Assembly (NCBI GenBank): GCA_019359415.1
Contig: JAHHHH010000003.1
Location: 62,001 to 126,000 of the forward strand
Length of the DNA: 64,000 bases
Reading direction: 5' to 3'
DNA from: Iphinoe sp. HA4291-MV1
GTDB taxonomy: Bacteria; Cyanobacteriota; Cyanobacteriia; Cyanobacteriales; Nostocaceae
Shown here: piece by piece, positions 1 to 64,000 of the stretch
Layout of the letters: each line of letters begins with the position of its first letter
How positions within the stretch are numbered: position 1 is the stretch's first letter
Notes under the pieces: model-generated
Told to the model about the DNA's origin: nothing
The model's input: the letters and a program-made list of their open reading frames with translations, nothing else
The model's database searches: none
Position numbers and translations under genes: made by a program

Positions 1-2214
1 GTTTTGCAGAGTGGTAATTCTGTCGGGGAGTTCTTCGGGTTTTACCTTGAAGCGATCGCTCAAATCTTTCACGACCTTGTCCCGGACATTGAGGTAATCT
101 AGTATCGCAGGACCAGAAACAGCTTCAATTCGCCGCACTCCTGACGCCACGCCAGCTTCAGAGATAATTTTGAAAACGCCGATTTCCGCAGTATTGCCGA
201 CATGAGTTCCGCCGCACAGTTCCATTGATACACCAGGAAAGTCAATCACGCGGACTTCTTCGCCGTATTTTTCCCCGAACATCGCAACAGCACCTCTCGC
301 TTTTGCTTCTGCTAAAGGCAAAATTTCCACTTTGGCAGAATGTGCTTGGGCTATCCAAGTGTTCACCTGTTCCTCAATTTGCTGTATTTCTTCTGGTGTT
401 AAAGCACGCGGACAGTTGAAGTCAAACCGTAACCTGTCAAATGAAACGAGAGAACCTGCTTGCGATATAGAGTCATCAACAATTTTCTTCAACGCCGCTT
501 GCAAGAGGTGAGTTGCGGTGTGATTAGCTTGGAGGCGACGACGACAAGCTTTATCAATTTGTGCAGTTACAGCATCTCCTACTCGGATTGTACCGCGTTC
601 GATGCGTCCGAAGTGAACAAAAAAATCAGATTCTTTCTTCACATCGTGAATTGTCACGAGGACACCATCACCAGATAGATAACCGCGATCGCCAATTTGT
701 CCCCCCGACTCTGCATAAAATGGGGTTTGGTCGAGGACAATTTGCACGTCTGTCCCGGCTTCTGCGTCTTCTTGGGAGACACCATCTATTAATAGCACTT
801 CGACTTTGGATGTTGCGACAGGTTGGGTGTATCCCAAGAATTCTGTCGCATGGATGTGTTCCGCCAGCTTATCGAGAGAACCTTGTACTGTTAAGTCGAT
901 TGTTTCGTGTGATTCTCTACCGCGTTGTTTCTGCTTTTGCATTTGGACATCAAAACCCGCCTCATCAACAGTGAGGTTGTTTTCAGCAGCAATTTCTTGA
1001 GTCAGTTCTAGAGGGAAACCGTAAGTATCGTATAAGGTAAAGGCGCTTTCACCACTAATTTGGGTTTCGCCTTTGCCTTGCACCTGTTGGATAATTTCTG
1101 CCAGCAGTTCTTCACCGCGTTCCAAAGTTTTCAGGAAGCGGGACTCTTCTCGTTGCAGTTCTGCTTTGATGGCGTTTTCCCGTTCTCGTACATTGGGGTA
1201 AGCTGATTCCGAAAGTGCGATCGCACTTTCAGCAACTTGGGTGGTAAACTCTCCACCAATTCCAATTAATTTTCCATGACGGACAACGCGACGAATGAGG
1301 CGACGCAGCACATAACCTCGTCCCACGTTAGAAGCGCGGATTTCATCGGCTATCATGTGAACGACTGCACGAATGTGATCTCCAATCACTTTTAAGGAGA
1401 CTTTGGTTTTCTCATCAGCTTTGGCGTAGTCTATTCCAGCAATTTCCGCTGCTGTTTTAATAATGGGGAATATTAAATCGGTTTCGTAATTGTTGGGAAC
1501 GCCTTGGAGGATTTGCGCCATCCTCTCCAAACCCATCCCGGTGTCGATGTTTTTGTTCGCGAGTGGTGTTAAGTTCCCTTCAGCATCCTGGTTGTATTGC
1601 ATGAAGACGAGATTATAGAGCTCGATAAACCGGGTATCGTCTTCTAAATCTATGTTGTCATCCCCACGTTCGGGGTGAAAATCGTAGTGTATTTCTGAAG
1701 ATGGACCACAAGGACCAGTAGGACCAGAATTCCAAAAGTTATCTTCCCTCAAACGTTTAATTCTAGCTTCCGGAACACCAATTTTACCACGCCAGATTTC
1801 AAAAGCTTCGTCGTCTTCCTCAAAGACAGTAACGACGAGGTGTTCTCTTGGTAAACCAAAGACTTTTGTTGACAACTCCCAACCCCAAGCGATCGCTTGT
1901 TCTTTAAAATAGTCCCCAAAGCTGAAGTTCCCCAACATCTCAAAGAACGTGTGATGCCGTTGTGTGCGTCCGACATTTTCGATATCATTGGTACGAATGC
2001 ATTTTTGGGAAGTGGTCGCACGTTTGAATTCGCTTGTGCGCTGTCCTAGGAAGATGGGTTTAAATGGTACCATCCCCGCAATTGTCAGCAGTACGGTTGG
2101 ATCTTCTGGTACGAGGGAAGCACTTGGGAGAATTTGGTGTCCCCGTTGGGTGTAGAAGTCAAGGAATAAAGCGCGAATTTCGTTACCGCTCTTGTACTGG
2201 GGATGATAAGACAT
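1..2214 (-). CDS. alaS: Alanyl-tRNA synthetase, 3' end outside window
   Basis: This gene encodes the cytoplasmic enzyme that charges tRNA(Ala). The frame is open from an ATG at 2214 (protein start [14 protein letters not shown]) down to base 1, giving 738 codons; family members are near 880 residues, so only the C-terminal part is missing. The N-terminal catalytic core is recognisable ([36 protein letters not shown]). Towards the left edge come the editing-domain zinc-site motifs HTATHLL and CGGTHV. The window ends inside the linker that precedes the C-terminal domain. Identification is secure; no frame break is seen. It is transcribed away from the neighbouring TnpB remnant and stands alone here. 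Confidence 0.97.
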
Positions 2215-2327
2215 GGGTGCTTACAAAAATAGTGTTAACGAATAAAGTTCTGAGTTCCGAGTCCTGAACAATAAATTATAAGTTCTGAGAAAGTCTTGAG
2301 TCATTTTCTCCTAGTTGACATCCTCTC

Positions 2328-2349
2328 CACCCTATAGAGGGATGGGGAT
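2328..2349. repeat. Imperfect hairpin next to TnpB remnant
   Basis: A short GC-rich stem with one bulged base (ctcca-CCCT / AGGG-a-tgggg) lies just downstream of the TnpB fragment. This resembles the subterminal hairpins of IS200/IS605-family right ends, which in cyanobacteria often read like 'gttgacatcctc...ggggattcc', as here. It probably marks the right end of the decayed element; the left end is not visible. Confidence 0.5.
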
Positions 2350-2357
2350 TCCAAGAA

Positions 2358-2645
2358 TCACTTCTTGGATCTCCTGGTTGTTCCCTTACGGGCTTTCGGC
2401 ACTTGGCTAGACGTTTCCGCCCCCGCTAGTACGCCTGCACAGGCAGTTTCCCTTCCCCGATTGTCCACGGGTACTAAGTTCAATCCACGCAATAACACCA
2501 TCTCAGCAGCCGCATGATCTCGATGCGTTTGATAGCCACACTCAAGACAATGATGTTTATATATTTTTGCATTTTGTTTCGGTTTGCGACCAGTAACCTT
2601 TGCTAAGAGATCAGCGTATGCAGCTATTGTGTCATATACACTCAC
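2358..2645 (-). pseudogene. TnpB (IS200/IS605-type) C-terminal remnant
   Basis: A 95-residue reading frame with a GTG start. It contains only the second half of the TnpB zinc ribbon and the end of its RuvC domain (HCLECGYQTHRDHAAAEMVL), followed by the variable basic tail. Intact TnpB proteins are about 400 residues and have two CxxC pairs; here the first pair and all upstream RuvC motifs are absent, so the frame is a decayed fragment. The hairpin just downstream fits the right end of such an element. The first ~30 residues do not match the expected upstream TnpB sequence, which suggests an internal deletion. It is unlikely to be functional. Confidence 0.75.
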
Positions 2646-2758
2646 CTAACTCTGGAATCTAACTCTGGCACCTAACTTTGGTAGGATGAGCGAGCGTGCT
2701 GACGATTATTACAATCGAAGCAGAGAAAAAAATCAAAATTCCCTAAAAGAGGTAGATT

Positions 2759-2962
2759 ATGGCGTTAAAACTAACCGTACCGAATATTGCCTGTCAAGAT
2801 TGTGCAACAACTATTACCGAATCCATTCATACAATGGAACCTGATGCCAAAGTAGGTGTGGATGTGAATGCTAAAACTGTGACTGTAGAATCTGCTGCTT
2901 CTGAAGAGTCAATCAAACAGGCAATTGTTTCTGCTGGTTACACGATTGAAGGTTATCAATAA
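2759..2962 (+). CDS. Heavy-metal-associated (CopZ-like) protein
   Basis: A 67-residue single HMA-domain protein. The metal-binding motif is in the first loop (NIACQDCATTI, CxxC at residues 13-16), and the beta-alpha-beta pattern ends with AGYTIEGY. Free HMA proteins of this size are cytosolic metallochaperones that usually carry Cu(I) to P-type ATPases; a Zn or other metal role is possible, since the motif is not the canonical MxCxxC. A good ribosome site (AGAGGT) lies 8-9 bases before the ATG. No transporter gene is adjacent, so its partner is elsewhere in the genome. Confidence 0.88.
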   Translation: MALKLTVPNIACQDCATTITESIHTMEPDAKVGVDVNAKTVTVESAASEESIKQAIVSAGYTIEGYQ

Positions 2963-3104
2963 CGGTTCATTTACTATACGTAATCAACTGTGTTAGGGGA
3001 AGAAGGTTTTTGACACTCCCACGCCTAAAAGAATACTGCTGGCGAATCAGGGGTAAGACCCCACAGACTTGTTCTCAGTCAGAGACTGGGAATACAGTTA
3101 TCGA

Positions 3105-3142
3105 GGCTCCGCCTCGCGTTTAGGGGGACCAGAGGCGGAGCC
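3105..3142. repeat. Perfect 11-bp inverted repeat in intergenic region
   Basis: GGCTCCGCCTC at 3105-3115 is exactly complementary to GAGGCGGAGCC at 3132-3142, with a 16-base loop. A smaller palindrome (CAGTC/GACTG, 3076-3088) lies just before it. The rest of the gap 2963-3636 is AT-rich and I see no gene in it. This looks like one of the dispersed palindromic repeats of cyanobacterial genomes; it could also act as a transcription end for the upstream HMA gene, but no T-run follows. Confidence 0.6.
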
Positions 3143-3636
3143 TTCTACTACGGCAGTTACGTAACTTTACTGAGAATTTCTGCAAATTAAAAAGTGTAAA
3201 TAAATATAAGTAAGGGAGAAGGTTAAAGCTATTTTCTCGTATCTTATTCCTTATTTTTGCTCAAAAAGTTCTTAATTTTGGAAACAATTCCTAGTATATT
3301 TTAGAACTAAATTATGAATTTTAGTTCTAAGTATTATAAAAATATCTTTGTAGTCCAAAAAATGTTCAGTATTTTTACTGTTTGAAATCAATGCTCAAAG
3401 AGCAGACATTATGTATCAGAAATATAAACAACAGTGATTGTGGTAGTAAAAGTCAACTACCATGAGGTGGAAAAAATGAGAGATTGATGCTAAGGCTAAG
3501 AGTAAAACAATTAAAATAGGGAATAGTGAGTGCCCCACGCTGTCAAAAATATGGGCACAATCGGTCATCATAGGGAGTGTCAGTAAATCTACTAGAGTTA
3601 AATTCTTAAAGTTGATATAAAGCAAAAACCAGAGCA

Positions 3637-4701
3637 ATGAACATATCTATTCTGGTCTTCGGAGGTGATAATTCTCTCACCAAACTTCCAGATCAGATCC
3701 GTAATGCATCTGCGTTTAGCGTAGAAGCGATCGGTAATCTGAGTCAGGCGGTGTCGCGAATCCAAATCACACCGCCTGATGTCATACTGATACAGGCTAG
3801 CTCGGATGACAGTATGGAACTCTGCCATTGGTTGAAAGAACAGACAAAGCTATCCTGGATTTACTGTATCCTTTTGGAGGATCGTCCCCAGGTGCTTGCC
3901 CTAAGAAGTGAGTGTGGTAGAGAATGGGAGTTGGAGATGGCATCTGCTGCACTACGTCAAGGAGCCGATGCTTACATTTGGCAGCTACCAAAGGAAAAAA
4001 CAGACTATCTCCCACCAGAAAAAACTGCCAATGAGCAGTTACTACTAGCTCATTTAACTGTAGGCTTGCGTAAGGCACAGAAATATCGTGATTTGCTGCG
4101 GACAAATGACTTGTTGTCAGCCATAGCCTTATTTGATTCGTTAACAGAATGGAATAATCGCCGTGCTTTGGAGTGGGACTTACCCAGGCAAATAGAAAAA
4201 GCCCGTAGTCATGAAACTCCACTCTCGTTAATTATTCTAGATGTGGACCATTTTAAAAAAGTGAACGATAGCTATGGACATTTGGTTGGCGATCGCGTGT
4301 TGCAGTTACTGTGTCACCGTCTACGCCATAATCTGCGGTTTCAAGATACTCCATTCCGCTATGGTGGAGAGGAATTTGTGATTGTTTTGACCAACACCAA
4401 CTGCGATGAAGCACTCGTCGTGGCACGTCGTCTCAATCGTGTCGTCGGTGAAGAACCATTTGCAATTAATAGCCAACTCACTATCAATGTTACAATCAGT
4501 CTGGGGACAGCTTGTCTACAACCAGAAGATGATGGCAACGGAATCAGCTTGTTAGAACGTGCTGATCAACACCTCCTGCAGGCTAAAGCTGCTGGACGCA
4601 ATTGTGCCATTGGTTGCAGTGGTTACATGTTCCATCTAGAATGCAGCAAGAGTACTGCCGCTCATCTTCGATGTCCCAGTATGGGCAATAGCCGCCAATA
4701 A
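3637..4701 (+). CDS. Receiver-like/GGDEF diguanylate cyclase
   Basis: A 354-residue protein predicted to make cyclic di-GMP. Residues 1-130 resemble a response-regulator receiver domain, but the phosphoacceptor position reads PPDVILIQ (Q instead of D) and the GAD.Y motif lacks the following lysine, so this domain is probably not phosphorylated. Residues about 165-330 are a GGDEF domain: metal-binding Asp in LDVDHFKKVNDSYGH, active-site GGEEF, and an allosteric inhibition site RFQD at the correct spacing before it. The usual DxLTGLPNRR motif is degenerate (DSLTEWNNRR). The catalytic loop is intact, so activity is likely. The next gene is convergent, 13 bases away. Confidence 0.9.
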   Translation: MNISILVFGGDNSLTKLPDQIRNASAFSVEAIGNLSQAVSRIQITPPDVILIQASSDDSMELCHWLKEQTKLSWIYCILLEDRPQVLALRSECGREWELEMASAALRQGADAYIWQLPKEKTDYLPPEKTANEQLLLAHLTVGLRKAQKYRDLLRTNDLLSAIALFDSLTEWNNRRALEWDLPRQIEKARSHETPLSLIILDVDHFKKVNDSYGHLVGDRVLQLLCHRLRHNLRFQDTPFRYGGEEFVIVLTNTNCDEALVVARRLNRVVGEEPFAINSQLTINVTISLGTACLQPEDDGNGISLLERADQHLLQAKAAGRNCAIGCSGYMFHLECSKSTAAHLRCPSMGNSRQ

Positions 4702-4714
4702 GAAAACTGAGCGT

Positions 4715-5404
4715 TCAGGGTATTTCTTCACAAACCTCCACAATTGCATGAGTGCATTCTGCTACTGAAGCACGTTCTCGCATAGCCTTCACTAAGGCTT
4801 GATATGCCAACCAGTTTTCTTGCAAGAGAGTTTTGGCTTGAAGGATGCAAAAGCGCTGTTTCTGTTCACCAGATGATGCAGAAAAACCTAAATTTGTCAA
4901 TACCATTGATAGCTTGCTTTTATCATCAGCTCCTCCCTCCGAGTTTTCGTAAACCAGTGTTTCAGCAGCAATACCTGCCATCCAAATGGTGCAGTAACGG
5001 TCTAGCATTTGAGCACTGATTGTACCTCGTTCTAGTTGGGATGCTAATTCGCCATCGTCAAAACTCACGCCACCTAGTCCTGGTTGTCTTTGTTTGAGTG
5101 CTTCCCAAGCACTTAAAGTATAAGTCATAACCGGAACACCTAGCAGGTAAGCGACGATAAAATGTCCTGCTTCGTGGTGAATAATGCGTTCTCTGTGTTC
5201 CGGAGAAAAACCAGCTATCCAATCTAACAGTAAATTTCCACCTTTGCCTTGTAAACTAAATGCATCAAAAGTTGCAATTCCCAAAACGGTAAAGGTCAGT
5301 GTAGCCGGGATTGTGGGTGACAAGTGAACCAACGGTCCTAAAAGGCTAGAAATCGTCATTATAAAAACAGATATTGCTATTAAGTTTAGGGCTGTTTTGC
5401 TCAT
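4715..5404 (-). CDS. FtsH-like M41 metalloprotease without ATPase domain
   Basis: A 229-residue membrane protein. Two hydrophobic segments near residues 8-27 and 32-50 would anchor it. The zinc motif HHEAGH follows at about 76-81, and the third metal ligand probably lies in the GADDKSK segment that aligns with the FtsH TGASNDL region; AGIAAETLVY matches the FtsH helix between these. There is no AAA+ ATPase module, so this is a stand-alone peptidase-domain relative of FtsH, a type known from cyanobacteria and plastids. Whether it cleaves proteins, or acts as an assembly factor, cannot be told from sequence. It is convergent with the GGDEF gene. Confidence 0.82.
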   Translation of the reverse strand: MSKTALNLIAISVFIMTISSLLGPLVHLSPTIPATLTFTVLGIATFDAFSLQGKGGNLLLDWIAGFSPEHRERIIHHEAGHFIVAYLLGVPVMTYTLSAWEALKQRQPGLGGVSFDDGELASQLERGTISAQMLDRYCTIWMAGIAAETLVYENSEGGADDKSKLSMVLTNLGFSASSGEQKQRFCILQAKTLLQENWLAYQALVKAMRERASVAECTHAIVEVCEEIP

Positions 5405-5490
5405 ACCAAAGATAGTTCAGCTTAATCTTTCTTAATTCTTTTTTAATTATGATAGAACCAGCCCTTTCAAGGTGGGTAAAAATTTTATTA

Positions 5491-5512
5491 GAGACGTAGC
5501 ATGACGTCTCTA
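5491..5512. repeat. AGAGACGT/ACGTCTCT palindrome, copy 1
   Basis: The 8-base arms AGAGACGT (5491-5498) and ACGTCTCT (5505-5512) flank a 6-base loop. The same arms recur at 11319-11342 with a different loop, so this is a dispersed repeat family rather than a gene-specific terminator. Confidence 0.7.
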
Positions 5513-5549
5513 CACTCTTTAACCTCTTGATCCTGTGTTCTGGAGTGCC

Positions 5550-5585
5550 TGGTGTGGTTAAATAAAATACTTTTTAACCGCACCA
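5550..5585. repeat. 13-bp inverted repeat
   Basis: TGGTGTGGTTAAA (5550-5562) pairs with TTTAACCGCACCA (5573-5585) with a single mismatch and a 10-base loop. It lies in the gene-free stretch 5405-5686, which otherwise holds no feature I can support. Confidence 0.6.
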
Positions 5586-5686
5586 GACACAGAGAATGCA
5601 CCAGAGAAAAGAAGAGATTTCATGGTTACCAAAAAAGATTTCAGGCATCAGGCATAAGGTATCAGGTTTTTGGTAAGTTAATTGGT

Positions 5687-6106
5687 CTAAAGCTCTCCGT
5701 CCCTTGCGCGTGCCCTTAGAGGATGTTGACTCCAGAGAGAACCCATGTAAAGAAGAGCAAGGATGCGCTGGAGTGCCATCTGCTGCCCTTGAGCAATTAA
5801 TTCAGCTTCTTTGCGCTGGTTGATGTCTTGCACAATGGCAAGGAGATAAGCAGGGTTTTCCTTGGCATCGCGGACGAGTGAAAGGGACAGGTTTGCCCAG
5901 AGCCAGGAGCCATCTTTGCGAATGTAGCGCTTCTCGGTGTGGTAAGCAGACAGTTCACCGTTGATTAAGCGCTGCACCGAGGCGAGATTGTCCGCTAGGG
6001 TGTCGGGGTTGCCAATTCTGCGGCGCGGTCTGGCGCGGCTTTTGCTTGGGCTTGCAGGGTGGTGAGGCGATCGCATAGTTGTGCCAACTATTGTTAATCG
6101 CTGGTC
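5687..6106 (-). pseudogene. Broken PAS/PAC sensor gene fragment
   Basis: The 129-residue frame 5687-6076 carries a clear PAC segment (EKRYIRKDGSWLWANL ... AIVQDINQRKEAE), as found between PAS domains of cyanobacterial sensor kinases. Upstream of it the coiled-coil sequence continues in other frames: one frame reads LCDRLTTLQAQAKAAP and then stops, and further upstream a third reads QEDYDQRLTIVG. At least two frameshifts therefore separate pieces of what was one protein. No kinase or GGDEF output domain follows; the frame ends soon after the PAC. I call it a decayed fragment. A sequencing error could explain one shift but not the loss of the output domain. Confidence 0.65.
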
Positions 6107-6144
6107 GTAGTCCTCCTGGCTTGCACCTCACTTAACTCTATCAT

Positions 6145-6177
6145 GGGCTTGTGAATTACCTCATTCTCAACAAGCCC
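6145..6177 (+). terminator. Possible hairpin terminator
   Basis: GGGCTTGT (6145-6152) pairs exactly with ACAAGCCC (6170-6177), followed after three bases by a T-run. The shape fits a factor-independent terminator on the plus strand, but no plus-strand gene precedes it, and the 17-base loop is long. It may be just another dispersed palindrome. The remainder of 6107-6407 shows no gene. Confidence 0.3.
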
Positions 6178-6407
6178 TGCTTTTTGCTGTGAGCAATTAC
6201 ACGGAATCTAAAGCTTCTGGACAGAACGCTTGGGCATTTTGGTTATTAGTCATGACATCAGGCTGCTTACGCGCCTATGTGATCGTTGGATTGATTTAAA
6301 ACCGCGCGAAGTTTGACAGTATGTCTTTTGACTCCAGGTGCAATGAACAAGAGAATTATGAAGTAGATTCTACCGAATAAGCCTTTTTTGTAGACACAGA
6401 ACACAGA

Positions 6408-6743
6408 ATGAAAAAAATTCTTTCAGTATTGTTGCTGGGCATAGCAATTTTCACGCTCGCCTTCAATCGTCCAGCTCTTGCAGGAGATGCAGCTAAAGGA
6501 GCGAAAATCTTTAGTGCTAATTGCGCTCAGTGTCATGCGGGTGGGAAGAACCTAGTTAACGCTGCCAAAACCCTAAAAAAAGAGGCTTTGGAAAAGTTTG
6601 GGATGTACTCAGAAGAAGCTATTATCGCCCAAGTGACAAAAGGTAAAGGTGCCATGCCCGCCTTCAAAGGTCGTTTGAAACCTGAGCAAATTGAAGATGT
6701 CACAGCATACGTGCTGGGAAAAGCTGATAAGGGATGGAAGTAA
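6408..6743 (+). CDS. petJ: Cytochrome c6
   Basis: A soluble thylakoid-lumen electron carrier that takes electrons from cytochrome b6f to photosystem I (or to terminal oxidase), replacing plastocyanin when copper is scarce. The 111-residue precursor has a typical signal peptide (hydrophobic core at residues 5-20, cleavage after NRPALA). The mature part starts [10 protein letters not shown] and has the heme motif CAQCH, with the distal Met ligand in GKGAMPAF and the C-terminal [10 protein letters not shown] helix. The mature length of about 85 residues is normal. It stands alone, with roughly 300 bases of non-coding sequence upstream. Copper control is usual for petJ but I see no site I can name. 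Confidence 0.95.
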
Positions 6744-6952
6744 AGCCCAAATCAGACTGTTATTGCTGTAAATAAGCTGTCATGCATATAAGAATGCACA
6801 CAGCTAGGGACTAGACGACTCGCGCTGACTGATTTTTTCCGAATTGAATGAGCGTAAAGTGCGTGCTTTGAGGGCATATTTTGAATTGTTTAGTAGGTAG
6901 GGCATATACCTTACCTACTGCTCTTGTTGTGCTAGCAACGTGAGAAACACTT

Positions 6953-7204
6953 ATGAACAGCTTGTTTGAATTGATTCTCAATTTTGGTATTGCTGTTGCA
7001 CTCGCCTGTTGTTTTCTCGCTTCACCTTTATACTCATCACGTAACCCCAGCACCAATATCACAGCAAGCGACTTTTTCAAGTTGGGGGTAGAAAAGATGC
7101 AAGTGACTTTCAATCAGCTGCGTCTTCGCGGTTTGTATTCATCCAAACAGGAGATAAAGCCTCTACATCTATCTCCTTTGTTTCACCCTCTTCAGTATTT
7201 TTAA
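6953..7204 (+). CDS. Small hypothetical protein (doubtful)
   Basis: An 83-residue frame beginning with a hydrophobic stretch (residues 3-27) that could be a signal peptide or membrane anchor. I recognise no family. It overlaps the 3' end of the convergent RNA methyltransferase gene by 95 bases, and its last 30 residues lie in that antisense region, so at best only the first ~55 codons look like real coding sequence. The ribosome site is weak. Confidence 0.25.
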   Translation: MNSLFELILNFGIAVALACCFLASPLYSSRNPSTNITASDFFKLGVEKMQVTFNQLRLRGLYSSKQEIKPLHLSPLFHPLQYF

Positions 7205-8078
7205 AAAGTACTGTAAATGCACCTGCACCCAATCTATCTTGGGGAAATATCCGGTAACAAGACACAGAAGTTAAATGCGACTGATAATCTTGTAAATGAC
7301 TAATCTCAACTGCCTGAAACTGAGGAAATCTTTCTAAAAACCATTCACAAACTTCCTCATTTTCCTCAAGAGAATAAGTGCAAGTCATATAAGCAAGATA
7401 TCCTTGAGGTGCAACAATATGAGCAGAATTGGCTATGATTCTCTTTTGCCGATTCGCACTTTTATTAATAGCAGTCGGATGAAAACATCCAGGTGCTTTT
7501 TCACCTTTAGCAAGTAAAGATTGCCCTGTACAAGGGGCATCTACTATAACTAAATCACTGTATAAAGGTATCATTTCAGCAAAAATACTAGAATCTTTAT
7601 TAACGACGACAGAGAGGTTAATCTGACAACGTTTTAAGTTAGAAATTAACATTCCTAAACGTTTACCAATGACTTCGTTAGTTATTAATAATTCAGGTTG
7701 TAAACTTTTCCAAGCGAAGACACTTTTTCCTCCTGGTGCAGCACACATATCAAAAACTAACTTAACAGGGCTAGGAATTGTTAACAAAATAGAAGCTGCG
7801 AACACAGAAGAAAAATCTAGACAATAAAAATATCCTTGTTTATGTAGGGGATGTTGACCAGGTTTTTCTCCAAGTAATAAACGGTCTATAAATTGCGGTT
7901 GCCAAGTCGTTGGTGTTTCGACAGGAAAGGGAGAAGATTCAGGTTTTTCTTGACACCAAAGAATGCAGGGATGGAAAGGTTTGGGATTCATTAAAGCCTC
8001 CACAAATCTCTCCTGTTCATCTGGAGCTTCAAACAAACGACGCGAAAGTTTAAGTAATAAGTTAGATGCTTTTTCCAT
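7110..8078 (-). CDS. RsmB/Nop2-family RNA cytosine-C5 methyltransferase
   Basis: A 322-residue SAM-dependent methyltransferase of the NOL1/NOP2/Sun class, which makes 5-methylcytosine in rRNA or tRNA. Visible motifs are the SAM-binding loop DMCAAPGGKSVFA, the acidic strand ITNEVIGKRLGML, motif IV DAPCTGQS and motif VI TCTYSLEENE. Both family cysteines (PC and TC) are present, so catalysis is expected. It lacks the N-terminal NusB-like RNA-binding domain of true RsmB, and no C-terminal PUA domain is seen, so the substrate is unclear. It is convergent with the small frame at 6953. Confidence 0.9.
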   Translation of the reverse strand: MEKASNLLLKLSRRLFEAPDEQERFVEALMNPKPFHPCILWCQEKPESSPFPVETPTTWQPQFIDRLLLGEKPGQHPLHKQGYFYCLDFSSVFAASILLTIPSPVKLVFDMCAAPGGKSVFAWKSLQPELLITNEVIGKRLGMLISNLKRCQINLSVVVNKDSSIFAEMIPLYSDLVIVDAPCTGQSLLAKGEKAPGCFHPTAINKSANRQKRIIANSAHIVAPQGYLAYMTCTYSLEENEEVCEWFLERFPQFQAVEISHLQDYQSHLTSVSCYRIFPQDRLGAGAFTVLFKNTEEGETKEIDVEALSPVWMNTNREDAAD

Positions 8079-8111
8079 AATATTTGGTCAATAAGATAGC
8101 AGTCCTATTTG

Positions 8112-8170
8112 ATATCATGTCCGGTTGATTAGTTGTGCGGGATTTATAAGCAATTAACCGGACATGATAT
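8112..8170. repeat. Long perfect inverted repeat
   Basis: ATATCATGTCCGGTT (8112-8126) is exactly complementary to AACCGGACATGATAT (8156-8170). Pairing continues inward for another four bases with one G-T, giving a stem of about 19 bp around a 21-base loop. It sits between the RNA methyltransferase start and the small membrane protein end. With no gene between the arms and no T-run, it could be a dispersed palindromic repeat or an operator-like site. Confidence 0.7.
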
Positions 8171-8278
8171 GAGTTGTGAAATCTTGGCAAGAGATGAGGA
8201 GGATGAGGAAGCATCTCCCTCATCCTCCCCAGATGAGTGTTCACAAATCATTTAGGATTACTATAACAACAGGTGGAT

Positions 8279-8542
8279 TCAATCTTTATGCCCATGCTGC
8301 CATGCTGCACCAAATGCTGCACCAAACGCCGCCCCAGCTCCAGCTACCAAACCAGTGCTCATTCCCTTGATAGTTCTGGTTATTTGGTCTTGGGTTAGAC
8401 ATTCACTCGTAACTGTGCTAGCTTGCAAACACCAATTGCCCTCTGCCCAACTTGCGATACCTCCTACAATAACACCAGCTAAACTACAGGACACAACAAG
8501 GAGCAAAAGGCGTTTCGTTTCTATTTCTTTAGGCAGTTGCAT
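8279..8542 (-). CDS. Small hypothetical membrane protein
   Basis: An 87-residue protein with two predicted membrane segments (about residues 11-31 and 60-80), the second rich in Gly and Ala with a doubled GAAFGAAF unit. Two cysteines (WCLQ, ECLT) lie in the loop between them. I do not recognise the family. The single open frame, the start context and the amphipathic layout argue for a real gene, but nothing in the neighbourhood points to a role. The repeat of codons around 8300-8330 is simple sequence and may vary between strains. Confidence 0.5.
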   Translation of the reverse strand: MQLPKEIETKRLLLLVVSCSLAGVIVGGIASWAEGNWCLQASTVTSECLTQDQITRTIKGMSTGLVAGAGAAFGAAFGAAWQHGHKD

Positions 8543-8725
8543 AAAATTTCGCAGATGGTAAATAGTCCAAAACTACTTTACACATCCACGTTGCTCTTGT
8601 CAGCTGAGGTATAAAACTCTTTATCATTTTCAAACCGATTGATAAGTACCTCCGCTAAACCCGGTGAAGAGTGTCGCCCGAAAAGTTCCTTGCAACTACG
8701 CTTGCAGGTTTGAGGTGAGACGGCT

Positions 8726-8968
8726 ATGGTTGTGGCAAGTTTTTGGGGTACTGAACCTAAGCCTGTTGAAGTGAAGATTGCTACAACGGTTTTAGAAAAA
8801 CTCCCTCCACTTAGCATTCATGGAATGTCCGGTTGGCGGGTTGAAACAGTCTGTTCTGTGCGCCCAAAAGAATTCCTAAATACAGAATGGCAAGTTAATT
8901 ACCACACTCTTGATGTTTACAAACCTCATGTCAAGCTACGTCAAAATCTCAGCCATATCATTGTATAG
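8726..8968 (+). CDS. Small hypothetical protein (doubtful)
   Basis: An 80-residue frame with a good ribosome site (GAGGTGAG about 9 bases upstream of the ATG). It has no recognisable motif. Its last ~40 bases overlap the start of the dehydrogenase gene in another frame. It could be a real small gene, a decayed one, or chance; the opposite strand also has an open frame here (8578-8817), which lowers confidence in both. Confidence 0.25.
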   Translation: MVVASFWGTEPKPVEVKIATTVLEKLPPLSIHGMSGWRVETVCSVRPKEFLNTEWQVNYHTLDVYKPHVKLRQNLSHIIV

Positions 8969-9980
8969 TTATCTCGATAAAGTCCTCTCACCTTACCAGT
9001 TGACAAAAGAAGTAGAAAGGGCACTGAAGACGCATCTAGTAGAGGCTAATCTTTGTGGAATGGACTCTCACGGTTTGCAGCAAATTATTGGTTATGTCAA
9101 AAGTCTGCAAAGTGGGCGAATCAACCCTCAGCCTCGGTTGCGCCTGAATTCAGAACGCCCGACTATGATTCGGATTGATGCCGATCGCAGTCTCGGACAT
9201 TATGCGGGGCGAGTGGCGATGGATACAGCCATTGCAGCTGCACGTCAGTTTGGCATGGCAGTTGTTGGCGTGAGCAACAGCAATCACTTTGGCATGGCAG
9301 GTTACTATACTCGTATGGCGGCTGAGGCAGGAATGATTGGTTTTGCTACCAGTGATACTAATGCTGTAGACCTTGCTCCCTACGGAGGAAAGAAAGCAAA
9401 ACTTGGTAACAATCCGATTTCCTGGGGAATCCCGACAGGGACACCACAACCCGTCATTTTGGATATAGCAGCAGGAATAGTGATTGGTAGTAATTTTAAG
9501 CACTTTGTTTCTCAGGATTTACCACTAGCATTGGATTGGGGATTAACGGAAGCAGGAGAACCAACTGACGACCCGAAGCAGGTGGTGGTAAATTTGCCAG
9601 CTTGTTATAAAGGTTCTGGGTTGGCGTTCGTTGCAGATTTGTTATGTGGTCCACTGTTGAATACCGCAGCAGCAATGTTTAAGGACAAGACAATTCATGA
9701 CGCTGCCAATGGTACAGGACATTTATTTTGGGTGCTAGATGTAGAGGCTTGGACGAAGCGAGAGGAGTTTGAGCAACGAGTGCAAAGTGCGATCGCCTCC
9801 CTCAAGGATACCCCCCGCCTCGACCCCAAACAACCTATCTATTATCCAGGTGAACTAGAAGCCATAACTCGCGAAGAACGTCTATTGACGGGTATTCCCA
9901 TACCTCAAGCTTTAATTGATGATTTGGCAGTTTATTTTGGGGAAGATTGCTTTTCTTGCTTTTCTAAGTTAGGTAGTTAG
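8928..9980 (+). CDS. Type-2 malate/L-lactate dehydrogenase family oxidoreductase
   Basis: A NAD(P)-dependent 2-hydroxyacid dehydrogenase of the YlbC/AllD/ComC class, a fold distinct from classical malate dehydrogenase. The family signatures are the N-terminal GMDSHG, the catalytic-histidine motif SNSNHFGMAGYY, the substrate loop DLAPYGGKKAKLGNNP and DIAAG. About 350 residues is normal. The exact substrate (malate, lactate, ureidoglycolate, sulfolactate) cannot be inferred. I chose the ATG at 8928 because the family begins with the KIS-helix right after it; ATG 8913 is an alternative. After GLTEAGEPTDDP the usual LLPLGGHKGYG segment is altered (VVNLPACYKGSG). It has no operon partner. Confidence 0.88.
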   Translation: MSSYVKISAISLYSYLDKVLSPYQLTKEVERALKTHLVEANLCGMDSHGLQQIIGYVKSLQSGRINPQPRLRLNSERPTMIRIDADRSLGHYAGRVAMDTAIAAARQFGMAVVGVSNSNHFGMAGYYTRMAAEAGMIGFATSDTNAVDLAPYGGKKAKLGNNPISWGIPTGTPQPVILDIAAGIVIGSNFKHFVSQDLPLALDWGLTEAGEPTDDPKQVVVNLPACYKGSGLAFVADLLCGPLLNTAAAMFKDKTIHDAANGTGHLFWVLDVEAWTKREEFEQRVQSAIASLKDTPRLDPKQPIYYPGELEAITREERLLTGIPIPQALIDDLAVYFGEDCFSCFSKLGS

Positions 9981-9999
9981 ATTTCAGAACAAAACTGTG

Positions 10000-11280
10000 T
10001 TATTTGAGTGCTTCTAGCAAAGCTTCTATCGCTCGTTCTTTTTGAGGGTCTGCACCTTGAGCGTATTCTAATGAAAATGGAACGTTAATATTAGGTGTGA
10101 CTCCTTTTCCTTCCAACCGTTGTGTTTCGTTGAGAAACACATTTGAAACTGCTAAATAAAGGAAGCTACCATCAGGCATAAGAAAAGGACGACCAGCAAC
10201 CACTGCTCCTGTTGTCTTAGAACCAACTACAAGTCCTATTTTGTGTTGCCCGAAGGCATAAGCCAAAATTTCTTTACTACTTCTGCTCCCCTCATTTATG
10301 ACCATAATTACAGGTTTTTTCCATTGAGAAATATAAGTATATCTTTTACCATTGCGAGGGACACTAGTCACACTAGGACCTTCTTTTGCAGTGAATATGT
10401 TGAGATAACCAATATCTCCTCCACCCCAGCCATCTCGTAAATCTAAAACCAACGCTTGTGCATCTCTGAGGCGACCGTATATTAAGTCTTCTCGTAATTT
10501 TTCCTGATCTGGCTCAGCGGCGTTTGACCAGATATGAACATAGCCAATTTTCTTGCCGTTCCGTTGAATAACCTGGGTACTAGTTTGCTGAGCCTCCAGA
10601 AACATGGTCGTTGCGTCGAACATTTTGGGAGTCACAGCAATTTTTTCTTGGCTGTTAGCGTCAGGCGTTCTCTGAATCAACAAAGTGACTTTCTGACCTG
10701 CTTTACCTGCAAAAGATTGTATCGGTTGATAAGGACGACCTTCTACACTCAGCAATTGGTCGCCCACTTTTAATCCAGCTTTTGCAGCCGGACTCCCATC
10801 TAGAATGGCACTGACAAAAGTTTTACCGTTGATATCTTTAGTGAACACGCCAATACCACTGTATTCAATCTTGCCCTTTGGGAAAAACTTTCTTAACTGC
10901 TTCTGGAACTCAGGGTTCCTTGCCTGAAAAATCCCCAAAAGCTGATAATATGCTGGCTCATCTTGAGTGTAGAATCGGGTGTGAGAAGTTCGCAATTCAG
11001 AAAGCATCTGATTGAGAAGCGGAGCAACTTCTTGGATAGACTTGGTTCGCGCTGCTTGAGGTTCATACTTTTGCCGCATGGCTTTCCAGTCCACTCCATT
11101 AAATTTTGGGTCGTAAAAGTTTTCGTTGACAGTTTGCCAGACTTGTTCAAAAACTTTTGTCTCAGGTTTTGCCAGAGTTTTAGGCAATGGCGAAGTCAAC
11201 CAGAGAAGGAGCAATACTGAGACAGTTATCAGAATTGCCGTCGCAAATCTATTTAACCTCGGGATGACAAGTCTTTTCAT
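10000..11280 (-). CDS. S41-family (Ctp/TSPc-like) periplasmic protease
   Basis: A 426-residue secreted or membrane-anchored serine peptidase. The N-terminus has a single hydrophobic segment (residues 12-30) after basic residues. A TSPc N-terminal helical region follows (VWQTVNENFYDPKFNGVDW), then a PDZ domain (about 140-210, GSPAAKAGLKVGDQLLSVEG), then the S41 catalytic domain with the Ser in NEGSRSSKEIL and the Lys in VVGSKTTGAV. The Ser-Lys dyad is therefore present. It is related to, but more divergent than, CtpA, which processes the D1 protein; the substrate is unknown. It is convergent with the dehydrogenase gene. Confidence 0.9.
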   Translation of the reverse strand: MKRLVIPRLNRFATAILITVSVLLLLWLTSPLPKTLAKPETKVFEQVWQTVNENFYDPKFNGVDWKAMRQKYEPQAARTKSIQEVAPLLNQMLSELRTSHTRFYTQDEPAYYQLLGIFQARNPEFQKQLRKFFPKGKIEYSGIGVFTKDINGKTFVSAILDGSPAAKAGLKVGDQLLSVEGRPYQPIQSFAGKAGQKVTLLIQRTPDANSQEKIAVTPKMFDATTMFLEAQQTSTQVIQRNGKKIGYVHIWSNAAEPDQEKLREDLIYGRLRDAQALVLDLRDGWGGGDIGYLNIFTAKEGPSVTSVPRNGKRYTYISQWKKPVIMVINEGSRSSKEILAYAFGQHKIGLVVGSKTTGAVVAGRPFLMPDGSFLYLAVSNVFLNETQRLEGKGVTPNINVPFSLEYAQGADPQKERAIEALLEALK

Positions 11281-11318
11281 CGTGTCTCCTTATTGTTCAT
11301 TTAGAGTAGATGCGCTGT

Positions 11319-11342
11319 AGAGACGTCACATACTACGTCTCT
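11319..11342. repeat. AGAGACGT/ACGTCTCT palindrome, copy 2
   Basis: It has the same 8-base arms as the copy at 5491 (11319-11326 and 11335-11342) with an 8-base loop. It lies in the gap upstream of the S41 protease start and downstream of the MurJ fragment. Confidence 0.7.
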
Positions 11343-11388
11343 TTGTTAGATTGATTAGACAACGCTGATTGAAGAAAATCCTCTGCTA

Positions 11389-11733
11389 TTAGTTCCGCTT
11401 TTTGCCAAAACGTTTAATCAACAACTCTACCTCTGGTAGCTTCATCAAACTAACCAATACTGCAAAGACCCTTAATCCAACACTTCCAGCAAGACTCAAT
11501 TGCAACAATTGCTTCAGTGTTCCTTCGCTACCCCAAAGAACTTCATAGCCCCAGCTTGTCAACCAACAGGCAATACCTGCCACTCCACTGGCACCAATCA
11601 AACTCAGTATCGGCAAACTCCATTCCTGCAAGGCTAAGCCATCAAATCTGCGATGTAAGTACCACAACATAATTACCATTGCTGTCAGATTCACTCCCAT
11701 TGAGGCGAGAACTAAACCTGGTGCCTTTAGCAA
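11389..11733 (-). pseudogene. murJ: MurJ (lipid II flippase) C-terminal fragment
   Basis: The 114-residue frame matches the last two or three transmembrane helices of cyanobacterial MurJ (APGLVLASMGVNL, LWYLHRRFDGLAL, LKLPEVE-type end). Intact MurJ has about 530 residues and 14 helices, so roughly 80 percent is missing. The homology begins abruptly near 11730, a stop lies in frame 10 bases upstream (11743-11745), and the only start is a TTG. Upstream sequence is AT-rich and non-coding. It is a 3' gene remnant, left by deletion or carried here by rearrangement; a functional murJ must exist elsewhere. Confidence 0.8.
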
Positions 11734-11745
11734 GTGAGCGCTTCA

Positions 11746-12297
11746 TGATGCATTATTTTAGATATCGCTTTTTTGATAATATTTTTTTATCACCTACTTT
11801 ATGGTAGATAAAATGATTTTTTATGTAAAATTTATCTTTTTTGACTACATTTTCAGATATTTTTTCTCTAAAAGCTTTACTTTACAGAGATTATACCCTG
11901 CTCTTAAGTTATTTATGACACATCTCAAAAATATATTTTTTTGATAAAGGAACGTAGAAATAGAATCTTTTTCTGGCTAAAAAAATGACAAAATTAATTG
12001 ACAACGCTGATTGCTGACTTAACTCACAAAAGTCATTTTGTGCCTATTTCTAGGTTGAAACATCTGTGCTCCATTTGCAGAAGTTTTTCTTGGAGATTTA
12101 CCTGTTTACAGAGGGAGTTATTCCTGATGCTAATTCATTCAAGGACTATAAGATTTGGGACGACACAAGTTTGACCGTCTGAAAGTGTTGCTTTGCAATA
12201 CTTGGTGAATACTCAAATCTCAAAAATATCCGCTCATACAATATTACCCTGCAAAACCTAGGTTTCAGGATTTGAAGTAACGAGGTATAACCCATTG
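11746..12297. other. AT-rich intergenic region
   Basis: About 550 bases with many T- and A-runs and no coding frame I can support on either strand. It contains the upstream region of the amidase gene; a GAGG ribosome site is visible at about 12282-12285. I see no clear promoter or repeat. Confidence 0.5.
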
Positions 12298-14058
12298 ATG
12301 AGACTTCTAAAACAATCACCTCTTCTAGCAGCTCAAGTTGTCATGCTAGGAATTTTTCCTACAGCAGTGCTGGCATCAACTTTCAAACTAGAGGAAGCGA
12401 CCATTCCTGATGTCAATGCAGCATTTGAGGCAGGTACTTTAACAAGTCAAGAACTCACACAAATGTACCTTGACCGAATTGCCACATACGACCAAGCAGG
12501 ACCAAAGCTAAATTCCATTGGTTTCCTCAATCCAAACGTGCTACAGGAAGCAGCACAGCTAGATGCGCTGCGTACTCAAGGCACTATTCTCGGTCCACTG
12601 CACGGTATACCAGTGGTTGTGAAAGACTCGTATAACGTTAAGGGTTTGCCAACAACCAACGGCGTTGAGGCTTTCAAGTCGCTCATCGCGACGGAAGACG
12701 CCTTTGCTGTTAAGAAGCTTAAGCAAGCCGGAGCAGTCATCCTGGGTAAGGCAAACATGAGTACTTGGGCTTTTTCTTACGATGGGGTGAGCGAGGCATA
12801 CGGTTCGGTTATCAACCCTTATGCGCCAGACCGCACACCTGGCGGTTCCAGCAGTGGATCGGCAGTATCGGTAGCAGCTAACCTGACGATACTTGCTATG
12901 GGTGGCGAGACTGGCGGCTCGATCCGCGTACCTAGCACCCACAACGCTCTGGTCGGTCTTAAACCCACTGCTGGTCTCATCTCTGTCGATGGTATCTGGC
13001 CCCTAACACCAGAGCGGGACGTAATTGGTCCGATGGCTAGAACGGTTGCAGACGTCGCCATTGCGATGGATACGCTGGTTGACTTCGACCCAAACAACAT
13101 CTGGAATCCTTACATTCCGGGCAACATCCGTCCTAATTCCTACATTAATTTCCTTGACGACACTTCGCTCCAAGGTAAAACACTGGGTTTACCCCGACCT
13201 TACATTGGTAAGGGCGATCCCGAAAAGGGGGAAAGCTATCCCATAGATCCGCAGATCGCCGCAGCGTTTGAGCAAGCCAAGATGGCATTAGAAGCGCAAG
13301 GAGCAAAGCTAGTTGAGGTTGACATTCCTGCTCACAAAACTTGGTTTATTGATGTTGGTCCGGAAGACTACCCCAGATCCAACAAGCGGGTGGATCAGAA
13401 TCGGGCGTACTATTACGAACAACTCATCAAGGAGTACAACGACGACGAAATTAAATCGTTCGTTGACTTGCTCAATATTATCCCAGAGGATAACTTAAAC
13501 TACTCATACATCAAGAATATTGCCGAAGTCATCGCCGCTGGAGAAGCCAAGCCGTGGGAGGAGCTTCCAGAAGTAGCCCAAGCACTGCAAGCTCTCGCCA
13601 GGCTCCGGACAGAAGAGTATGAGGACTTTATGACAGCGAACAGCATTGATGCCTTCGTCTTCCCAACGCTCAACTACCTTGCGCCACCACAGGGAGATGC
13701 AGGAGAAGGGGTCTACGAAATCTACGGTAGTCTTCCTGCACGGTTCGAGGCAAACATCCTCGGTTTGCCAGCTATTACAGTCCCAATGGGATTCTCGGTT
13801 GAAGGAATTCCCATGTCTTTGGAGTTCTTGGGCAACTACTTTGGCGAAGCGGAAATTATCAGTTACGCATACGACTACGAGCGTGCCACAAAGCTTCGCC
13901 GTCCTCCTGTACTTGTGCCTGAGCCTACTACAGTACCTGCTCTGGTGTTACTTGGTTTGGGATTCCTCATCTTTAGGCTCAAGCGTCGGCACCGCATCAA
14001 AAGGGATTGCTGGACTGTACACTACGAGCAAGTTCTTATCTTTCTTTTGTCACTCTAG
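12298..14058 (+). CDS. Secreted amidase-signature enzyme with PEP-CTERM anchor
   Basis: A 586-residue amidase of the Ser-cisSer-Lys class (glutamyl-tRNA amidotransferase A fold). The catalytic Lys is in VVVKDSYNV, the cis-Ser in GGSSSGSAVS and the nucleophile Ser in GGETGGSIRVPS. An N-terminal signal peptide (cut near VLAS) directs export. The C-terminus carries a PEP-CTERM sorting signal: VPEPTTVPAL, a hydrophobic helix and the basic FRLKRRH cluster, which an exosortase system would process at the cell surface. I start at ATG 12298 (GAGG upstream). Normally such proteins end right after the basic cluster; here about 20 extra residues run to a stop inside the terminal repeat of a MITE-like element, so the original end may be lost. 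The substrate is unknown. Confidence 0.9.
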   Translation: MRLLKQSPLLAAQVVMLGIFPTAVLASTFKLEEATIPDVNAAFEAGTLTSQELTQMYLDRIATYDQAGPKLNSIGFLNPNVLQEAAQLDALRTQGTILGPLHGIPVVVKDSYNVKGLPTTNGVEAFKSLIATEDAFAVKKLKQAGAVILGKANMSTWAFSYDGVSEAYGSVINPYAPDRTPGGSSSGSAVSVAANLTILAMGGETGGSIRVPSTHNALVGLKPTAGLISVDGIWPLTPERDVIGPMARTVADVAIAMDTLVDFDPNNIWNPYIPGNIRPNSYINFLDDTSLQGKTLGLPRPYIGKGDPEKGESYPIDPQIAAAFEQAKMALEAQGAKLVEVDIPAHKTWFIDVGPEDYPRSNKRVDQNRAYYYEQLIKEYNDDEIKSFVDLLNIIPEDNLNYSYIKNIAEVIAAGEAKPWEELPEVAQALQALARLRTEEYEDFMTANSIDAFVFPTLNYLAPPQGDAGEGVYEIYGSLPARFEANILGLPAITVPMGFSVEGIPMSLEFLGNYFGEAEIISYAYDYERATKLRRPPVLVPEPTTVPALVLLGLGFLIFRLKRRHRIKRDCWTVHYEQVLIFLLSL

Positions 14059-14508
14059 GCAGAGGAAAAAGAGAAATAGTTTGACCAAAGGGATAAAAAC
14101 AGATGATTGTGCAAGGTATTCATGATGTTAATCAGGTAAGAAAATCCCAGAGAAAGTTTGGGAATAGAAAATACTTTGAGCCAAGGTTTAATCAAATTGA
14201 AAAGGACGAAAGGTTGAACGATAAGACGCAAATTATTCAAGATATTCTTCCAACCATAATTTTTATTCCACAAAGAATGTTCCGCAAATATTTGAAGAAT
14301 ATAGCTGTGAGAGTCGTGAAAGACACTTGAATGAAGACTGACCATAAGATAAGTACTACAAACTATGTAACCGTTCACGGGGGGTAGAACGGTTACGATT
14401 GCACAATACTCGTCCACAAATTTAATGCTGGGTTTGGGACTTCTCGGCTGTGTCATCGTCCCCTCCTGGCTTGATTTTACTCTTCCCGGAGTGACAAAAG
14501 AAAGATTA
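14036..14508. mobile_element. Putative MITE-like element with terminal inverted repeats
   Basis: The 17-base sequence TCTTTCTTTTGTCACTC (14039-14055) is exactly complementary to 14489-14505. Both ends are bordered by TTA (14036-14038 and 14506-14508), consistent with a 3-base target duplication. The element is about 467 bp. Inside is a perfect hairpin, GTAACCGTTC/GAACGGTTAC (14367-14396), and two short open frames (14103-14330 plus, 14055-14456 minus) in which I recognise no transposase motif. The left terminal repeat supplies the stop codon of the amidase gene. It is non-autonomous or decayed; the parent IS family is unknown. Confidence 0.6.
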
Positions 14509-14537
14509 TTACGAAAGATAAAAATGCACTCTCAGAG

Positions 14538-14647
14538 TATATAGCGTTTCCCACTTGAGTGAGGTACAAGAAGAAAGAATTAACCGCAGATGAACGCAGA
14601 TAGACGCAGATAAATTTGTACCTCATCTGAATGAGAACCGCTATATA
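14538..14647. repeat. 110-bp palindromic intergenic repeat
   Basis: The arms at 14538-14568 and 14617-14647 match as an inverted repeat at 24 of 31 positions (TATATAGCG and GAGGTACA blocks perfect). The loop contains three copies of CGCAGAT at exactly 10-base spacing (14585, 14595, 14605). The same CGCAGAT-type motif occurs inverted at about 16350-16390. This is a typical dispersed cyanobacterial element; no coding capacity. Confidence 0.65.
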
Positions 14648-14720
14648 TCAATTCGTTAATGGATGAGTGCACTATAACTGCAATGAATCTATGGGGCTTG
14701 CCATACCTAGCTTTGCTTGG

Positions 14721-14818
14721 GGAGCATCCCAAATTTTCACAAATACTCTGCCTTCGTTGTAGCAACTGCCGTCCAGGTTTCTAGCCTGTAGGTGTTTTTG
14801 CATGCATTGGGATGCTCC
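14721..14818. repeat. 12-bp inverted repeat pair downstream of ychF
   Basis: GGAGCATCCCAA (14721-14732) is exactly complementary to TTGGGATGCTCC (14807-14818), 74 bases apart. It lies just downstream of ychF. The arm sequence looks like a dispersed repeat; no gene lies between the arms. Confidence 0.55.
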
Positions 14819-14848
14819 TTTCTCAAGAGTGGATAAGGACAACTTGCA

Positions 14849-15940
14849 TTACACATTAAACCGGAATAACATCACGTCGCCTTCTTGCACAACGTAATCT
14901 TTTCCTTCACTGCGAACTAGCCCTTTCTCTTTAGCAGCATTCATTGAACCAGTTGTGGCTAAATCATTATAAGCAACAGTCTCAGCCCGAATAAATCCAC
15001 GTTCAAAATCGCTGTGAATTACACCGGCTGCTTGCGGCGCTGACATTCCTGCTGTAATCGTCCAAGCACGAGTTTCTTTTTCCCCAGTGGTGAAATAAGT
15101 ACGCAAACCTAATAGAGTATAAGTGGCGCGAATTAAGGATTTTAAACCGCCTTCTTCTACACCGAAAGATGCCAAGAATTCAGCCCGTTCTTCCTCCGGT
15201 AATTCAACTAATTCCGATTCAACCTGTGCAGAAACAACCACAACTTGTGCATTTTCAGCCGATGCAATTTGCCGCACTTTCTCTACGTATTCATTACCTG
15301 TTGCCAAGTCATCCTCAGAAACATTTGTAGCATAGATAATCGGCTTAAGAGTGAGCAGTTCTAGTGGTTTAATAATCTCGGCTTCTTCTTCGGTCAAACT
15401 AACTTGCCGTACTGATTTCCCTTCATTTAATGCAGCAGCTAATTTTTCCAGCAATACTAATTCAATCTGTCCTTCTTTGCTAGTACGGGCTTGTTTGCGG
15501 GTGCGTTCAATCCGGCGCTCAATTTGTGCCAAATCTGCTAAACCAAGCTCTAAATTGATGATTTCAATATCTCGCGCTGGGTCAACTGAACCAGCAACGT
15601 GAATGATATCATCATTCTCAAAACAACGCACAACATGAACAATCGCATCAACTTCCCGGATGTGAGACAGAAATTGATTACCCAATCCCTCGCCCTTACT
15701 GGCACCCTTAACCAAACCGGCAATATCGACAAACTCAACACGCGCCGGAACAATTTGTTTTGAGGAGGAAATCTTCGATAAAACATCTAACCGCTCATCC
15801 GGCACAGAGACAACGCCGACATTCGGTTCTATAGTACAGAAAGGGAAGTTGGCTGCTTCTGCCTTGGCATTAGCTACCAAGGCATTAAACAAAGTCGATT
15901 TTCCAACGTTAGGGAGTCCGACAATTCCGGCTCGTAGCAT
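14849..15940 (-). CDS. ychF: YchF/Obg-family P-loop NTPase
   Basis: A 363-residue universally conserved cytosolic NTPase that binds ribosomes and hydrolyses ATP rather than GTP; it is linked to translation and oxidative-stress control. It has a P-loop GLPNVGKS at residues 8-15, a switch II DIAGLVKGASKGEGLGN, the altered specificity motif ATNVSED in place of NKxD, and the C-terminal TGS domain (WTITAGMSAPQAAGVIHSDF, ending VMLFRFNV). The length is exactly that of the family. It is flanked by repeats and stands alone. Confidence 0.97.
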   Translation of the reverse strand: MLRAGIVGLPNVGKSTLFNALVANAKAEAANFPFCTIEPNVGVVSVPDERLDVLSKISSSKQIVPARVEFVDIAGLVKGASKGEGLGNQFLSHIREVDAIVHVVRCFENDDIIHVAGSVDPARDIEIINLELGLADLAQIERRIERTRKQARTSKEGQIELVLLEKLAAALNEGKSVRQVSLTEEEAEIIKPLELLTLKPIIYATNVSEDDLATGNEYVEKVRQIASAENAQVVVVSAQVESELVELPEEERAEFLASFGVEEGGLKSLIRATYTLLGLRTYFTTGEKETRAWTITAGMSAPQAAGVIHSDFERGFIRAETVAYNDLATTGSMNAAKEKGLVRSEGKDYVVQEGDVMLFRFNV

Positions 15941-16001
15941 TTTAGATTTAAAATTTTGGATTTGGTACCAAACGTTATCTTAAAACTACCAGCAAAGAGT
16001 T

Positions 16002-16226
16002 TCAAACAGGTCCAGGAACTGTTTGAGGAATTGGTGCTGGAACAGGCTGGGGAATGGGAGTCGGTACAGGTTCTGGAACTGGCGCTGGAACAGGTTCGGG
16101 GACAGGTGTTGGTATAGGCTGGGGAATCCTTGGTTCTGGTGATGGATTGGGATTTGGTAGCGGATTTGGTGATGGATCAGGAATCAGTGGTTCGTTGGGT
16201 AAGGGTCCAGGATTAGGATAAATCAT
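16002..16226 (-). CDS. Proline-rich repeat protein
   Basis: From the ATG at 16226 this encodes 74 residues almost wholly made of P-x-P steps (PEPVPAPVPEPVPTPIPQ), with no signal peptide, cysteine or enzyme motif. Such chains form extended polyproline helices and often act as linkers or cell-surface spacers. It may be a real small protein or a remnant of a longer repeat protein. A longer frame from 16271 is possible but begins with unrelated residues. Internal DNA repeats of about 12 bases mean copy number may vary between strains. Function unknown. Confidence 0.45.
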   Translation of the reverse strand: MIYPNPGPLPNEPLIPDPSPNPLPNPNPSPEPRIPQPIPTPVPEPVPAPVPEPVPTPIPQPVPAPIPQTVPGPV

Positions 16227-16302
16227 GGTGTGTCTACTTAAACTATTCGACTTTACCAACCTAGATAACAACAGATGCTACTGACATCTTCCGATATAGC
16301 TA

Positions 16303-16334
16303 TTTGCAACGGATGAAATTTGCAACGGATGAAA
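16303..16334. repeat. 16-bp tandem duplication
   Basis: TTTGCAACGGATGAAA occurs twice without a gap (16303-16318, 16319-16334). The surrounding gap 16227-16474 also carries a CTGCGTGCATCTGCGGTT segment related to the repeat at 14585. I see no other feature in this stretch. Confidence 0.6.
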
Positions 16335-16474
16335 TAACTGATGTAACAGATAAATTATCTGTGTTTGTCTGCGTGCATCTGCGGTTCCAAATACCTTTAA
16401 ATTAGATTTTTGCAAGAAATCTAATATCACAGAGTCATTCATCCACTACATCTGCTACAAAATCCGTTGCCAAA

Positions 16475-18007
16475 ATGCTCAATCAAAACCAAACACCCTT
16501 ATTAGACACCTTAGAAGTCTGTGCAAAACGTCCTCATGCTCCTTTTTACACCCCAGGGCACAAGCGAGGACAGGGGATTTCTCAATCCTTAACTGATGTT
16601 TTGGGCAAAGCAGTGTTCCGCGCTGACTTGCCAGAATTAGCTGAATTAGACAACCTTTTTGCACCAAGTGGCGTTATTCAGCAAGCGCAGCAACTCGCAG
16701 CTCAAGCCTTTGGCGCTTCACAGACTTGGTTTCTTGTCAATGGTTCTACCTGCGGAATTGAAGCAGCAATTCTTGCAACTTGCGGCACAGGAGATAAAAT
16801 TATTCTGCCTCGGAATGTTCATTCCTCTGCGATCGCAGGTTTAATTCTCTCTGGCGCTATCCCCATTTTTGTTCATCCAGAATATGATCCACTTTTAGAT
16901 ATTGCCCACAGTATCACTCCCAAAGCTGTACAAGCTGCGCTACAACAGCATCCCGACGCAAAAGCAGTGTTGATGGTTTACCCCACATATTACGGTGTAT
17001 GTGGAAATGTAAAGGCGATAGCATCGCTGCTGCGCTCCGCGCAGAACGCATCGCTGCTCGCATCTCTCGCCCACCAATACAATATCCCCTTAATTGTGGA
17101 CGAAGCACATGGCGCACACTTCGCCTTTCATCCCCAACTACCCACTCCAGCTTTAGCCGCCGGTGCTGACTTAAGCGTACAATCTATTCACAAAGTCCTA
17201 GGCGCATTGACTCAAGCATCAATGTTGCATGTTCAAGGTAACAGGATAGATATTGACCGTGTCAGTAAAGCCTTGCAACTCGTACAATCCACCAGTCCTA
17301 GTTATTTACTCTTAGCTTCCCTGGATGCAGCACGTCAACAAATGGCGCTTTACGGTAAAGAGTTGATGTCTCGCACATTGGAACTAGCCCAAGAAGCGAG
17401 AACCCGTATCAGCCAAATTCCCGGTTTATCGGTTTTAGAAATCCCTCTTGATGAGGAGTCACCTGGCTTCGTTGCTTTAGATAAAACGCGATTAACTGTT
17501 ACTGTTTCTGGCTTGGGTTTGACTGGCTTTGAAGCTGAGGAAATTCTGAATGACAAGCTGGGTGTGACTGCTGAATTTTCCTCGCTACAACATCTCACTT
17601 TTATTATCAGTTTGGGTAACAATCAAAAGGATATTGAACAATTAGTGCAAGCTTTTATTATCCTCAGTCAAGAGTATCGAAAAACTCCATCTTCTGTCTA
17701 CTCTCTGTTAATGAGGAGAGGAAAGGAGTTGTTTAGTATAACAGAAAAAAACATACATATTTCGCCTCGTGAAGCTTTTTTTGCTGCTACAGAAACTTTG
17801 CCGTTAAAAGAAAGTTCAGAACGTACTTGTGCGGAAATCATTTGTCCATATCCACCAGGAATTCCTATCTTAATGCCTGGAGAAATTATTTCTCCATTTA
17901 CTTTAGAGTATTTACAAAATATTCAGGAATTGGGTGGATTTATTAGCGGTTGTGCTGATACAAGTTTAAGAACGTTAAAGGTAGTGAAAAATCGCCCCTC
18001 AGACTAG
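16475..18007 (+). CDS. Orn/Lys/Arg decarboxylase-family PLP enzyme
   Basis: A 510-residue PLP-dependent fold-type I decarboxylase of the short, wing-less class (Bacillus SpeA/YaaO-like), which decarboxylates arginine, lysine or ornithine to polyamines. Signatures: APFYTPGHKRG at the N-terminus, NGSTCGIEAA, VHSSAIAGL, the aspartate in VDEAHGAHFAFH and the PLP lysine in SIHKVLGALTQ; the C-terminal domain (CPYPPGIPILMPGE) is complete. A 13-residue in-frame insertion after VKAIA is explained by a 39-base palindromic repeat (see 17021-17058). It lies in a flexible segment before the IPLIVDEAH strand, so the enzyme may still work. Substrate cannot be told. Confidence 0.9.
   Translation: MLNQNQTPLLDTLEVCAKRPHAPFYTPGHKRGQGISQSLTDVLGKAVFRADLPELAELDNLFAPSGVIQQAQQLAAQAFGASQTWFLVNGSTCGIEAAILATCGTGDKIILPRNVHSSAIAGLILSGAIPIFVHPEYDPLLDIAHSITPKAVQAALQQHPDAKAVLMVYPTYYGVCGNVKAIASLLRSAQNASLLASLAHQYNIPLIVDEAHGAHFAFHPQLPTPALAAGADLSVQSIHKVLGALTQASMLHVQGNRIDIDRVSKALQLVQSTSPSYLLLASLDAARQQMALYGKELMSRTLELAQEARTRISQIPGLSVLEIPLDEESPGFVALDKTRLTVTVSGLGLTGFEAEEILNDKLGVTAEFSSLQHLTFIISLGNNQKDIEQLVQAFIILSQEYRKTPSSVYSLLMRRGKELFSITEKNIHISPREAFFAATETLPLKESSERTCAEIICPYPPGIPILMPGEIISPFTLEYLQNIQELGGFISGCADTSLRTLKVVKNRPSD
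17021..17058. repeat. Palindromic repeat inserted in frame
   Basis: The direct repeat GCATCGCTGCT (17021-17031 and 17048-17058) surrounds the perfect palindrome CTGCGC-TCC-GCGCAG (17030-17044). The segment adds about 13 residues (SLLRSAQNASLLA) between IA and SLAHQYN of the decarboxylase; without it the protein reads continuously as VKAIASLAHQYN. This is an in-frame insertion of a GC-rich repeat. Confidence 0.65.
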
Positions 18008-18071
18008 AAGTCTGGGGCTACACAAACGAAGCCTTAAAATTAGTCCACGTAGGTGGATTTCGCTTGTGTAG
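17995..18071. repeat. Composite palindromic repeat at gene end
   Basis: CAGACT/AGTCTG (palindrome 17999-18013, spanning the decarboxylase stop) is followed by CTACACAAACGAA (18018-18030) paired with TTCGCTTGTGTAG (18059-18071). The arrangement is a familiar dispersed repeat in Nostoc-like genomes. It may end transcription of the decarboxylase gene. Nothing else is evident up to 18244. Confidence 0.6.
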
Positions 18072-18244
18072 CTGCGATTTCGCTCGATACTGTTGGCGAA
18101 TTAATGAGGGGTGTGAACCATCACCCCTATTGACACAGAAATTGCTTAGAGAAAAAATGAGTCTGATTTTCCGCCTTGGCGCTCACCGACACTGGCTGCT
18201 GTGATCAACACCCGTAGCACTAAACCCAAGGTTTAAAAAAGCTT

Positions 18245-19735
18245 TTATGTTTGAGCCAATTTGTCAGAGGGACTAGGCAAGAAACCTCCGTCTCGCAGTT
18301 CCCTTACACTATCCTTAATAGCTTGAATAATACAATCAATATCTTCATCTGTATGGGCTGTGGATAAGTAATGACCAGTTCCTCCCAAAAAGTGGATTCC
18401 TCTGTCGAGCAGATGATAGCATAACAATTGCAGAGTCATTGAGGCAGTAGGATTTCCTGCAGACAAAAGATTCTTTGAGGAAGCAGGAGCAAAGAGCGAG
18501 CCAAAATTCGCAAGCCTGATAGGTACTTCATCAGCCTCAAAGTAAGTATTCAGCGTTTTGATAAACTGTGATGTGCGTTGATTCAACTGTTGCTGAAGAG
18601 TCGGTCCTTCAGTCTTAAGACGCTGAAGTAGAACTCGTGCAGCAGCCATAGCTAACGGATGCTTACAGAAGGTGCTACCAAAAAATGTCATTTCCACATG
18701 AGGAAAAGATGCATCTCCATAATTCCACATGCCGCCGTCGATTCTATCCATGTAAGCAGCTTTACCAGCGATAATGCCTATCGGCATACCGCCACCGGCA
18801 ATCTTTCCATAAGTAGCTATATCAGCTTCAATACCAAACCAAGCCTGCGCGCCACCCGGATGAATCCTAAAACCAGTAATCACTTCATCAAAGATGAAGA
18901 CTATCCCTGATTCTTTTGTTAATTGCCTCAGTTGCTGGAGAAACTCTTTAGGCTGTAAATCTGGTCGCCTTCTCTGTACAGGTTCAACGATAACAGCTGC
19001 TAATTCCTGCTCATGGGCTTTTATTATTTCAAGAGACTGAGGATTTCCATAGTCGAGAACTAAAATGTCTTCAGCAATATTTGGCGGCACTCCTGGATAC
19101 TCTGGCACTGCACGTCCATTGCCGTCTGCTTTCTGTGCTTTAACTAGAGTGCCATCAAAATGTCCATGATAAGAGTTAGAAAATCGGACAATCTTGTAGC
19201 GACCTGTTGCTGCTCGTGCTATGCGTATGGCTCCCATCACAGCTTCTGTACCTATATTGGCAAAAGTCACTCGCTCCATCCCTGTGAGTTCACTAACTAA
19301 CTGGGCAACTTCACCAGCAAGATCTGATTGTGGTCCGATGTGTATGCCTTGTTCTAGTCTCTCTTCTAGAGCTTTCTTGATAAAGGGGGGATTATGACCA
19401 AAGAGATTCACCCCAAAACCCATTTCTAAATCTATATATTCGTTGCCATCAATATCCCACATTCTAGAACCCGAAGCGTGCTTACCAATGATGGGATAGG
19501 CCATCTCTTTTAGGAGAGAGTAAGGTCCTACGGAACCTCTTAGGTCAGCCAGAACTGGACAATAAGCTTGCGTGAGTTGTTTTGAGGTTTTTGTGCGCTT
19601 GGTGTAGCGTGCAATTAAAGTTTCTAAATGTTTTTGTTGACGAGAATTCAGACCTTCTGTTGATATCTGCTTGGAAGATTGTATTGAATCAATCTGCGAC
19701 TGAGCTTCTTGTAAGTTAGATTCTTGAGTTTTCAT
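18245..19735 (-). CDS. Class III aminotransferase (HemL/AMT-like), free-standing
   Basis: A 496-residue PLP aminotransferase of the glutamate-1-semialdehyde aminomutase-like class. It resembles the AMT domain embedded in the PKS at 30144-35090 over nearly its whole length (shared LSPHQQKHL-type start, SYHG, FDEVITGFR, STAHTDEDID). Motifs: DGNEYIDLEMGFG, TFANIGTEAVMGAIRIAR, PLP-aspartate in FIFDEVITGFRIHPGG and PLP lysine in ATYGKIAGGGMPIG. AMT domains convert a beta-keto thioester into a beta-amine. As the last gene of the cluster, 150 bases after a methyltransferase, it may act in trans on a carrier-bound intermediate or on a precursor. The first ~30 residues are low-complexity and acidic. 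Confidence 0.88.
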   Translation of the reverse strand: MKTQESNLQEAQSQIDSIQSSKQISTEGLNSRQQKHLETLIARYTKRTKTSKQLTQAYCPVLADLRGSVGPYSLLKEMAYPIIGKHASGSRMWDIDGNEYIDLEMGFGVNLFGHNPPFIKKALEERLEQGIHIGPQSDLAGEVAQLVSELTGMERVTFANIGTEAVMGAIRIARAATGRYKIVRFSNSYHGHFDGTLVKAQKADGNGRAVPEYPGVPPNIAEDILVLDYGNPQSLEIIKAHEQELAAVIVEPVQRRRPDLQPKEFLQQLRQLTKESGIVFIFDEVITGFRIHPGGAQAWFGIEADIATYGKIAGGGMPIGIIAGKAAYMDRIDGGMWNYGDASFPHVEMTFFGSTFCKHPLAMAAARVLLQRLKTEGPTLQQQLNQRTSQFIKTLNTYFEADEVPIRLANFGSLFAPASSKNLLSAGNPTASMTLQLLCYHLLDRGIHFLGGTGHYLSTAHTDEDIDCIIQAIKDSVRELRDGGFLPSPSDKLAQT

Positions 19736-19885
19736 GAAATTTATATTTCCTGACTTGAGTGTAAAGGATGACGATTCAAATAAAAGACTTTTCTTACCTC
19801 TTTGGCTATACGCTGGTCTAGATCATAGTCTGTAAATTTCAACAGAAATAATTCATAAAAATAAACCCATTCTTACCTATTTTTT

Positions 19886-20650
19886 TTAACTTGGTTTCCG
19901 ACAAACAAAGCAGACCATGTCAGCCTCTGGTATTAATACTAAATCAAGTTTTAAATCATAGACAATTATTTCTGTAAACCCGACATTTTCTAGAGATGAT
20001 TGGATGTCATTCTTGGAATAGCCAATCACTGAAAAACTAGTATCTAGACGTTTCCAGCAATCTCTTTCTCTTAACTGAAATGTCGTTACAAAAACTCGAC
20101 ATTCTTTGCTTTCTGGATGATAACTGTTTTTCATAGCCCAAGCATAGTCATCCTTAACATCGCCTAAAACACGACCGTTCAAAGTGGAACTATATGCGTC
20201 TTCTAGACGTAAGTCGAATACAAATATACCGTTGCTATGAAGTGCGCTGTATACGTTGTGAAAAGTACGTGTTAATTCTGACAAGTTCCGAATGTGATTG
20301 AAACCCAAACCCATTGAAGCAACTGCATGGAAAGTAGGCGGTAATTCAAAGAAGCGCACATCACCAAGAATCAATTTACAATTAGGTGCATTCTCACGAG
20401 CATATTCCAACATTCTCTGGGAGCGATCAATTCCAGTCACCTGATAACCTTTATTTAGTAGCCATTGTGATAGTTGCCCTGTCCCACAACAGAGGTCGAG
20501 GATATTCGCTTCTTCAGGAATGTAAGGTAATAGTAATTTTTCCAAGGTTGGCAAGGCTATTTTGTTGTAACTTGGTCCCAAAGACTCGTTATATATTCGG
20601 GCAAATGGTTCATCAAATTTGTTATAGCTAGTTGCTGAAGACGAAGACAT
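19886..20650 (-). CDS. SAM-dependent methyltransferase (third paralog)
   Basis: A 254-residue class I methyltransferase with SAM motif ILDLCCGTGQLSQWLL, acidic strand VTGIDRS and ILGDVRFFELP. It is a divergent sister of the pair at 28344 and 29343 (shared LDLCCG.GQL.Q.L..KGY.VTG.D, AREN/K, and C-terminal ENVGFTEI.VYD). The target (O, N or C on the cluster product) is unknown. Oddly, its first nine residues (MSSSSATSY) and the preceding ~22 bases are nearly identical to those of the unrelated oxygenase gene just upstream. Confidence 0.85.
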   Translation of the reverse strand: MSSSSATSYNKFDEPFARIYNESLGPSYNKIALPTLEKLLLPYIPEEANILDLCCGTGQLSQWLLNKGYQVTGIDRSQRMLEYARENAPNCKLILGDVRFFELPPTFHAVASMGLGFNHIRNLSELTRTFHNVYSALHSNGIFVFDLRLEDAYSSTLNGRVLGDVKDDYAWAMKNSYHPESKECRVFVTTFQLRERDCWKRLDTSFSVIGYSKNDIQSSLENVGFTEIIVYDLKLDLVLIPEADMVCFVCRKPS

Positions 20651-20841
20651 AAAAGATTTATCCTTGCTTTACGTATTGCTTTGCAAGCCTATCATTACCA
20701 ACGCAATGAAAAATGATTTATTCAGAACTATGACCAAAAAACTAGGTTTCGTTGGGCTGCAATAAGTAAATTTTGGTTTGAAAAGACGTAAAAACTGGCT
20801 TTCTCAGTCTCGCGTTTTATTAATGAATCGATGTTCTAGTG

Positions 20842-21783
20842 TTAGAGCAAACCAACAGCCAATAGAGCTTTGCCTAGGAACGGAAATTTCACAATTAACG
20901 GAAAAAGATGACCTTTTATTGGATTCCGCTCTAAAAAACCTTGACGAATTAGTTCATAGCTCCATTCATTCATCGTGTTGATAGCCAAGCTGATTGTGTC
21001 TTCGAGGTTTTTGAAATGATGCCACCAATCCGGTGGTATGTAGATAATTTCTCCCTGATTTACTGTGCATTCCACTGGTTTGGCATTGGCGTACAGTGGA
21101 AACTTTTCTAAATCTGGGTTGAAGCAGTCAACTTGACCATTGTACAAATATTTTTCTTGGTCTGGTGACAACAATACCACTTGCTTCCGCCCAGAAATCA
21201 CTGCAACCCATGCAGTATCGTGATAGGAATCATAGTGAAGACCTACCGATGTATCTTTCTGACCTATATGGATGTCATAGGAATGGTTTATATATTTTTG
21301 AAAAAGTGTTAATGGTACTTTTCTATACCAATTGTTGAAATATATTGGATCTTCGCAATCTTCCCAAAGCTCCGGGTGATCACTAATATGGAATTCCGAT
21401 AGGTAGAGCAATTTGTCGCAAACACGACTAGTCATAACATCTATGAAATCAGCAATACTCATTTTCACGTAAGTTCGATCCAACGTCCGATCCCTCATGC
21501 TAGTTTCAGCCTTGTAATCCATTACAAAAGCCTTGCTTGACCCGTACTCTGACCTGAAGAAATCCATAGTCCACTTCTTCAAGGCTTTCCAGTGTTTGAT
21601 CCCATCAGTGATGATGACAGGCTTTCCAACAGATGCATACTCTCGGACAAACTTCTCATACGAGAGGTTACTACGACGTTCAACAAAATCAATTGGCGTC
21701 CATATCAACTTAGATTTTTTATTGTACCGCACAGATTTGGAATAACTAGTTTGGGAATAGCTAGTTGCTGAAGATGAAGACAT
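20842..21783 (-). CDS. JmjC/cupin-type Fe(II)/2-oxoglutarate oxygenase
   Basis: A 313-residue protein of the cupin_8/JmjC hydroxylase class. The fold shows RP-type N-terminal PVIITDG, the metal motif HxD in GLHYDSYHD and the second His in PPDWWHHFKN, with the conserved tyrosine- and lysine-bearing strands (DIHIGQKD; RKQVVLLSPDQ). Members hydroxylate Asn, Asp, His or lysyl side chains in proteins, and some act in natural-product clusters. Its place between a TauD oxygenase and a methyltransferase suggests tailoring of the cluster product; the exact step is unknown. Residues 1-9 match the start of the neighbouring methyltransferase. Confidence 0.83.
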   Translation of the reverse strand: MSSSSATSYSQTSYSKSVRYNKKSKLIWTPIDFVERRSNLSYEKFVREYASVGKPVIITDGIKHWKALKKWTMDFFRSEYGSSKAFVMDYKAETSMRDRTLDRTYVKMSIADFIDVMTSRVCDKLLYLSEFHISDHPELWEDCEDPIYFNNWYRKVPLTLFQKYINHSYDIHIGQKDTSVGLHYDSYHDTAWVAVISGRKQVVLLSPDQEKYLYNGQVDCFNPDLEKFPLYANAKPVECTVNQGEIIYIPPDWWHHFKNLEDTISLAINTMNEWSYELIRQGFLERNPIKGHLFPLIVKFPFLGKALLAVGLL

Positions 21784-21864
21784 AAAAAGTTTCTCCTTGC
21801 TTAATATTAATAACTAATGACAATCTACTTGCGTCAATGTGCAACTTTTATGTGAAACAGCTGA

Positions 21865-22782
21865 TCAAAATTTCAGATTACTTAGGGTAGTAAAAACTTG
21901 CCGTCGCTTATCGTTAAATGCTCTACGACCATGCAGAAATCTCCAATTATCAATCATCACCAGATCGCCTGCTTGCCAATGTATCTCCTCCGTCAACTTG
22001 TCGAAGATTGTCTCAATTTCTTTAGCCACTTCATCAGAAGCTCTTGAACCATCCTCAAAAATTGCTTCTTCTGTCCTTTTCTGATATACCCAAAAGTGAT
22101 TAGCAAATGCTTTTTGATGAGTATATTTGCTTTGGATTACAGCTGAACAAGTATATTCGATAGAAACAGTTTTATCATCGTTCACCTGATAACTGACACC
22201 ATTAAGATTGTCCAAAATTTTCTTAATATCATCTATGGTATTAGCATCTGAACCTGCAAGTCCCTTCAATATATCAACCGGAACGTTATTACGATAAAAT
22301 TTTAATTGCTTGGAAAGAAATAACTGTTTCGACTGTTCACTTAGTTCCTCCCACACTCGGACACCATCCCAGAATAAAGTTTCGCCTCCTTGTTCGGCTG
22401 GAACAGTACAGCAAAACCAAATCACATCAGGTCGAAAGGGAGAAAAACTGTATTCACAATGAGGAAGAAGACTATTTATTTCGTTTTCGCTATCTACAAA
22501 GTTGACAAAAATGTCATCATCAATGCTAACTTTTGTAAAGTCTCTAATGTATTTGTAACTAAATTGTTCGGAAAAATCTTTCATCTGCTTGGGAGTTACC
22601 TCAAAACTCCGAAAAAGAATCACTCCAGATGACTTGAATAGCTCCATAGTCTCTGCTACGGAGAGGTCAAGAATATTTTGACAATCACTACTATATAGTA
22701 TCTTTCCTGTGCTAGTGCCTAGAGCTTCGATTTTATTGTTCATACAATTATGATGTCTGATTGATTCGGATTTTTGGCTCAT
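21865..22782 (-). CDS. TauD/TfdA-family Fe(II)/2-oxoglutarate oxygenase
   Basis: A 305-residue oxygenase with the conserved strands GVILFRSF and the metal motif HCE in LLPHCEYSFSPFRPD, followed by QGGETLFWDG, and the distal His and 2OG-binding Arg in NWRFLHGRRAFNDKRRQ. It is more divergent than the SyrP-like pair at 38368 and in the fused NRPS: the middle segment has an extra helical insertion (residues 165-205). Family members hydroxylate, desaturate or halogenate-like oxidise free or tethered amino acids. It is the first gene after the TE-containing PKS, 105 bases downstream, so it is probably co-transcribed and acts late. Confidence 0.87.
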   Translation of the reverse strand: MSQKSESIRHHNCMNNKIEALGTSTGKILYSSDCQNILDLSVAETMELFKSSGVILFRSFEVTPKQMKDFSEQFSYKYIRDFTKVSIDDDIFVNFVDSENEINSLLPHCEYSFSPFRPDVIWFCCTVPAEQGGETLFWDGVRVWEELSEQSKQLFLSKQLKFYRNNVPVDILKGLAGSDANTIDDIKKILDNLNGVSYQVNDDKTVSIEYTCSAVIQSKYTHQKAFANHFWVYQKRTEEAIFEDGSRASDEVAKEIETIFDKLTEEIHWQAGDLVMIDNWRFLHGRRAFNDKRRQVFTTLSNLKF

Positions 22783-22887
22783 TTGATAAAGAAATATTAT
22801 TGATCAGTTGAATTCAAAAAATACCAAATAGAAAAGCATTTTTTCTGAAAAAACGATATTTTAGATTTTTTCAAAAATCTGTTTTAT

Positions 22888-25800
22888 TTAGATCTGATTC
22901 ATAAAAACATTCAGATGCTCAACCACAACTTTGATATGAGGCTTGGTAATGATTGTGTAATGATTGCTAGGGATAGTAATAATCTCTACTGTCTTACATG
23001 AAAGTCCACCCCAAAATAAAGTAGGATTCTGCAAATCATTAGATACTTCATCGCTAGCTTGAAAGTATACAAATTTGTTTGGATAAACTTGTGGTGCATA
23101 GCTCTGTAGAGCTAGTACGTTACTCTTAAAAACCTTTAGAAGACAGCGAAGCTGTTGAAGTTCAAAATCCAGAGGTAGGAGGTTAGCTATCCTTGCTTGC
23201 TCTAAGAAATAGTTTAATTGCTCATCCAGTCCTAGCCCTTGGAGTTCGTCCACTGAACCAGATAAATTCTTCCCAGCAGAGAGAGCCATATCTGTGGCAA
23301 AATCAACTAATATTTTGACATCGTCGTAGTCATCAACCTCTGCAGTTTGCTCGCTCTTAACTGGTACTGGACTATCTAGCATAGCAAGCATGGCAACTTG
23401 ATCACCATGTCTTAGTAACTGTTGAGCCATTTCAAAAGCGACAACACCGCCCATAGACCAACCTCCCAAAAAATATGGACCAGTTGGCTGAATTTCGCGC
23501 AGTGCTTTGATATACTGAGTCGCCATATCTTCTATTCGGGTGATTGGCTCACATTCCCCATTCAAACCTAGTGCTTGCAGACCGTAGAATGGTTGATCCC
23601 AACTCAAATGACGCGATAATTCATAGTAGCAAAGAATATTCCCACCGACTGGATGAACGAAAAACAGAGGTGGCTTGGAACCTTGAGGTTGAATTGCGAC
23701 TAAACCAGACAAGGTCTGGTTATTAGCTTGCTCATGCAAAATACTCGCTAGATGTTTGATAGTTGCTCCCTGGAAAAGGGCAGATAATTGAATATTTTGT
23801 CCCAACTGTTTCTTAATTTTCGCCATGAGGTGTACAGCTAAAAGTGAGTGACCTCCAAGCTCAAAAAAGTCATCGTGGATGCCTATGTGCTCAATACAAA
23901 GAATTTCTCGCCAAATGTCAGCAAGGGTTTGTTCAATATGAGTGCGGGGAGCAACGTAATCATTTCCCAGATTGGGGCGGGGATGGAGTATTCTAGCAAG
24001 ACTTGTTGATGCTAATTCCTCTTTTGTGTCCCCAGCAAAAGAGGTCTGATCAATATCACCTAAAGATTCTAGCTTCAGCCATTGGTCAAACCTGGCTTGT
24101 AAATCTCCTGTGGAGACAACAACTTGAGTTATCTTCTCACTTATGAAAATACGTTGAAAAGCTTTTATGCCTTCTTCTGGTGTGATGAATAATTCAGCCA
24201 ATGTTGTTCTATTAGCTATGTTTTGTTCTTCTTCCCCAAGTTGCCAGCGATCGCAATTAACACTGATCCAAGGGACAGGATTTGTTTGATTTTGCTTGTG
24301 GGCAAAAGTATCTACAAAGATGTTCGCTGCTGAATAAGCAACGTACCCTAACCCTCCCAAAATGGATGATAAAGAAGATATCAACAGATAAAAATCAAGC
24401 TCTCTGGCTTGCAAAATTTTTTCTAGTACGAAGAGTCCATGAGTTTTTGATTGAAATTGATACTGGCAATCAGTTTGAGAAATTTCTTGAATAGATTTGT
24501 TTGAGTTTTTATTTGAGTTGTCGCTAACAATTTCTGCTGCGTAGATGACACCATGTATGTTGCCAGAGTGCTCAGTAGCTAATGTGATCGCTCTTTGCAT
24601 CTGTTCAAAGTTGGTCACATCCACGCTCAAAACTAAAACCTCGGCTCCTAACTCATCTAACGCCTGGACTTTCCTGATTTTACGGCTGATCTCATCTTGG
24701 TGATCATGAGTTGCCAACCACTGTGACCACTCATCTTTTTCAGGAAGACCCTTGTGTCCAATCAAGACCAGTTTTGCTTGTACTGTCTGGGCTAGATACT
24801 GCGCTAGTATCAGTCCAATATTTCCCAAACCTTCAATAATTAGGTAAACTCCTCCTTTCTTTAATCTTGATGTGCTTCCTTTCGCTTCTTCCAATCGCAC
24901 TGGCTCAAAGGTTTGCACCCAACGATTCAAACCACGATAGGCAATAACTAACTCAGAAGATTTAGTTATGAGTTCCGTCAGCAAATGGTCTACAAGTTTC
25001 TCCTCTTGCCAACTTCCACAGCGAGGAAGAGCAACATCAATACTACGACAGCTGATATTTGAATATTCTTGAGGAATGACTTTAACAAGTCCAAGTACAG
25101 TCGCTTTCTCTGGGCACAAGATTTCTTCTGCTGTCACTGACTGTATGTTGTTGGAGACAACCGTGATTTGAAACTTATCAGTCCAATTTTGTTTTCCTAG
25201 TGCCTGGGTGAGAAAAAGCAGACTGTAGAATCCCAAATATTGAGCGCTGTCAAACCACTCAAGTTCTGATTCTGTGCGTTCGTCTGGTGTGACACTCCAT
25301 AAATGAACAATTGTATTGGGGATTTTGTTCAACGCGCCAAGTTCATTGAGCAACGCATCGTAATCATGACTTTGTCTTGGATTAAGGGTATAAAGACTAT
25401 CGCTTAGTTTGGAGAATTCTGACCCTACCCTCACAGCGATCGCTTTGCTACTGCCCAGATGTTCGAGTTTTTTCACCAATTGATAACCCAAGCCGCACTC
25501 ATCCATAAACACAAGCGTGCAGGACTTTTGCTCTGCCAAGTTTTCTTTACCGAGCAACCCTGGAGGTGCAGATTGCTTCCACAAAGGTAGGTAGAACCAG
25601 TCAGCGATATCCGGCTTTTTACTCAGTGACACTTGCGTAGCGCGGACATCGTGTGGCTGTGCTTGTCGCGAAATCCAGTAACGCTGACGCTCAAATGGAT
25701 ATGTTGGTAAAGGGATACGATGACGCCGTTCGTTAGCGTAAAAACCAGACCCGTCTACTTGAACTCCGAAAAGCCAGAGTTTACCTAAAGTATTAAGTAA

Positions 25801-28338
25801 AAATGCTATATCTGACTGTTGCTCCTGGGGATGGCGAAGTGATGTCAGCACCACTGGTTCCAAATTATAATATTGTTTGGCAAAGGTACTCAATGTCCCT
25901 CCTGGACCAACTTCTAGCAAGATTCGCTCTGGTTCTTTAAGCAATTCAGTCATCCCTGAGCTAAAGCGTACAGTTTGTCGTAGATGCCTTGCCCAATAGT
26001 GAGAGTCTGTTGCTTGTGCTGTGGTAATCCAAGTGCCAGTAACGTTGGAGATAAATGGAATTTTTGGGGTATTAAGCTTGACTTTTTGTATATATTGTGT
26101 GTAAAGTTCGATGACGGAATCCATCATCTGCGAATGAAAAGCACCTGATGTATGCAGCTTTCGACAGCCTACGTCTTTCTCCAGTAGTTGCTGCTGTAAT
26201 TGAGCGATCGCGTCTGTTGAACCGGAAACAACACATAAGGAGGGACCATTGACTCCCGCAAGAGAAAGCTCTTTTCCAAGCAGGGGTTGCACTTGTTGTT
26301 CCGAAAGTTGAACCGAGAGCATAGCACCTTTTGGAACTTGTTGCATCAGTCGTCCTCTAGCAGCTACTAGCGCTAAAGCATCTTTGAGGGAGAAAACTCC
26401 AGAAAGAGTTGCAGCCACATATTCCCCAATGCTGTGACCAATCATCGCTTCTGGGCGCACACCCCAAGCCATCCACAATTTGGATAAGGCGTACTCAATG
26501 ACAAATAGCGCAGGCTGGGTAATAGAAGTTTGTTCTAATTGCTTTGTAGCTGTTTGGGTTTGTGCTTCGCTTGGATAGAGAATATCTCGTAAATCTAGTC
26601 CTAGGAATGGTCTTAGCATCAAACAGCAGCGATCAACTTCCTCAGTAAATTTGGGTTCGCTCTGGTACAATTCCCGAGCCATATTCACGTACTGCGCTCC
26701 CTGTCCAGGAAACATAAATACGACAGGGTGATTGCAGGGCTGCTGGTAGTGGGTGAAAACTCGTTTCGGTTCAAGAGGATGCAGTGTCTTAACCGCATCT
26801 TCAATATCATGACACACCAGTATTCGGCGATGGTTGAAAGCCTGACGACCAACTTGGAGAGTGTAAGCCACATCAGCCAGGTTTAGCTCGGGATGCTGCT
26901 GAAGATAATTTCCCAGATTTACTGTCGCGGCTTCTAAAGCAGAGCTAGTTTTGGCAGACAGCATTAACAACTTATAAGTTCGCCCAGGGTTAGACGCTTC
27001 GATAGGAGGAGCTTCTTCAACAATCACATGGGCGTTGGTTCCACCAAAACCAAGAGAAGTAATTCCAGCCCGACGAGGAATTCTGTCCGTTTTCCATTCC
27101 GACAGTGTGTTGTTGACATAGAAGGGACTGTTAGCAAAGTCAATCTGGGGATTGGGCTCTTTAAAATGTAAGCTAGGTGGAATTTGTTTGTGTTTGAGAG
27201 CCAGAATTGTTTTAATTAAGCCCGCGATACCAGCAGCCGCATCCAAATGTCCAACATTGGTTTTCACTGAACCAATAGCACAGAAGCCGCGCTTGAGTGT
27301 ACTGGTACGAAAAGCTTTTGTCAAAGCTTTTATTTCTATAGGATCGCCCAGGGGTGTTCCTGTCCCATGTGTTTCTACGTAAGTGATAGTCTCGGCTTCT
27401 ACCCCAGCAGCGGCTATGGCTTCTGCAATCACCTCCACTTGACCTTCTACAGAAGGTGCTGTGAATCCAGCTTTCAAAGAACCGTCATTGTTGACGGCAG
27501 AACCTTTAATCACTGCATGAATGCGATCGCCATCAGCAAGAGCATCCTTTAACTTTTTGAGAACCACAATTCCTACACCGCTACCAAAAATAGTTCCCTT
27601 TGCCTTAGCATCAAAGGCACGGCAATGTCCGTCAGGAGACAAAACTCCATCTTCTTGATAGCGATAACCGTTTTTTGATTGCATATCCAATATCGAAATA
27701 CCACCCGCCAAAGCCATATCACATTCGTAATTGAGCAAGCTTTGGCAAGCAACGTGGACAGCAACTAAAGAAGTGGAACATGAAGTTTGAATTGCATAGC
27801 TTGGTCCAGTTAAATTTAATTTGAAAGAGACGCGCATGGGAAGATAATCGGGATGATTTCCCAGGCTAATTTCTACACCGCTGACTGATTCTCTGATGTT
27901 GGGGTTTGAATAAATATTGAACAAATAGTTACTTATAGTTGAACCAGCGTAAACCCCTATTGAACCAGAGTACGTTTGGGGATTATAGCCAGCATTTTCA
28001 AGCGCAACACACGCACACTCCAAAAAAATGCGGTGTTGGGGGTCCATAATTTCAGCGTCCCTAGGGTTATAGCCAAAGAATGATGCGTCAAACAAATCTA
28101 TATGTTCTAGTGGAACTGCTGCTTTTACATAGTTGGGGTCATTGAGCGTTGCAGAGTCTATACCTGCAGACTCTAATTCTTGAGTAGAAAAAAACGAAAT
28201 TGATTCTACCCCTGAGCGCAGATTTTGCCAAAACTGTTCAATATTCTGGGCTTTAGGAAACCGCCCAGATAGACCGATAACAGCTATGTCGGCTTCATCT
28301 ACCTGATGAAAAATTTTTAAGCTATTTATCATATCCAA
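22888..28338 (-). CDS. Terminal PKS module KS-AT-KR-ACP-TE
   Basis: An 1816-residue type I PKS that adds the last malonate-derived unit and releases the chain. Domains: KS about 15-440 (TSCSTSLVAVH, VETHGTGT, NVGHLD), AT 535-850 (GHSIGEYVAATL, malonyl-type GAFHS), KR 920-1400, ACP with FFELGGHSLLAVH near 1495, and thioesterase 1570-1810 (GWSMGG nucleophile near 1625, PSNHYTI with the catalytic His). The KR NADPH loop reads YLIIEGLGNIGL where working KRs have YLITGGLGGIGL, so reduction may be lost although Y-S-A-A-N is present. The TE marks it as the final assembly protein. It follows the methyltransferase pair by 5 bases. Confidence 0.94.
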   Translation of the reverse strand: MDMINSLKIFHQVDEADIAVIGLSGRFPKAQNIEQFWQNLRSGVESISFFSTQELESAGIDSATLNDPNYVKAAVPLEHIDLFDASFFGYNPRDAEIMDPQHRIFLECACVALENAGYNPQTYSGSIGVYAGSTISNYLFNIYSNPNIRESVSGVEISLGNHPDYLPMRVSFKLNLTGPSYAIQTSCSTSLVAVHVACQSLLNYECDMALAGGISILDMQSKNGYRYQEDGVLSPDGHCRAFDAKAKGTIFGSGVGIVVLKKLKDALADGDRIHAVIKGSAVNNDGSLKAGFTAPSVEGQVEVIAEAIAAAGVEAETITYVETHGTGTPLGDPIEIKALTKAFRTSTLKRGFCAIGSVKTNVGHLDAAAGIAGLIKTILALKHKQIPPSLHFKEPNPQIDFANSPFYVNNTLSEWKTDRIPRRAGITSLGFGGTNAHVIVEEAPPIEASNPGRTYKLLMLSAKTSSALEAATVNLGNYLQQHPELNLADVAYTLQVGRQAFNHRRILVCHDIEDAVKTLHPLEPKRVFTHYQQPCNHPVVFMFPGQGAQYVNMARELYQSEPKFTEEVDRCCLMLRPFLGLDLRDILYPSEAQTQTATKQLEQTSITQPALFVIEYALSKLWMAWGVRPEAMIGHSIGEYVAATLSGVFSLKDALALVAARGRLMQQVPKGAMLSVQLSEQQVQPLLGKELSLAGVNGPSLCVVSGSTDAIAQLQQQLLEKDVGCRKLHTSGAFHSQMMDSVIELYTQYIQKVKLNTPKIPFISNVTGTWITTAQATDSHYWARHLRQTVRFSSGMTELLKEPERILLEVGPGGTLSTFAKQYYNLEPVVLTSLRHPQEQQSDIAFLLNTLGKLWLFGVQVDGSGFYANERRHRIPLPTYPFERQRYWISRQAQPHDVRATQVSLSKKPDIADWFYLPLWKQSAPPGLLGKENLAEQKSCTLVFMDECGLGYQLVKKLEHLGSSKAIAVRVGSEFSKLSDSLYTLNPRQSHDYDALLNELGALNKIPNTIVHLWSVTPDERTESELEWFDSAQYLGFYSLLFLTQALGKQNWTDKFQITVVSNNIQSVTAEEILCPEKATVLGLVKVIPQEYSNISCRSIDVALPRCGSWQEEKLVDHLLTELITKSSELVIAYRGLNRWVQTFEPVRLEEAKGSTSRLKKGGVYLIIEGLGNIGLILAQYLAQTVQAKLVLIGHKGLPEKDEWSQWLATHDHQDEISRKIRKVQALDELGAEVLVLSVDVTNFEQMQRAITLATEHSGNIHGVIYAAEIVSDNSNKNSNKSIQEISQTDCQYQFQSKTHGLFVLEKILQARELDFYLLISSLSSILGGLGYVAYSAANIFVDTFAHKQNQTNPVPWISVNCDRWQLGEEEQNIANRTTLAELFITPEEGIKAFQRIFISEKITQVVVSTGDLQARFDQWLKLESLGDIDQTSFAGDTKEELASTSLARILHPRPNLGNDYVAPRTHIEQTLADIWREILCIEHIGIHDDFFELGGHSLLAVHLMAKIKKQLGQNIQLSALFQGATIKHLASILHEQANNQTLSGLVAIQPQGSKPPLFFVHPVGGNILCYYELSRHLSWDQPFYGLQALGLNGECEPITRIEDMATQYIKALREIQPTGPYFLGGWSMGGVVAFEMAQQLLRHGDQVAMLAMLDSPVPVKSEQTAEVDDYDDVKILVDFATDMALSAGKNLSGSVDELQGLGLDEQLNYFLEQARIANLLPLDFELQQLRCLLKVFKSNVLALQSYAPQVYPNKFVYFQASDEVSNDLQNPTLFWGGLSCKTVEIITIPSNHYTIITKPHIKVVVEHLNVFMNQI

Positions 28339-28343
28339 TTTTT

Positions 28344-29099
28344 TTATTTTAGGAGTTTCCTACAAACAAAAAAGGTTTTTCCAGCTCTTCCACTGACCCC
28401 TAAATCACGTTCTTCATCATAGGTCCTAACTTCCATGAAGCCTACCTTTTTTAAAACAGACTGAATTTCTGCTGGGGAATAAGCTCGACTTAACAAAGTC
28501 ACATCTGAACGCTGCCACTCTCCCTTAAGCAATTGAAATTCAGTATAGTTTTCTCGAAGTACTTTTTTTTCTCTGTCATATGTCAAACGCCCAATCCAGA
28601 CATAATCATCTTCAACATGACCATTCCTAATAGGAACGCTATAATGTGAAAGCGCATCTTCTTCCGAATAGGATTCAAGCGCGAATATACCATTTTCTAG
28701 AAGTGCTTCATAGACGTTTTTGAAGACATTTTCCAGTTCTTCAATACTTATGACATGGTCTAGGGAACTACCTATCGAAACAACTGCATGAAAGGTAGAT
28801 GGAAATTTTAAAGAACGTGCGTCATCCAGGATAAATTCAACACCAGGTGCATTTTCACGAGCATAGCGCAAACTCACTTCAGAGCCATCAAGCCCAATTA
28901 CTTGATACCCTTTTTCTTGAAGTAGTTGTGTTAGTTCTCCTCTACCACAACAGAGGTCAAAAATGTGCGCTCTTTTAGGGATATATTGTAGAACTAATTT
29001 TTCTAAATTCACCAGATAAACTTTGTATACCTCTTCGCTGAATGGGGGAAAAATACGATCCATAGCATCATAATCGGAATAGCGAGTTTCTGAAGACAT
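28344..29099 (-). CDS. SAM-dependent methyltransferase (paralog 2)
   Basis: A 251-residue class I methyltransferase. SAM motif: IFDLCCGRGELTQLLQ; acidic motif VIGLDGSE; DDARSLKFPSTF. I use the ATG at 29099 rather than an upstream start at 29231: from there the protein begins MSSETRYSDYD, matching its neighbour's MSLETRYSDYD, both are 251 residues long, and both ATGs follow the identical 15 bases GGAGTTCAACAGCTT with GGAG as the ribosome site. The extra upstream codons lie in a PKS remnant. It is tightly linked to the terminal PKS. Substrate atom is not predictable. Confidence 0.9.
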   Translation of the reverse strand: MSSETRYSDYDAMDRIFPPFSEEVYKVYLVNLEKLVLQYIPKRAHIFDLCCGRGELTQLLQEKGYQVIGLDGSEVSLRYARENAPGVEFILDDARSLKFPSTFHAVVSIGSSLDHVISIEELENVFKNVYEALLENGIFALESYSEEDALSHYSVPIRNGHVEDDYVWIGRLTYDREKKVLRENYTEFQLLKGEWQRSDVTLLSRAYSPAEIQSVLKKVGFMEVRTYDEERDLGVSGRAGKTFFVCRKLLK

Positions 29100-29130
29100 A
29101 AGCTGTTGAACTCCGTTGAAATTATTAATT

Positions 29131-29160
29131 TGATGTTGGGGTTTGAATAAGGATTGAACA
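29131..29160 (-). pseudogene. Ketosynthase fragment in methyltransferase spacer
   Basis: Thirty bases here match 27894-27923 inside the KS of the terminal PKS at 28 of 30 positions, in the same orientation (reading FNPYSNPNI versus FNIYSNPNI). Together with the PKS start remnant at 29245-29328 it shows that a PKS once stood between the two methyltransferase genes. Confidence 0.75.
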
Positions 29161-29244
29161 CGTAGATATCTGAGGGGGTGACAAGCGCCCTGTAATCCTT
29201 GTCGGGTAAGGAATGAAAGCCACTCTGCCATAGTAAAGATATAT

Positions 29245-29328
29245 TCAAATTTGGCGGTTGTTGAGTCTATTACCTTTCTTCAAGTCAGCATCATCTACTT
29301 CTTGATGAGAAATTTTAAAACTATTCAT
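29245..29328 (-). pseudogene. Remnant of a PKS gene start
   Basis: Immediately after the first methyltransferase (stop at 29343) the sequence reads MNSFKISHQEVDDADLK and then stops. This parallels the start of the terminal PKS (MINSLKIFHQVDEADIA), and the bases before it (CCTAAAATAA-AAAATT-GAT) are also the same as after the second methyltransferase. Only 27 codons remain. It is the 5' end of a deleted PKS copy. Confidence 0.8.
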
Positions 29329-29342
29329 CACATCTAATTTTC

Positions 29343-30098
29343 TTATTTTAGGGGTTTCTGACAAATAAAGCAGGCTACTCCAGCTCTTCCACTTACTCCT
29401 AAATCACGTTCTTCATCATAAATCTTAACTTCCGTGAAGCCCACCTTTTCTAAAGCAGACTTAACTTCTGTTGGGGAATAAGCTTTTCTTAGTGAAGTCA
29501 CGTCTAAACGTTGCCATTGTCCATTTACTAATTGAAATTGAGTACAGTTTTCTCGAACTACTTTTTTTTCTCTGTCATATGTCGAATGCTCAATCCAGGC
29601 AGAATCATCTTTAACATCATTTTTAATGATAGGAACACCCCACTGTGAAAGACAGTCTTCTTCCGAACTCAATTCAAATAAAAATGTACCATTTTCTAGA
29701 AGCGCTGCATACACATTTTGGAAGACTCTTTCCAGTTCCTCAATACTCATGATATGGTTTAGGGAGACATCTATTGAAATAGCTGCATCGAACGTAGGTG
29801 ACAATTTGAAGTAACGTGCATCATCTAATATAAAATTAGCTCCAGATGCTTTCTCACGAGCATAGCGTAACATCAGTTCAGATCCATCTAGCCCAGTTAC
29901 TCGGTATCCCTTTTCTAGCAGTAACTGTGCTATTTGCCCTCTACCACAACAAAGGTCAAAAATGTGCGCCTCTTTGGGGAGATATTGTAGAATCAGTTCT
30001 TCCAAGTGTGTCAGAAATTGTTCGTAACGTTCTCTGCCTTTATGAGTGAACCAAATATCCATCCTATCATAATCAGAATAACGAGTTTCTAAAGACAT
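29343..30098 (-). CDS. SAM-dependent methyltransferase (paralog 1)
   Basis: A 251-residue class I methyltransferase, close sister of the next gene (shared start ETRYSDYD, FDLCCGRG, YGEER-type end YDEERDLGVSGRAG). SAM motif IFDLCCGRGQIAQLLLEKGY, acidic strand VTGLDGSE. The start ATG follows GGAGTTCAACAGCTT, the same leader as its sister. It lies 45 bases after the aminotransferase-PKS, so it is co-transcribed. Having two such copies suggests either two methylations or a recent duplication with one still redundant. Confidence 0.9.
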   Translation of the reverse strand: MSLETRYSDYDRMDIWFTHKGRERYEQFLTHLEELILQYLPKEAHIFDLCCGRGQIAQLLLEKGYRVTGLDGSELMLRYAREKASGANFILDDARYFKLSPTFDAAISIDVSLNHIMSIEELERVFQNVYAALLENGTFLFELSSEEDCLSQWGVPIIKNDVKDDSAWIEHSTYDREKKVVRENCTQFQLVNGQWQRLDVTSLRKAYSPTEVKSALEKVGFTEVKIYDEERDLGVSGRAGVACFICQKPLK

Positions 30099-30143
30099 AA
30101 GCTGTTGAACTCCATTGGATTTTTAATCACTTTCTCAATATTA

Positions 30144-33100
30144 CTAGCGGCGCATTATTTTCTCTCTTCGTCTCTGACCACGAGAAATACTTTTTTCAGC
30201 AGAAAGTATTTCATTCTGTTCCGGACATACAATGTTCGCAAGAGAGTTTATGGTTGGTGCTTCGTAAATGCTTTCTATAGGCATTTCAACATCTAACTTT
30301 TTGTTTAACAAAGAAATAGCTTGAAGAGCGGTTAGAGAATCACCACCCAACTCAAAGAAGTTGTCGTGAATGTTCACGTTGTCAAAACCAAAGAGTTCTT
30401 GCCAAATGTCAGCAATAGTTTTCTCAACCTTTTTACGGGAAGTAGCATAAGTATTCTCCAAAGCGTCAGGTATTTGCTCAACCAGGGTTTCAAACAACTC
30501 ATCAGCAGACTTTGCGTTTGAAGTAACTGGGAAGGACTCAGTCACTAAATTGAAAGATGAACCAGTCAGATGATTTGATAATCCATAAGTTTGATGGGTT
30601 ATTGGTTCTCCGCTATTTGTTGAAATATTTTCAGATGGGAAAAATCCACCTTCTTGCATTTCAACTACGCTTTCCTTGACCGCCAAAATCACCTGTTCAA
30701 TATCTTCGTCAGTATGGGCTGTCGATAGATAAAGGGTGCGTCCTTCCCACACATAAATCCCTTTTTCAAGCAAGTGATAGAAAAGCAAATTACTAAGTTG
30801 AGTCTGGCAATTAAAACGGAAGAGAGAGCCAAAATTAACGACTTTAATTGGTACTTGCTTTTGTTGAAAGTAACTATTAAGAGTTTCGACTAATTGCGTT
30901 GTCCGTTGATTTAACTTTTCTTGAAGTTTGGAACCGCTGTTCTTGATGTGATTGAGTGCAGCCCAGGCGACAGCCATGACGAGAGGATGCTTGAAAAAAG
31001 TACCAGCGAAAAAAGTTGTTTTCACCTGAGGATAAGACTCATCTCCATAATTCCACATACCTCCGTCCAATGCATCCATGAAAGTAGCTTTACCAGCTAC
31101 TACCCCAATAGGTATGCCAGCAGCAACAGCTTTACCGTAGGTCGTGATATCTGCTTGAATACCCCATAAAGCCTGGATACCGCCTGGGTGCATCCGAAAG
31201 CCAGTAACCACTTCATCAAAAATTAAAACAGTTCCAGTTTCTTGAGTTAATTGTCTTAACTGAAAGAGAAATTCTTTGGGCTGCAAATCTGGGCGACTGC
31301 TTTGTATCGGCTCAACTAAAATCGCTGCTAAGTTATGAGCATGCTCTTTAAGAATATTCAGAGATTGGGGAGTACCATACTCCAACACCATGACATCCTC
31401 TGCCAAGTATGATGGAAGACCTGAAGTCATCGGGACAGAACGCAACCTTCCGTCGTTGGTTGTTACTCCTTTGACTAAAACTCCGTCAGAACCGCCGTGA
31501 TAAGAACCAGCAAATAAAGCAATTTTTGAGCGTCCTGTCACAGAACGTGCTATGCGTATGGCTCCCATCACTGCTTCTGTGCCATCATTACAAAAAGCTG
31601 TCCGTTGGGCACCCGTCAACTCGCAAATTAACTTAGCTAGCTGACCAGAAAGACGCGATTGTGGACCATTTAGTATGCCTTGCTTGCTCTGCTCTTGGAG
31701 AGCTTTGATAATAAAAGATGGCGAATGACCAAATAAAAGCGTACCAAACCCCATTGAAATGTCTACGTATTCATTGCCATCGACATCCCAGAGTCTAGCA
31801 CCCTCTCCACGCTCTGCGTGGATTGGATATATCATCTCCTTAATAAAGGGAAGGAACCCTGATACCGCCCTGCTATTGGCATGGTAAGAACGATAAGCTT
31901 GTGTGAGTCGTTTGGATTCTTGGGTACGCTTGATAAAACGTGCAATTAATGCATCCAGATGTTTCTGCTGATGGGGACTCAACATCATCGATTCTTTCTC
32001 GATCTGTTGAAAAGCAGCTTTGGGTGTAAAATCCATTTTCCGGTCTTTGGGCTGTTGCTCGGACTCTGCCCTACTAGATGTAGAGGAAAAATTTGTAGAC
32101 TGATTTACACCAAACCCAGAGGCATTGGTTGAAGTTTGAGCAATTTGCCCATTTTGATGGAGAGGAGAAGATTGGATAGCTTGCAATGAAGGCAAAACTT
32201 CTTTGGGTAAACTTCCCTGTGATAATAAGTCTACCAGTTTAGACATCACCTGAAGATGCTGTGAAATGATTTGTTCAATAACTGTATTTGCTACAGGTTT
32301 CTCCTCTTTTTGATTAACTACTTGCGTATCTGGAGCTTTTTTTGGTTGAGACACAGATTCTCTTGGGGTCGAATCCCCTGAACCATCCCCCTTGCTCCCT
32401 GCTCCCTGCTCCCTTGCCTCTTTTTCAATCCAGTATCTTTTTCGCTCGAAAGGATATGTTGGTAAGGGAATACGATGACGTTGTTCATGAGCATAAAATT
32501 CTGACCAATCTAGATTTATTCCCTCTAGCCAAAGTCTGCCCAACGTATTTAGTAAAAACGCCACATCTGATTGTTGGTTCTGTGGATGTTTTAGTGAAGA
32601 AAGAACTACCTGCTGGGCGCATGCTTGCTTGTTAGCCAAGGTACTTAATGTCTTCCCAGGACCAACCTCCAACAGAATTCGCTCCGGTTGTTGCAGCAAT
32701 TCGGCGATTCCCTCACTAAAACGTACTGTTTGTCGTAAATGTTTTACCCAGTATTTCGGGTCTGTTGCTTGTGCTGCGGTTATCCAAGTACCAGTGACGT
32801 TAGATACAAAAGGAATTTTTGGAGAATTCAGGCTAATTTTGCTGACCTGTTCTTGGAATGGCTCTAGAATAGAGTCCATCATTTGGGAATGAAAGGCATG
32901 GGAAGTATGCAGACGGCGACAGTCCACACCTTGGTCGGTCAATCGGTTTTGTAACTCCTCAATCGCTTGTTCCACTCCAGAAACCACACACAGATTTGGT
33001 CCGTTGATTGCAGCTAAGGAGAGTTTCTCACACAGCAGGGGTTGGATTTCTTGCTCCGATAGTGGTATTGCTAGCATTGTCCCCGAGGGAAGTTGCTGTA

Positions 33101-35090
33101 TCAGCCGCCCGCGAGTCGCTACCAGTATCAATGCGTCTTCTAAGGAGAACACCCCAGCCAAAGTTGCTGCGACATATTCCCCAATGCTATGACCAATCAT
33201 TGCAGAAGGACGTATACCCCAAGTCATCCACAATTGAGCCAAAGCGTACTCAATCACAAACAGTGCTGGCTGGGTAATATGAGTCTGCTTCAGCTGCTGT
33301 GCAGCAGCTTCTTTTTGTTCCACATCCGGATACAGTAATGTACGCAGGTCTAACCCCAGGTAAGATTTGAGAAGGTACGAACACTCATCAATCTGTTCAG
33401 TGAAAATTGGCTCAGTTTCATACAATTCTCTACCCATGTCCACATACTGAGCACCCTGACCGGGAAACATAAATGCAACCTGTCGCGCACAGGGTTCGGT
33501 GTAGTGGGTGAAAACTCGTTGCGGATCTGAGGGTTCTAGGACTTTTACTGCATCATCAAGATTCTGGCAAACTACTATCCGGCGATGGTCAAAAGCTCGC
33601 CGACCCACACATTGGGTATAAGCGACATCAGCGAGGTTAAGATTGGGATGCTGCTGCAAGTGCTTGACCAAGTTTGCTGTCGCACTCTCCAGTGCTGAAC
33701 TAGTTTTGGCAGATAATACCAACAGTTGATAATCTCTCCCCTGCTCAAGAGCTTCCCTGCTTCCCTGCTCCTCCACAGGGGCTTCTTCAAGAATGACATG
33801 AGCATTGGTACCACCGATACCAAAGGAACTCACTCCGGCGCGGCGGGGGGTTCCATTTGTGTTCCATTCCGAAAGCGTGGAATTGACATAGAAGAGATTG
33901 TTAGCAAAGTCAATTTTGGGATTGGGCTGGTTAAAATGCAAGCTGGGTGGTACCTGTTTGTGTTTAAGTGCAAGAACCGCTTTGATTAAACCTGCAACAC
34001 CAGCCGCAGCATCCAGGTGACCGATATTGGTTTTTACTGAACCAATGGCACAAAAGTTCTTTTTATCTGTAGTATGAAAAGCTTGTGTCAGCGCTGCGAT
34101 TTCAATTGGATCTCCTAAAACTGTTCCAGTGCCATGAGTCTCGACATAGCTGATCGTCTCAGGTTCAACCCTAGCCATTGCAAGCGCTTCGGATATGACT
34201 TTTGCTTGCCCATCTACACTGGGAGCCGTATAGCCAACTTTTAAAGAACCATCGTTATTAATAGCTGAGCCTTTAATAATAGCATGAATATAATCTCTAT
34301 CTGCTAAAGCATCTTCTAACCGTTTTAGAACGACAATACCAACACCGTTACCGCTAATAGTTCCTTTTGCTTTAGCATCAAAAGCACGGCAATGTCCATC
34401 AGGAGACATAATTCCTCCTTCCTGATAGCGATAACCAGCTTTATGTGGCACTTGGATCGAAACACCACCAGCCAGAGCGATGTCACTTTCGCCATTGAGT
34501 AAGCTTTGACAAGCTAAATGAACGGCAACTAATGAAGTTGAGCAAGCAGTTTGGACATTAATACTTGGTCCGGTGAGGTTTAATTTATATGATACATATG
34601 TGGGCAGAAAATCTTTACTATTTGCAATCGAAGTTCGATAACTGCCCATTAATTCTATAAGCTCGGGTTTTGTATAAATATTTGACAGAAAGTAAGTGCT
34701 TAGACTGACACCAGCGTAAACACCAATCCGACCTGCATATGTTTGGGAGTCGTAGCCCGCTCCTTCAAGAGCTTCCCAAGCAGATTCTAGGAAGAAACGG
34801 TGTTGCGGGTCAGTGATTTCGGCTTCTTTCGGAGAAAAGTCAAAAAATGAAGCGTCAAATAATTCAATATCTTCTAATACCGCTCCTGCTTTTACATACT
34901 GATGTTGACTCAATCTAGCTGGGTCAATTCCAGAAGACAATAGCTCTTCATCACTGAAAAAAGAAATTGACTCTACCCCAGATCGCAGATTCTGCCAAAA
35001 CTGTTCAATATTTTTGGCTCCAGGAAAACGACCAGTCATGCCAACGATCGCTATTTCATCGGGGCAATCAAATGCATTTGAGTTATTCAT
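30144..35090 (-). CDS. PKS with embedded aminotransferase: KS-AT-AMT-ACP
   Basis: A 1648-residue type I PKS. KS about 10-430 (TACSTSLVAVH, VETHGTGT), AT 545-850 (GHSIGEYVAATL, HAFHS: malonyl-CoA), a low-complexity linker 880-1010, a class III aminotransferase 1015-1435 (AFCNDGTEAVMGAIRIAR, FDEVVTGFR, PLP lysine in TTYGKAVAAGIPIG), and an ACP with FFELGGDSLTALQ near 1586. AMT domains of this kind (McyE, MycA) turn the beta-keto group into a beta-amine. Here the only ACP follows the AMT; there is no ACP before it. It ends in a basic tail (SRGQRRREKIMRR). The linker holds TGCTCCC heptamer repeats. Expected product: a beta-amino ketide after the His-like residue. Confidence 0.93.
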   Translation of the reverse strand: MNNSNAFDCPDEIAIVGMTGRFPGAKNIEQFWQNLRSGVESISFFSDEELLSSGIDPARLSQHQYVKAGAVLEDIELFDASFFDFSPKEAEITDPQHRFFLESAWEALEGAGYDSQTYAGRIGVYAGVSLSTYFLSNIYTKPELIELMGSYRTSIANSKDFLPTYVSYKLNLTGPSINVQTACSTSLVAVHLACQSLLNGESDIALAGGVSIQVPHKAGYRYQEGGIMSPDGHCRAFDAKAKGTISGNGVGIVVLKRLEDALADRDYIHAIIKGSAINNDGSLKVGYTAPSVDGQAKVISEALAMARVEPETISYVETHGTGTVLGDPIEIAALTQAFHTTDKKNFCAIGSVKTNIGHLDAAAGVAGLIKAVLALKHKQVPPSLHFNQPNPKIDFANNLFYVNSTLSEWNTNGTPRRAGVSSFGIGGTNAHVILEEAPVEEQGSREALEQGRDYQLLVLSAKTSSALESATANLVKHLQQHPNLNLADVAYTQCVGRRAFDHRRIVVCQNLDDAVKVLEPSDPQRVFTHYTEPCARQVAFMFPGQGAQYVDMGRELYETEPIFTEQIDECSYLLKSYLGLDLRTLLYPDVEQKEAAAQQLKQTHITQPALFVIEYALAQLWMTWGIRPSAMIGHSIGEYVAATLAGVFSLEDALILVATRGRLIQQLPSGTMLAIPLSEQEIQPLLCEKLSLAAINGPNLCVVSGVEQAIEELQNRLTDQGVDCRRLHTSHAFHSQMMDSILEPFQEQVSKISLNSPKIPFVSNVTGTWITAAQATDPKYWVKHLRQTVRFSEGIAELLQQPERILLEVGPGKTLSTLANKQACAQQVVLSSLKHPQNQQSDVAFLLNTLGRLWLEGINLDWSEFYAHEQRHRIPLPTYPFERKRYWIEKEAREQGAGSKGDGSGDSTPRESVSQPKKAPDTQVVNQKEEKPVANTVIEQIISQHLQVMSKLVDLLSQGSLPKEVLPSLQAIQSSPLHQNGQIAQTSTNASGFGVNQSTNFSSTSSRAESEQQPKDRKMDFTPKAAFQQIEKESMMLSPHQQKHLDALIARFIKRTQESKRLTQAYRSYHANSRAVSGFLPFIKEMIYPIHAERGEGARLWDVDGNEYVDISMGFGTLLFGHSPSFIIKALQEQSKQGILNGPQSRLSGQLAKLICELTGAQRTAFCNDGTEAVMGAIRIARSVTGRSKIALFAGSYHGGSDGVLVKGVTTNDGRLRSVPMTSGLPSYLAEDVMVLEYGTPQSLNILKEHAHNLAAILVEPIQSSRPDLQPKEFLFQLRQLTQETGTVLIFDEVVTGFRMHPGGIQALWGIQADITTYGKAVAAGIPIGVVAGKATFMDALDGGMWNYGDESYPQVKTTFFAGTFFKHPLVMAVAWAALNHIKNSGSKLQEKLNQRTTQLVETLNSYFQQKQVPIKVVNFGSLFRFNCQTQLSNLLFYHLLEKGIYVWEGRTLYLSTAHTDEDIEQVILAVKESVVEMQEGGFFPSENISTNSGEPITHQTYGLSNHLTGSSFNLVTESFPVTSNAKSADELFETLVEQIPDALENTYATSRKKVEKTIADIWQELFGFDNVNIHDNFFELGGDSLTALQAISLLNKKLDVEMPIESIYEAPTINSLANIVCPEQNEILSAEKSISRGQRRREKIMRR
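32393..32413. repeat. Heptamer tandem repeat in PKS linker
   Basis: Three perfect copies of TGCTCCC lie head to tail inside the AT-AMT linker coding sequence, giving the peptide REQGAGSKG on the minus strand. Heptamers such as GGGAGCA are known short tandemly repeated repetitive sequences of heterocystous cyanobacteria, normally between genes. Confidence 0.65.
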
Positions 35091-35102
35091 GAAAGCCTCC
35101 CG

Positions 35103-38100
35103 CTACTGATTTGTTTCCCGATGTTTTTGTCTGAGTTGTCTTTGTTGCTTCCTTGATTCTCTACGAGTTTCAACTAAGTCATGGCTTGGTTGAAAAGAAG
35201 GCTTTTCTTCTAATGTTTGACTGAAATGTTTCGCCAACGCGCTAATAGTTGGATATTGAAACATTTCAACAATTGATATATCTCTGTTAAGAATTTGATA
35301 AAGTTTGCTGTGTACCTGAACCATCAGCAATGAATGACCGCCGAGGTCGAAGAAATTGTGATGAATGCCTACTTTCTTAAGATGAAGAACCTCTTGCCAA
35401 ATTATTGCAATAATTTGTTCGAGTTCGGTCTGGGGAGCTACAAAGTTTTCTTCTAGAGAAAGCCGTGGCTGCTCAGGTAGCACCCGACGATCTACCTTGC
35501 CGTTGGGTAGCTTAGGCATTTCCTTCAGCAGAACAAAGGCTGATGGTACCATATATTCAGGTAGCTCATCCAACAAATAGCGGCGAAGTTCGCTCTGGAG
35601 AGTAACTGGCTGTTGGTTAGCAACTAGATATGCCACGAGGTGCATATCTTTAAGTTCATCCTTGCGAGCTAGAACGACAACTTCCCGCACCTGTGGATGT
35701 TGACTCAGTACCGCCGAAATCTCTCCCAATTCAATACGGTAACCCCGGATTTTTACCTGATGATCAAGCCTTCCAAGAAATTCAATGTTCCCATCGCTCA
35801 GATAACAAGCTAAATCTCCCGTTTTGTAAAGGCGCATTCCTGGGCGATGATCGCTAAAGGGATTAGGAATAAACTTCTCGCTAGTTAGAGCAGGCTGATT
35901 GAGATAACCTCTAGCTAAACCATCACCACTGATATAGACTTCGCCGATCGCACCGATGGGAACAGGACGCAAATGAGAGTCAAGTATATATATCTGCGTA
36001 TTGCTAATGGGGCGACCAATCGAGACTTGCGCTCTTGTCTGTTGAGAATAGCAGTGATATACACTACTCCACACTGTTCCTTCCGTTGGTCCATACTCGT
36101 TAAACAGAGATATTTCTGACTGCAATTGATGGTGACGTTGCACTAACTCTGTTGGACAAAGTTCACCCGCAACAATGACACTACAAAGTGATGTTAACTG
36201 TTCGGGTTTTGTCTCCTGCAATAGGAGAGCATACAGAGAGGGAAGGCTTAATAGATGGGAGATGTGATTTTGGGCGATTAACTCTACCAGTTTTGGTATC
36301 TCCAGTTGTAAACCTTCCTGGGGAAGACAAAGAATTCCTCCAGAACAAAGTGTCCAAAAAATACCCGCAACAGAACTATCAAAAGCAAACGAAGAAAGCA
36401 ATAAGAAGCTGGTAACTGATTCTTGGTAATAAGTAATACGAGCAGTCGTCGAGTGAACTAAGTTTTGATGTGTAATCTGCACTCCTTTAGGTTTCCCTGT
36501 AGAACCGGAAGTGTAGATGACGTAAGCCAAGTTTTCAGGACACGTTTTCAAAGCAAGATTTTCGTCACTCTCTTGAGCAATAATTTCCCAAGCTGCGTCC
36601 AAGCAAATCGTTTGGGCGTTGTAAGCAGGTAAACTTTCCAGCAGTCGTTGCTGAGTTAATAATACTGGCGTTTGAGTATCTTCTAATATGAAGGCTAAGC
36701 GCTCTTTAGGGTAAGCTGGGTCAAGTGGTACATAGGCTCCACCAGCTTTGAGAATGCCAAGGATACCGACTATCATTTCGAGGCTTCGCTCAACACAAAT
36801 TCCCACCAGTACGTCTGGTTTCACTCCTAGCCGTTGTAGGTAATGAGCTATTTGATTAGCACTCTGATTTAGTTCACGGTAGGTAAGTTTCTCGTCAGAA
36901 AATATAACAGCAATATTATTTGGTGTTTGCTCCGCTTGTTCTTCAAATAGCTTGTGAATACACTTGTTTTGTGGGTAGTCAGCTTGTGTTTGATTGAACT
37001 CGACGAGAAGTTGACGGAGGTGGCGATCGCTTAAAATTTCTAATTCACTGATTGCAGCTTCTGGATTTTTTACGGCACTTTCTACTAACTTGTTAAATTG
37101 CTCTGCTAAAGTTTCAATATCCTTGGCACAAAACAGGTTGGAATCATAATGAAACTCTGTTTTGAGAAAATTATTCTTTTGCTGACAAGAGAGCTTTATT
37201 TTAAAACGCTCAATGCAGGTGTAATGCTTCTCAATTGAAAATACTATATTATCCGCAAAATACTTTGGTTCTTCTGATTCAAAATCAAAGCCGATAGGGA
37301 AAAAAGGCAAGTTCTCTAATTCGGGATTTGACTCTAATATTTGTTCCCAAGTAAAACACTCCTGCCATTTGTAGATAGATTCTATCGATTCATGAACTTG
37401 CTGCAAAATTTGAGTGAATATAAAATTATCTTCTAAATGACAATGAAGTGGTAAATATTTGGCAAACAGCCCCAATGCTCCTTTGAGTTCCTCATATTTT
37501 CTGCCATCAACTGCTTTGGCTATGATCATCTCAGATTGTCCGATAAGTCGCCAAAGCAGAACTAGCCAGCAAGTTAGATAAAAGGTAGGAGTATAAATAT
37601 TATACTTCTGAGCTAATACTTCGATTTTAGTTACTAATTCCGAGTCAATTATTAAACTTATTAATTTTGGCTCAAATTTCTGTTGCTCAGAAATCAGACT
37701 TTCATGAAAGAGCTTTAAAGTCTTCACAGCAGAGAAGTCTTGTTTGCGCCAATAGTTCCTTCCTATTTTTGTTTCTTCTGCTTCAAGTATTTGATTTTGC
37801 AATTCGGAAAAATCGACGTATTGCAGTGGTAATTCCGAGAATTCATGGTGCCATTTTCCTGAATAGCCAATAGCCAGTTCTTGCACAAAATTCTTGAGAC
37901 TTACACTATCTACACAGAGAGTAGGTAAACTGATAAATAACAGATGCTTCTCTGCCGAAAGAGTCACCAGGAATGTATGTAAAACGGAACCTTGCTCAAA
38001 GTCAAAAGGTAGTTGGCTCAATTGCTGAAATATTATCTCAATTTTAGCTTCTTGTTGTTGAGGATTCAAACTACTAAGATTGTGTTGTTTGTCTAATATG

Positions 38101-38348
38101 ACCTTGCCGTTTGTAATTACTTGTACTGGAAGAGTCATCCCAGGCACACAAGGAAAACACGTGCGGAGTATCTCATGGCGATCAACAATATTTTGTAATG
38201 CCAATTCTAGGTGATTTCTATCGACATGACCTTCAATCAAAATAGCACAATTGCTACGATAAACCTCACTTTGATCAATTTGTTGTAGTAACCATAGATG
38301 CTCTTGCTGAGGTGAAAGTTGAAACCCCTCCATACTTTCTGCTTGCAT
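35103..38348 (-). CDS. NRPS module C*-A(His-like)-PCP
   Basis: A 1081-residue NRPS. The N-terminal condensation-fold domain (10-430, LSPQQEHLWLLQQ) lacks the HHxxxDG motif: the position reads SLPTLCVD. The A domain (450-955) has YTSGSTGKPKG and the specificity residues, read against the GrsA numbering, are D S A L I A E V W plus the A10 lysine. Seven of ten match the bacitracin His code (DSELTAEVCK), so I predict histidine, with moderate trust. A PCP follows (FFDLGGHSLLMVQ, near 1010). The C-terminus is a strongly basic tail (RRESRKQQRQLRQKHRE), perhaps a docking element for the PKS that starts 12 bases later. A free SyrP-like oxygenase lies just upstream. Confidence 0.92.
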   Translation of the reverse strand: MQAESMEGFQLSPQQEHLWLLQQIDQSEVYRSNCAILIEGHVDRNHLELALQNIVDRHEILRTCFPCVPGMTLPVQVITNGKVILDKQHNLSSLNPQQQEAKIEIIFQQLSQLPFDFEQGSVLHTFLVTLSAEKHLLFISLPTLCVDSVSLKNFVQELAIGYSGKWHHEFSELPLQYVDFSELQNQILEAEETKIGRNYWRKQDFSAVKTLKLFHESLISEQQKFEPKLISLIIDSELVTKIEVLAQKYNIYTPTFYLTCWLVLLWRLIGQSEMIIAKAVDGRKYEELKGALGLFAKYLPLHCHLEDNFIFTQILQQVHESIESIYKWQECFTWEQILESNPELENLPFFPIGFDFESEEPKYFADNIVFSIEKHYTCIERFKIKLSCQQKNNFLKTEFHYDSNLFCAKDIETLAEQFNKLVESAVKNPEAAISELEILSDRHLRQLLVEFNQTQADYPQNKCIHKLFEEQAEQTPNNIAVIFSDEKLTYRELNQSANQIAHYLQRLGVKPDVLVGICVERSLEMIVGILGILKAGGAYVPLDPAYPKERLAFILEDTQTPVLLTQQRLLESLPAYNAQTICLDAAWEIIAQESDENLALKTCPENLAYVIYTSGSTGKPKGVQITHQNLVHSTTARITYYQESVTSFLLLSSFAFDSSVAGIFWTLCSGGILCLPQEGLQLEIPKLVELIAQNHISHLLSLPSLYALLLQETKPEQLTSLCSVIVAGELCPTELVQRHHQLQSEISLFNEYGPTEGTVWSSVYHCYSQQTRAQVSIGRPISNTQIYILDSHLRPVPIGAIGEVYISGDGLARGYLNQPALTSEKFIPNPFSDHRPGMRLYKTGDLACYLSDGNIEFLGRLDHQVKIRGYRIELGEISAVLSQHPQVREVVVLARKDELKDMHLVAYLVANQQPVTLQSELRRYLLDELPEYMVPSAFVLLKEMPKLPNGKVDRRVLPEQPRLSLEENFVAPQTELEQIIAIIWQEVLHLKKVGIHHNFFDLGGHSLLMVQVHSKLYQILNRDISIVEMFQYPTISALAKHFSQTLEEKPSFQPSHDLVETRRESRKQQRQLRQKHRETNQ

Positions 38349-38367
38349 ATTTATACCTCTGTGTCAA

Positions 38368-39417
38368 TTAAATGCATTGGGGACTATATGGTTCAGCCAT
38401 TCCTACTAAAATTTTTCTTGGAGGGACAAATGGCGTGCGAGCATGTATTGATAACATATTGTCTAGCATCAATACATCTCCTTTTTGCCAGGAAAAGGTG
38501 ACCATTTCCTGTTGATAAGCTTCTCTCAGATGAGCTAACACTGATGGCTCAATTAGAGAACCATCCCCGTAATATGTGTTAGTCGGTAAGTCTTCTTCTT
38601 TTAAATTTGTCAACAACGAATCGCGTACTGTTGGTTCCAATGTGGAAACGTGGAAAAAAGTGACGTGATTGAACCAAACCATTTCACTCGTTTGAGGATG
38701 TTTGATAACGGCTGGTCCAACTTGTCGAGTTCTCAAGCGATTACCCTCCTTCCATTCAACCTCAATTCCATTGCTTTTGCAATACTCCTCTACCTTTGTT
38801 TTGTCTGTTGTTTGAAATACAGTTTGCCAAGGAAGACCAAATCCATCGCCAAAATTACGCATATACATCACTTTCTTTTCGATGAAGCGATCGCGTATGT
38901 CTGGATGAATACGCTCAAATACTTTTCGACAGCTACCAATTGGAGTTTCTCCTCCAGATTGCGCTGGAGTCATGCAAAAGAAGAATATTTTTAATGGAAA
39001 GGTAGGAGAGTAAGCGTGTTCATTGTGAGGAAAGATGCTTTGCTCTGCAGGGTAATCAGTTGAAGTATAAATTCTACCACCTACTTGAGTTCGTGGAGAT
39101 GCCCGATAACGATACTCCATTGCTTCTCCACAAATAGCTGCGATGATTTGCTCAAATTCTTCTATTGACTTGACTTTGAAATCCCGAAAAAGTATAGCTC
39201 CATATTGTAATAATTCTGTTTTTAAAAATTCTCGATTGTTCTTAGCCCAGTTTTGCAGATTCACACCTTTTATGCTGGGTTTTATCACCAAAGGAAAGTT
39301 GGTTCCTAACTGAATAAATTCTGTTTTTATTAAGCTTCCTGGTGATATGTTGACGGTTTGACGTCTGACAGTTCCCAAATGACCGATATTGTATTCTTGA
39401 TGTTCAGTTTTTGTCAT
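38368..39417 (-). CDS. SyrP/TauD-family beta-hydroxylase, free-standing
   Basis: A 349-residue Fe(II)/2-oxoglutarate oxygenase. Metal motif HNE in IFPHNEHAYSPTFP, distal His and Arg in NMLSIHARTPFVPPRK, plus the family's GAILFRDF and QSGGETPIGSCR. It is homologous over its whole length to the C-terminal domain of the NRPS at 54335, and both resemble SyrP, which hydroxylates the beta carbon of aspartate on a carrier protein. Placed 19 bases after a Gly NRPS and 19 bases before the His-like module, it is best assigned to beta-hydroxylation of that residue. The HNE triad is intact, so it should be active. Confidence 0.9.
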   Translation of the reverse strand: MTKTEHQEYNIGHLGTVRRQTVNISPGSLIKTEFIQLGTNFPLVIKPSIKGVNLQNWAKNNREFLKTELLQYGAILFRDFKVKSIEEFEQIIAAICGEAMEYRYRASPRTQVGGRIYTSTDYPAEQSIFPHNEHAYSPTFPLKIFFFCMTPAQSGGETPIGSCRKVFERIHPDIRDRFIEKKVMYMRNFGDGFGLPWQTVFQTTDKTKVEEYCKSNGIEVEWKEGNRLRTRQVGPAVIKHPQTSEMVWFNHVTFFHVSTLEPTVRDSLLTNLKEEDLPTNTYYGDGSLIEPSVLAHLREAYQQEMVTFSWQKGDVLMLDNMLSIHARTPFVPPRKILVGMAEPYSPQCI

Positions 39418-39436
39418 AATTTGTCTTTCCTTAGAT

Positions 39437-42400
39437 TTATAATCTGCTCTTAGTTCTGCGTTTAACGTTCATTAATTTTTGTTGGATAGCGCTGTCATAG
39501 GTTTGTTCTTGAGCGAGATTCTGCTGCTTGTCTGCTTCAGAGAGAATTGTTTTTAGCTCATTCAACTTGGCTTCTGGCTGTGTTGCAATCTTGCCTAGAA
39601 GTGCTTTAAAATTTTTCGACATTCGGACTATGCTGACCGTATCAAATAGATCTGTGTTATATTTCCATACACCAAATAGTCCTTGCTCTGTCTCGTTTAG
39701 CTCTAGAAGCAAGTCAAACTGCACTGTTTTGTTTTCAACCTTCAGAGGGCTTATAGTAAGACCTGGAAGCTCCAAGGACGGGATTTGGGTATTGTTTAAA
39801 ACAATCTTGACCTGAAATAGTGGTGAGCGGTTCAACTCCCGTTTCGGATTCAGAGCATCTACCAGCTTGTCAAAGGGTAGATCTTGGTGAGTATAAGCTT
39901 CCAGAGTCATTTTGCGGACTCGTTCTAATAACTCTAGAAAGGTAGGGTTTCCTGATAAATCTGTACGCAACACCAGTTGGTTGACAAAGAACCCGATTAA
40001 TCCCTTAGTTTCAGCTTGGTTGCGGTTGGCGATATCAGTACCCACGATGATATCTTCTTGCTCTGTGTACCAGAAAAGCAAAGTTCCAAACGCTGCAAGT
40101 AGTATCATAAATAGCGTAATGCCTTGCCGTTGATTCAGAGCTTTAAGCTTCTCGGTAATGGTTTTGGGTAACACCAGAGATTCTCTTGCTCCTGAGAAAG
40201 TCTGGATTGTTGGTCGGGGACGGTCAGTGGGTAGTTCTAGTACAGGTAGTCTACCACCCAGTTGCTGCTTCCAGTAGGCAAGCTGAGTTTCTAGTTTCTC
40301 GGATTGTAACCATTGTCGCTGCCAAACGGCAAAGTCTGCATACTGGATTGGTAGTTCAGCAAGCGGTGACGGTTTTTCATGAGAGAAGGTTTCGTAAAGA
40401 ACTGTTATCTCACGAATAAGCACACCTATTGACCAGCCGTCAGAGATAATATGATGCATCGTCAACAATAACGCATGCTCTGTCTGTGTCTGCTGTAGTA
40501 GAGTCACTCGCAATAAGGGACCGTTAGTTAAGTCAAATGGCTGTTGGGCTTGCTCATGAGCCAGTCGCAGAACTTCAGCCTCTCTCAAGTCTATGGGAAG
40601 TTCTTGCAAATCTACCACTGGTAGCCTGAAAGTAAAGGTTGGAACAATAACTTGGATAGGTTGTCCATCCCTTGTGGTAAATGTGGTTCTTAAGACTTCG
40701 TGACGCCTCACGACTTCGTTGAAGCTTTGTTCTAGCACCGCCATATTCAGCCAACCGAAGAGGCGCATAGCTGAGGAGATGTTGTAGGCGCTGTTACCAG
40801 GCTGCAACTGGTTGATGAACCACAGGCGTTGCTGGGCAAAAGATAGGGGTAACTCTTGCGATCGGGAAATGCGTTTGATGGGCTGTGTCTCTAGTCCTAA
40901 GCCTGCAATGGTTGCTTTCTCAATGTCTTTTGCTATCCCAGCTATTGTTGGCTCTTCAAATAAGCGACGCAAGGGAAGCTCTACCTCAAAAACTTGCCGC
41001 ACTTGGGAAATGACGCGAGTTGCTAGGAGCGAGTGTCCTCCCAAGGTAAAGAAGTTGTCGTGAATACCTACTTTTTCCACACCAAGTATATCTACCCAAA
41101 TTAAGGCAAGCATTTCTTCGATGGGGGTAGAAGGAGCTACAAAATTAGACTGGGGTAATTGCTGTGTTAGATCAGGTGCTGGCAGTGCTGTGCGATCTAT
41201 CTTACCATTGGGCGTCAGTGGTAGCGCCTCTAGCATCATAAAGGCTCTTGGCACCATGTAGTTCGGCAGCTTCGACTCCAAGAAGTCTCGCAGTTCAGTC
41301 ACTGTGAGTGTTTGCTCTTTTTGAGGAACGATGTAAGCGACTATTTGTTGAAAGTCTGTTTGATAGTCGCGAACTACAACTACAGTATTCTGTATTGCTG
41401 GGTGTTGGCTTAGGTGTGCTTCAATTTCTCCAAGTTCAATGCGGAAACCGCGAACTTTGACTTGGTGGTCGATGCGACCTAAGTATTCAATCTCTCCGCT
41501 AGGTGAATAGCGTGCTAAATCCCCAGTTTTGTACAGACGCGCTGCTGGTTTGTCGCTAAAGGAATTGGGGATAAATTTTTCTGCTGTCAGTTCTGGGCGG
41601 TTAAAGTAGCCACGTGCTAGCCCATCCCCACCTATGTGCAGTTCACCTGGTACACCAACAGGAACTAACTGAGCGTGTTGATTTAGTATATAAAATTGTG
41701 TGTTAGCAATCGGTTGACTAATTGGTACAATACTGATGTCTTTTTCTACCTGACACGCTGCTGACCAAATAGTGGTCTCTGTAGGACCGTACATATTCCA
41801 CAGTGAGTCACACCGCTTGAGTAACTGATTTGCTAATTGTCCAGGTAAAGCTTCTCCGCCACAGAGGATTTTCAATTGATGATTCCCCTGCCAACCAGCT
41901 GCTAAAAGTAGCTGCCATGTCGCTGGTGTCGCTTGCATAACTGTGGCATTTGAGTCAGTTAGTAAAGCTTCCAAGCGTGTTCCATCCGAGGCTATTTCCC
42001 GGCTGAGGACTACCAGGCGAGCACCCACTGTAATTGGCAGGAAAAGTTCCAACGCGGCAATATCAAAGGAATAGGTAGTGACAGCGAGCAAGACACCTTG
42101 CTCGCTTAGCCCTGGTGTTTGGCGCATACTTTGCAAGAAGTTGCTCAAGGCGCTGTGGGGAATTTGCACACCTTTAGGCTTGCCTGTGGAACCAGAGGTA
42201 TAGATGACATATGCCAGGTTGTTAGTAGCTACCTCACTAAATAAATTTTCCTGGCTTTGTTGGGCAATGGTTTGCCAATCAGTATCTAAACAAATAACTT
42301 TGGCTTTGTGTTGAGGCATTGCCTCTATTAGTCGCTGCTGAGTCAGCAGCACTGACACTTGTGCATCTTGTAGTATAAAGGCTAATCGCTCTTGAGGATA

Positions 42401-44188
42401 ACTAGGGTCTAGCGGTACATAAGCACCACCCGCTTTGAGAATCCCTAACAGTCCGATGACCATAGAGAGCGATCGCTCGACGCAAATACCCACTAGTACC
42501 TCTGGTCCGACTCCGAGCGATCGCAGGTGGTGCGCTAGTTGGTTAGCACGTCGATTCAATTCACAGTAGGTCAACTGTTGGTCTACTCTGCGAGAAGCCG
42601 CGCTGCGCGCGTCTACAAAGACTACGGCAATGGCGTCAGGCGTTAGCGTAGCTCCTCTGCAGGAGGCTCGCTCTACCTGAGCCTCAAATAGTTGATGGAT
42701 GCACTGATTCTTGGGATAGTCAGTTTGAGTGTCATTCCACTCTACCAGTAATTGGTGCCGTTCAATTTCTGTTAACATAGGCAACTGCCAAAGGCGCTGC
42801 TCTGGGTTAGAGACGATGCCTGACAGCAAATTACAGAAATGGTTTACCATCCTGGTAACAGTAGAGGTATCAAACAAATCCGTATTGTACTCAAACCACC
42901 CTCTCAGTTCTGACTCGGTTTCAAAGAGATCTACGCTCAAATCGAACTGGGCTGTTTGCTTTTCCAATTTTAGGGAACTCAGGGTTATACCCGATAGCTG
43001 AAACTCATCCTTTGGGACATTTTGCAGTGCAAACATCACCTGGAACAGTGGACTATAGCTTAAATCTCGCTCAGGTTGTAGTTTTTCCACAAGATACTCG
43101 AAGGGTAAATCCTGATGAGCATAGGCTCCCAAAGTTACCTCACGGACTCGCCTCAACAATTCTCGAAAACTTGGGTTCCCTCCAAGGTCAGTACGTAAAA
43201 CTAGGGTATTGACAAAAAATCCAATTAACCCTTCTATTTCAAAACGATTACGGTTGGCAGTGGGAGTACCAACCAAAATGTCATTCTGCTGGGTATAGTG
43301 GGAAAGCAGCACCTTGAATGCTGCTAACAGCGTCATAAATAAGGTAACACCTTCTTGCTGGGAAAGTTTTTTCAGCTTTTGGGTTAAGGATTGAGGCAGC
43401 ACCAATGACTGTTTTGCGCCTCGGTAGGTCTGAATCACAGGGCGAGGACGGTCAGTGGGTAACTCTATTATGGACGGAGTACCATTCAACTGCTGCTTCC
43501 AGTAGGATAGCTGAGTTTGTAGCTCTTCTCCCTGTAGCCACTGCTGTTGCCAAACAGCAAAGTCTGCATATTGAATTGGGAGTTCCAAAAGTGGTGTTAG
43601 CGTAGCGTGCCAAAGGCTGGGATGACAATTGTTGAAGGCTTCGTAAAGAGCTACCACCTCCTTGATGAGTATCATCATTGACCAATCGTCGAAGATAATG
43701 TGGTGCATTGTGAACAACACCACTTGTTCTACCTCACTTAATTGCAGCAAAGTAGCTCGTAGCAATGGAGCCTTAGCTAAATTGAATGGTCGCTGTGCTT
43801 CCTCAGCAGTCAGTCGTAAGACTTCGGCTTCTTGGTCAACTTCAGCAAACTGCTGCAAGTCCACCACCGGGAGAGTAAAAGTGAGGGTTGGATCAATCAC
43901 TTGGACTGGCTGATCCTCTACTGTCATAAAGCTAGTGCGTAGGACTTCGTGACGTTGCACAATTTCATTGAGGGTTTGCTCTAGTGCTATCACATTAAGC
44001 GAACCCTTAAGGCGCACGGCATGAGCGATGTTATAGAGGGAGCTGCTAGGTTCTAATTGATTAAGAAACCACAGCCGCTGTTGAGCAAAAGACAGAGGAA
44101 AAAAGTCCTTTTTTTCAAGCAGCTGTGCTAGAAGAGCACGTTTTTCTTCCGCTGAAATAAAAGAGATATGTTTGTGACTATCTTTCAT
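39437..44188 (-). CDS. NRPS C-A(Gly)-PCP-C
   Basis: A 1583-residue NRPS. First C domain about 30-460 (HHIIFDDW: the Gly of HHxxxDG is Asp), A domain 480-1000 with YTSGSTGKPKG and specificity residues D I L Q L G M I W K, a known glycine code, PCP with FFTLGGHSLLATR near 1055, and a second C domain 1105-1550 with intact HHIISDGW. Two extra peptides (ASCRGATL before TPDAIAVV and VDARSAASRR after VVF) and a third in the first C domain (around SLWHATLT) come from repeats inserted in frame. The start overlaps the upstream PKS stop by ATGA. The end is a short basic tail. It is the split counterpart of the TauD-fused protein at 54335. Confidence 0.93.
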   Translation of the reverse strand: MKDSHKHISFISAEEKRALLAQLLEKKDFFPLSFAQQRLWFLNQLEPSSSLYNIAHAVRLKGSLNVIALEQTLNEIVQRHEVLRTSFMTVEDQPVQVIDPTLTFTLPVVDLQQFAEVDQEAEVLRLTAEEAQRPFNLAKAPLLRATLLQLSEVEQVVLFTMHHIIFDDWSMMILIKEVVALYEAFNNCHPSLWHATLTPLLELPIQYADFAVWQQQWLQGEELQTQLSYWKQQLNGTPSIIELPTDRPRPVIQTYRGAKQSLVLPQSLTQKLKKLSQQEGVTLFMTLLAAFKVLLSHYTQQNDILVGTPTANRNRFEIEGLIGFFVNTLVLRTDLGGNPSFRELLRRVREVTLGAYAHQDLPFEYLVEKLQPERDLSYSPLFQVMFALQNVPKDEFQLSGITLSSLKLEKQTAQFDLSVDLFETESELRGWFEYNTDLFDTSTVTRMVNHFCNLLSGIVSNPEQRLWQLPMLTEIERHQLLVEWNDTQTDYPKNQCIHQLFEAQVERASCRGATLTPDAIAVVFVDARSAASRRVDQQLTYCELNRRANQLAHHLRSLGVGPEVLVGICVERSLSMVIGLLGILKAGGAYVPLDPSYPQERLAFILQDAQVSVLLTQQRLIEAMPQHKAKVICLDTDWQTIAQQSQENLFSEVATNNLAYVIYTSGSTGKPKGVQIPHSALSNFLQSMRQTPGLSEQGVLLAVTTYSFDIAALELFLPITVGARLVVLSREIASDGTRLEALLTDSNATVMQATPATWQLLLAAGWQGNHQLKILCGGEALPGQLANQLLKRCDSLWNMYGPTETTIWSAACQVEKDISIVPISQPIANTQFYILNQHAQLVPVGVPGELHIGGDGLARGYFNRPELTAEKFIPNSFSDKPAARLYKTGDLARYSPSGEIEYLGRIDHQVKVRGFRIELGEIEAHLSQHPAIQNTVVVVRDYQTDFQQIVAYIVPQKEQTLTVTELRDFLESKLPNYMVPRAFMMLEALPLTPNGKIDRTALPAPDLTQQLPQSNFVAPSTPIEEMLALIWVDILGVEKVGIHDNFFTLGGHSLLATRVISQVRQVFEVELPLRRLFEEPTIAGIAKDIEKATIAGLGLETQPIKRISRSQELPLSFAQQRLWFINQLQPGNSAYNISSAMRLFGWLNMAVLEQSFNEVVRRHEVLRTTFTTRDGQPIQVIVPTFTFRLPVVDLQELPIDLREAEVLRLAHEQAQQPFDLTNGPLLRVTLLQQTQTEHALLLTMHHIISDGWSIGVLIREITVLYETFSHEKPSPLAELPIQYADFAVWQRQWLQSEKLETQLAYWKQQLGGRLPVLELPTDRPRPTIQTFSGARESLVLPKTITEKLKALNQRQGITLFMILLAAFGTLLFWYTEQEDIIVGTDIANRNQAETKGLIGFFVNQLVLRTDLSGNPTFLELLERVRKMTLEAYTHQDLPFDKLVDALNPKRELNRSPLFQVKIVLNNTQIPSLELPGLTISPLKVENKTVQFDLLLELNETEQGLFGVWKYNTDLFDTVSIVRMSKNFKALLGKIATQPEAKLNELKTILSEADKQQNLAQEQTYDSAIQQKLMNVKRRTKSRL
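42581..42616. repeat. 30-bp repeat insertion in A domain (1)
   Basis: GTCTAC at 42581-42586 and again at 42611-42616 brackets a GC-rich segment with GCGCTGCGCGC. Removing one 30-base unit restores a standard reading VVFVDQQLTYCEL, while the real protein has ten extra residues. The 6-base direct repeat looks like a target duplication. Confidence 0.7.
42642..42675. repeat. 24-bp repeat insertion in A domain (2)
   Basis: The sequence around TTAGCGTAGCTCCTCTGCAG, containing the palindrome CTCCT-CTGC-AGGAG, adds eight residues (ASCRGATL) between QVER and TPDAIAVV of the NRPS. The four sister NRPS proteins lack them. The sequence type is a common dispersed repeat of Nostoc-like genomes. Confidence 0.65.
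43594..43619. repeat. Repeat insertion in first C domain (3)
   Basis: The minus strand reads GCCTTTGGCACGCTACGCTAA here, which is a dispersed-repeat sequence rather than NRPS-like code. It adds about eight residues (SLWHATLT) between EAFNNCHP and ELPIQYADFAVWQ. Exact borders are less clear than for the other two insertions. Confidence 0.55.
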
Positions 44189-47100
44189 TGCTCAAATTCA
44201 TTTTTAGACAGTATTTCTATCTCTTTGAGTAAAGAGTCTACTTGTTGGTCTGAAATTTTATTGACTTTTGCCAAGATATCTTTAGTATTTCCCCGTTTCG
44301 CTCTTTCAATTTTCTGAAACTGCTGAATGACAGGTTGCTCAACCTGTTTGTTGCGTAAATATTCTGCTAAGGCACTTATGGTCGGATATTCAAATGAGTC
44401 GGATATTGATATATCTATATTGAGTCTTTTTTGTAGTTGGCTGCGAACCTGAACAATGAGAAGTGAATCGCCACCAAGCTCAAAGAAGTTGTCGTGAATT
44501 CCTATTGCCTCAATCCCAAGAAGTTCTTGCCAAATATCAGCAAACGTTTGCTCAGTTTCATTCCTAGGAGCAACATAAGGATTAATGAGTGATGGTCGTT
44601 GTTGTGTTAGTTTGGATAGGTTAGCCGTCTCTAACACTTTAGGGTAAGATTTAGCTTGAAAACCATTATCCTGTTTACCCTGAATTAGAAAATCACGACT
44701 CTGTAGCTCGTAAGTTGATACAATAACCTGGGATAGCGTACTCCCCAAAATTCGTCGAAAGACTTCTATTCCTTCTGTTGGTAAAAGTTCTTCCTTGAGA
44801 AGTTGTCTTTGAAATCTGTTTGTGGATGCTCCTGGTTTTTTGAATAAGCCAGAACTAGCTGAGGACAGAATGGGAGATGGAGTACGCGACTGGACAGAAG
44901 AAGCTACAGTCAAAGTTGCTTCTTGACTCATCTGGTTTTCCTCAGTTACTAGATTGCTTAAAGCCTCTTTATCCTGTAAAGATACCACAATCTTGCCAAT
45001 ATGCTTGGTTGCAGCCATGTACTCAAAGGCGCTAGCCACAGACGTAATTGGGAAAACATGATGGGGAAGAGGACTAAAATTTCCATCGTGGAAGTGTTGT
45101 ATAACTTCATTCCACAGGTTACTGAAGTTGGGGTGTTCCCGGTTTAGCGGAGTAGCAAAAAACGATAAGCTTTTCTCAAAAGGTCGCAGACCCAATTGAC
45201 TGTTGTTGAGGATATCCCGCACACCAATTTCTAGGAAACGTCCATAGGGTGCGAGAATCGCAAGGCTTTTGGGTATAAATTCTCCCCCTAATGAATTCAA
45301 AACCACGTCTACACCTCTGCCGTCAGTGCGTTTCATCACTTCGTCAGCAAAAGCCAAAGACCTAGAATCCATGATATGCTCAATGCCTAATGAATGCAGA
45401 AACGCCCGTTTTTCTGCGTTACCTGCTGTGGCGAAGATTTTAGCTCCTATCCACTGAGCAATTTGCACCGCAGCCATACCAACACCACCAGCCGCAGCAT
45501 GAATCAGAACGCTCTCGCCCTGGCAAAGCTTGCCCACTTTGATTAGAGAATTGTAGGCGGTTGCAAAGGCAATCGGAATTGTTGCTGCCTCCTCTAAACT
45601 GAGATGATCTGGTTTTGGTACAACCCACTTTGCAGAAGTTGTTATAAATGGGCTAAAGCATGAATAGCCAAAAGCAATGACTTCATCTCCTATCTCAAAG
45701 CCCTCAACGCCTTCTCCCAGTGCGACTATCTTTCCAGCACATTCCAAACCAAACTTGACAGGAACATTGGGTGGAACAGGAAGCAGTCCCAGCGCCATAA
45801 GTACTTCTTTGAAGTTGAGACCAGTTGCACCAACGGAGATTTCCACTTCACCATAACCTGGCTTTTGGCGTGTAGTTGGCTCAAATGTTAGGCTACTTAA
45901 GATGCCAGGAGAAGAGATTTTTAAACACAAGTTTTGGCTTTCAGGGACGGGAGGTGTTGTTTCGCTTTGACTGCAAGACACTTTAGTAGAAAGTATATCA
46001 ATATCTACCTTCTTCAGGGTGAAATCTTCTATTTCGACCAGTTCTGTTCCCTGGTCATCCATAATTGTGATGTTAAATTTCAGAATTTCTTTTTGGGACT
46101 GCTTGTTCTCTAGATATTTCATATAACTATATACTTTTGTCGGCAGTGGTCTTTTTATCCTTAACCTTTTGTAGTAAAAGGGTAGGTAAGCAGCTCCATC
46201 TTTGAATCTGCCAGCCAAGGAACTCACAGCAGTATCTAATAAGGCTGGATGCAACTGGTATGAATTGATGTCTGCAGCAAAGACTTTGGGCAGTTCTATG
46301 CTAGCCAACCCCTCGTTTATTCCAAGCTTTCCTTGCTTGAAGTTGTTCCATCTGGGGCCAAACTCTATGTATTCTGATTGAGGTTGATGATCTTGCGTAA
46401 AAATAATTTCCCGCTCATGACATTTTGCCTCAATTTCTTTGATGTCATGTTTTTCGGGTGATTCTGGTTCTAGACAAACTATTTCTCCCCTAGCATGTTC
46501 AAGCCATTGCTCTGACCCTAAGTTAGATTGGCTTATAATCAAAAATTCAAAGCCATCTCCTTGCTTCTTCAAAAGCGTACAAACTTCTTTTTCCTCATCA
46601 TCTCCTACAATTAAAGGTGTCAATAAATATACCTCTCGAATTTCAATCGTTTTGTCCTGAGCATGATTTTCACAAGCTGCTCTGGCTATTTCTAAATAGG
46701 CTGTTTCTGGAAGTGTCGCTTTCCCTCTGACCCTATGTTCTTTCAAAACCCAGTGCTTATTTACACTTAAATGGGAAATGTATATCTCCTGCTGTGAACC
46801 CTCCACTATACATTGATCGAATAAGGGGTGGGTGACTTCTTTGAATTGACGAGTTTGGGAAATATCTGAAGTTTGATCTCGTTGCTGAGCCGCCTGTGCA
46901 GCCATCCCCACTTCCTGCCAAGCACACCAGTCAATGGATACGGTAAATGTGGCATCTTGGTTAGTCTTATGGTGAGCAAAGGCATCAAGAAAGGCATTTG
47001 CACCAACATAATCGACCTGCCCAAATCCCCCTAGGATTCCAGTACGCGCTGAACAAAGGACAAAGAAATCCAGCTGAACATCCTTGAGGATACTATCGAG

Positions 47101-50100
47101 AACTAGGGTGCCTTTTACTTTAGGTGCTAGAATACTTTCTGCCATTTCCGGTGTTTTTCGCTGAATCACACCACCACCGGGAACCCCTGCTGCATGAATG
47201 ACACCATTGAGTTGACCAAATTGCTCTTGTGCTTGAGCGATCGCTTGTTGCATTTGTTCAGAGTTGGTCACATCGGCGCTGATCGCCAAAACTTCTGCAC
47301 CCAGTTCTTCAAGTTCGAGCACTTTCCGTATGTTACAACTGATAACATCTTGCTCATCATGAGTGGTCAACCATTGTTCCCATTCATCTGGTGCAGGAAA
47401 AGCTGAGCGTCCAGTCAGAATCAACTTGGCTCGTACTGTCAGAGCCAGATGTTCAGCTAGCACAAGTCCAATACCTCCGAGTCCACCTGTAATCAGATAA
47501 ACTCCTCTTTCCCTTAATCTTGGTGTTTCTTCCTTTGCTTCAGCTAATCGAACCGGCTCAAAATTTTGCACCCAACGATGAAAACCACGGTAAGCAATAA
47601 CTCGGTCAGAAGTATGAACCTGTAGCTCAACAAGCAGTTGGTCTATGAGTTTTTGCTTGCTCCAGTTTGCTTCTTGGGGAATAACAACATCAATGCTACG
47701 ACAGCTGATGTTTGGGTATTCTTGAGGAATGACCCTAATAGGTCCAAGTAAAGTAGCTTTTTCTGGATAGAATAACTCTTCGCCTGCCACTTCCTGCATA
47801 TTATTGGAAATAACCGCGATTTGAAGCTCATCAGTAAAATTCTGTTTTCCAAGTGCCTGTGCTAGAAACAGCAAACTATAAAATCCTGTTTCTTGAGATT
47901 TATCAACTGTTTCCAGTTCTAACTCTACGCGATCAACAGGGGTGACACTCCATAAATGAACAATTGTTTTTGGGAATTTGTTTTGTGCTAAAAGTTCATG
48001 AAGTAAAGTTTCATAGTCATCACGTTGTCGAGGATTCAGAGTATATAGGCGTTGGCAAAGCCTGTCCGTAGGACATTCGCTTAGTTTAGTAAACTCCGAC
48101 CCAATCCTCACAGCAATCACATCCCGATCCTCAAGTTCGAGTCGTTTCACTAGTTCTTCACCCAAGCCGCACTCATCAATAAACACCAGAGTACAGGACA
48201 AAACTGGATTTTCACTTGGTTGATTGATGGATAGTGGGGAGCGTTTCCAAGATGGAATGTAGAACCAGTTTGCCATTTCCGGATTTTTGCGTAGAGAGGT
48301 TGTAGGCAAAGTTTCTACATCCGTCTTGACAGCGTTTGCTTGTTTTTTAGATTCAATCCAGTAACGCTGACGCTCAAAGCAATAAGTCGGCAGAGGTAAG
48401 CGATGACGCCGCTCATGGGTATAGAATCTCGACCAATCCACTTCTACCCCAGTAAGCCATAGCTGACCTAATGTATTTAACAAAAACGCTACATCCGAGT
48501 CGGATTCTTGCGGATGGCGTAACGAAGTTAACATAACCTGCTGTGCCGTTTTATCTGGATGACGTCTAGCTAATGTAGTCAACGTCCGTCCAGGACCAAC
48601 TTCTAGGAGAATTTGCTCTGGCTTTTGCAGGAACAATGCAATACCCTCAGCAAAGCGCACCGTCTGCCGTAAATGCTTTGCCCAATAGCTTGGATCGGTG
48701 GTTTCTGCTACAGTAATCCAAGTACCAGTCACGTTGGACACAAAAGGAATTTGCGGAGCCTTTAGGTTAATTTTCTTTATCTGTGCTATGAACGGCTCGA
48801 TGATTGGCTCCATCATTTGAGAATGAAAGGCACCCGATGTATGCAGATGACGACAGTCAACCCCTTGCTCAGTCAAAGAGTTGTGCAATTCATCAATCGC
48901 CGACCTTGGTCCTGAAACCACGCACAGAGATGGTGCGTTGATTGCAGCTAGGGCAAGTTCTTCGCCAAGCATTAATTGCACTTCTTTCTCTGGTAGTGGT
49001 ACAGCTAGCATGTCACCAGCAGGCATTTGCTGCATCAGTTGTCCACGGATAGCAACTAGCGCCAATGCGTCTTCCAGAGAAAAAACGCCAGCCAAGCAAG
49101 CTGCAACATATTCCCCAATGCTGTGACCAATCATTGCAGAAGGACGCACTCCCCACGCCATCCACAATTGTGCTAAAGCATACTCAATCACGAACAGCGC
49201 TGGCTGAGTAATATGAGTTTGTGTCAGCTGCTGTGCTGCGACTGTTGCCTGTTCTGGGCTTGGATATAGAATAGTGCGTAAGTCTAGCCCCAAAACAAGT
49301 GTAAGTATTTCACAGCAATAATCAACTTGTTCCCGAAAAATTGCTTCAGTTTGGTACAGTTCTCGACCCATCTCTACATACTGAGCCCCCTGACCGGGAA
49401 ACACAAATACAATTTCTCGCTCACAAGGTTCGGTGAAATGGGTAAAAACTCGTTGCGGGTCTTTTGTTTCTAAAATTTTGACTGTATCGTTAAGATCTTG
49501 ACAAACCACTATCCTGCGATGGTCAAACACTCGACGACCCACACTAAGAGTGTAAGCGACATCTGCCAAGTTGATTTCAGGATGCTGCTGCAAGTGCTTG
49601 ACCAGATTTGCTGTAGCAGTCTCTAGTGCTGAACTAGTTTTAGCGGAGAGTACCAACAACTTATATGTCCGCCCAGGACTAGATGCTTCAATTTCTGAGG
49701 TTTCCTCGATAATCACATGGGCATTGGTTCCGCCAATTCCGAAAGAACTGACCCCAGCACGGCGTGGTGTTCCGTTTGTCTTCCATGCGGACAGCTTACT
49801 GTTAACATAAAAGGGGCTGTTAGCAAAATCAATCTGGGGATTAGGCTCTTGAAAGTGCAAGGTGGGGGGTATTTGTTTGTGTTTGAGTGCGAGAATGGTT
49901 TTGATTAAACCAGCAACACCAGCTGCAGTATCTAGGTGTCCGATGTTAGTTTTTACTGAACCAATGGCGCAGAAATTCTTCTTTTTAGTTTTGGCACGAA
50001 AAGATTTGGTAAGCGCTGTAATTTCAATTGGGTCTCCTAAAATAGTCCCAGTACCATGAGTTTCTACATAGCTGATTGTCTCAGGTTCAACCCTAGCTAT

Positions 50101-51021
50101 TGCAAGTGCCTCAGCAATCACCTTTGCTTGACCTTCGATACTCGGAGCTGTATAGCCAACTTTTGAAGAACCATCATTATTAATAGCTGAACCTTTAATA
50201 ACAGCATGAATATTATCTCCATCCGCTAGAGCATCTGCCAGTCGCTTTAAAGCGACTATGCCCACACCATCACCGCCCACAGTCCCTTTTGCCTGAGCAT
50301 CAAACGCGCGACAGTGTCCGTCGGGAGACAAAATTCCTCCCTCTTGGTAAAAATAGCCAGCTTTTTGTAACACTGTTACAGAAACTCCACCAGCCAAAGC
50401 CATATCACATTCACGATCAATTAAGCTTTGACAGGCTAGGTGAACGGCAACTAATGAACTAGAACATCCAGTTTGAACAGTGATAGCTGACCCCTTCAAG
50501 TCTAGTTTATAAGCGACTCGCGTAGCTAGATTGTCTGTGCGATTGTTATGCCTAATTTGGTCAAGACCTATTAATTTTATCAGTTCGGTGTTAGAAAAAA
50601 GATTGAATAAAAAGTAGGAGCTAATACTGGCACTACCATAAACACTAATCCGACCATCATAGGTTTTAGAATTATAGCCAGCATTTTCAAGAGCCTCCCA
50701 GGCAGTTTCTAAAAAGAGGCGGTGCTGTGGGTCCATAATTTCTGCTGTTCTGGGAGAATAATCAAAGAATGAAGCGTCGAATAATTCTATATCTTCCAGG
50801 ACAGCGTTTGCTTTAACATAATTGGGGTCACTCAGTAAAGATGAATCTACCCCTACTGACTCCAGTTCTTGATTGGAAAAAAATGAAATTGATTCAACCC
50901 CTGAGTGCAGATTGTGCCAAAACTCATCAAGATTCCTGGCTCTAGGAAATCGTCCAAACATACCGATAACCGCTATATCTAAATCGCCTATTTTATTTTG
51001 TGTTTCTAGGCTATTCATCAC
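44185..51021 (-). CDS. Fully reducing PKS, order KS-AT-KR-DH-ER-ACP
   Basis: A 2278-residue type I PKS. KS 10-440 (TGCSSSLVAVH, one Gly for the usual Ala), AT 540-850 (GHSIGEYVAACL, GAFHS malonyl-type), KR 935-1400 (YLITGGLGGIGL, VDYVGANAF with catalytic Tyr), DH 1420-1690 (HRVRGKATLP; second motif LLDTAVSS with Asp but no His/Gln), ER 1710-2020 (HAAAGGVGMAAVQ), ACP near 2182 (FFELGGDSLLIVQ). DH and ER come after KR, the reverse of normal order, and the KR C-terminal segment (EGIEVFRRIL...VIVSTYELQSR) is displaced to after the ER. It would give a saturated two-carbon extension after the Asp residue. It starts 83 bases after the Asp module and overlaps the next NRPS by four bases. Confidence 0.93.
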   Translation of the reverse strand: MMNSLETQNKIGDLDIAVIGMFGRFPRARNLDEFWHNLHSGVESISFFSNQELESVGVDSSLLSDPNYVKANAVLEDIELFDASFFDYSPRTAEIMDPQHRLFLETAWEALENAGYNSKTYDGRISVYGSASISSYFLFNLFSNTELIKLIGLDQIRHNNRTDNLATRVAYKLDLKGSAITVQTGCSSSLVAVHLACQSLIDRECDMALAGGVSVTVLQKAGYFYQEGGILSPDGHCRAFDAQAKGTVGGDGVGIVALKRLADALADGDNIHAVIKGSAINNDGSSKVGYTAPSIEGQAKVIAEALAIARVEPETISYVETHGTGTILGDPIEITALTKSFRAKTKKKNFCAIGSVKTNIGHLDTAAGVAGLIKTILALKHKQIPPTLHFQEPNPQIDFANSPFYVNSKLSAWKTNGTPRRAGVSSFGIGGTNAHVIIEETSEIEASSPGRTYKLLVLSAKTSSALETATANLVKHLQQHPEINLADVAYTLSVGRRVFDHRRIVVCQDLNDTVKILETKDPQRVFTHFTEPCEREIVFVFPGQGAQYVEMGRELYQTEAIFREQVDYCCEILTLVLGLDLRTILYPSPEQATVAAQQLTQTHITQPALFVIEYALAQLWMAWGVRPSAMIGHSIGEYVAACLAGVFSLEDALALVAIRGQLMQQMPAGDMLAVPLPEKEVQLMLGEELALAAINAPSLCVVSGPRSAIDELHNSLTEQGVDCRHLHTSGAFHSQMMEPIIEPFIAQIKKINLKAPQIPFVSNVTGTWITVAETTDPSYWAKHLRQTVRFAEGIALFLQKPEQILLEVGPGRTLTTLARRHPDKTAQQVMLTSLRHPQESDSDVAFLLNTLGQLWLTGVEVDWSRFYTHERRHRLPLPTYCFERQRYWIESKKQANAVKTDVETLPTTSLRKNPEMANWFYIPSWKRSPLSINQPSENPVLSCTLVFIDECGLGEELVKRLELEDRDVIAVRIGSEFTKLSECPTDRLCQRLYTLNPRQRDDYETLLHELLAQNKFPKTIVHLWSVTPVDRVELELETVDKSQETGFYSLLFLAQALGKQNFTDELQIAVISNNMQEVAGEELFYPEKATLLGPIRVIPQEYPNISCRSIDVVIPQEANWSKQKLIDQLLVELQVHTSDRVIAYRGFHRWVQNFEPVRLAEAKEETPRLRERGVYLITGGLGGIGLVLAEHLALTVRAKLILTGRSAFPAPDEWEQWLTTHDEQDVISCNIRKVLELEELGAEVLAISADVTNSEQMQQAIAQAQEQFGQLNGVIHAAGVPGGGVIQRKTPEMAESILAPKVKGTLVLDSILKDVQLDFFVLCSARTGILGGFGQVDYVGANAFLDAFAHHKTNQDATFTVSIDWCAWQEVGMAAQAAQQRDQTSDISQTRQFKEVTHPLFDQCIVEGSQQEIYISHLSVNKHWVLKEHRVRGKATLPETAYLEIARAACENHAQDKTIEIREVYLLTPLIVGDDEEKEVCTLLKKQGDGFEFLIISQSNLGSEQWLEHARGEIVCLEPESPEKHDIKEIEAKCHEREIIFTQDHQPQSEYIEFGPRWNNFKQGKLGINEGLASIELPKVFAADINSYQLHPALLDTAVSSLAGRFKDGAAYLPFYYKRLRIKRPLPTKVYSYMKYLENKQSQKEILKFNITIMDDQGTELVEIEDFTLKKVDIDILSTKVSCSQSETTPPVPESQNLCLKISSPGILSSLTFEPTTRQKPGYGEVEISVGATGLNFKEVLMALGLLPVPPNVPVKFGLECAGKIVALGEGVEGFEIGDEVIAFGYSCFSPFITTSAKWVVPKPDHLSLEEAATIPIAFATAYNSLIKVGKLCQGESVLIHAAAGGVGMAAVQIAQWIGAKIFATAGNAEKRAFLHSLGIEHIMDSRSLAFADEVMKRTDGRGVDVVLNSLGGEFIPKSLAILAPYGRFLEIGVRDILNNSQLGLRPFEKSLSFFATPLNREHPNFSNLWNEVIQHFHDGNFSPLPHHVFPITSVASAFEYMAATKHIGKIVVSLQDKEALSNLVTEENQMSQEATLTVASSVQSRTPSPILSSASSGLFKKPGASTNRFQRQLLKEELLPTEGIEVFRRILGSTLSQVIVSTYELQSRDFLIQGKQDNGFQAKSYPKVLETANLSKLTQQRPSLINPYVAPRNETEQTFADIWQELLGIEAIGIHDNFFELGGDSLLIVQVRSQLQKRLNIDISISDSFEYPTISALAEYLRNKQVEQPVIQQFQKIERAKRGNTKDILAKVNKISDQQVDSLLKEIEILSKNEFEQ

Positions 51022-51104
51022 AATTTCCTTTTTTATTACTTGATGATTTGCACTGATGGTGGTTTAAGTAACTACCTAAAATGCTGTTTTTGGGTCAGAT
51101 AATG

Positions 51105-54100
51105 TTACCTAGATTGCGCTCTTGCCTGCCTTGAAGCAATGCGGCTTTCTGCTCGTTGATTGCTTTCCTCAAAAGAGGAGGTTTCAGTTTGTTCTTGTGT
51201 TAAATATTTAGCTAAAGAGTTGATAGTTGGATATTCAAACAAATTAACAATTGATAGATTTGTGTTTAAAACTTCTCGCAGTTTGGCATGAATTTGAACA
51301 AGAAGTAATGAATGACCACCAAGGTCGAAGAAATTATCATGAATGCCCACCTTTCCAACATGAAGCATCTGCTGCCAGATATTAGCAATCGTTTGCTCGA
51401 CTTCAGTTCGAGGTGGTTCATAAGTGACTTCTAATTCTGGACGATGACCATCTGGTTCTGGTAGCGCGCTGCGGTTGACTTTTCCATTCGGCGTTAGTGG
51501 TAGAGCTTTCAACATCATGAAAGTTGAGGGCACCATGTATTCCGGTAGCTTCTCTCTGAGGAATTTCTGTAGTTCATTAACACTGAGTATTTGTTTTTGC
51601 TTAGGAACAATGTAGCCTACCAAGTACTTGTTGCCAAACTCCTCTTCCCGAACTGAAACGACAGCCTGTTGCACTTGTTGATGTTGACACAGTATGGTCT
51701 CAATTTCTCTTAGCTCAATACGGAAACCCCTGACTTTGACCTGATGATCAACCCGTCCAACAAACTCAATATTGCCGTCGCGCAAATATCGAGCCTTATC
51801 ACCAGTTTTATATAAGCGCGATCCTGACACAGATGCAATGAGTCCTGTCTGTGCAAAGGGGTTGGGAATGAATCGTTCCGCTGTTAGCTCAGAACGATTT
51901 AAATAGCCGCGAGCTAAAGAAGCACCGCCAATGTATAGCTCACCTGTCACGCCAATGGGTACGGGTTGCAGTTGCTCATCAAGCAAATAAATCTGCGTAT
52001 TAGCAAGTGGACGACCAAGTGGAACTGTCTTTTCAGTATAATTAGCTTGCTTATCCTCAACCGCGAAAGTCGTAACCCCCACGGTAGCTTCTGTGGGACC
52101 GTAGTGATTGAAAATAAGGCAGTCTGGCGCACAAGCTTGAATTTGCTCAATAAGTTTCCAACTCGTGGCCTCACCACCAAGAATCAGTTGCTGACGAGGC
52201 AAAATGGACTCGGATGATTCAGATGCAAGCAAAGTGGCAAGGTGGGAGGGTACAATTTTGAGACAATCAATAAAATGTTTGTGGCAATATTTTCCTAGGG
52301 CTGTTGAGTCAGTAGCACACTCGGCAGACAACACATGCAGACACCCTCCAGTACAAAGAGAAGAAAAGATAACAGTGTTACCCAAATCTGCTGCTAGGGT
52401 GGAAACAGTAGCGAAGTTGGTTGTCGTTGAGAAATTCAACCTGTCTGTGATTCCGTTGAGGTAATTCAGCAGTTGTCGATGTTCAATTGCTACCCCTTTT
52501 GGTCTACCAGTCGAGCCAGAGGTGAACAATACGTAGACCAAATTCTCGGTTGTCACAACACTTGTGGGATTCTCATCACTGTGCTGAGCAATAATATTCC
52601 AGTCCGTGTCTAAGCAAACTATCTGCGATGCATCTGTTGGTAAAGTATCTACTAATCGCCGTTGTGTCAATAGCACTGGTACTTGGGCATCCTGTAATCG
52701 GAAGGCAAGACTCTCCTTTGGTAACGCTGGGTCAAGCGGTAAGTATGCTCCACCAGCTTTGAGGATGCCCAAAAGTCCAATAATTATTTTAGGGGATCGC
52801 TCTACGCAAAGCCCAACTAAAACTTCTGGCTTTACTCCCAGCGTTTGCAAGTAATGAGCTAGTTGATTTGCTTTGCGGTTAAGCTCAGTATAGGTCAGTT
52901 GTTGGTCTTCAAATACAACAGCAATATTGTTAGGTGTTTTTTCTACCTGTTCTTCAAAAAGCTTGTGTATACACTTGTCTAGTGGATAATCAATTTGCGT
53001 TTGGTTAAACTCAACTAGTAATTGTTGGCGATCGCTTTTGCTGAGAATTTCTAATTGACATATTTTCTCTTCTGGATTTGCAGTTGCACTAGTTAATAAA
53101 GTTTGAAGCTGTCCAGCTATCCGCTCAATAATTTCAGCCGAAAAGTAATTGACATCATGATAAAATTCTGCTATTAGGAAACTTTCGCGTTGAGTACAAG
53201 TGAGTTTTACTTTAAAAGGTTCAATACAGGTGTAATATTTGTCAAGATACAATGAAACACCACCGGCAATGAGTTGTTCTGGTAGTTGCTCAAACTCGAA
53301 ACCAATAGGAAAAGCTAGTGTATTATTATTTTCTAGTGGTTCCGGAACAAAATAATCTTGCCATTCCGACCCAGCCTCTATAGTTTGTTCAGCGAGTTCT
53401 AAAACTTCTTTGAAGTGCCGTTCTGGTGTTAAATTGCTTTTAATTGGTACCCATGTAGCAACAAGTCCTAGTAAGTTATGTAGTTCTTCATAATCCCTCC
53501 GAGCTGCAGCCATACCGATAATGAAGTCTGATTGTCCTGTCAGTCGCCAAATCAAGACTTGCCAACAGGCTAGTAAGACGACAGCAGTGGAAGTATTATA
53601 CTTTTGGGCTAAAGTTTCAATTTTGGCTGTTAATTCGGGAGCTATTACTAATTGGGTACAGTCTATCTCAAATCCTGATTTTTTTAAAGTCTTATTCTCA
53701 AAAGGTAACTTTAACTTAGCTAAGGAAGATAGTTTCTGCTGACACCAATATTCATTAGCAGTCTTTGCATCCTCGTCTGCAAGTAATTGATTTTGCCATT
53801 CTGAGAATTGAAAGTATTGCACAACTTCATTACACAATTCCTTTCTTTCTAGGCAATCAGAATATGAATTACTAATTTCATTAACTAGATTCTTAATTGT
53901 CCGGGTATCAGCACAAAGTGCAGGCAAGCAAACAAGCAGAATATGCTTATTGGACGACAGTTTCAGTAAAGACAAACGCAATATTGGACCTTGCTCGAAG
54001 TCAAAATATTGGTGTCTCGCCTCCTGAAAAAGCTCCTCGATTTTAGATGACTGTTCCGAAGTATGACAGTTACTTAAATCAATATCTTGCCATAAAAGAA

Positions 54101-54341
54101 AGCTACTATCAGAAACAACCATAACGGGAATCTTTACACCAGGCAAGCGACAAAAATTTGTCCGAAGAATTTCATGTCGATTAACGATTTGCTGTATGGC
54201 TGCTTTTAAGACCTCTGGTTGGAGATTACCTTCTATAATAAGCGTACATTGAGTCAGGTAAGCAGAACTATCTTGCTGCAATAACCAAAGACGTTTCTGA
54301 TGAGGAGACAGCCGAAAGCCATTCAGAGTTTCAGTTAACAT
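51105..54341 (-). CDS. NRPS module C*-A(Asp)-PCP
   Basis: A 1078-residue NRPS. Its N-terminal condensation-fold domain (8-430) lacks HHxxxDG; the site reads CLPALCAD. The A domain (450-960) has FTSGSTGRPKG and an unusual core (TLAADLGNT) with specificity residues D L T K I G H V G K, a textbook aspartate code (DLTKxGHxGK). PCP: FFDLGGHSLLLVQ near 1010. The C-terminal tail is Arg-rich (ESRIASRQARAQSR). The start overlaps by seven bases the preceding NRPS, whose last domain is a SyrP-like oxygenase, the family that beta-hydroxylates carrier-bound aspartate. I therefore predict beta-hydroxy-aspartate. Confidence 0.94.
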   Translation of the reverse strand: MLTETLNGFRLSPHQKRLWLLQQDSSAYLTQCTLIIEGNLQPEVLKAAIQQIVNRHEILRTNFCRLPGVKIPVMVVSDSSFLLWQDIDLSNCHTSEQSSKIEELFQEARHQYFDFEQGPILRLSLLKLSSNKHILLVCLPALCADTRTIKNLVNEISNSYSDCLERKELCNEVVQYFQFSEWQNQLLADEDAKTANEYWCQQKLSSLAKLKLPFENKTLKKSGFEIDCTQLVIAPELTAKIETLAQKYNTSTAVVLLACWQVLIWRLTGQSDFIIGMAAARRDYEELHNLLGLVATWVPIKSNLTPERHFKEVLELAEQTIEAGSEWQDYFVPEPLENNNTLAFPIGFEFEQLPEQLIAGGVSLYLDKYYTCIEPFKVKLTCTQRESFLIAEFYHDVNYFSAEIIERIAGQLQTLLTSATANPEEKICQLEILSKSDRQQLLVEFNQTQIDYPLDKCIHKLFEEQVEKTPNNIAVVFEDQQLTYTELNRKANQLAHYLQTLGVKPEVLVGLCVERSPKIIIGLLGILKAGGAYLPLDPALPKESLAFRLQDAQVPVLLTQRRLVDTLPTDASQIVCLDTDWNIIAQHSDENPTSVVTTENLVYVLFTSGSTGRPKGVAIEHRQLLNYLNGITDRLNFSTTTNFATVSTLAADLGNTVIFSSLCTGGCLHVLSAECATDSTALGKYCHKHFIDCLKIVPSHLATLLASESSESILPRQQLILGGEATSWKLIEQIQACAPDCLIFNHYGPTEATVGVTTFAVEDKQANYTEKTVPLGRPLANTQIYLLDEQLQPVPIGVTGELYIGGASLARGYLNRSELTAERFIPNPFAQTGLIASVSGSRLYKTGDKARYLRDGNIEFVGRVDHQVKVRGFRIELREIETILCQHQQVQQAVVSVREEEFGNKYLVGYIVPKQKQILSVNELQKFLREKLPEYMVPSTFMMLKALPLTPNGKVNRSALPEPDGHRPELEVTYEPPRTEVEQTIANIWQQMLHVGKVGIHDNFFDLGGHSLLLVQIHAKLREVLNTNLSIVNLFEYPTINSLAKYLTQEQTETSSFEESNQRAESRIASRQARAQSR

Positions 54342-57300
54342 TTACTTCCTCCTTTAATCCTTTGGCTTGCAATAGCAATATCTTTGCTTTGAATCATTTC
54401 TCCCATTGCTACCACAATTTTGCGTTGCCCTTCATAGGGGTAGCGTCCGTGTGCAGCAAGCATATTATCTAGCATCAAAATGTCTCCTGACTGCCAAGGA
54501 AAGCTTGTCTTCGACTGCTGATACACTTCGTTAATTTCTGAAATAACTGAGTCTTCTATAGGAGTTTCGTCTCCATAATAAACATTACGTGGTAACTTTT
54601 TCTCTCCAAATAAAGACAACAGAGACTCTCGAACTTCTGCATCTAAATACGCTATGTGGTGTAACTGTATCTGATTGAAAAATACCTTGTCACCAGTTTT
54701 AGGATGTACTGCTACTACTGGACGAACTTGACGAGTCACTAGACTATTATTATCATACCATTCAAATTCAATTCCAGCCTGACAGCAATAATTTTCTACA
54801 ATATATTTGTCATTTGTGTGAAAGAAATCTTGCCATCTGACATCTAGACCATTCGTATAATTACGAACGTACATGAATTGTTTTTCAGCTAATAGTTCTC
54901 GTAGTTTGGGATTGAGGAGTTGATAAGCTTTTCGACAGTCTATAATCGGCGTTTCTCCACCTTGTTCGGCTGATTGTACGCAGAAGAACCAAATTTTTAA
55001 AGGAAACTGATGCAAGTGGGAGCTTTCATTATGAAAGAGGATGGCTTTGTCAGGTGGGTAAGGAGTAGAACCATAAACTTTACCACTCTCTGCTGCACGA
55101 GGTAAATCGCCATAATCACCAAACAAGTCTGGGTAAATTGCCTGGGCAACACTTTCAAATTCCGAGACAGAATCTACATGAAAACCTCGAAATAAAATAG
55201 CACCATGTTTTAATAATTGTCTTTCGAGTAATTCCCGGTTAGTTTTAGCCCAAACTACTAAATCAATCTCGTCAGCATCAGGCTGAATCACTAGAGCAAA
55301 TGTTTGCTCCGGTTGGAGATAATCGGTTTTGATCAATCTTTCTTGTGATAAGCTGACAGCTTTGGGAGCGACACTGATAAACTTTTCCCGATTGAATGCT
55401 TTGCGCTCTGTTTTTTGCATGGCTTGTTGCTTTCTTTCAGCTTCCGTGAGTATTTCTAAGTTACTGATCCGTGCATCAGGTTGGGACACAATGCTGTTGA
55501 GTAGCGTCTGGAAGTGACCTGTCATGCAAGTGATGATGGTGGCATCAAATAAATCAGCATTGTACTGCCACTTGCCCTCGATTCCGAACTTTGTTTCTGT
55601 CAGAAATAGCGCTAAATCAAACCTTGCTATTTTGTTTTCAACTTCTAGTAGGCTTAAGGTCAGTCCTGGCAATTCCAATGTTGGCATAGGAGCATTCTGG
55701 AGGACAAACAACACCTGAAATAATGGTGTTGTATTGCTCAAATTCCGCTCAGGTTGCAAAGCCTTCACTAATTTATCAAAGGGCAAATCCTGATGAGCAT
55801 AGGCTCCTAATGCTACAGAGCGCACTCGTTTGAGCAACTCCCGAAAGCTGGGATTACCACCAAGGTGAGTGCGTAAGACAAGCAGGTTGACAAAAAAACC
55901 AATTAATGGCTCAGTTTCAGCGCGGTTACGATTAGCAACATCAGTGCCAACAACGATGTCATCTTGATTGGTATAGCGTTGTAGCAAGACCTGAAAACCA
56001 GCCAGCAGGGTCATAAATAAGGTGACACCTTCTTGACGCGAGAGCGCTTGCAGTCCTTGAGACGTGTTAGAGAGAATGAGGAAAGATTGAGTAGCGCCCC
56101 TGTTGGTTTTAACCACTGTGCGTGGACGAGTTGTGGGTAATTGCAGTACAGGGAGATTGTTTCCTAATTGCTGCTTCCAGTAAGCGAGTTGAGCTTCAAG
56201 TACTGCTCCTTGTAACTGCTGTCGTTGCCATACGGCAAAGTCTGCGTACTGTATGGGTAATTCTGGAAATGGAGAAGGCTTTTCAGCACAGAAAGCTTCA
56301 TAAAGTGCTGCCAATTCACGAATAAACACACCCATTGTCCAGCCATCTGAGACAATATGGTGGATTGTGAACAATACTATATGCTCCTGATCACTAACGC
56401 GCACTATAGTACATCGCAGTAATGGACCTTGGGCTAAGTCAAAGGTGCGTTGGGATTCTTCGTCAATCAGTTGTTGAACAAGAGGTTTCTGTTCAGCCTC
56501 TGGCAACCCTCTCAAGTCCACTACTGGTAATTTCAAGGTTATAGTTGAGGCGATCGCCTGAAATGGTTGCCCATTTAGGACAGGGAAAGTAGTCCGCAAG
56601 ACTTCGTGACGCTGCACAATTTCACATAAGCTCTCCTCTAGTGCAGCTAAATTCAACAAACCAACAAGTTGTACAGCAACTGGTATGTTGTATGTAGCAC
56701 TACCTGGTTGCAGTTGCTCCAGTAACCACAATCTCTCTTGGGCAAAAGACAGCGGTATATTTTCGTCTCGCGAGACACGCTTGATAGGAGGAGTTTGCTG
56801 TCCCAATTTCACCTCTATTGCTTGTTGTATAGCTTTTGTGAGTCCAGCCACTGTCGGTGACTCAAACAAGCGACGTAGCGATAGCTCTACTTCAAAAGTT
56901 TTCCAGATCCGCGAGATGACTTGGGTAGCTAATAAAGAATGTCCGCCTAACTCAAAGAAATTGTCGTCAATACCTAAGAGTTCAATACCAAGAACTTGAA
57001 TCCAAATTCCAGCTACCACTTCCTCTACTGGATTGCGAGGTGCGACAAAAGCTTCTTTGAGAAAAAATCTGGTGGTGTCAAGTGCTTTTAAGGCACGGCG
57101 ATCTACCTTGCCGTTGGGTGTCAGTGGCAGCGCTTCTAGCATCACAAAGGCTGATGGCACCATATAACTTGGGAGCTTTGACTCCAAAAAATGACGTAGC
57201 TCAGTAACTGTTACAGTCTGCTCTGGGTGCAGGACTACGTAAGCTATCAAACATTTAGAAGCAAGTTCATCCTCAAAAGCCACAACTATATTTTCCCGCA

Positions 57301-59965
57301 CCATTGGGTGTTGGCTGATGACTGCTTCCATTTCTCCCAGTTCAATGCGGAAACCGCGTAGCTTCACTTGATGGTCGATACGCCCCAGAAATTCGAGATT
57401 GCCATTGGCTTGGTAGCGAACCAAGTCCCCTGTTTTGTAAAGACGCGCTCCTTGCTCATTGTGGAAGGGGTTGGGGATAAACTTCTGTGCCGTGAGTTCT
57501 GGTTGGTTAAGATAACCACGAGCAAGTCCGACACCGCCAATGTGCAATTCCCCAGGAACCCCTACAGGAACAGGTTGTTGGTGTGAGTCAAGGATATAAA
57601 ATTGCGTGTTGGCAATTGGTCGCCCAATTGATATGATATTGTCTCTTTCTTTTTGGTCTGGATTGCTTTCTATCATTCGGACAGATGACCAAATGGTAGT
57701 TTCGGTCGGACCGTATAAATTCCATACTTGGGTACCACGTTCGAGCAACTGATTAGCAAGGGAGCGATCGAGAGCTTCACCACCGCAAAGAATTTTCAAT
57801 TGCCGATTGTCCTGCCAGCCAGCAGATAGCAATAGTCGCCAGCTGGCTGGTGTGGCTTGCATAATTGTGGTATTTAACAAAGTCAACCGTTCTAGCAGTT
57901 TGGTTCCGTCAACAGCGATTTCACGACTGACTAATACCAAACGAGCACCTACAATCAGTGGTAGATATAATTCTAGTGCTGCGATATCAAACGACAATGT
58001 AGTGACTGATAATAAAATATCTTCTTTAGTCAACTTCAAATTCTGGCGCATGGCACTTAAAAAGTTAACTAAAGCACCATGACTAATTTGTACTCCTTTG
58101 GGCTTACCTGTTGAGCCGGAGGTGTAAATTACATAGGCTAAATCTTTAGTAGTTGCCTCGTTGATAGAATAGCTATTGCTTTGTTCGACAATTTCCTGCC
58201 AGTCTGTATCAAGGCACACTACCTTTGCTTTATGTTCCGGTAAAGCTGCTACCAACTTCTTTTGAGTAAGCAGGACTGATACTTTGGCATCTTCTAGCAT
58301 GAATGCTAAGCGCTCGTGCGGATATGCTGGGTCAAGCGGCACATAAGCTCCACCGGCTTTAAGGATGCCCAATACTCCGATGACCATATCGAGCGATCGC
58401 TCTGTGCAGATTCCCATCAGAACCAGAGGTTCAACTCCCACTTTTTGCAGGTAGCGTGCTAGTTGATTTGCTTGTCTATTCAGTTCCCGGTAAGTCAGTT
58501 GCTCTTCTTCAAATACTACTGCCACAGCGTCTGGAGTGAGTTCTACCTGTGCTTCAAACAATTGATGAATGCACTGGTCTTGAGGATAGTCAACCTGCGT
58601 GTTATTCCACTCCACCAGCAGTTGGTGACGCTCTGGCGAAGTAAGTAACGACAAGTTTATGAGGCGCTGCTGTGGATTTGCAACCATGCTTAACAACAAA
58701 GCCTGGAGATGCCCTAGCATCCGAGTTATCGTGCCTGTGTCGAAGCGGTGGCAATCATAAAAAATCTCTAGCGATAACTCAGAATCCGCTTTTACTGAGA
58801 CAGTGAGGGGATAATGGGGGTGTATAGAAGTATCAATATTGGATATTTTAATGTTGCCGACTTGCTGTTGTTTTAAAAAATTTATTGAGTAGTTCTGAAA
58901 ATTTAATATACTCTCAAATAATGGCTGTCCAGCTGGCAAATCACTCCACTTCTGAACCTCTACTAATGGGCTGTACTCGTACTGACGTGTCTCATTTTGC
59001 TGTGCTTGAAGCTGCTTTAGCCAAAGTAGGAGAGATTCTTCCAGATTTACATACACTCGCACTGGTAGAGTATTAATAAACACTCCCACCATTGACTCAG
59101 TTCCTGCTAAAGTGGGCGAGCGACCAGATACAACGCCTCCAAAGATGACATCTTTCTCGCCACTATAACGACTCAAAAGAATAGCCCAAGCCCCCTGTAT
59201 CAATGTATTTAGCGTCAACTGTTGCTGGCGAGCCAGAGATTGCAATGCTGCTGTTTCTGTTGTTGATAACTCAAGCAACTGTTTATCATATTTGTTGTCT
59301 TGATTGAGTAAGTGACTAGGCGTTTGGTCTACCTTAAAAGGAGTGACTTCAGTAAAGCCCTTCAGCCGCTGTTGCCAAAACGTTTTGTTTTGAGACGAGT
59401 CTTGCTGTTGCAGCCAAGCTATGTAATCCCGGTAAGGACGGGGGCGCTCTCGGTCTAAGTTCTGATCTTGGTTGAATGCTTTGTAAAAGGCGAAGATTTC
59501 ATCAAGAAGTCGGGACGAAGACCACCCATCCAGCAGCAAGTGGTGATGGCTCCATATAAATTGGTAGTCGTTTTCGGCTAACTGGACCAGAGTTAAGCGC
59601 ATCAGTGGCGCTTGAGACAGTTCAAAGCCTCGATCCCGGTCCGTCTTGAGAAAAGCCTCCAGTTGCTCTTGTTGTTCAACGCTTGCCAACCCACGCCAAT
59701 CTTGCTGCTCCCAGGACAGCTTTACTTGCTTATGCACCAACTGAGCAGGCTCTTTAAGACCTTCCCAAACAAAGGTGGTACGCAAAATTGGGTGACGCTC
59801 TATAATTTGCTGCCAAGCCTGTTGAAATGCTGAAACATTGAAGTCTCCAGCAATTGTACAACTAAGCTGCTCGCAATAGACTCCTGAGTGTGGGGCATAA
59901 AGAGTATGGAAGAGTATGCCCTGTTGCATGGGTGAAAGCGGATAGAAATCTTCAATGTTTTTCAT
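54335..59965 (-). CDS. NRPS C-A(Gly)-PCP-C fused to SyrP/TauD oxygenase
   Basis: A 1876-residue hybrid. First C domain 1-430 (LSPMQQGILFHTL and HHHLLLDGW, the style of domains that accept a D-configured donor or of dual domains), A domain 460-950 with code D I L Q L G L I W K (glycine), PCP with FFELGGHSLLATQ near 1006, second C domain 1060-1490 (HHIVSDGW intact), and after a short linker an Fe(II)/2OG oxygenase 1530-1860: LFHNESSHLHQFP (HNE triad near 1645), QGGETPIIDCRK, NMLAAHGRYPYEGQRK with distal His and Arg. The oxygenase part equals the free gene at 38368. Starts 21 bases after the methyltransferase gene. Confidence 0.94.
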   Translation of the reverse strand: MKNIEDFYPLSPMQQGILFHTLYAPHSGVYCEQLSCTIAGDFNVSAFQQAWQQIIERHPILRTTFVWEGLKEPAQLVHKQVKLSWEQQDWRGLASVEQQEQLEAFLKTDRDRGFELSQAPLMRLTLVQLAENDYQFIWSHHHLLLDGWSSSRLLDEIFAFYKAFNQDQNLDRERPRPYRDYIAWLQQQDSSQNKTFWQQRLKGFTEVTPFKVDQTPSHLLNQDNKYDKQLLELSTTETAALQSLARQQQLTLNTLIQGAWAILLSRYSGEKDVIFGGVVSGRSPTLAGTESMVGVFINTLPVRVYVNLEESLLLWLKQLQAQQNETRQYEYSPLVEVQKWSDLPAGQPLFESILNFQNYSINFLKQQQVGNIKISNIDTSIHPHYPLTVSVKADSELSLEIFYDCHRFDTGTITRMLGHLQALLLSMVANPQQRLINLSLLTSPERHQLLVEWNNTQVDYPQDQCIHQLFEAQVELTPDAVAVVFEEEQLTYRELNRQANQLARYLQKVGVEPLVLMGICTERSLDMVIGVLGILKAGGAYVPLDPAYPHERLAFMLEDAKVSVLLTQKKLVAALPEHKAKVVCLDTDWQEIVEQSNSYSINEATTKDLAYVIYTSGSTGKPKGVQISHGALVNFLSAMRQNLKLTKEDILLSVTTLSFDIAALELYLPLIVGARLVLVSREIAVDGTKLLERLTLLNTTIMQATPASWRLLLSAGWQDNRQLKILCGGEALDRSLANQLLERGTQVWNLYGPTETTIWSSVRMIESNPDQKERDNIISIGRPIANTQFYILDSHQQPVPVGVPGELHIGGVGLARGYLNQPELTAQKFIPNPFHNEQGARLYKTGDLVRYQANGNLEFLGRIDHQVKLRGFRIELGEMEAVISQHPMVRENIVVAFEDELASKCLIAYVVLHPEQTVTVTELRHFLESKLPSYMVPSAFVMLEALPLTPNGKVDRRALKALDTTRFFLKEAFVAPRNPVEEVVAGIWIQVLGIELLGIDDNFFELGGHSLLATQVISRIWKTFEVELSLRRLFESPTVAGLTKAIQQAIEVKLGQQTPPIKRVSRDENIPLSFAQERLWLLEQLQPGSATYNIPVAVQLVGLLNLAALEESLCEIVQRHEVLRTTFPVLNGQPFQAIASTITLKLPVVDLRGLPEAEQKPLVQQLIDEESQRTFDLAQGPLLRCTIVRVSDQEHIVLFTIHHIVSDGWTMGVFIRELAALYEAFCAEKPSPFPELPIQYADFAVWQRQQLQGAVLEAQLAYWKQQLGNNLPVLQLPTTRPRTVVKTNRGATQSFLILSNTSQGLQALSRQEGVTLFMTLLAGFQVLLQRYTNQDDIVVGTDVANRNRAETEPLIGFFVNLLVLRTHLGGNPSFRELLKRVRSVALGAYAHQDLPFDKLVKALQPERNLSNTTPLFQVLFVLQNAPMPTLELPGLTLSLLEVENKIARFDLALFLTETKFGIEGKWQYNADLFDATIITCMTGHFQTLLNSIVSQPDARISNLEILTEAERKQQAMQKTERKAFNREKFISVAPKAVSLSQERLIKTDYLQPEQTFALVIQPDADEIDLVVWAKTNRELLERQLLKHGAILFRGFHVDSVSEFESVAQAIYPDLFGDYGDLPRAAESGKVYGSTPYPPDKAILFHNESSHLHQFPLKIWFFCVQSAEQGGETPIIDCRKAYQLLNPKLRELLAEKQFMYVRNYTNGLDVRWQDFFHTNDKYIVENYCCQAGIEFEWYDNNSLVTRQVRPVVAVHPKTGDKVFFNQIQLHHIAYLDAEVRESLLSLFGEKKLPRNVYYGDETPIEDSVISEINEVYQQSKTSFPWQSGDILMLDNMLAAHGRYPYEGQRKIVVAMGEMIQSKDIAIASQRIKGGSKC

Positions 59966-59986
59966 TGCCCTGCATAACCTTCAGCT

Positions 59987-60895
59987 TTATAGATGGCTGT
60001 CAGAATAGCGATTACTTAATAATCGCGTTGGGTCATCGATAGTGGGGAACTCTAACTCTAGCTCCTCCATGGACTTAATACCAATCTCCTTCAACCACTC
60101 TGGTCTTAGCACGTTGTTTTCAACCACATTGCCTGGTCCTGTATTGTCTCCTTTATAAATAAAAACTTGATTGCGATAAAAGTGTATAGCAACAATATGC
60201 TTATCAAAATAATTAGGAGAATATCCTGGATGAAGAAACTCTTGGTGGCTCAGGCAATCAACCAATCTTTTAAAAAAATTTATCATTGTTCTGGAGTCGT
60301 ATAAATCCAGGCTGCCTCCATACCGCGCCCAATGGGGAAGAACGCTATCACTACAAAAATTCGACCAATTATCATAACTGGGTATATAAGAAGTATGAGT
60401 ATCTTCTACGACATAAATACCGCCGTCATTCAGTTCTGGAAAAAGGATTTGAAATGTTTTAATCACATGCTCGTTTTGATGACTGCCATCATCAATGATA
60501 ATGTCTAGTTTACCAGTTTCCGCCACAACTTTTTCTAAAAAATTTTCATCATCTTGACTATCCTGAAATATTTTAATACGGTCTGATTCCAAAGCTTTTT
60601 TATCTACAATATCTATACCGTAAATCATACTGTTAGGAAAATAAGTCTTCCACATCCTTAAAGAATCACCTCCAGACAAAGGGTCATCATAGCCGCCAAC
60701 ACCAATTTCCAAAATCTTCAATTTTTTAGTTCTTAAAGGAGCAAAGTGCTGTTGGTAACGCTGACCATACATATTAGGATTCCATTTGCTGTTATAAAGA
60801 GGCAGCAATTTCCTTAAATCTTTGCGGTAGATGAATGACTTGAGTTGATGAGGTAAATTTTTAAAAAATGTCTGACAATAGCTGTCTAACTTCAT
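59987..60895 (-). CDS. MycE/TylE-like class I methyltransferase
   Basis: A 302-residue SAM-dependent methyltransferase. The SAM loop ILEIGVGGYDDPLSGG, the following SLRMWKTYFPNS, GIDIVDK and the metal-binding-like IIIDDGSHQNEHV are those of the macrolide-sugar O-methyltransferases (MycE, demethylmacrocin methyltransferase) and of their relatives in cyanobacterial clusters. Those enzymes need Mg and methylate vicinal hydroxyls of sugars. No glycosyltransferase or deoxysugar gene is visible, so the target may be a hydroxyl on the ketide-peptide, or the sugar genes may lie beyond the right edge. It sits 26 bases after the upstream PKS and 21 bases before the first NRPS. Confidence 0.85.
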   Translation of the reverse strand: MKLDSYCQTFFKNLPHQLKSFIYRKDLRKLLPLYNSKWNPNMYGQRYQQHFAPLRTKKLKILEIGVGGYDDPLSGGDSLRMWKTYFPNSMIYGIDIVDKKALESDRIKIFQDSQDDENFLEKVVAETGKLDIIIDDGSHQNEHVIKTFQILFPELNDGGIYVVEDTHTSYIPSYDNWSNFCSDSVLPHWARYGGSLDLYDSRTMINFFKRLVDCLSHQEFLHPGYSPNYFDKHIVAIHFYRNQVFIYKGDNTGPGNVVENNVLRPEWLKEIGIKSMEELELEFPTIDDPTRLLSNRYSDSHL

Positions 60896-60921
60896 TGGTA
60901 ATAATCCTCTAAAGATAGTTC

Positions 60922-63900
60922 TTAATATGGTGCAAAATCTTCAGATTCATTAATAGCTGCCAAAATGTTGTCAATGTCGCCTTGACTCCATTGACTTTCC
61001 TTAAACTCTGCAAAGTCGGAAGGAGTAAAGTTTTCTACTGAAGATGATTGGGAATTTGTAATTAGCGATCGCAACACCGCTACAAAATCATTAGCCAACC
61101 CCTCGACTGTTTCTCGTCGATGTACATTTTCGCTATATGTCCAATTCACAACGAGCTGAGCTTGGACAACTAAACCATTAATTTCTAAAAGATGGTTCCG
61201 CTTTCCACGTAGGCTACGGGGTGAGCCAGTTGATTCTTGAGAACGCTTAAATAAAGAAGACTCCGTTAAAGATTGCTCAAGCTTGCCGAGGTAGAGGAAA
61301 ACGACCTCTGCTTGTTGTAGCACTCGCAGTTTTTCTGTGATTAGTATATCATCACTCAAGTAGCGCAACACACCGTAACCTAAACCCTGATTAGGAAAAT
61401 TGTGCAGTTGCTCTTTAATCATCTTCAATGCTTCCCCTGGTTGAGAAGCCTCGCCAATTTCCAAAAGCACAGGGGCGATGTTGGTAAACCAGCCTACTGT
61501 CCGCGACAAATCTATATCGTCGAAAATGACATCCCGTCCATTGCCCTCTAAGTCTACCAACAGTGATTGTCTACCAGTCCATTTGCTAGTTGCTTGCACT
61601 AAGGCACTAAGCAGCACATCGTCCATTTGGACTTTATAAGCTTTTGTCACCTCTTCCAGCAATGCCTGTGTTTCTTCGACACTCAGTGTTACTGATATAG
61701 TCTGAGCCGATCGCACAGTATTAGCACCTCCTGTATAATCTACAGGCATTGGTGATACCCACTCACGCTCAGCTGCTAGCCAATACACCTGCTCTCTTTC
61801 TAACTCTATTGACTTTGCATACTCGATGAGTCGGAAAGACCACTGTTTGAACGAAGTCGTCTTTGGTGGAAATTTAACTGCTTTCCCCTGGCTCAACTGC
61901 TGGTATGCTGTTTGCAAATCTTCGAGCAAAATCCTCCAAGAGCCTACATCCACAACTAAATGGTGGATGACGAGCAGCAAGCGTTGTGGTTTTTGCTGTC
62001 CTAGGTCAAATAAAGCAACCCGTACGAGTGGACCTGATGACAGATTTAATGTTGTTTGCAACTTTGTACCTGCTGCATCAATTGCCTGTTGTTGCAACTG
62101 TTGTGACAGCATCGATAAATCAACTTGAGAGAAAGGCACAGATTCGTTGGGACTGGCATAAACTTGCTTGGTACCTGATTCTTCTGGCACAAAACGTAGA
62201 CGAAGTGCATCGTGGTGTACAAGCAAATGTTGCACAACCTGCTCTAATAGTACCGGGTCAAGCACTTGTTGTGCCTCTAGCAGAATTGCCTGGTTCCAGT
62301 GGTGCTCTTCAAGCAAATTTTGTTCAAAAAACCAGTGTTGGATAGGCACAAGCGGTAGTTCCCCTTGCACTAATCCCTGTTCAGTCAAGACGGTCTGAGT
62401 CCTCTTTGCTACCTCTGCTAACTGTGCAATTGTCGGGTATTCAAACAGATGCTGATTGGTAATTCGCAAACCTGCTTTATTGGCTCTAGCAGTAATCTGA
62501 ATACTGAGAAGAGAATCACCCCCTATCTCCAAAAAGTTGTCGTAAATGCCTACTTGCTCAATACCAAGGATTTCTTGCCAGATATTGGCAATGGTTTGCT
62601 CAACCTCATTTCTGGGAGCAACATAGTTGTTCCGTAAATTTGGTCTTGAGTGGAGTGAGTGTGAATCTATTGGATGTGAATGTTCTCTATTTTGTAAGGA
62701 TTCACGCTTAATCCATTGTTGGATTCTAGCTTGTAAATCAGTTGTTGAAATAACTATCTGAGTGATTGCATTTAGGGATAAAACACGTTGAAATACCTCT
62801 ACCCCTTCTTGATTTGTCATGAACAATTCAGTTGATATTTCTGGTTTGGCAGCCAGTTCAACTGCTAATTGACTAGTTAACCAATTATCCCAGTTTACAC
62901 TAATCCAAGGTGTAGAATTTGTCTGGTTATGCTTAGAAACGAAAGCATCAGCAAAAAAGTGTGCTGCTGGATAAGCCGCCATACCTAAGGCACCCACAAC
63001 AGATGATAAAGAGGATATCAACACACAGAAATCAAGCTCTATCCCTTGCAAAACTTTTTCTAATACAAACAATCCATGTCCATTTGCTTTGAGTTGCTTT
63101 TCACATTCGCTTTTACTAATCTCTTGAATAGTTCTAAATAACTTGATTCCGGCTGCATGGATAACTCCATTCATCTGACCAAAGTGTTTAATTGCCTGAG
63201 TCATTACAGCTTCCATTTGTGCTTCATTGGCAACATCAGCACTTGTCGTCAGAACTTCTGCACCGAGCTTTTCAAGTTCCTGCACTTTTAGTATCTTGCG
63301 GCTCACCTCATCCTGCTCGTCATGAGTCAAAAGCCATTCATTCCATTCGTCTTTTTTGGGAAAAGCTGAAGACCCCATTAGTATCAATTTTGCTTTCACT
63401 GTCTGGGCTAGGTATTCAGCAAGATCAAGACCTATGCCTCCTAGTCCACCAGTGATGAGGTAAACTCCTTCTTCTCTTAACCGAGTTTTGGCAGCAATAC
63501 TTAGTGGCTCATAAGATACGTGTGTAGAATTATTCCATCGGAATGGCTCAAAACTCTGTATCCAGCGATGATGCCCACGGTATGCAACAGCTGAGTCAGA
63601 TGGATTTGCTATTAGCTCTAAAAGAAGTTGGTTTATTAGCTGGTTTTCTTGAACAGTGCTTAAAGAGGAAATGATAACATCAATACTCCGGCAGGTGATG
63701 TTTGGATACTCTTGGGGAATGACCTTACACATTCCTAAGACGGTTGCTTTTTCTGGATTTAACCTTTCAATACCTGTGACGTCGTATGTATCGTTCGTCA
63801 CGATTAAAATATCTATAGGTTGAGTAATATCCTGTTTGCTAAGCGACTGAGCCAGGAATAGTAAACTATAAAAACCCAGAGTCTGACACTGTTCAAAGAA

Positions 63901-64000
63901 CTGATTCGGTGATTGTGTCTGCTCGTTTGGTATGAGACTCCATAGATGTGCTACTGCATCTGGAATTTGACCCAGTGCTTGCAATTCTGCAATCAAGGCA
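60922..64000 (-). CDS. PKS C-terminal part KR-ACP with terminal E-type domain
   Basis: The frame runs open to the right edge, so the gene's 5' part (presumably KS-AT) is outside. Visible order: KR structural and catalytic parts (window residues 1-360; YLITGGLGGIGL intact; YxxxN reads YPAAH, with His for Asn), ACP with FLEIGGDSLLSIQ near 495, then a condensation-superfamily domain of epimerase type 545-985: HHLVVDVGSWRILLEDL, GNGRDVIF.DIDLSRTVGWFT and PNQGLGYGVLRYL. E domains normally follow a PCP and invert the alpha carbon of an amino acid; one after a PKS ACP is unusual. The next NRPS begins with a C domain of the kind that takes such D-type donors. A short acidic tail ends the protein. Confidence 0.92.
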   Translation of the reverse strand, partial: ALIAELQALGQIPDAVAHLWSLIPNEQTQSPNQFFEQCQTLGFYSLLFLAQSLSKQDITQPIDILIVTNDTYDVTGIERLNPEKATVLGMCKVIPQEYPNITCRSIDVIISSLSTVQENQLINQLLLELIANPSDSAVAYRGHHRWIQSFEPFRWNNSTHVSYEPLSIAAKTRLREEGVYLITGGLGGIGLDLAEYLAQTVKAKLILMGSSAFPKKDEWNEWLLTHDEQDEVSRKILKVQELEKLGAEVLTTSADVANEAQMEAVMTQAIKHFGQMNGVIHAAGIKLFRTIQEISKSECEKQLKANGHGLFVLEKVLQGIELDFCVLISSLSSVVGALGMAAYPAAHFFADAFVSKHNQTNSTPWISVNWDNWLTSQLAVELAAKPEISTELFMTNQEGVEVFQRVLSLNAITQIVISTTDLQARIQQWIKRESLQNREHSHPIDSHSLHSRPNLRNNYVAPRNEVEQTIANIWQEILGIEQVGIYDNFLEIGGDSLLSIQITARANKAGLRITNQHLFEYPTIAQLAEVAKRTQTVLTEQGLVQGELPLVPIQHWFFEQNLLEEHHWNQAILLEAQQVLDPVLLEQVVQHLLVHHDALRLRFVPEESGTKQVYASPNESVPFSQVDLSMLSQQLQQQAIDAAGTKLQTTLNLSSGPLVRVALFDLGQQKPQRLLLVIHHLVVDVGSWRILLEDLQTAYQQLSQGKAVKFPPKTTSFKQWSFRLIEYAKSIELEREQVYWLAAEREWVSPMPVDYTGGANTVRSAQTISVTLSVEETQALLEEVTKAYKVQMDDVLLSALVQATSKWTGRQSLLVDLEGNGRDVIFDDIDLSRTVGWFTNIAPVLLEIGEASQPGEALKMIKEQLHNFPNQGLGYGVLRYLSDDILITEKLRVLQQAEVVFLYLGKLEQSLTESSLFKRSQESTGSPRSLRGKRNHLLEINGLVVQAQLVVNWTYSENVHRRETVEGLANDFVAVLRSLITNSQSSSVENFTPSDFAEFKESQWSQGDIDNILAAINESEDFAPY

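Follow-up and report, generated by a model that had tools for sequence, protein, structure and literature searches.

Paired TauD-interface cassettes in a cyanochelin-like NRPS-PKS cluster of Iphinoe sp. HA4291-MV1 predicted to incorporate beta-OH-Asp and beta-OH-His

Results

Two parallel series of NRPS and PKS modules are encoded in the window

The window, as we call the whole stretch of 64,000 nucleotides analysed here, corresponds to positions 62001-126000 of a contig from the Iphinoe sp. HA4291-MV1 genome, which comprises 7.36 Mb in 140 contigs. All genes of the locus lie on the minus strand, so that the assembly line proceeds from high to low coordinates, and biosynthetic genes extend approximately 10 kb past the right edge of the window. 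Pfam searches recovered the two series of modules that a first-pass annotation had described, with the same gene order and domain content. Series 1 opens with a C-A(Gly)-PCP-C-TauD protein (54335..59965; adenylation code DILQLGLIW), in which the Fe(II)/2OG hydroxylase TauD1 is fused to the NRPS (54407..55276). It is followed by an interface(C*)-A(Asp)-PCP protein (51105..54341; code DLTKIGHVG), the C* domain of which matches Pfam Condensation at 53016..54314, and by a PKS with the architecture KS-AT-KR-DH-ER-ACP (44185..51021). Series 2 consists of a C-A(Gly)-PCP-C protein (39437..44188; code DILQLGMIW), the standalone Fe(II)/2OG hydroxylase TauD2 (38368..39417), an interface(C*)-A(His)-PCP protein (35103..38348; code DSALIAEVW) with its Condensation match at 37005..38321, and a PKS of a different type, KS-AT-aminotransferase-ACP (30144..35090). 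Pfam detected no E domain in either of the two hydroxylating modules. Since the arrangement of the series recurs in other genera, it is not a product of chance.

To the right of series 1 lie a gene for a methyltransferase-like protein of 302 aa (59987..60895), which has a weak match to Methyltransf_24 below the Pfam cut-off and, in relatives, a homologue next to a cassette of this kind, and the 3' part (60922..64000) of a KS-AT-KR-ACP-E gene. The latter encodes 2010 aa as a whole and runs on to flank L009:2954, as assigned from Pfam matches, E-type motifs and the joined reading of window and flank. On the other side, series 2 is followed by two SAM methyltransferases of the same Pfam families (29343..30098, with glycine/sarcosine N-methyltransferase among weak matches far below the cut-off, and 28344..29231) and by the last PKS module, which carries a release domain (KS-AT-KR-ACP-TE; 22888..28338). 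Next come a small TauD-family oxygenase (21865..22782) with a homologue in the same place in the sister clusters G002 and G005, a JmjC/cupin-8 oxygenase (20842..21783) with JMJD5 and JMJD7 as PDB relatives, a third SAM methyltransferase (19886..20650) and a class III aminotransferase (18245..19735), all identified by Pfam. Rfam at gathering thresholds returned no match within the window.

The right flank holds the start of the line, composed of the KS-AT-KR-ACP-E gene, a small TauD gene and a FAAL-ACP-C-A-PCP gene (L009:4016-10294), the A domain of which is split by an FkbM methyltransferase; the system is thus a FAAL-started NRPS-PKS line. Divergent from the FAAL gene are genes for a TonB receptor with an AMIN domain, a PepSY_TM protein, an MFS transporter, a Suc_Fer-like protein and another small TauD. 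The receptor (L009:11297-13990) scored 402 bits against TIGR01783, well above the curated cut-off of 223.5, and belongs to the TonB siderophore receptors. The first-pass annotation had proposed a possible metal chelator and advised looking beyond the right edge for such a receptor, and its presence next door lends support to that proposal.

Adenylation codes point to Asp in series 1 and His in series 2

The nine variable code positions were mapped on an alignment anchored on the window's Gly A domain, a mapping that we trust because it also recovered known codes. We take DILQLGLIW and DILQLGMIW to specify Gly and the flank code DVWHISLID to be Ser-like, and the Asn-like meaning assigned to some A domains of the comparison panel described below is likewise our assumption. 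For the two modules behind the hydroxylases, computation returned DLTKIGHVG in series 1 and DSALIAEVW in series 2, in agreement with the codes first reported as DLTKIGHVGK and DSALIAEVW. The earlier assignment of the former to Asp is strengthened by the cyanochelin B plasmid AP017310, in which both modules for beta-OH-Asp have this code and the product of which was solved by NMR (PMC12628792). The likeness of the latter to a His code also held up, in that DSALIAEVWK is listed among His codes, with beta-OH accepted, in the accessible part of PMC12283262, and that all enzymes in the clade of TauD2 are His-paired. The code also occurs in three plasmid stretches where the module follows a C-type domain and the stretch contains no TauD ahead of it, so that the code alone says His and not beta-OH-His. 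At the place of the window's His module, G002, a genome congeneric with that of the window, carries an Asn-like module that precedes the same aminating PKS and then nearly the same tail.

The C* domains resemble interface domains

Inspection of the translations showed that HHxxxDG is absent from both C* domains of the window. This holds across the panel: among distinct domains of more than 350 aa, with the motif sought where it is expected within the domain, HHxxxDG was found in 0/116 and HHxxxD in 3/116 of the C*-type, whereas the C domains carried HHxxxDG in 112/145 and HHxxxD in 26/145 cases, with neither in the remaining 7/145. Matching Condensation without HHxxxDG, lying N-terminal to an A domain and standing beside a TauD hydroxylase, C* resembles the 'interface' domain found in siderophore beta-hydroxylation, a name and docking role that reportedly go back to Reitz et al. 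in 2019. Of the panel TauD rows, 124/139 precede a module starting with an interface-type domain.

TauD hydroxylases co-segregate with the code of the following module

Relatives of TauD2 at E <= 1e-60 occur in 112/388 genomes of the order. Our panel comprised 80 stretches of 1.4-14 kb hand-picked for spread, twenty stretches of 11-20 kb from six near genomes, 23 named loci, 15 plasmid stretches and the window with its flank; it was collected by similarity to TauD2 and its frequencies are hence not population estimates. An A domain lies within 3 kb downstream of 130/139 TauD rows. The code DLTK[IV]GHVG is present in 23/23 cases of a fused TauD with interface type 1 behind it, and the 13 other fused rows, which have interface type 2, precede Asn-like codes (11), a His code (1) or a place where no module was read (1).

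After removal of ten rows identical over the core (two identical pairs were kept), the TauD tree contained 129 rows, labelled by partner code as Asp (61), His (27), Asn-like (23), S-type (4) or other (14). The Pseudomonas beta-OH-His hydroxylases, IBH_His, which are said to have been defined by Reitz et al. in 2019, are not among these rows. The five labels require 17 changes on the tree compared with a mean of 60.6 for shuffled labels, and none of 200 shuffles, which leave the relatedness of the rows in place, gave a value as low. TauD1 falls in a clade of 24 rows that are all Asp-paired (SH-aLRT 99) and that includes the fused enzyme of cyanochelin B, and TauD2 in a clade of 22 rows that are all His-paired (SH-aLRT 99), among them one from Methylocystis that has a long branch and an unsure placement.

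A careful tree of 51 rows placed the His-paired enzymes in two clades of 18 and 5 rows. A single clade of all His-paired TauDs was rejected by the AU test (p 0.0002; log-likelihood lower by 57.9), for which 51/129 rows were chosen after the first tree and the Methylocystis row was left out. As judged from these trees, the His-paired hydroxylases form two clades, apart from each other, within the cyanobacterial enzymes of Asp/Asn type. In a quick A-domain tree of 46 rows, a branch with an SH-aLRT of 100 has all His A domains on the same side; with the His A domains together and the TauDs apart, the five-row group seems to join the shared A-domain type with a separate hydroxylase. Counts of changes on trees cannot separate gain from loss. 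The interface-domain tree of the same 46 rows is less faithful to the codes than the A-domain tree, with 10 code changes where the minimum possible is 5, and sets three cyanobacterial His rows apart.

TauD2 matches PF02668 and has the HxE/D...H facial triad of TauD/TfdA Fe(II)/2OG dioxygenases: the iron-ligand His and Glu of HxE (H131 and E133) are present in 118/118 aligned rows and H325 is invariant in an alignment of 23 rows. The residues A106, P130, H134 and G161 are peculiar to 21/26 His rows, those of the main clade, and T253 to 24/26, with Asp rows carrying S/D, L/F, S/M/N/L and A/V/I at 106, 130, 134 and 161, respectively; these positions were picked for differing between the groups, and common ancestry alone could produce the pattern. 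Of these positions, 130 and 134 lie on either side of HxE, the iron-binding motif. The five-row His clade has none of A106, P130, H134 and G161, which would agree with specificity for His having been reached separately. An AlphaFold model of TauD2 had a mean pLDDT of 39.9 and was discarded.

The locus is related to, and distinct from, known siderophore clusters

The cyanochelin B cluster of Leptolyngbya sp. NIES-3755 (AP017310.1) resembles the window in having a Gly module with fused TauD followed by an interface-A(DLTKIGHVG) module (54335-59965 and 51105-54341 in the window, with identical code), a later standalone TauD followed by an interface-A module, a FAAL start, and TonB receptor and MFS genes alongside. 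It differs in that its standalone TauD precedes a second interface-A(DLTKIGHVG) with an E domain, whereas in the window the residue is His and there is no E domain. Moreover, cyanochelin B has a thiazoline start and reductive release, whereas the window has TE release and, unlike the cyanochelin B cluster, a PKS after each hydroxylated residue, one of them aminating. The product was assigned as [thiazoline, Phe, Gly, beta-OH-Asp, Ser, beta-OH-Asp, ethanolamine] by NMR and Marfey analysis, as given in the available text of PMC12628792. With one Asp and one His code instead of two Asp codes, the locus would encode a cyanochelin variant and not a cyanochelin B.

The fatuamide cluster of a Leptolyngbya sp. 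contains FatQ, a C-A(Gly)-P-C gene of 4755 bases followed by the TauD gene fatR, and thereby closely matches 39437-44188 of the window (4752 bases); it differs in its salicylate start and in FatR being predicted to act on Asp, and the accessible portion of PMC11877528 notes no His. Homologous clusters are present in Fischerella sp. PCC 9431, Scytonema hyalinum WJT4-NPBG1 and Brasilonema sp. CT11, which share with the window the fused-TauD/Asp and standalone-TauD/His cassettes, the FAAL start and the TonB receptor, but differ in which residues and PKS steps come between the cassettes and after them. Outside the phylum, the Pseudomonas products corrugatin, ornicorrugatin and histicorrugatin carry beta-OH-His together with beta-OH-Asp. 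PMC12904278 describes them as lipopeptide siderophores, the class predicted here.

A TonB receptor accompanies the FAAL gene in 11 of 12 cyanobacterial clusters

A TonB receptor adjoins the FAAL gene in 11/12 cyanobacterial clusters read from the FAAL end (the window, G012, G011, G004, G005, G010, NIES-3755, UHCC 0926, L160, L161 and L164, with L162 as the only miss), and was not seen in the stretch read at three proteobacterial TauD loci with FAAL (L151, L154 and L155). We scanned ten FAAL/TonB gaps with two boxes presumed to represent the Fur consensus, one of them the E. coli box. None of these 20 tests revealed a convincing Fur box, and no site was common to the clusters. Three tests were reached by at most 3/100 shuffles: the window's gap against the E. 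coli box (14/19 matches; 3/100), G005 (3/100) and NIES-3755 (2/100).

Discussion

The gene order, codes, hydroxylase clades and neighbouring receptor lead us to propose, with a probability of roughly 0.78, that the locus is the core of a cyanochelin-kind NRPS-PKS cluster for a lipopeptide siderophore predicted to contain beta-OH-Asp and beta-OH-His. The FAAL of the right flank would load a fatty acid, followed by a Ser-like residue and a reduced ketide. Series 1 would then add Gly and Asp, with the fused TauD1 docking on interface domain 1 of the next protein and beta-hydroxylating the PCP-bound Asp, before its PKS adds a fully reduced two-carbon unit. In series 2, Gly and His would be added, and the standalone TauD2 is expected to dock on interface domain 2 and to beta-hydroxylate the PCP-bound His. 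The aminating PKS and the KR-ACP-TE module would complete the chain, which the nearby methyltransferases may methylate. As the hydroxylating modules have no E domain, the alpha-carbons should stay L, and as NRPS-fused hydroxylases give S at the beta-carbon by a rule quoted in the available portion of PMC12628792, the residue made with the fused TauD1 should be L-threo beta-OH-Asp. The beta-OH and side-chain carboxylate of one residue and the beta-OH and imidazole of the other could serve as bidentate Fe(III) ligands and would account for two of the three bidentate groups needed, while the adjacent MFS transporter and TonB receptor may mediate export and re-import.

As an alternative, the second residue might not be His, or might be His that is left unhydroxylated, with TauD2 idle or acting on an Asp elsewhere. 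Our literature search returned no biochemistry on TauD2's clade, a 2026 mining study assigns Asp to the two cyanobacterial hydroxylase clades under the names CyanoBH_Asp1 and 2 (PMC12971057), and some DSALIAEVW modules have no hydroxylase preceding them. Against this stand the co-segregation of the TauD tree with the partner code, including the exclusively His-paired clade around TauD2 (22/22 rows), the residues peculiar to His rows, some of which flank HxE and which shared ancestry could also explain, and the start of the His module only about 20 bases after TauD2. We consider such a failure at the second residue unlikely. Slightly less likely again is that the product is a bioactive lipopeptide and not a metallophore. 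Turnercyclamycin provides a precedent, being a beta-OH-Asp lipopeptide named as a non-metallophore in the available part of PMC12971057, and the long, heavily modified PKS-NRPS with methyltransferases and aminotransferases, in which we recognised no third classical chelator gene, together with the outcome of the Fur scan in the FAAL/TonB gap, would suit it. However, a siderophore-class TonB receptor, PepSY_TM and MFS genes adjoin the FAAL gene, and the receptor is its neighbour in 11/12 cyanobacterial clusters read from that end, that of cyanochelin B included.

The first-pass annotation had also regarded the two series as a duplicated block, and their parts do stand in the same order, as would follow from a recent duplication of an ancestral Gly-TauD-C*A-PKS unit with a subsequent change of the A code. 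The identities between partners are 30% for the first C, 65% for A Gly, 61% for PCP, 58% for the second C, 47% for TauD, 43% for the interface domain, 51% for the second A, 73% for KS and 71% for AT; in 9/9 element pairs the in-cluster partner (30-73%) is less similar than the best match elsewhere (63-94%). As many of these best matches are orthologues in related genomes, the comparison excludes a recent duplication and leaves room for a very old one. Furthermore, the two TauDs belong to different deep clades, the PKS types differ, and other genera have comparable cassettes in different combinations. A recent block duplication is accordingly ruled out by the identities and the TauD tree, and we regard this history as highly improbable.

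NRPS-PKS siderophores with TauD-interface cassettes are already known, the cyanochelins above all. What appears to be new, as far as we have seen, is that cyanobacteria pair beta-OH-Asp with a putative His cassette, together with the evidence from clades that points to His hydroxylases. No cyanobacterial beta-OH-His product was found in the accessible portions of the open-access literature on hydroxyhistidine siderophores, other spellings lying outside this search. If the proposed siderophore is real, cyanobacteria make siderophores with beta-OH-His, and both the hydroxylase clade and the A-domain code reveal which amino acid is hydroxylated. Within one assembly-line family, the cassettes amount to natural swaps (Asp, His and a presumed Asn code), and swaps such as that between G002 and the window make hydroxylase specificity and interface docking directly testable. 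In addition, beta-OH-Asp iron complexes photolyse (as stated in the text available from PMC12628792). A beta-OH-His site might not do so, which would bear on iron sharing in cyanobacterial communities.

Beyond the single locus, we tentatively put forward, at somewhat short of an even chance, a combined reading in three parts: that cyanobacteria harbour a family of metallophores mixing beta-OH-Asp with beta-OH-His, assembled from hydroxylase-interface-A cassettes that can be exchanged, that His beta-hydroxylases arose at least twice among cyanobacterial Asp/Asn-type enzymes, and that the third iron site in the window's cluster may derive from the action of a small TauD on the ketide of the unusual PKS module with the epimerase-like end. 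A twofold origin would imply that mining rules naming these enzymes as Asp hydroxylases may mispredict products. As to the third site, our guesses are a C-terminal beta-hydroxy acid or a ketide hydroxylated by the small TauD.

A separate observation concerns the distribution of the small TauD and the PKS-E module. The idea that the two always occur together was rejected, since L162 has a PKS-E gene with no small TauD between the FAAL and PKS-E genes, and G245 has a small TauD beside a TonB receptor, where the 20 kb read contain no PKS-E. Both are present together in four clusters (the window, G012, G011 and G213), and their possible association is a weak lead. This small TauD is rare: at E <= 1e-50, it was detected in 3/243 genomes of the order, the window's own included.

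TauD-interface cassettes outside the window

Outside the window, the Iphinoe genome holds two further TauD-interface loci, L078 (G000:C94) and L126 (G000:C79), one of which is His-coded and has an E domain, while the other is Asp-coded and has an MFS gene. Counting the cluster in the window, this single genome possibly carries three predicted TauD-interface metallophore clusters. We also found a distinct group of ten cyanobacterial loci, for the most part from Nostoc (L057-L059 and L061-L067), in which TauD is fused to C-A-PCP-C or to C and the partner A domain has the Asn-like code DLTKIGEVG, making beta-OH-Asn a possible predicted residue of these cassettes. In four TauD-interface modules (L095, L100, L115 and G005:C150, about 41133-45815, read as L033/L034), the A domain lacks the conserved Asp235 and its code reads SSRDxxMGx; the substrate may be an acid without an alpha-amino group.

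Unusual domains in the cluster and its right flank

The PKS module at window 60922-64000, joined to L009:1-2954 in the right flank, has the architecture KS-AT-KR-ACP followed by a C-terminal epimerase-like (E) domain, which is also present in G011, G012 (Scytonema hyalinum), L160, L162 and Nostoc loci. There is no obvious carbon in the malonyl-derived unit for this domain to epimerise. Motif reading across the comparison panel revealed HHLxxD[IV]GS in 8/12 PKS-linked E-like domains and mostly HHLxxDGVS in ordinary E domains; a later motif, readable in five of the PKS-linked domains, was EGNGR[DE] in all five and EGHGRE in none. Further into the flank, an FkbM methyltransferase is inserted within a Ser-like A domain (L009:4016-10294), whereas the homologous genes of S. 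hyalinum and G213 (L160) lack this insertion. The cluster tail includes a JmjC/cupin-8 oxygenase related to JMJD5/JMJD7 (window 20842-21783), likewise found in the sister cluster of the congeneric genome G002.
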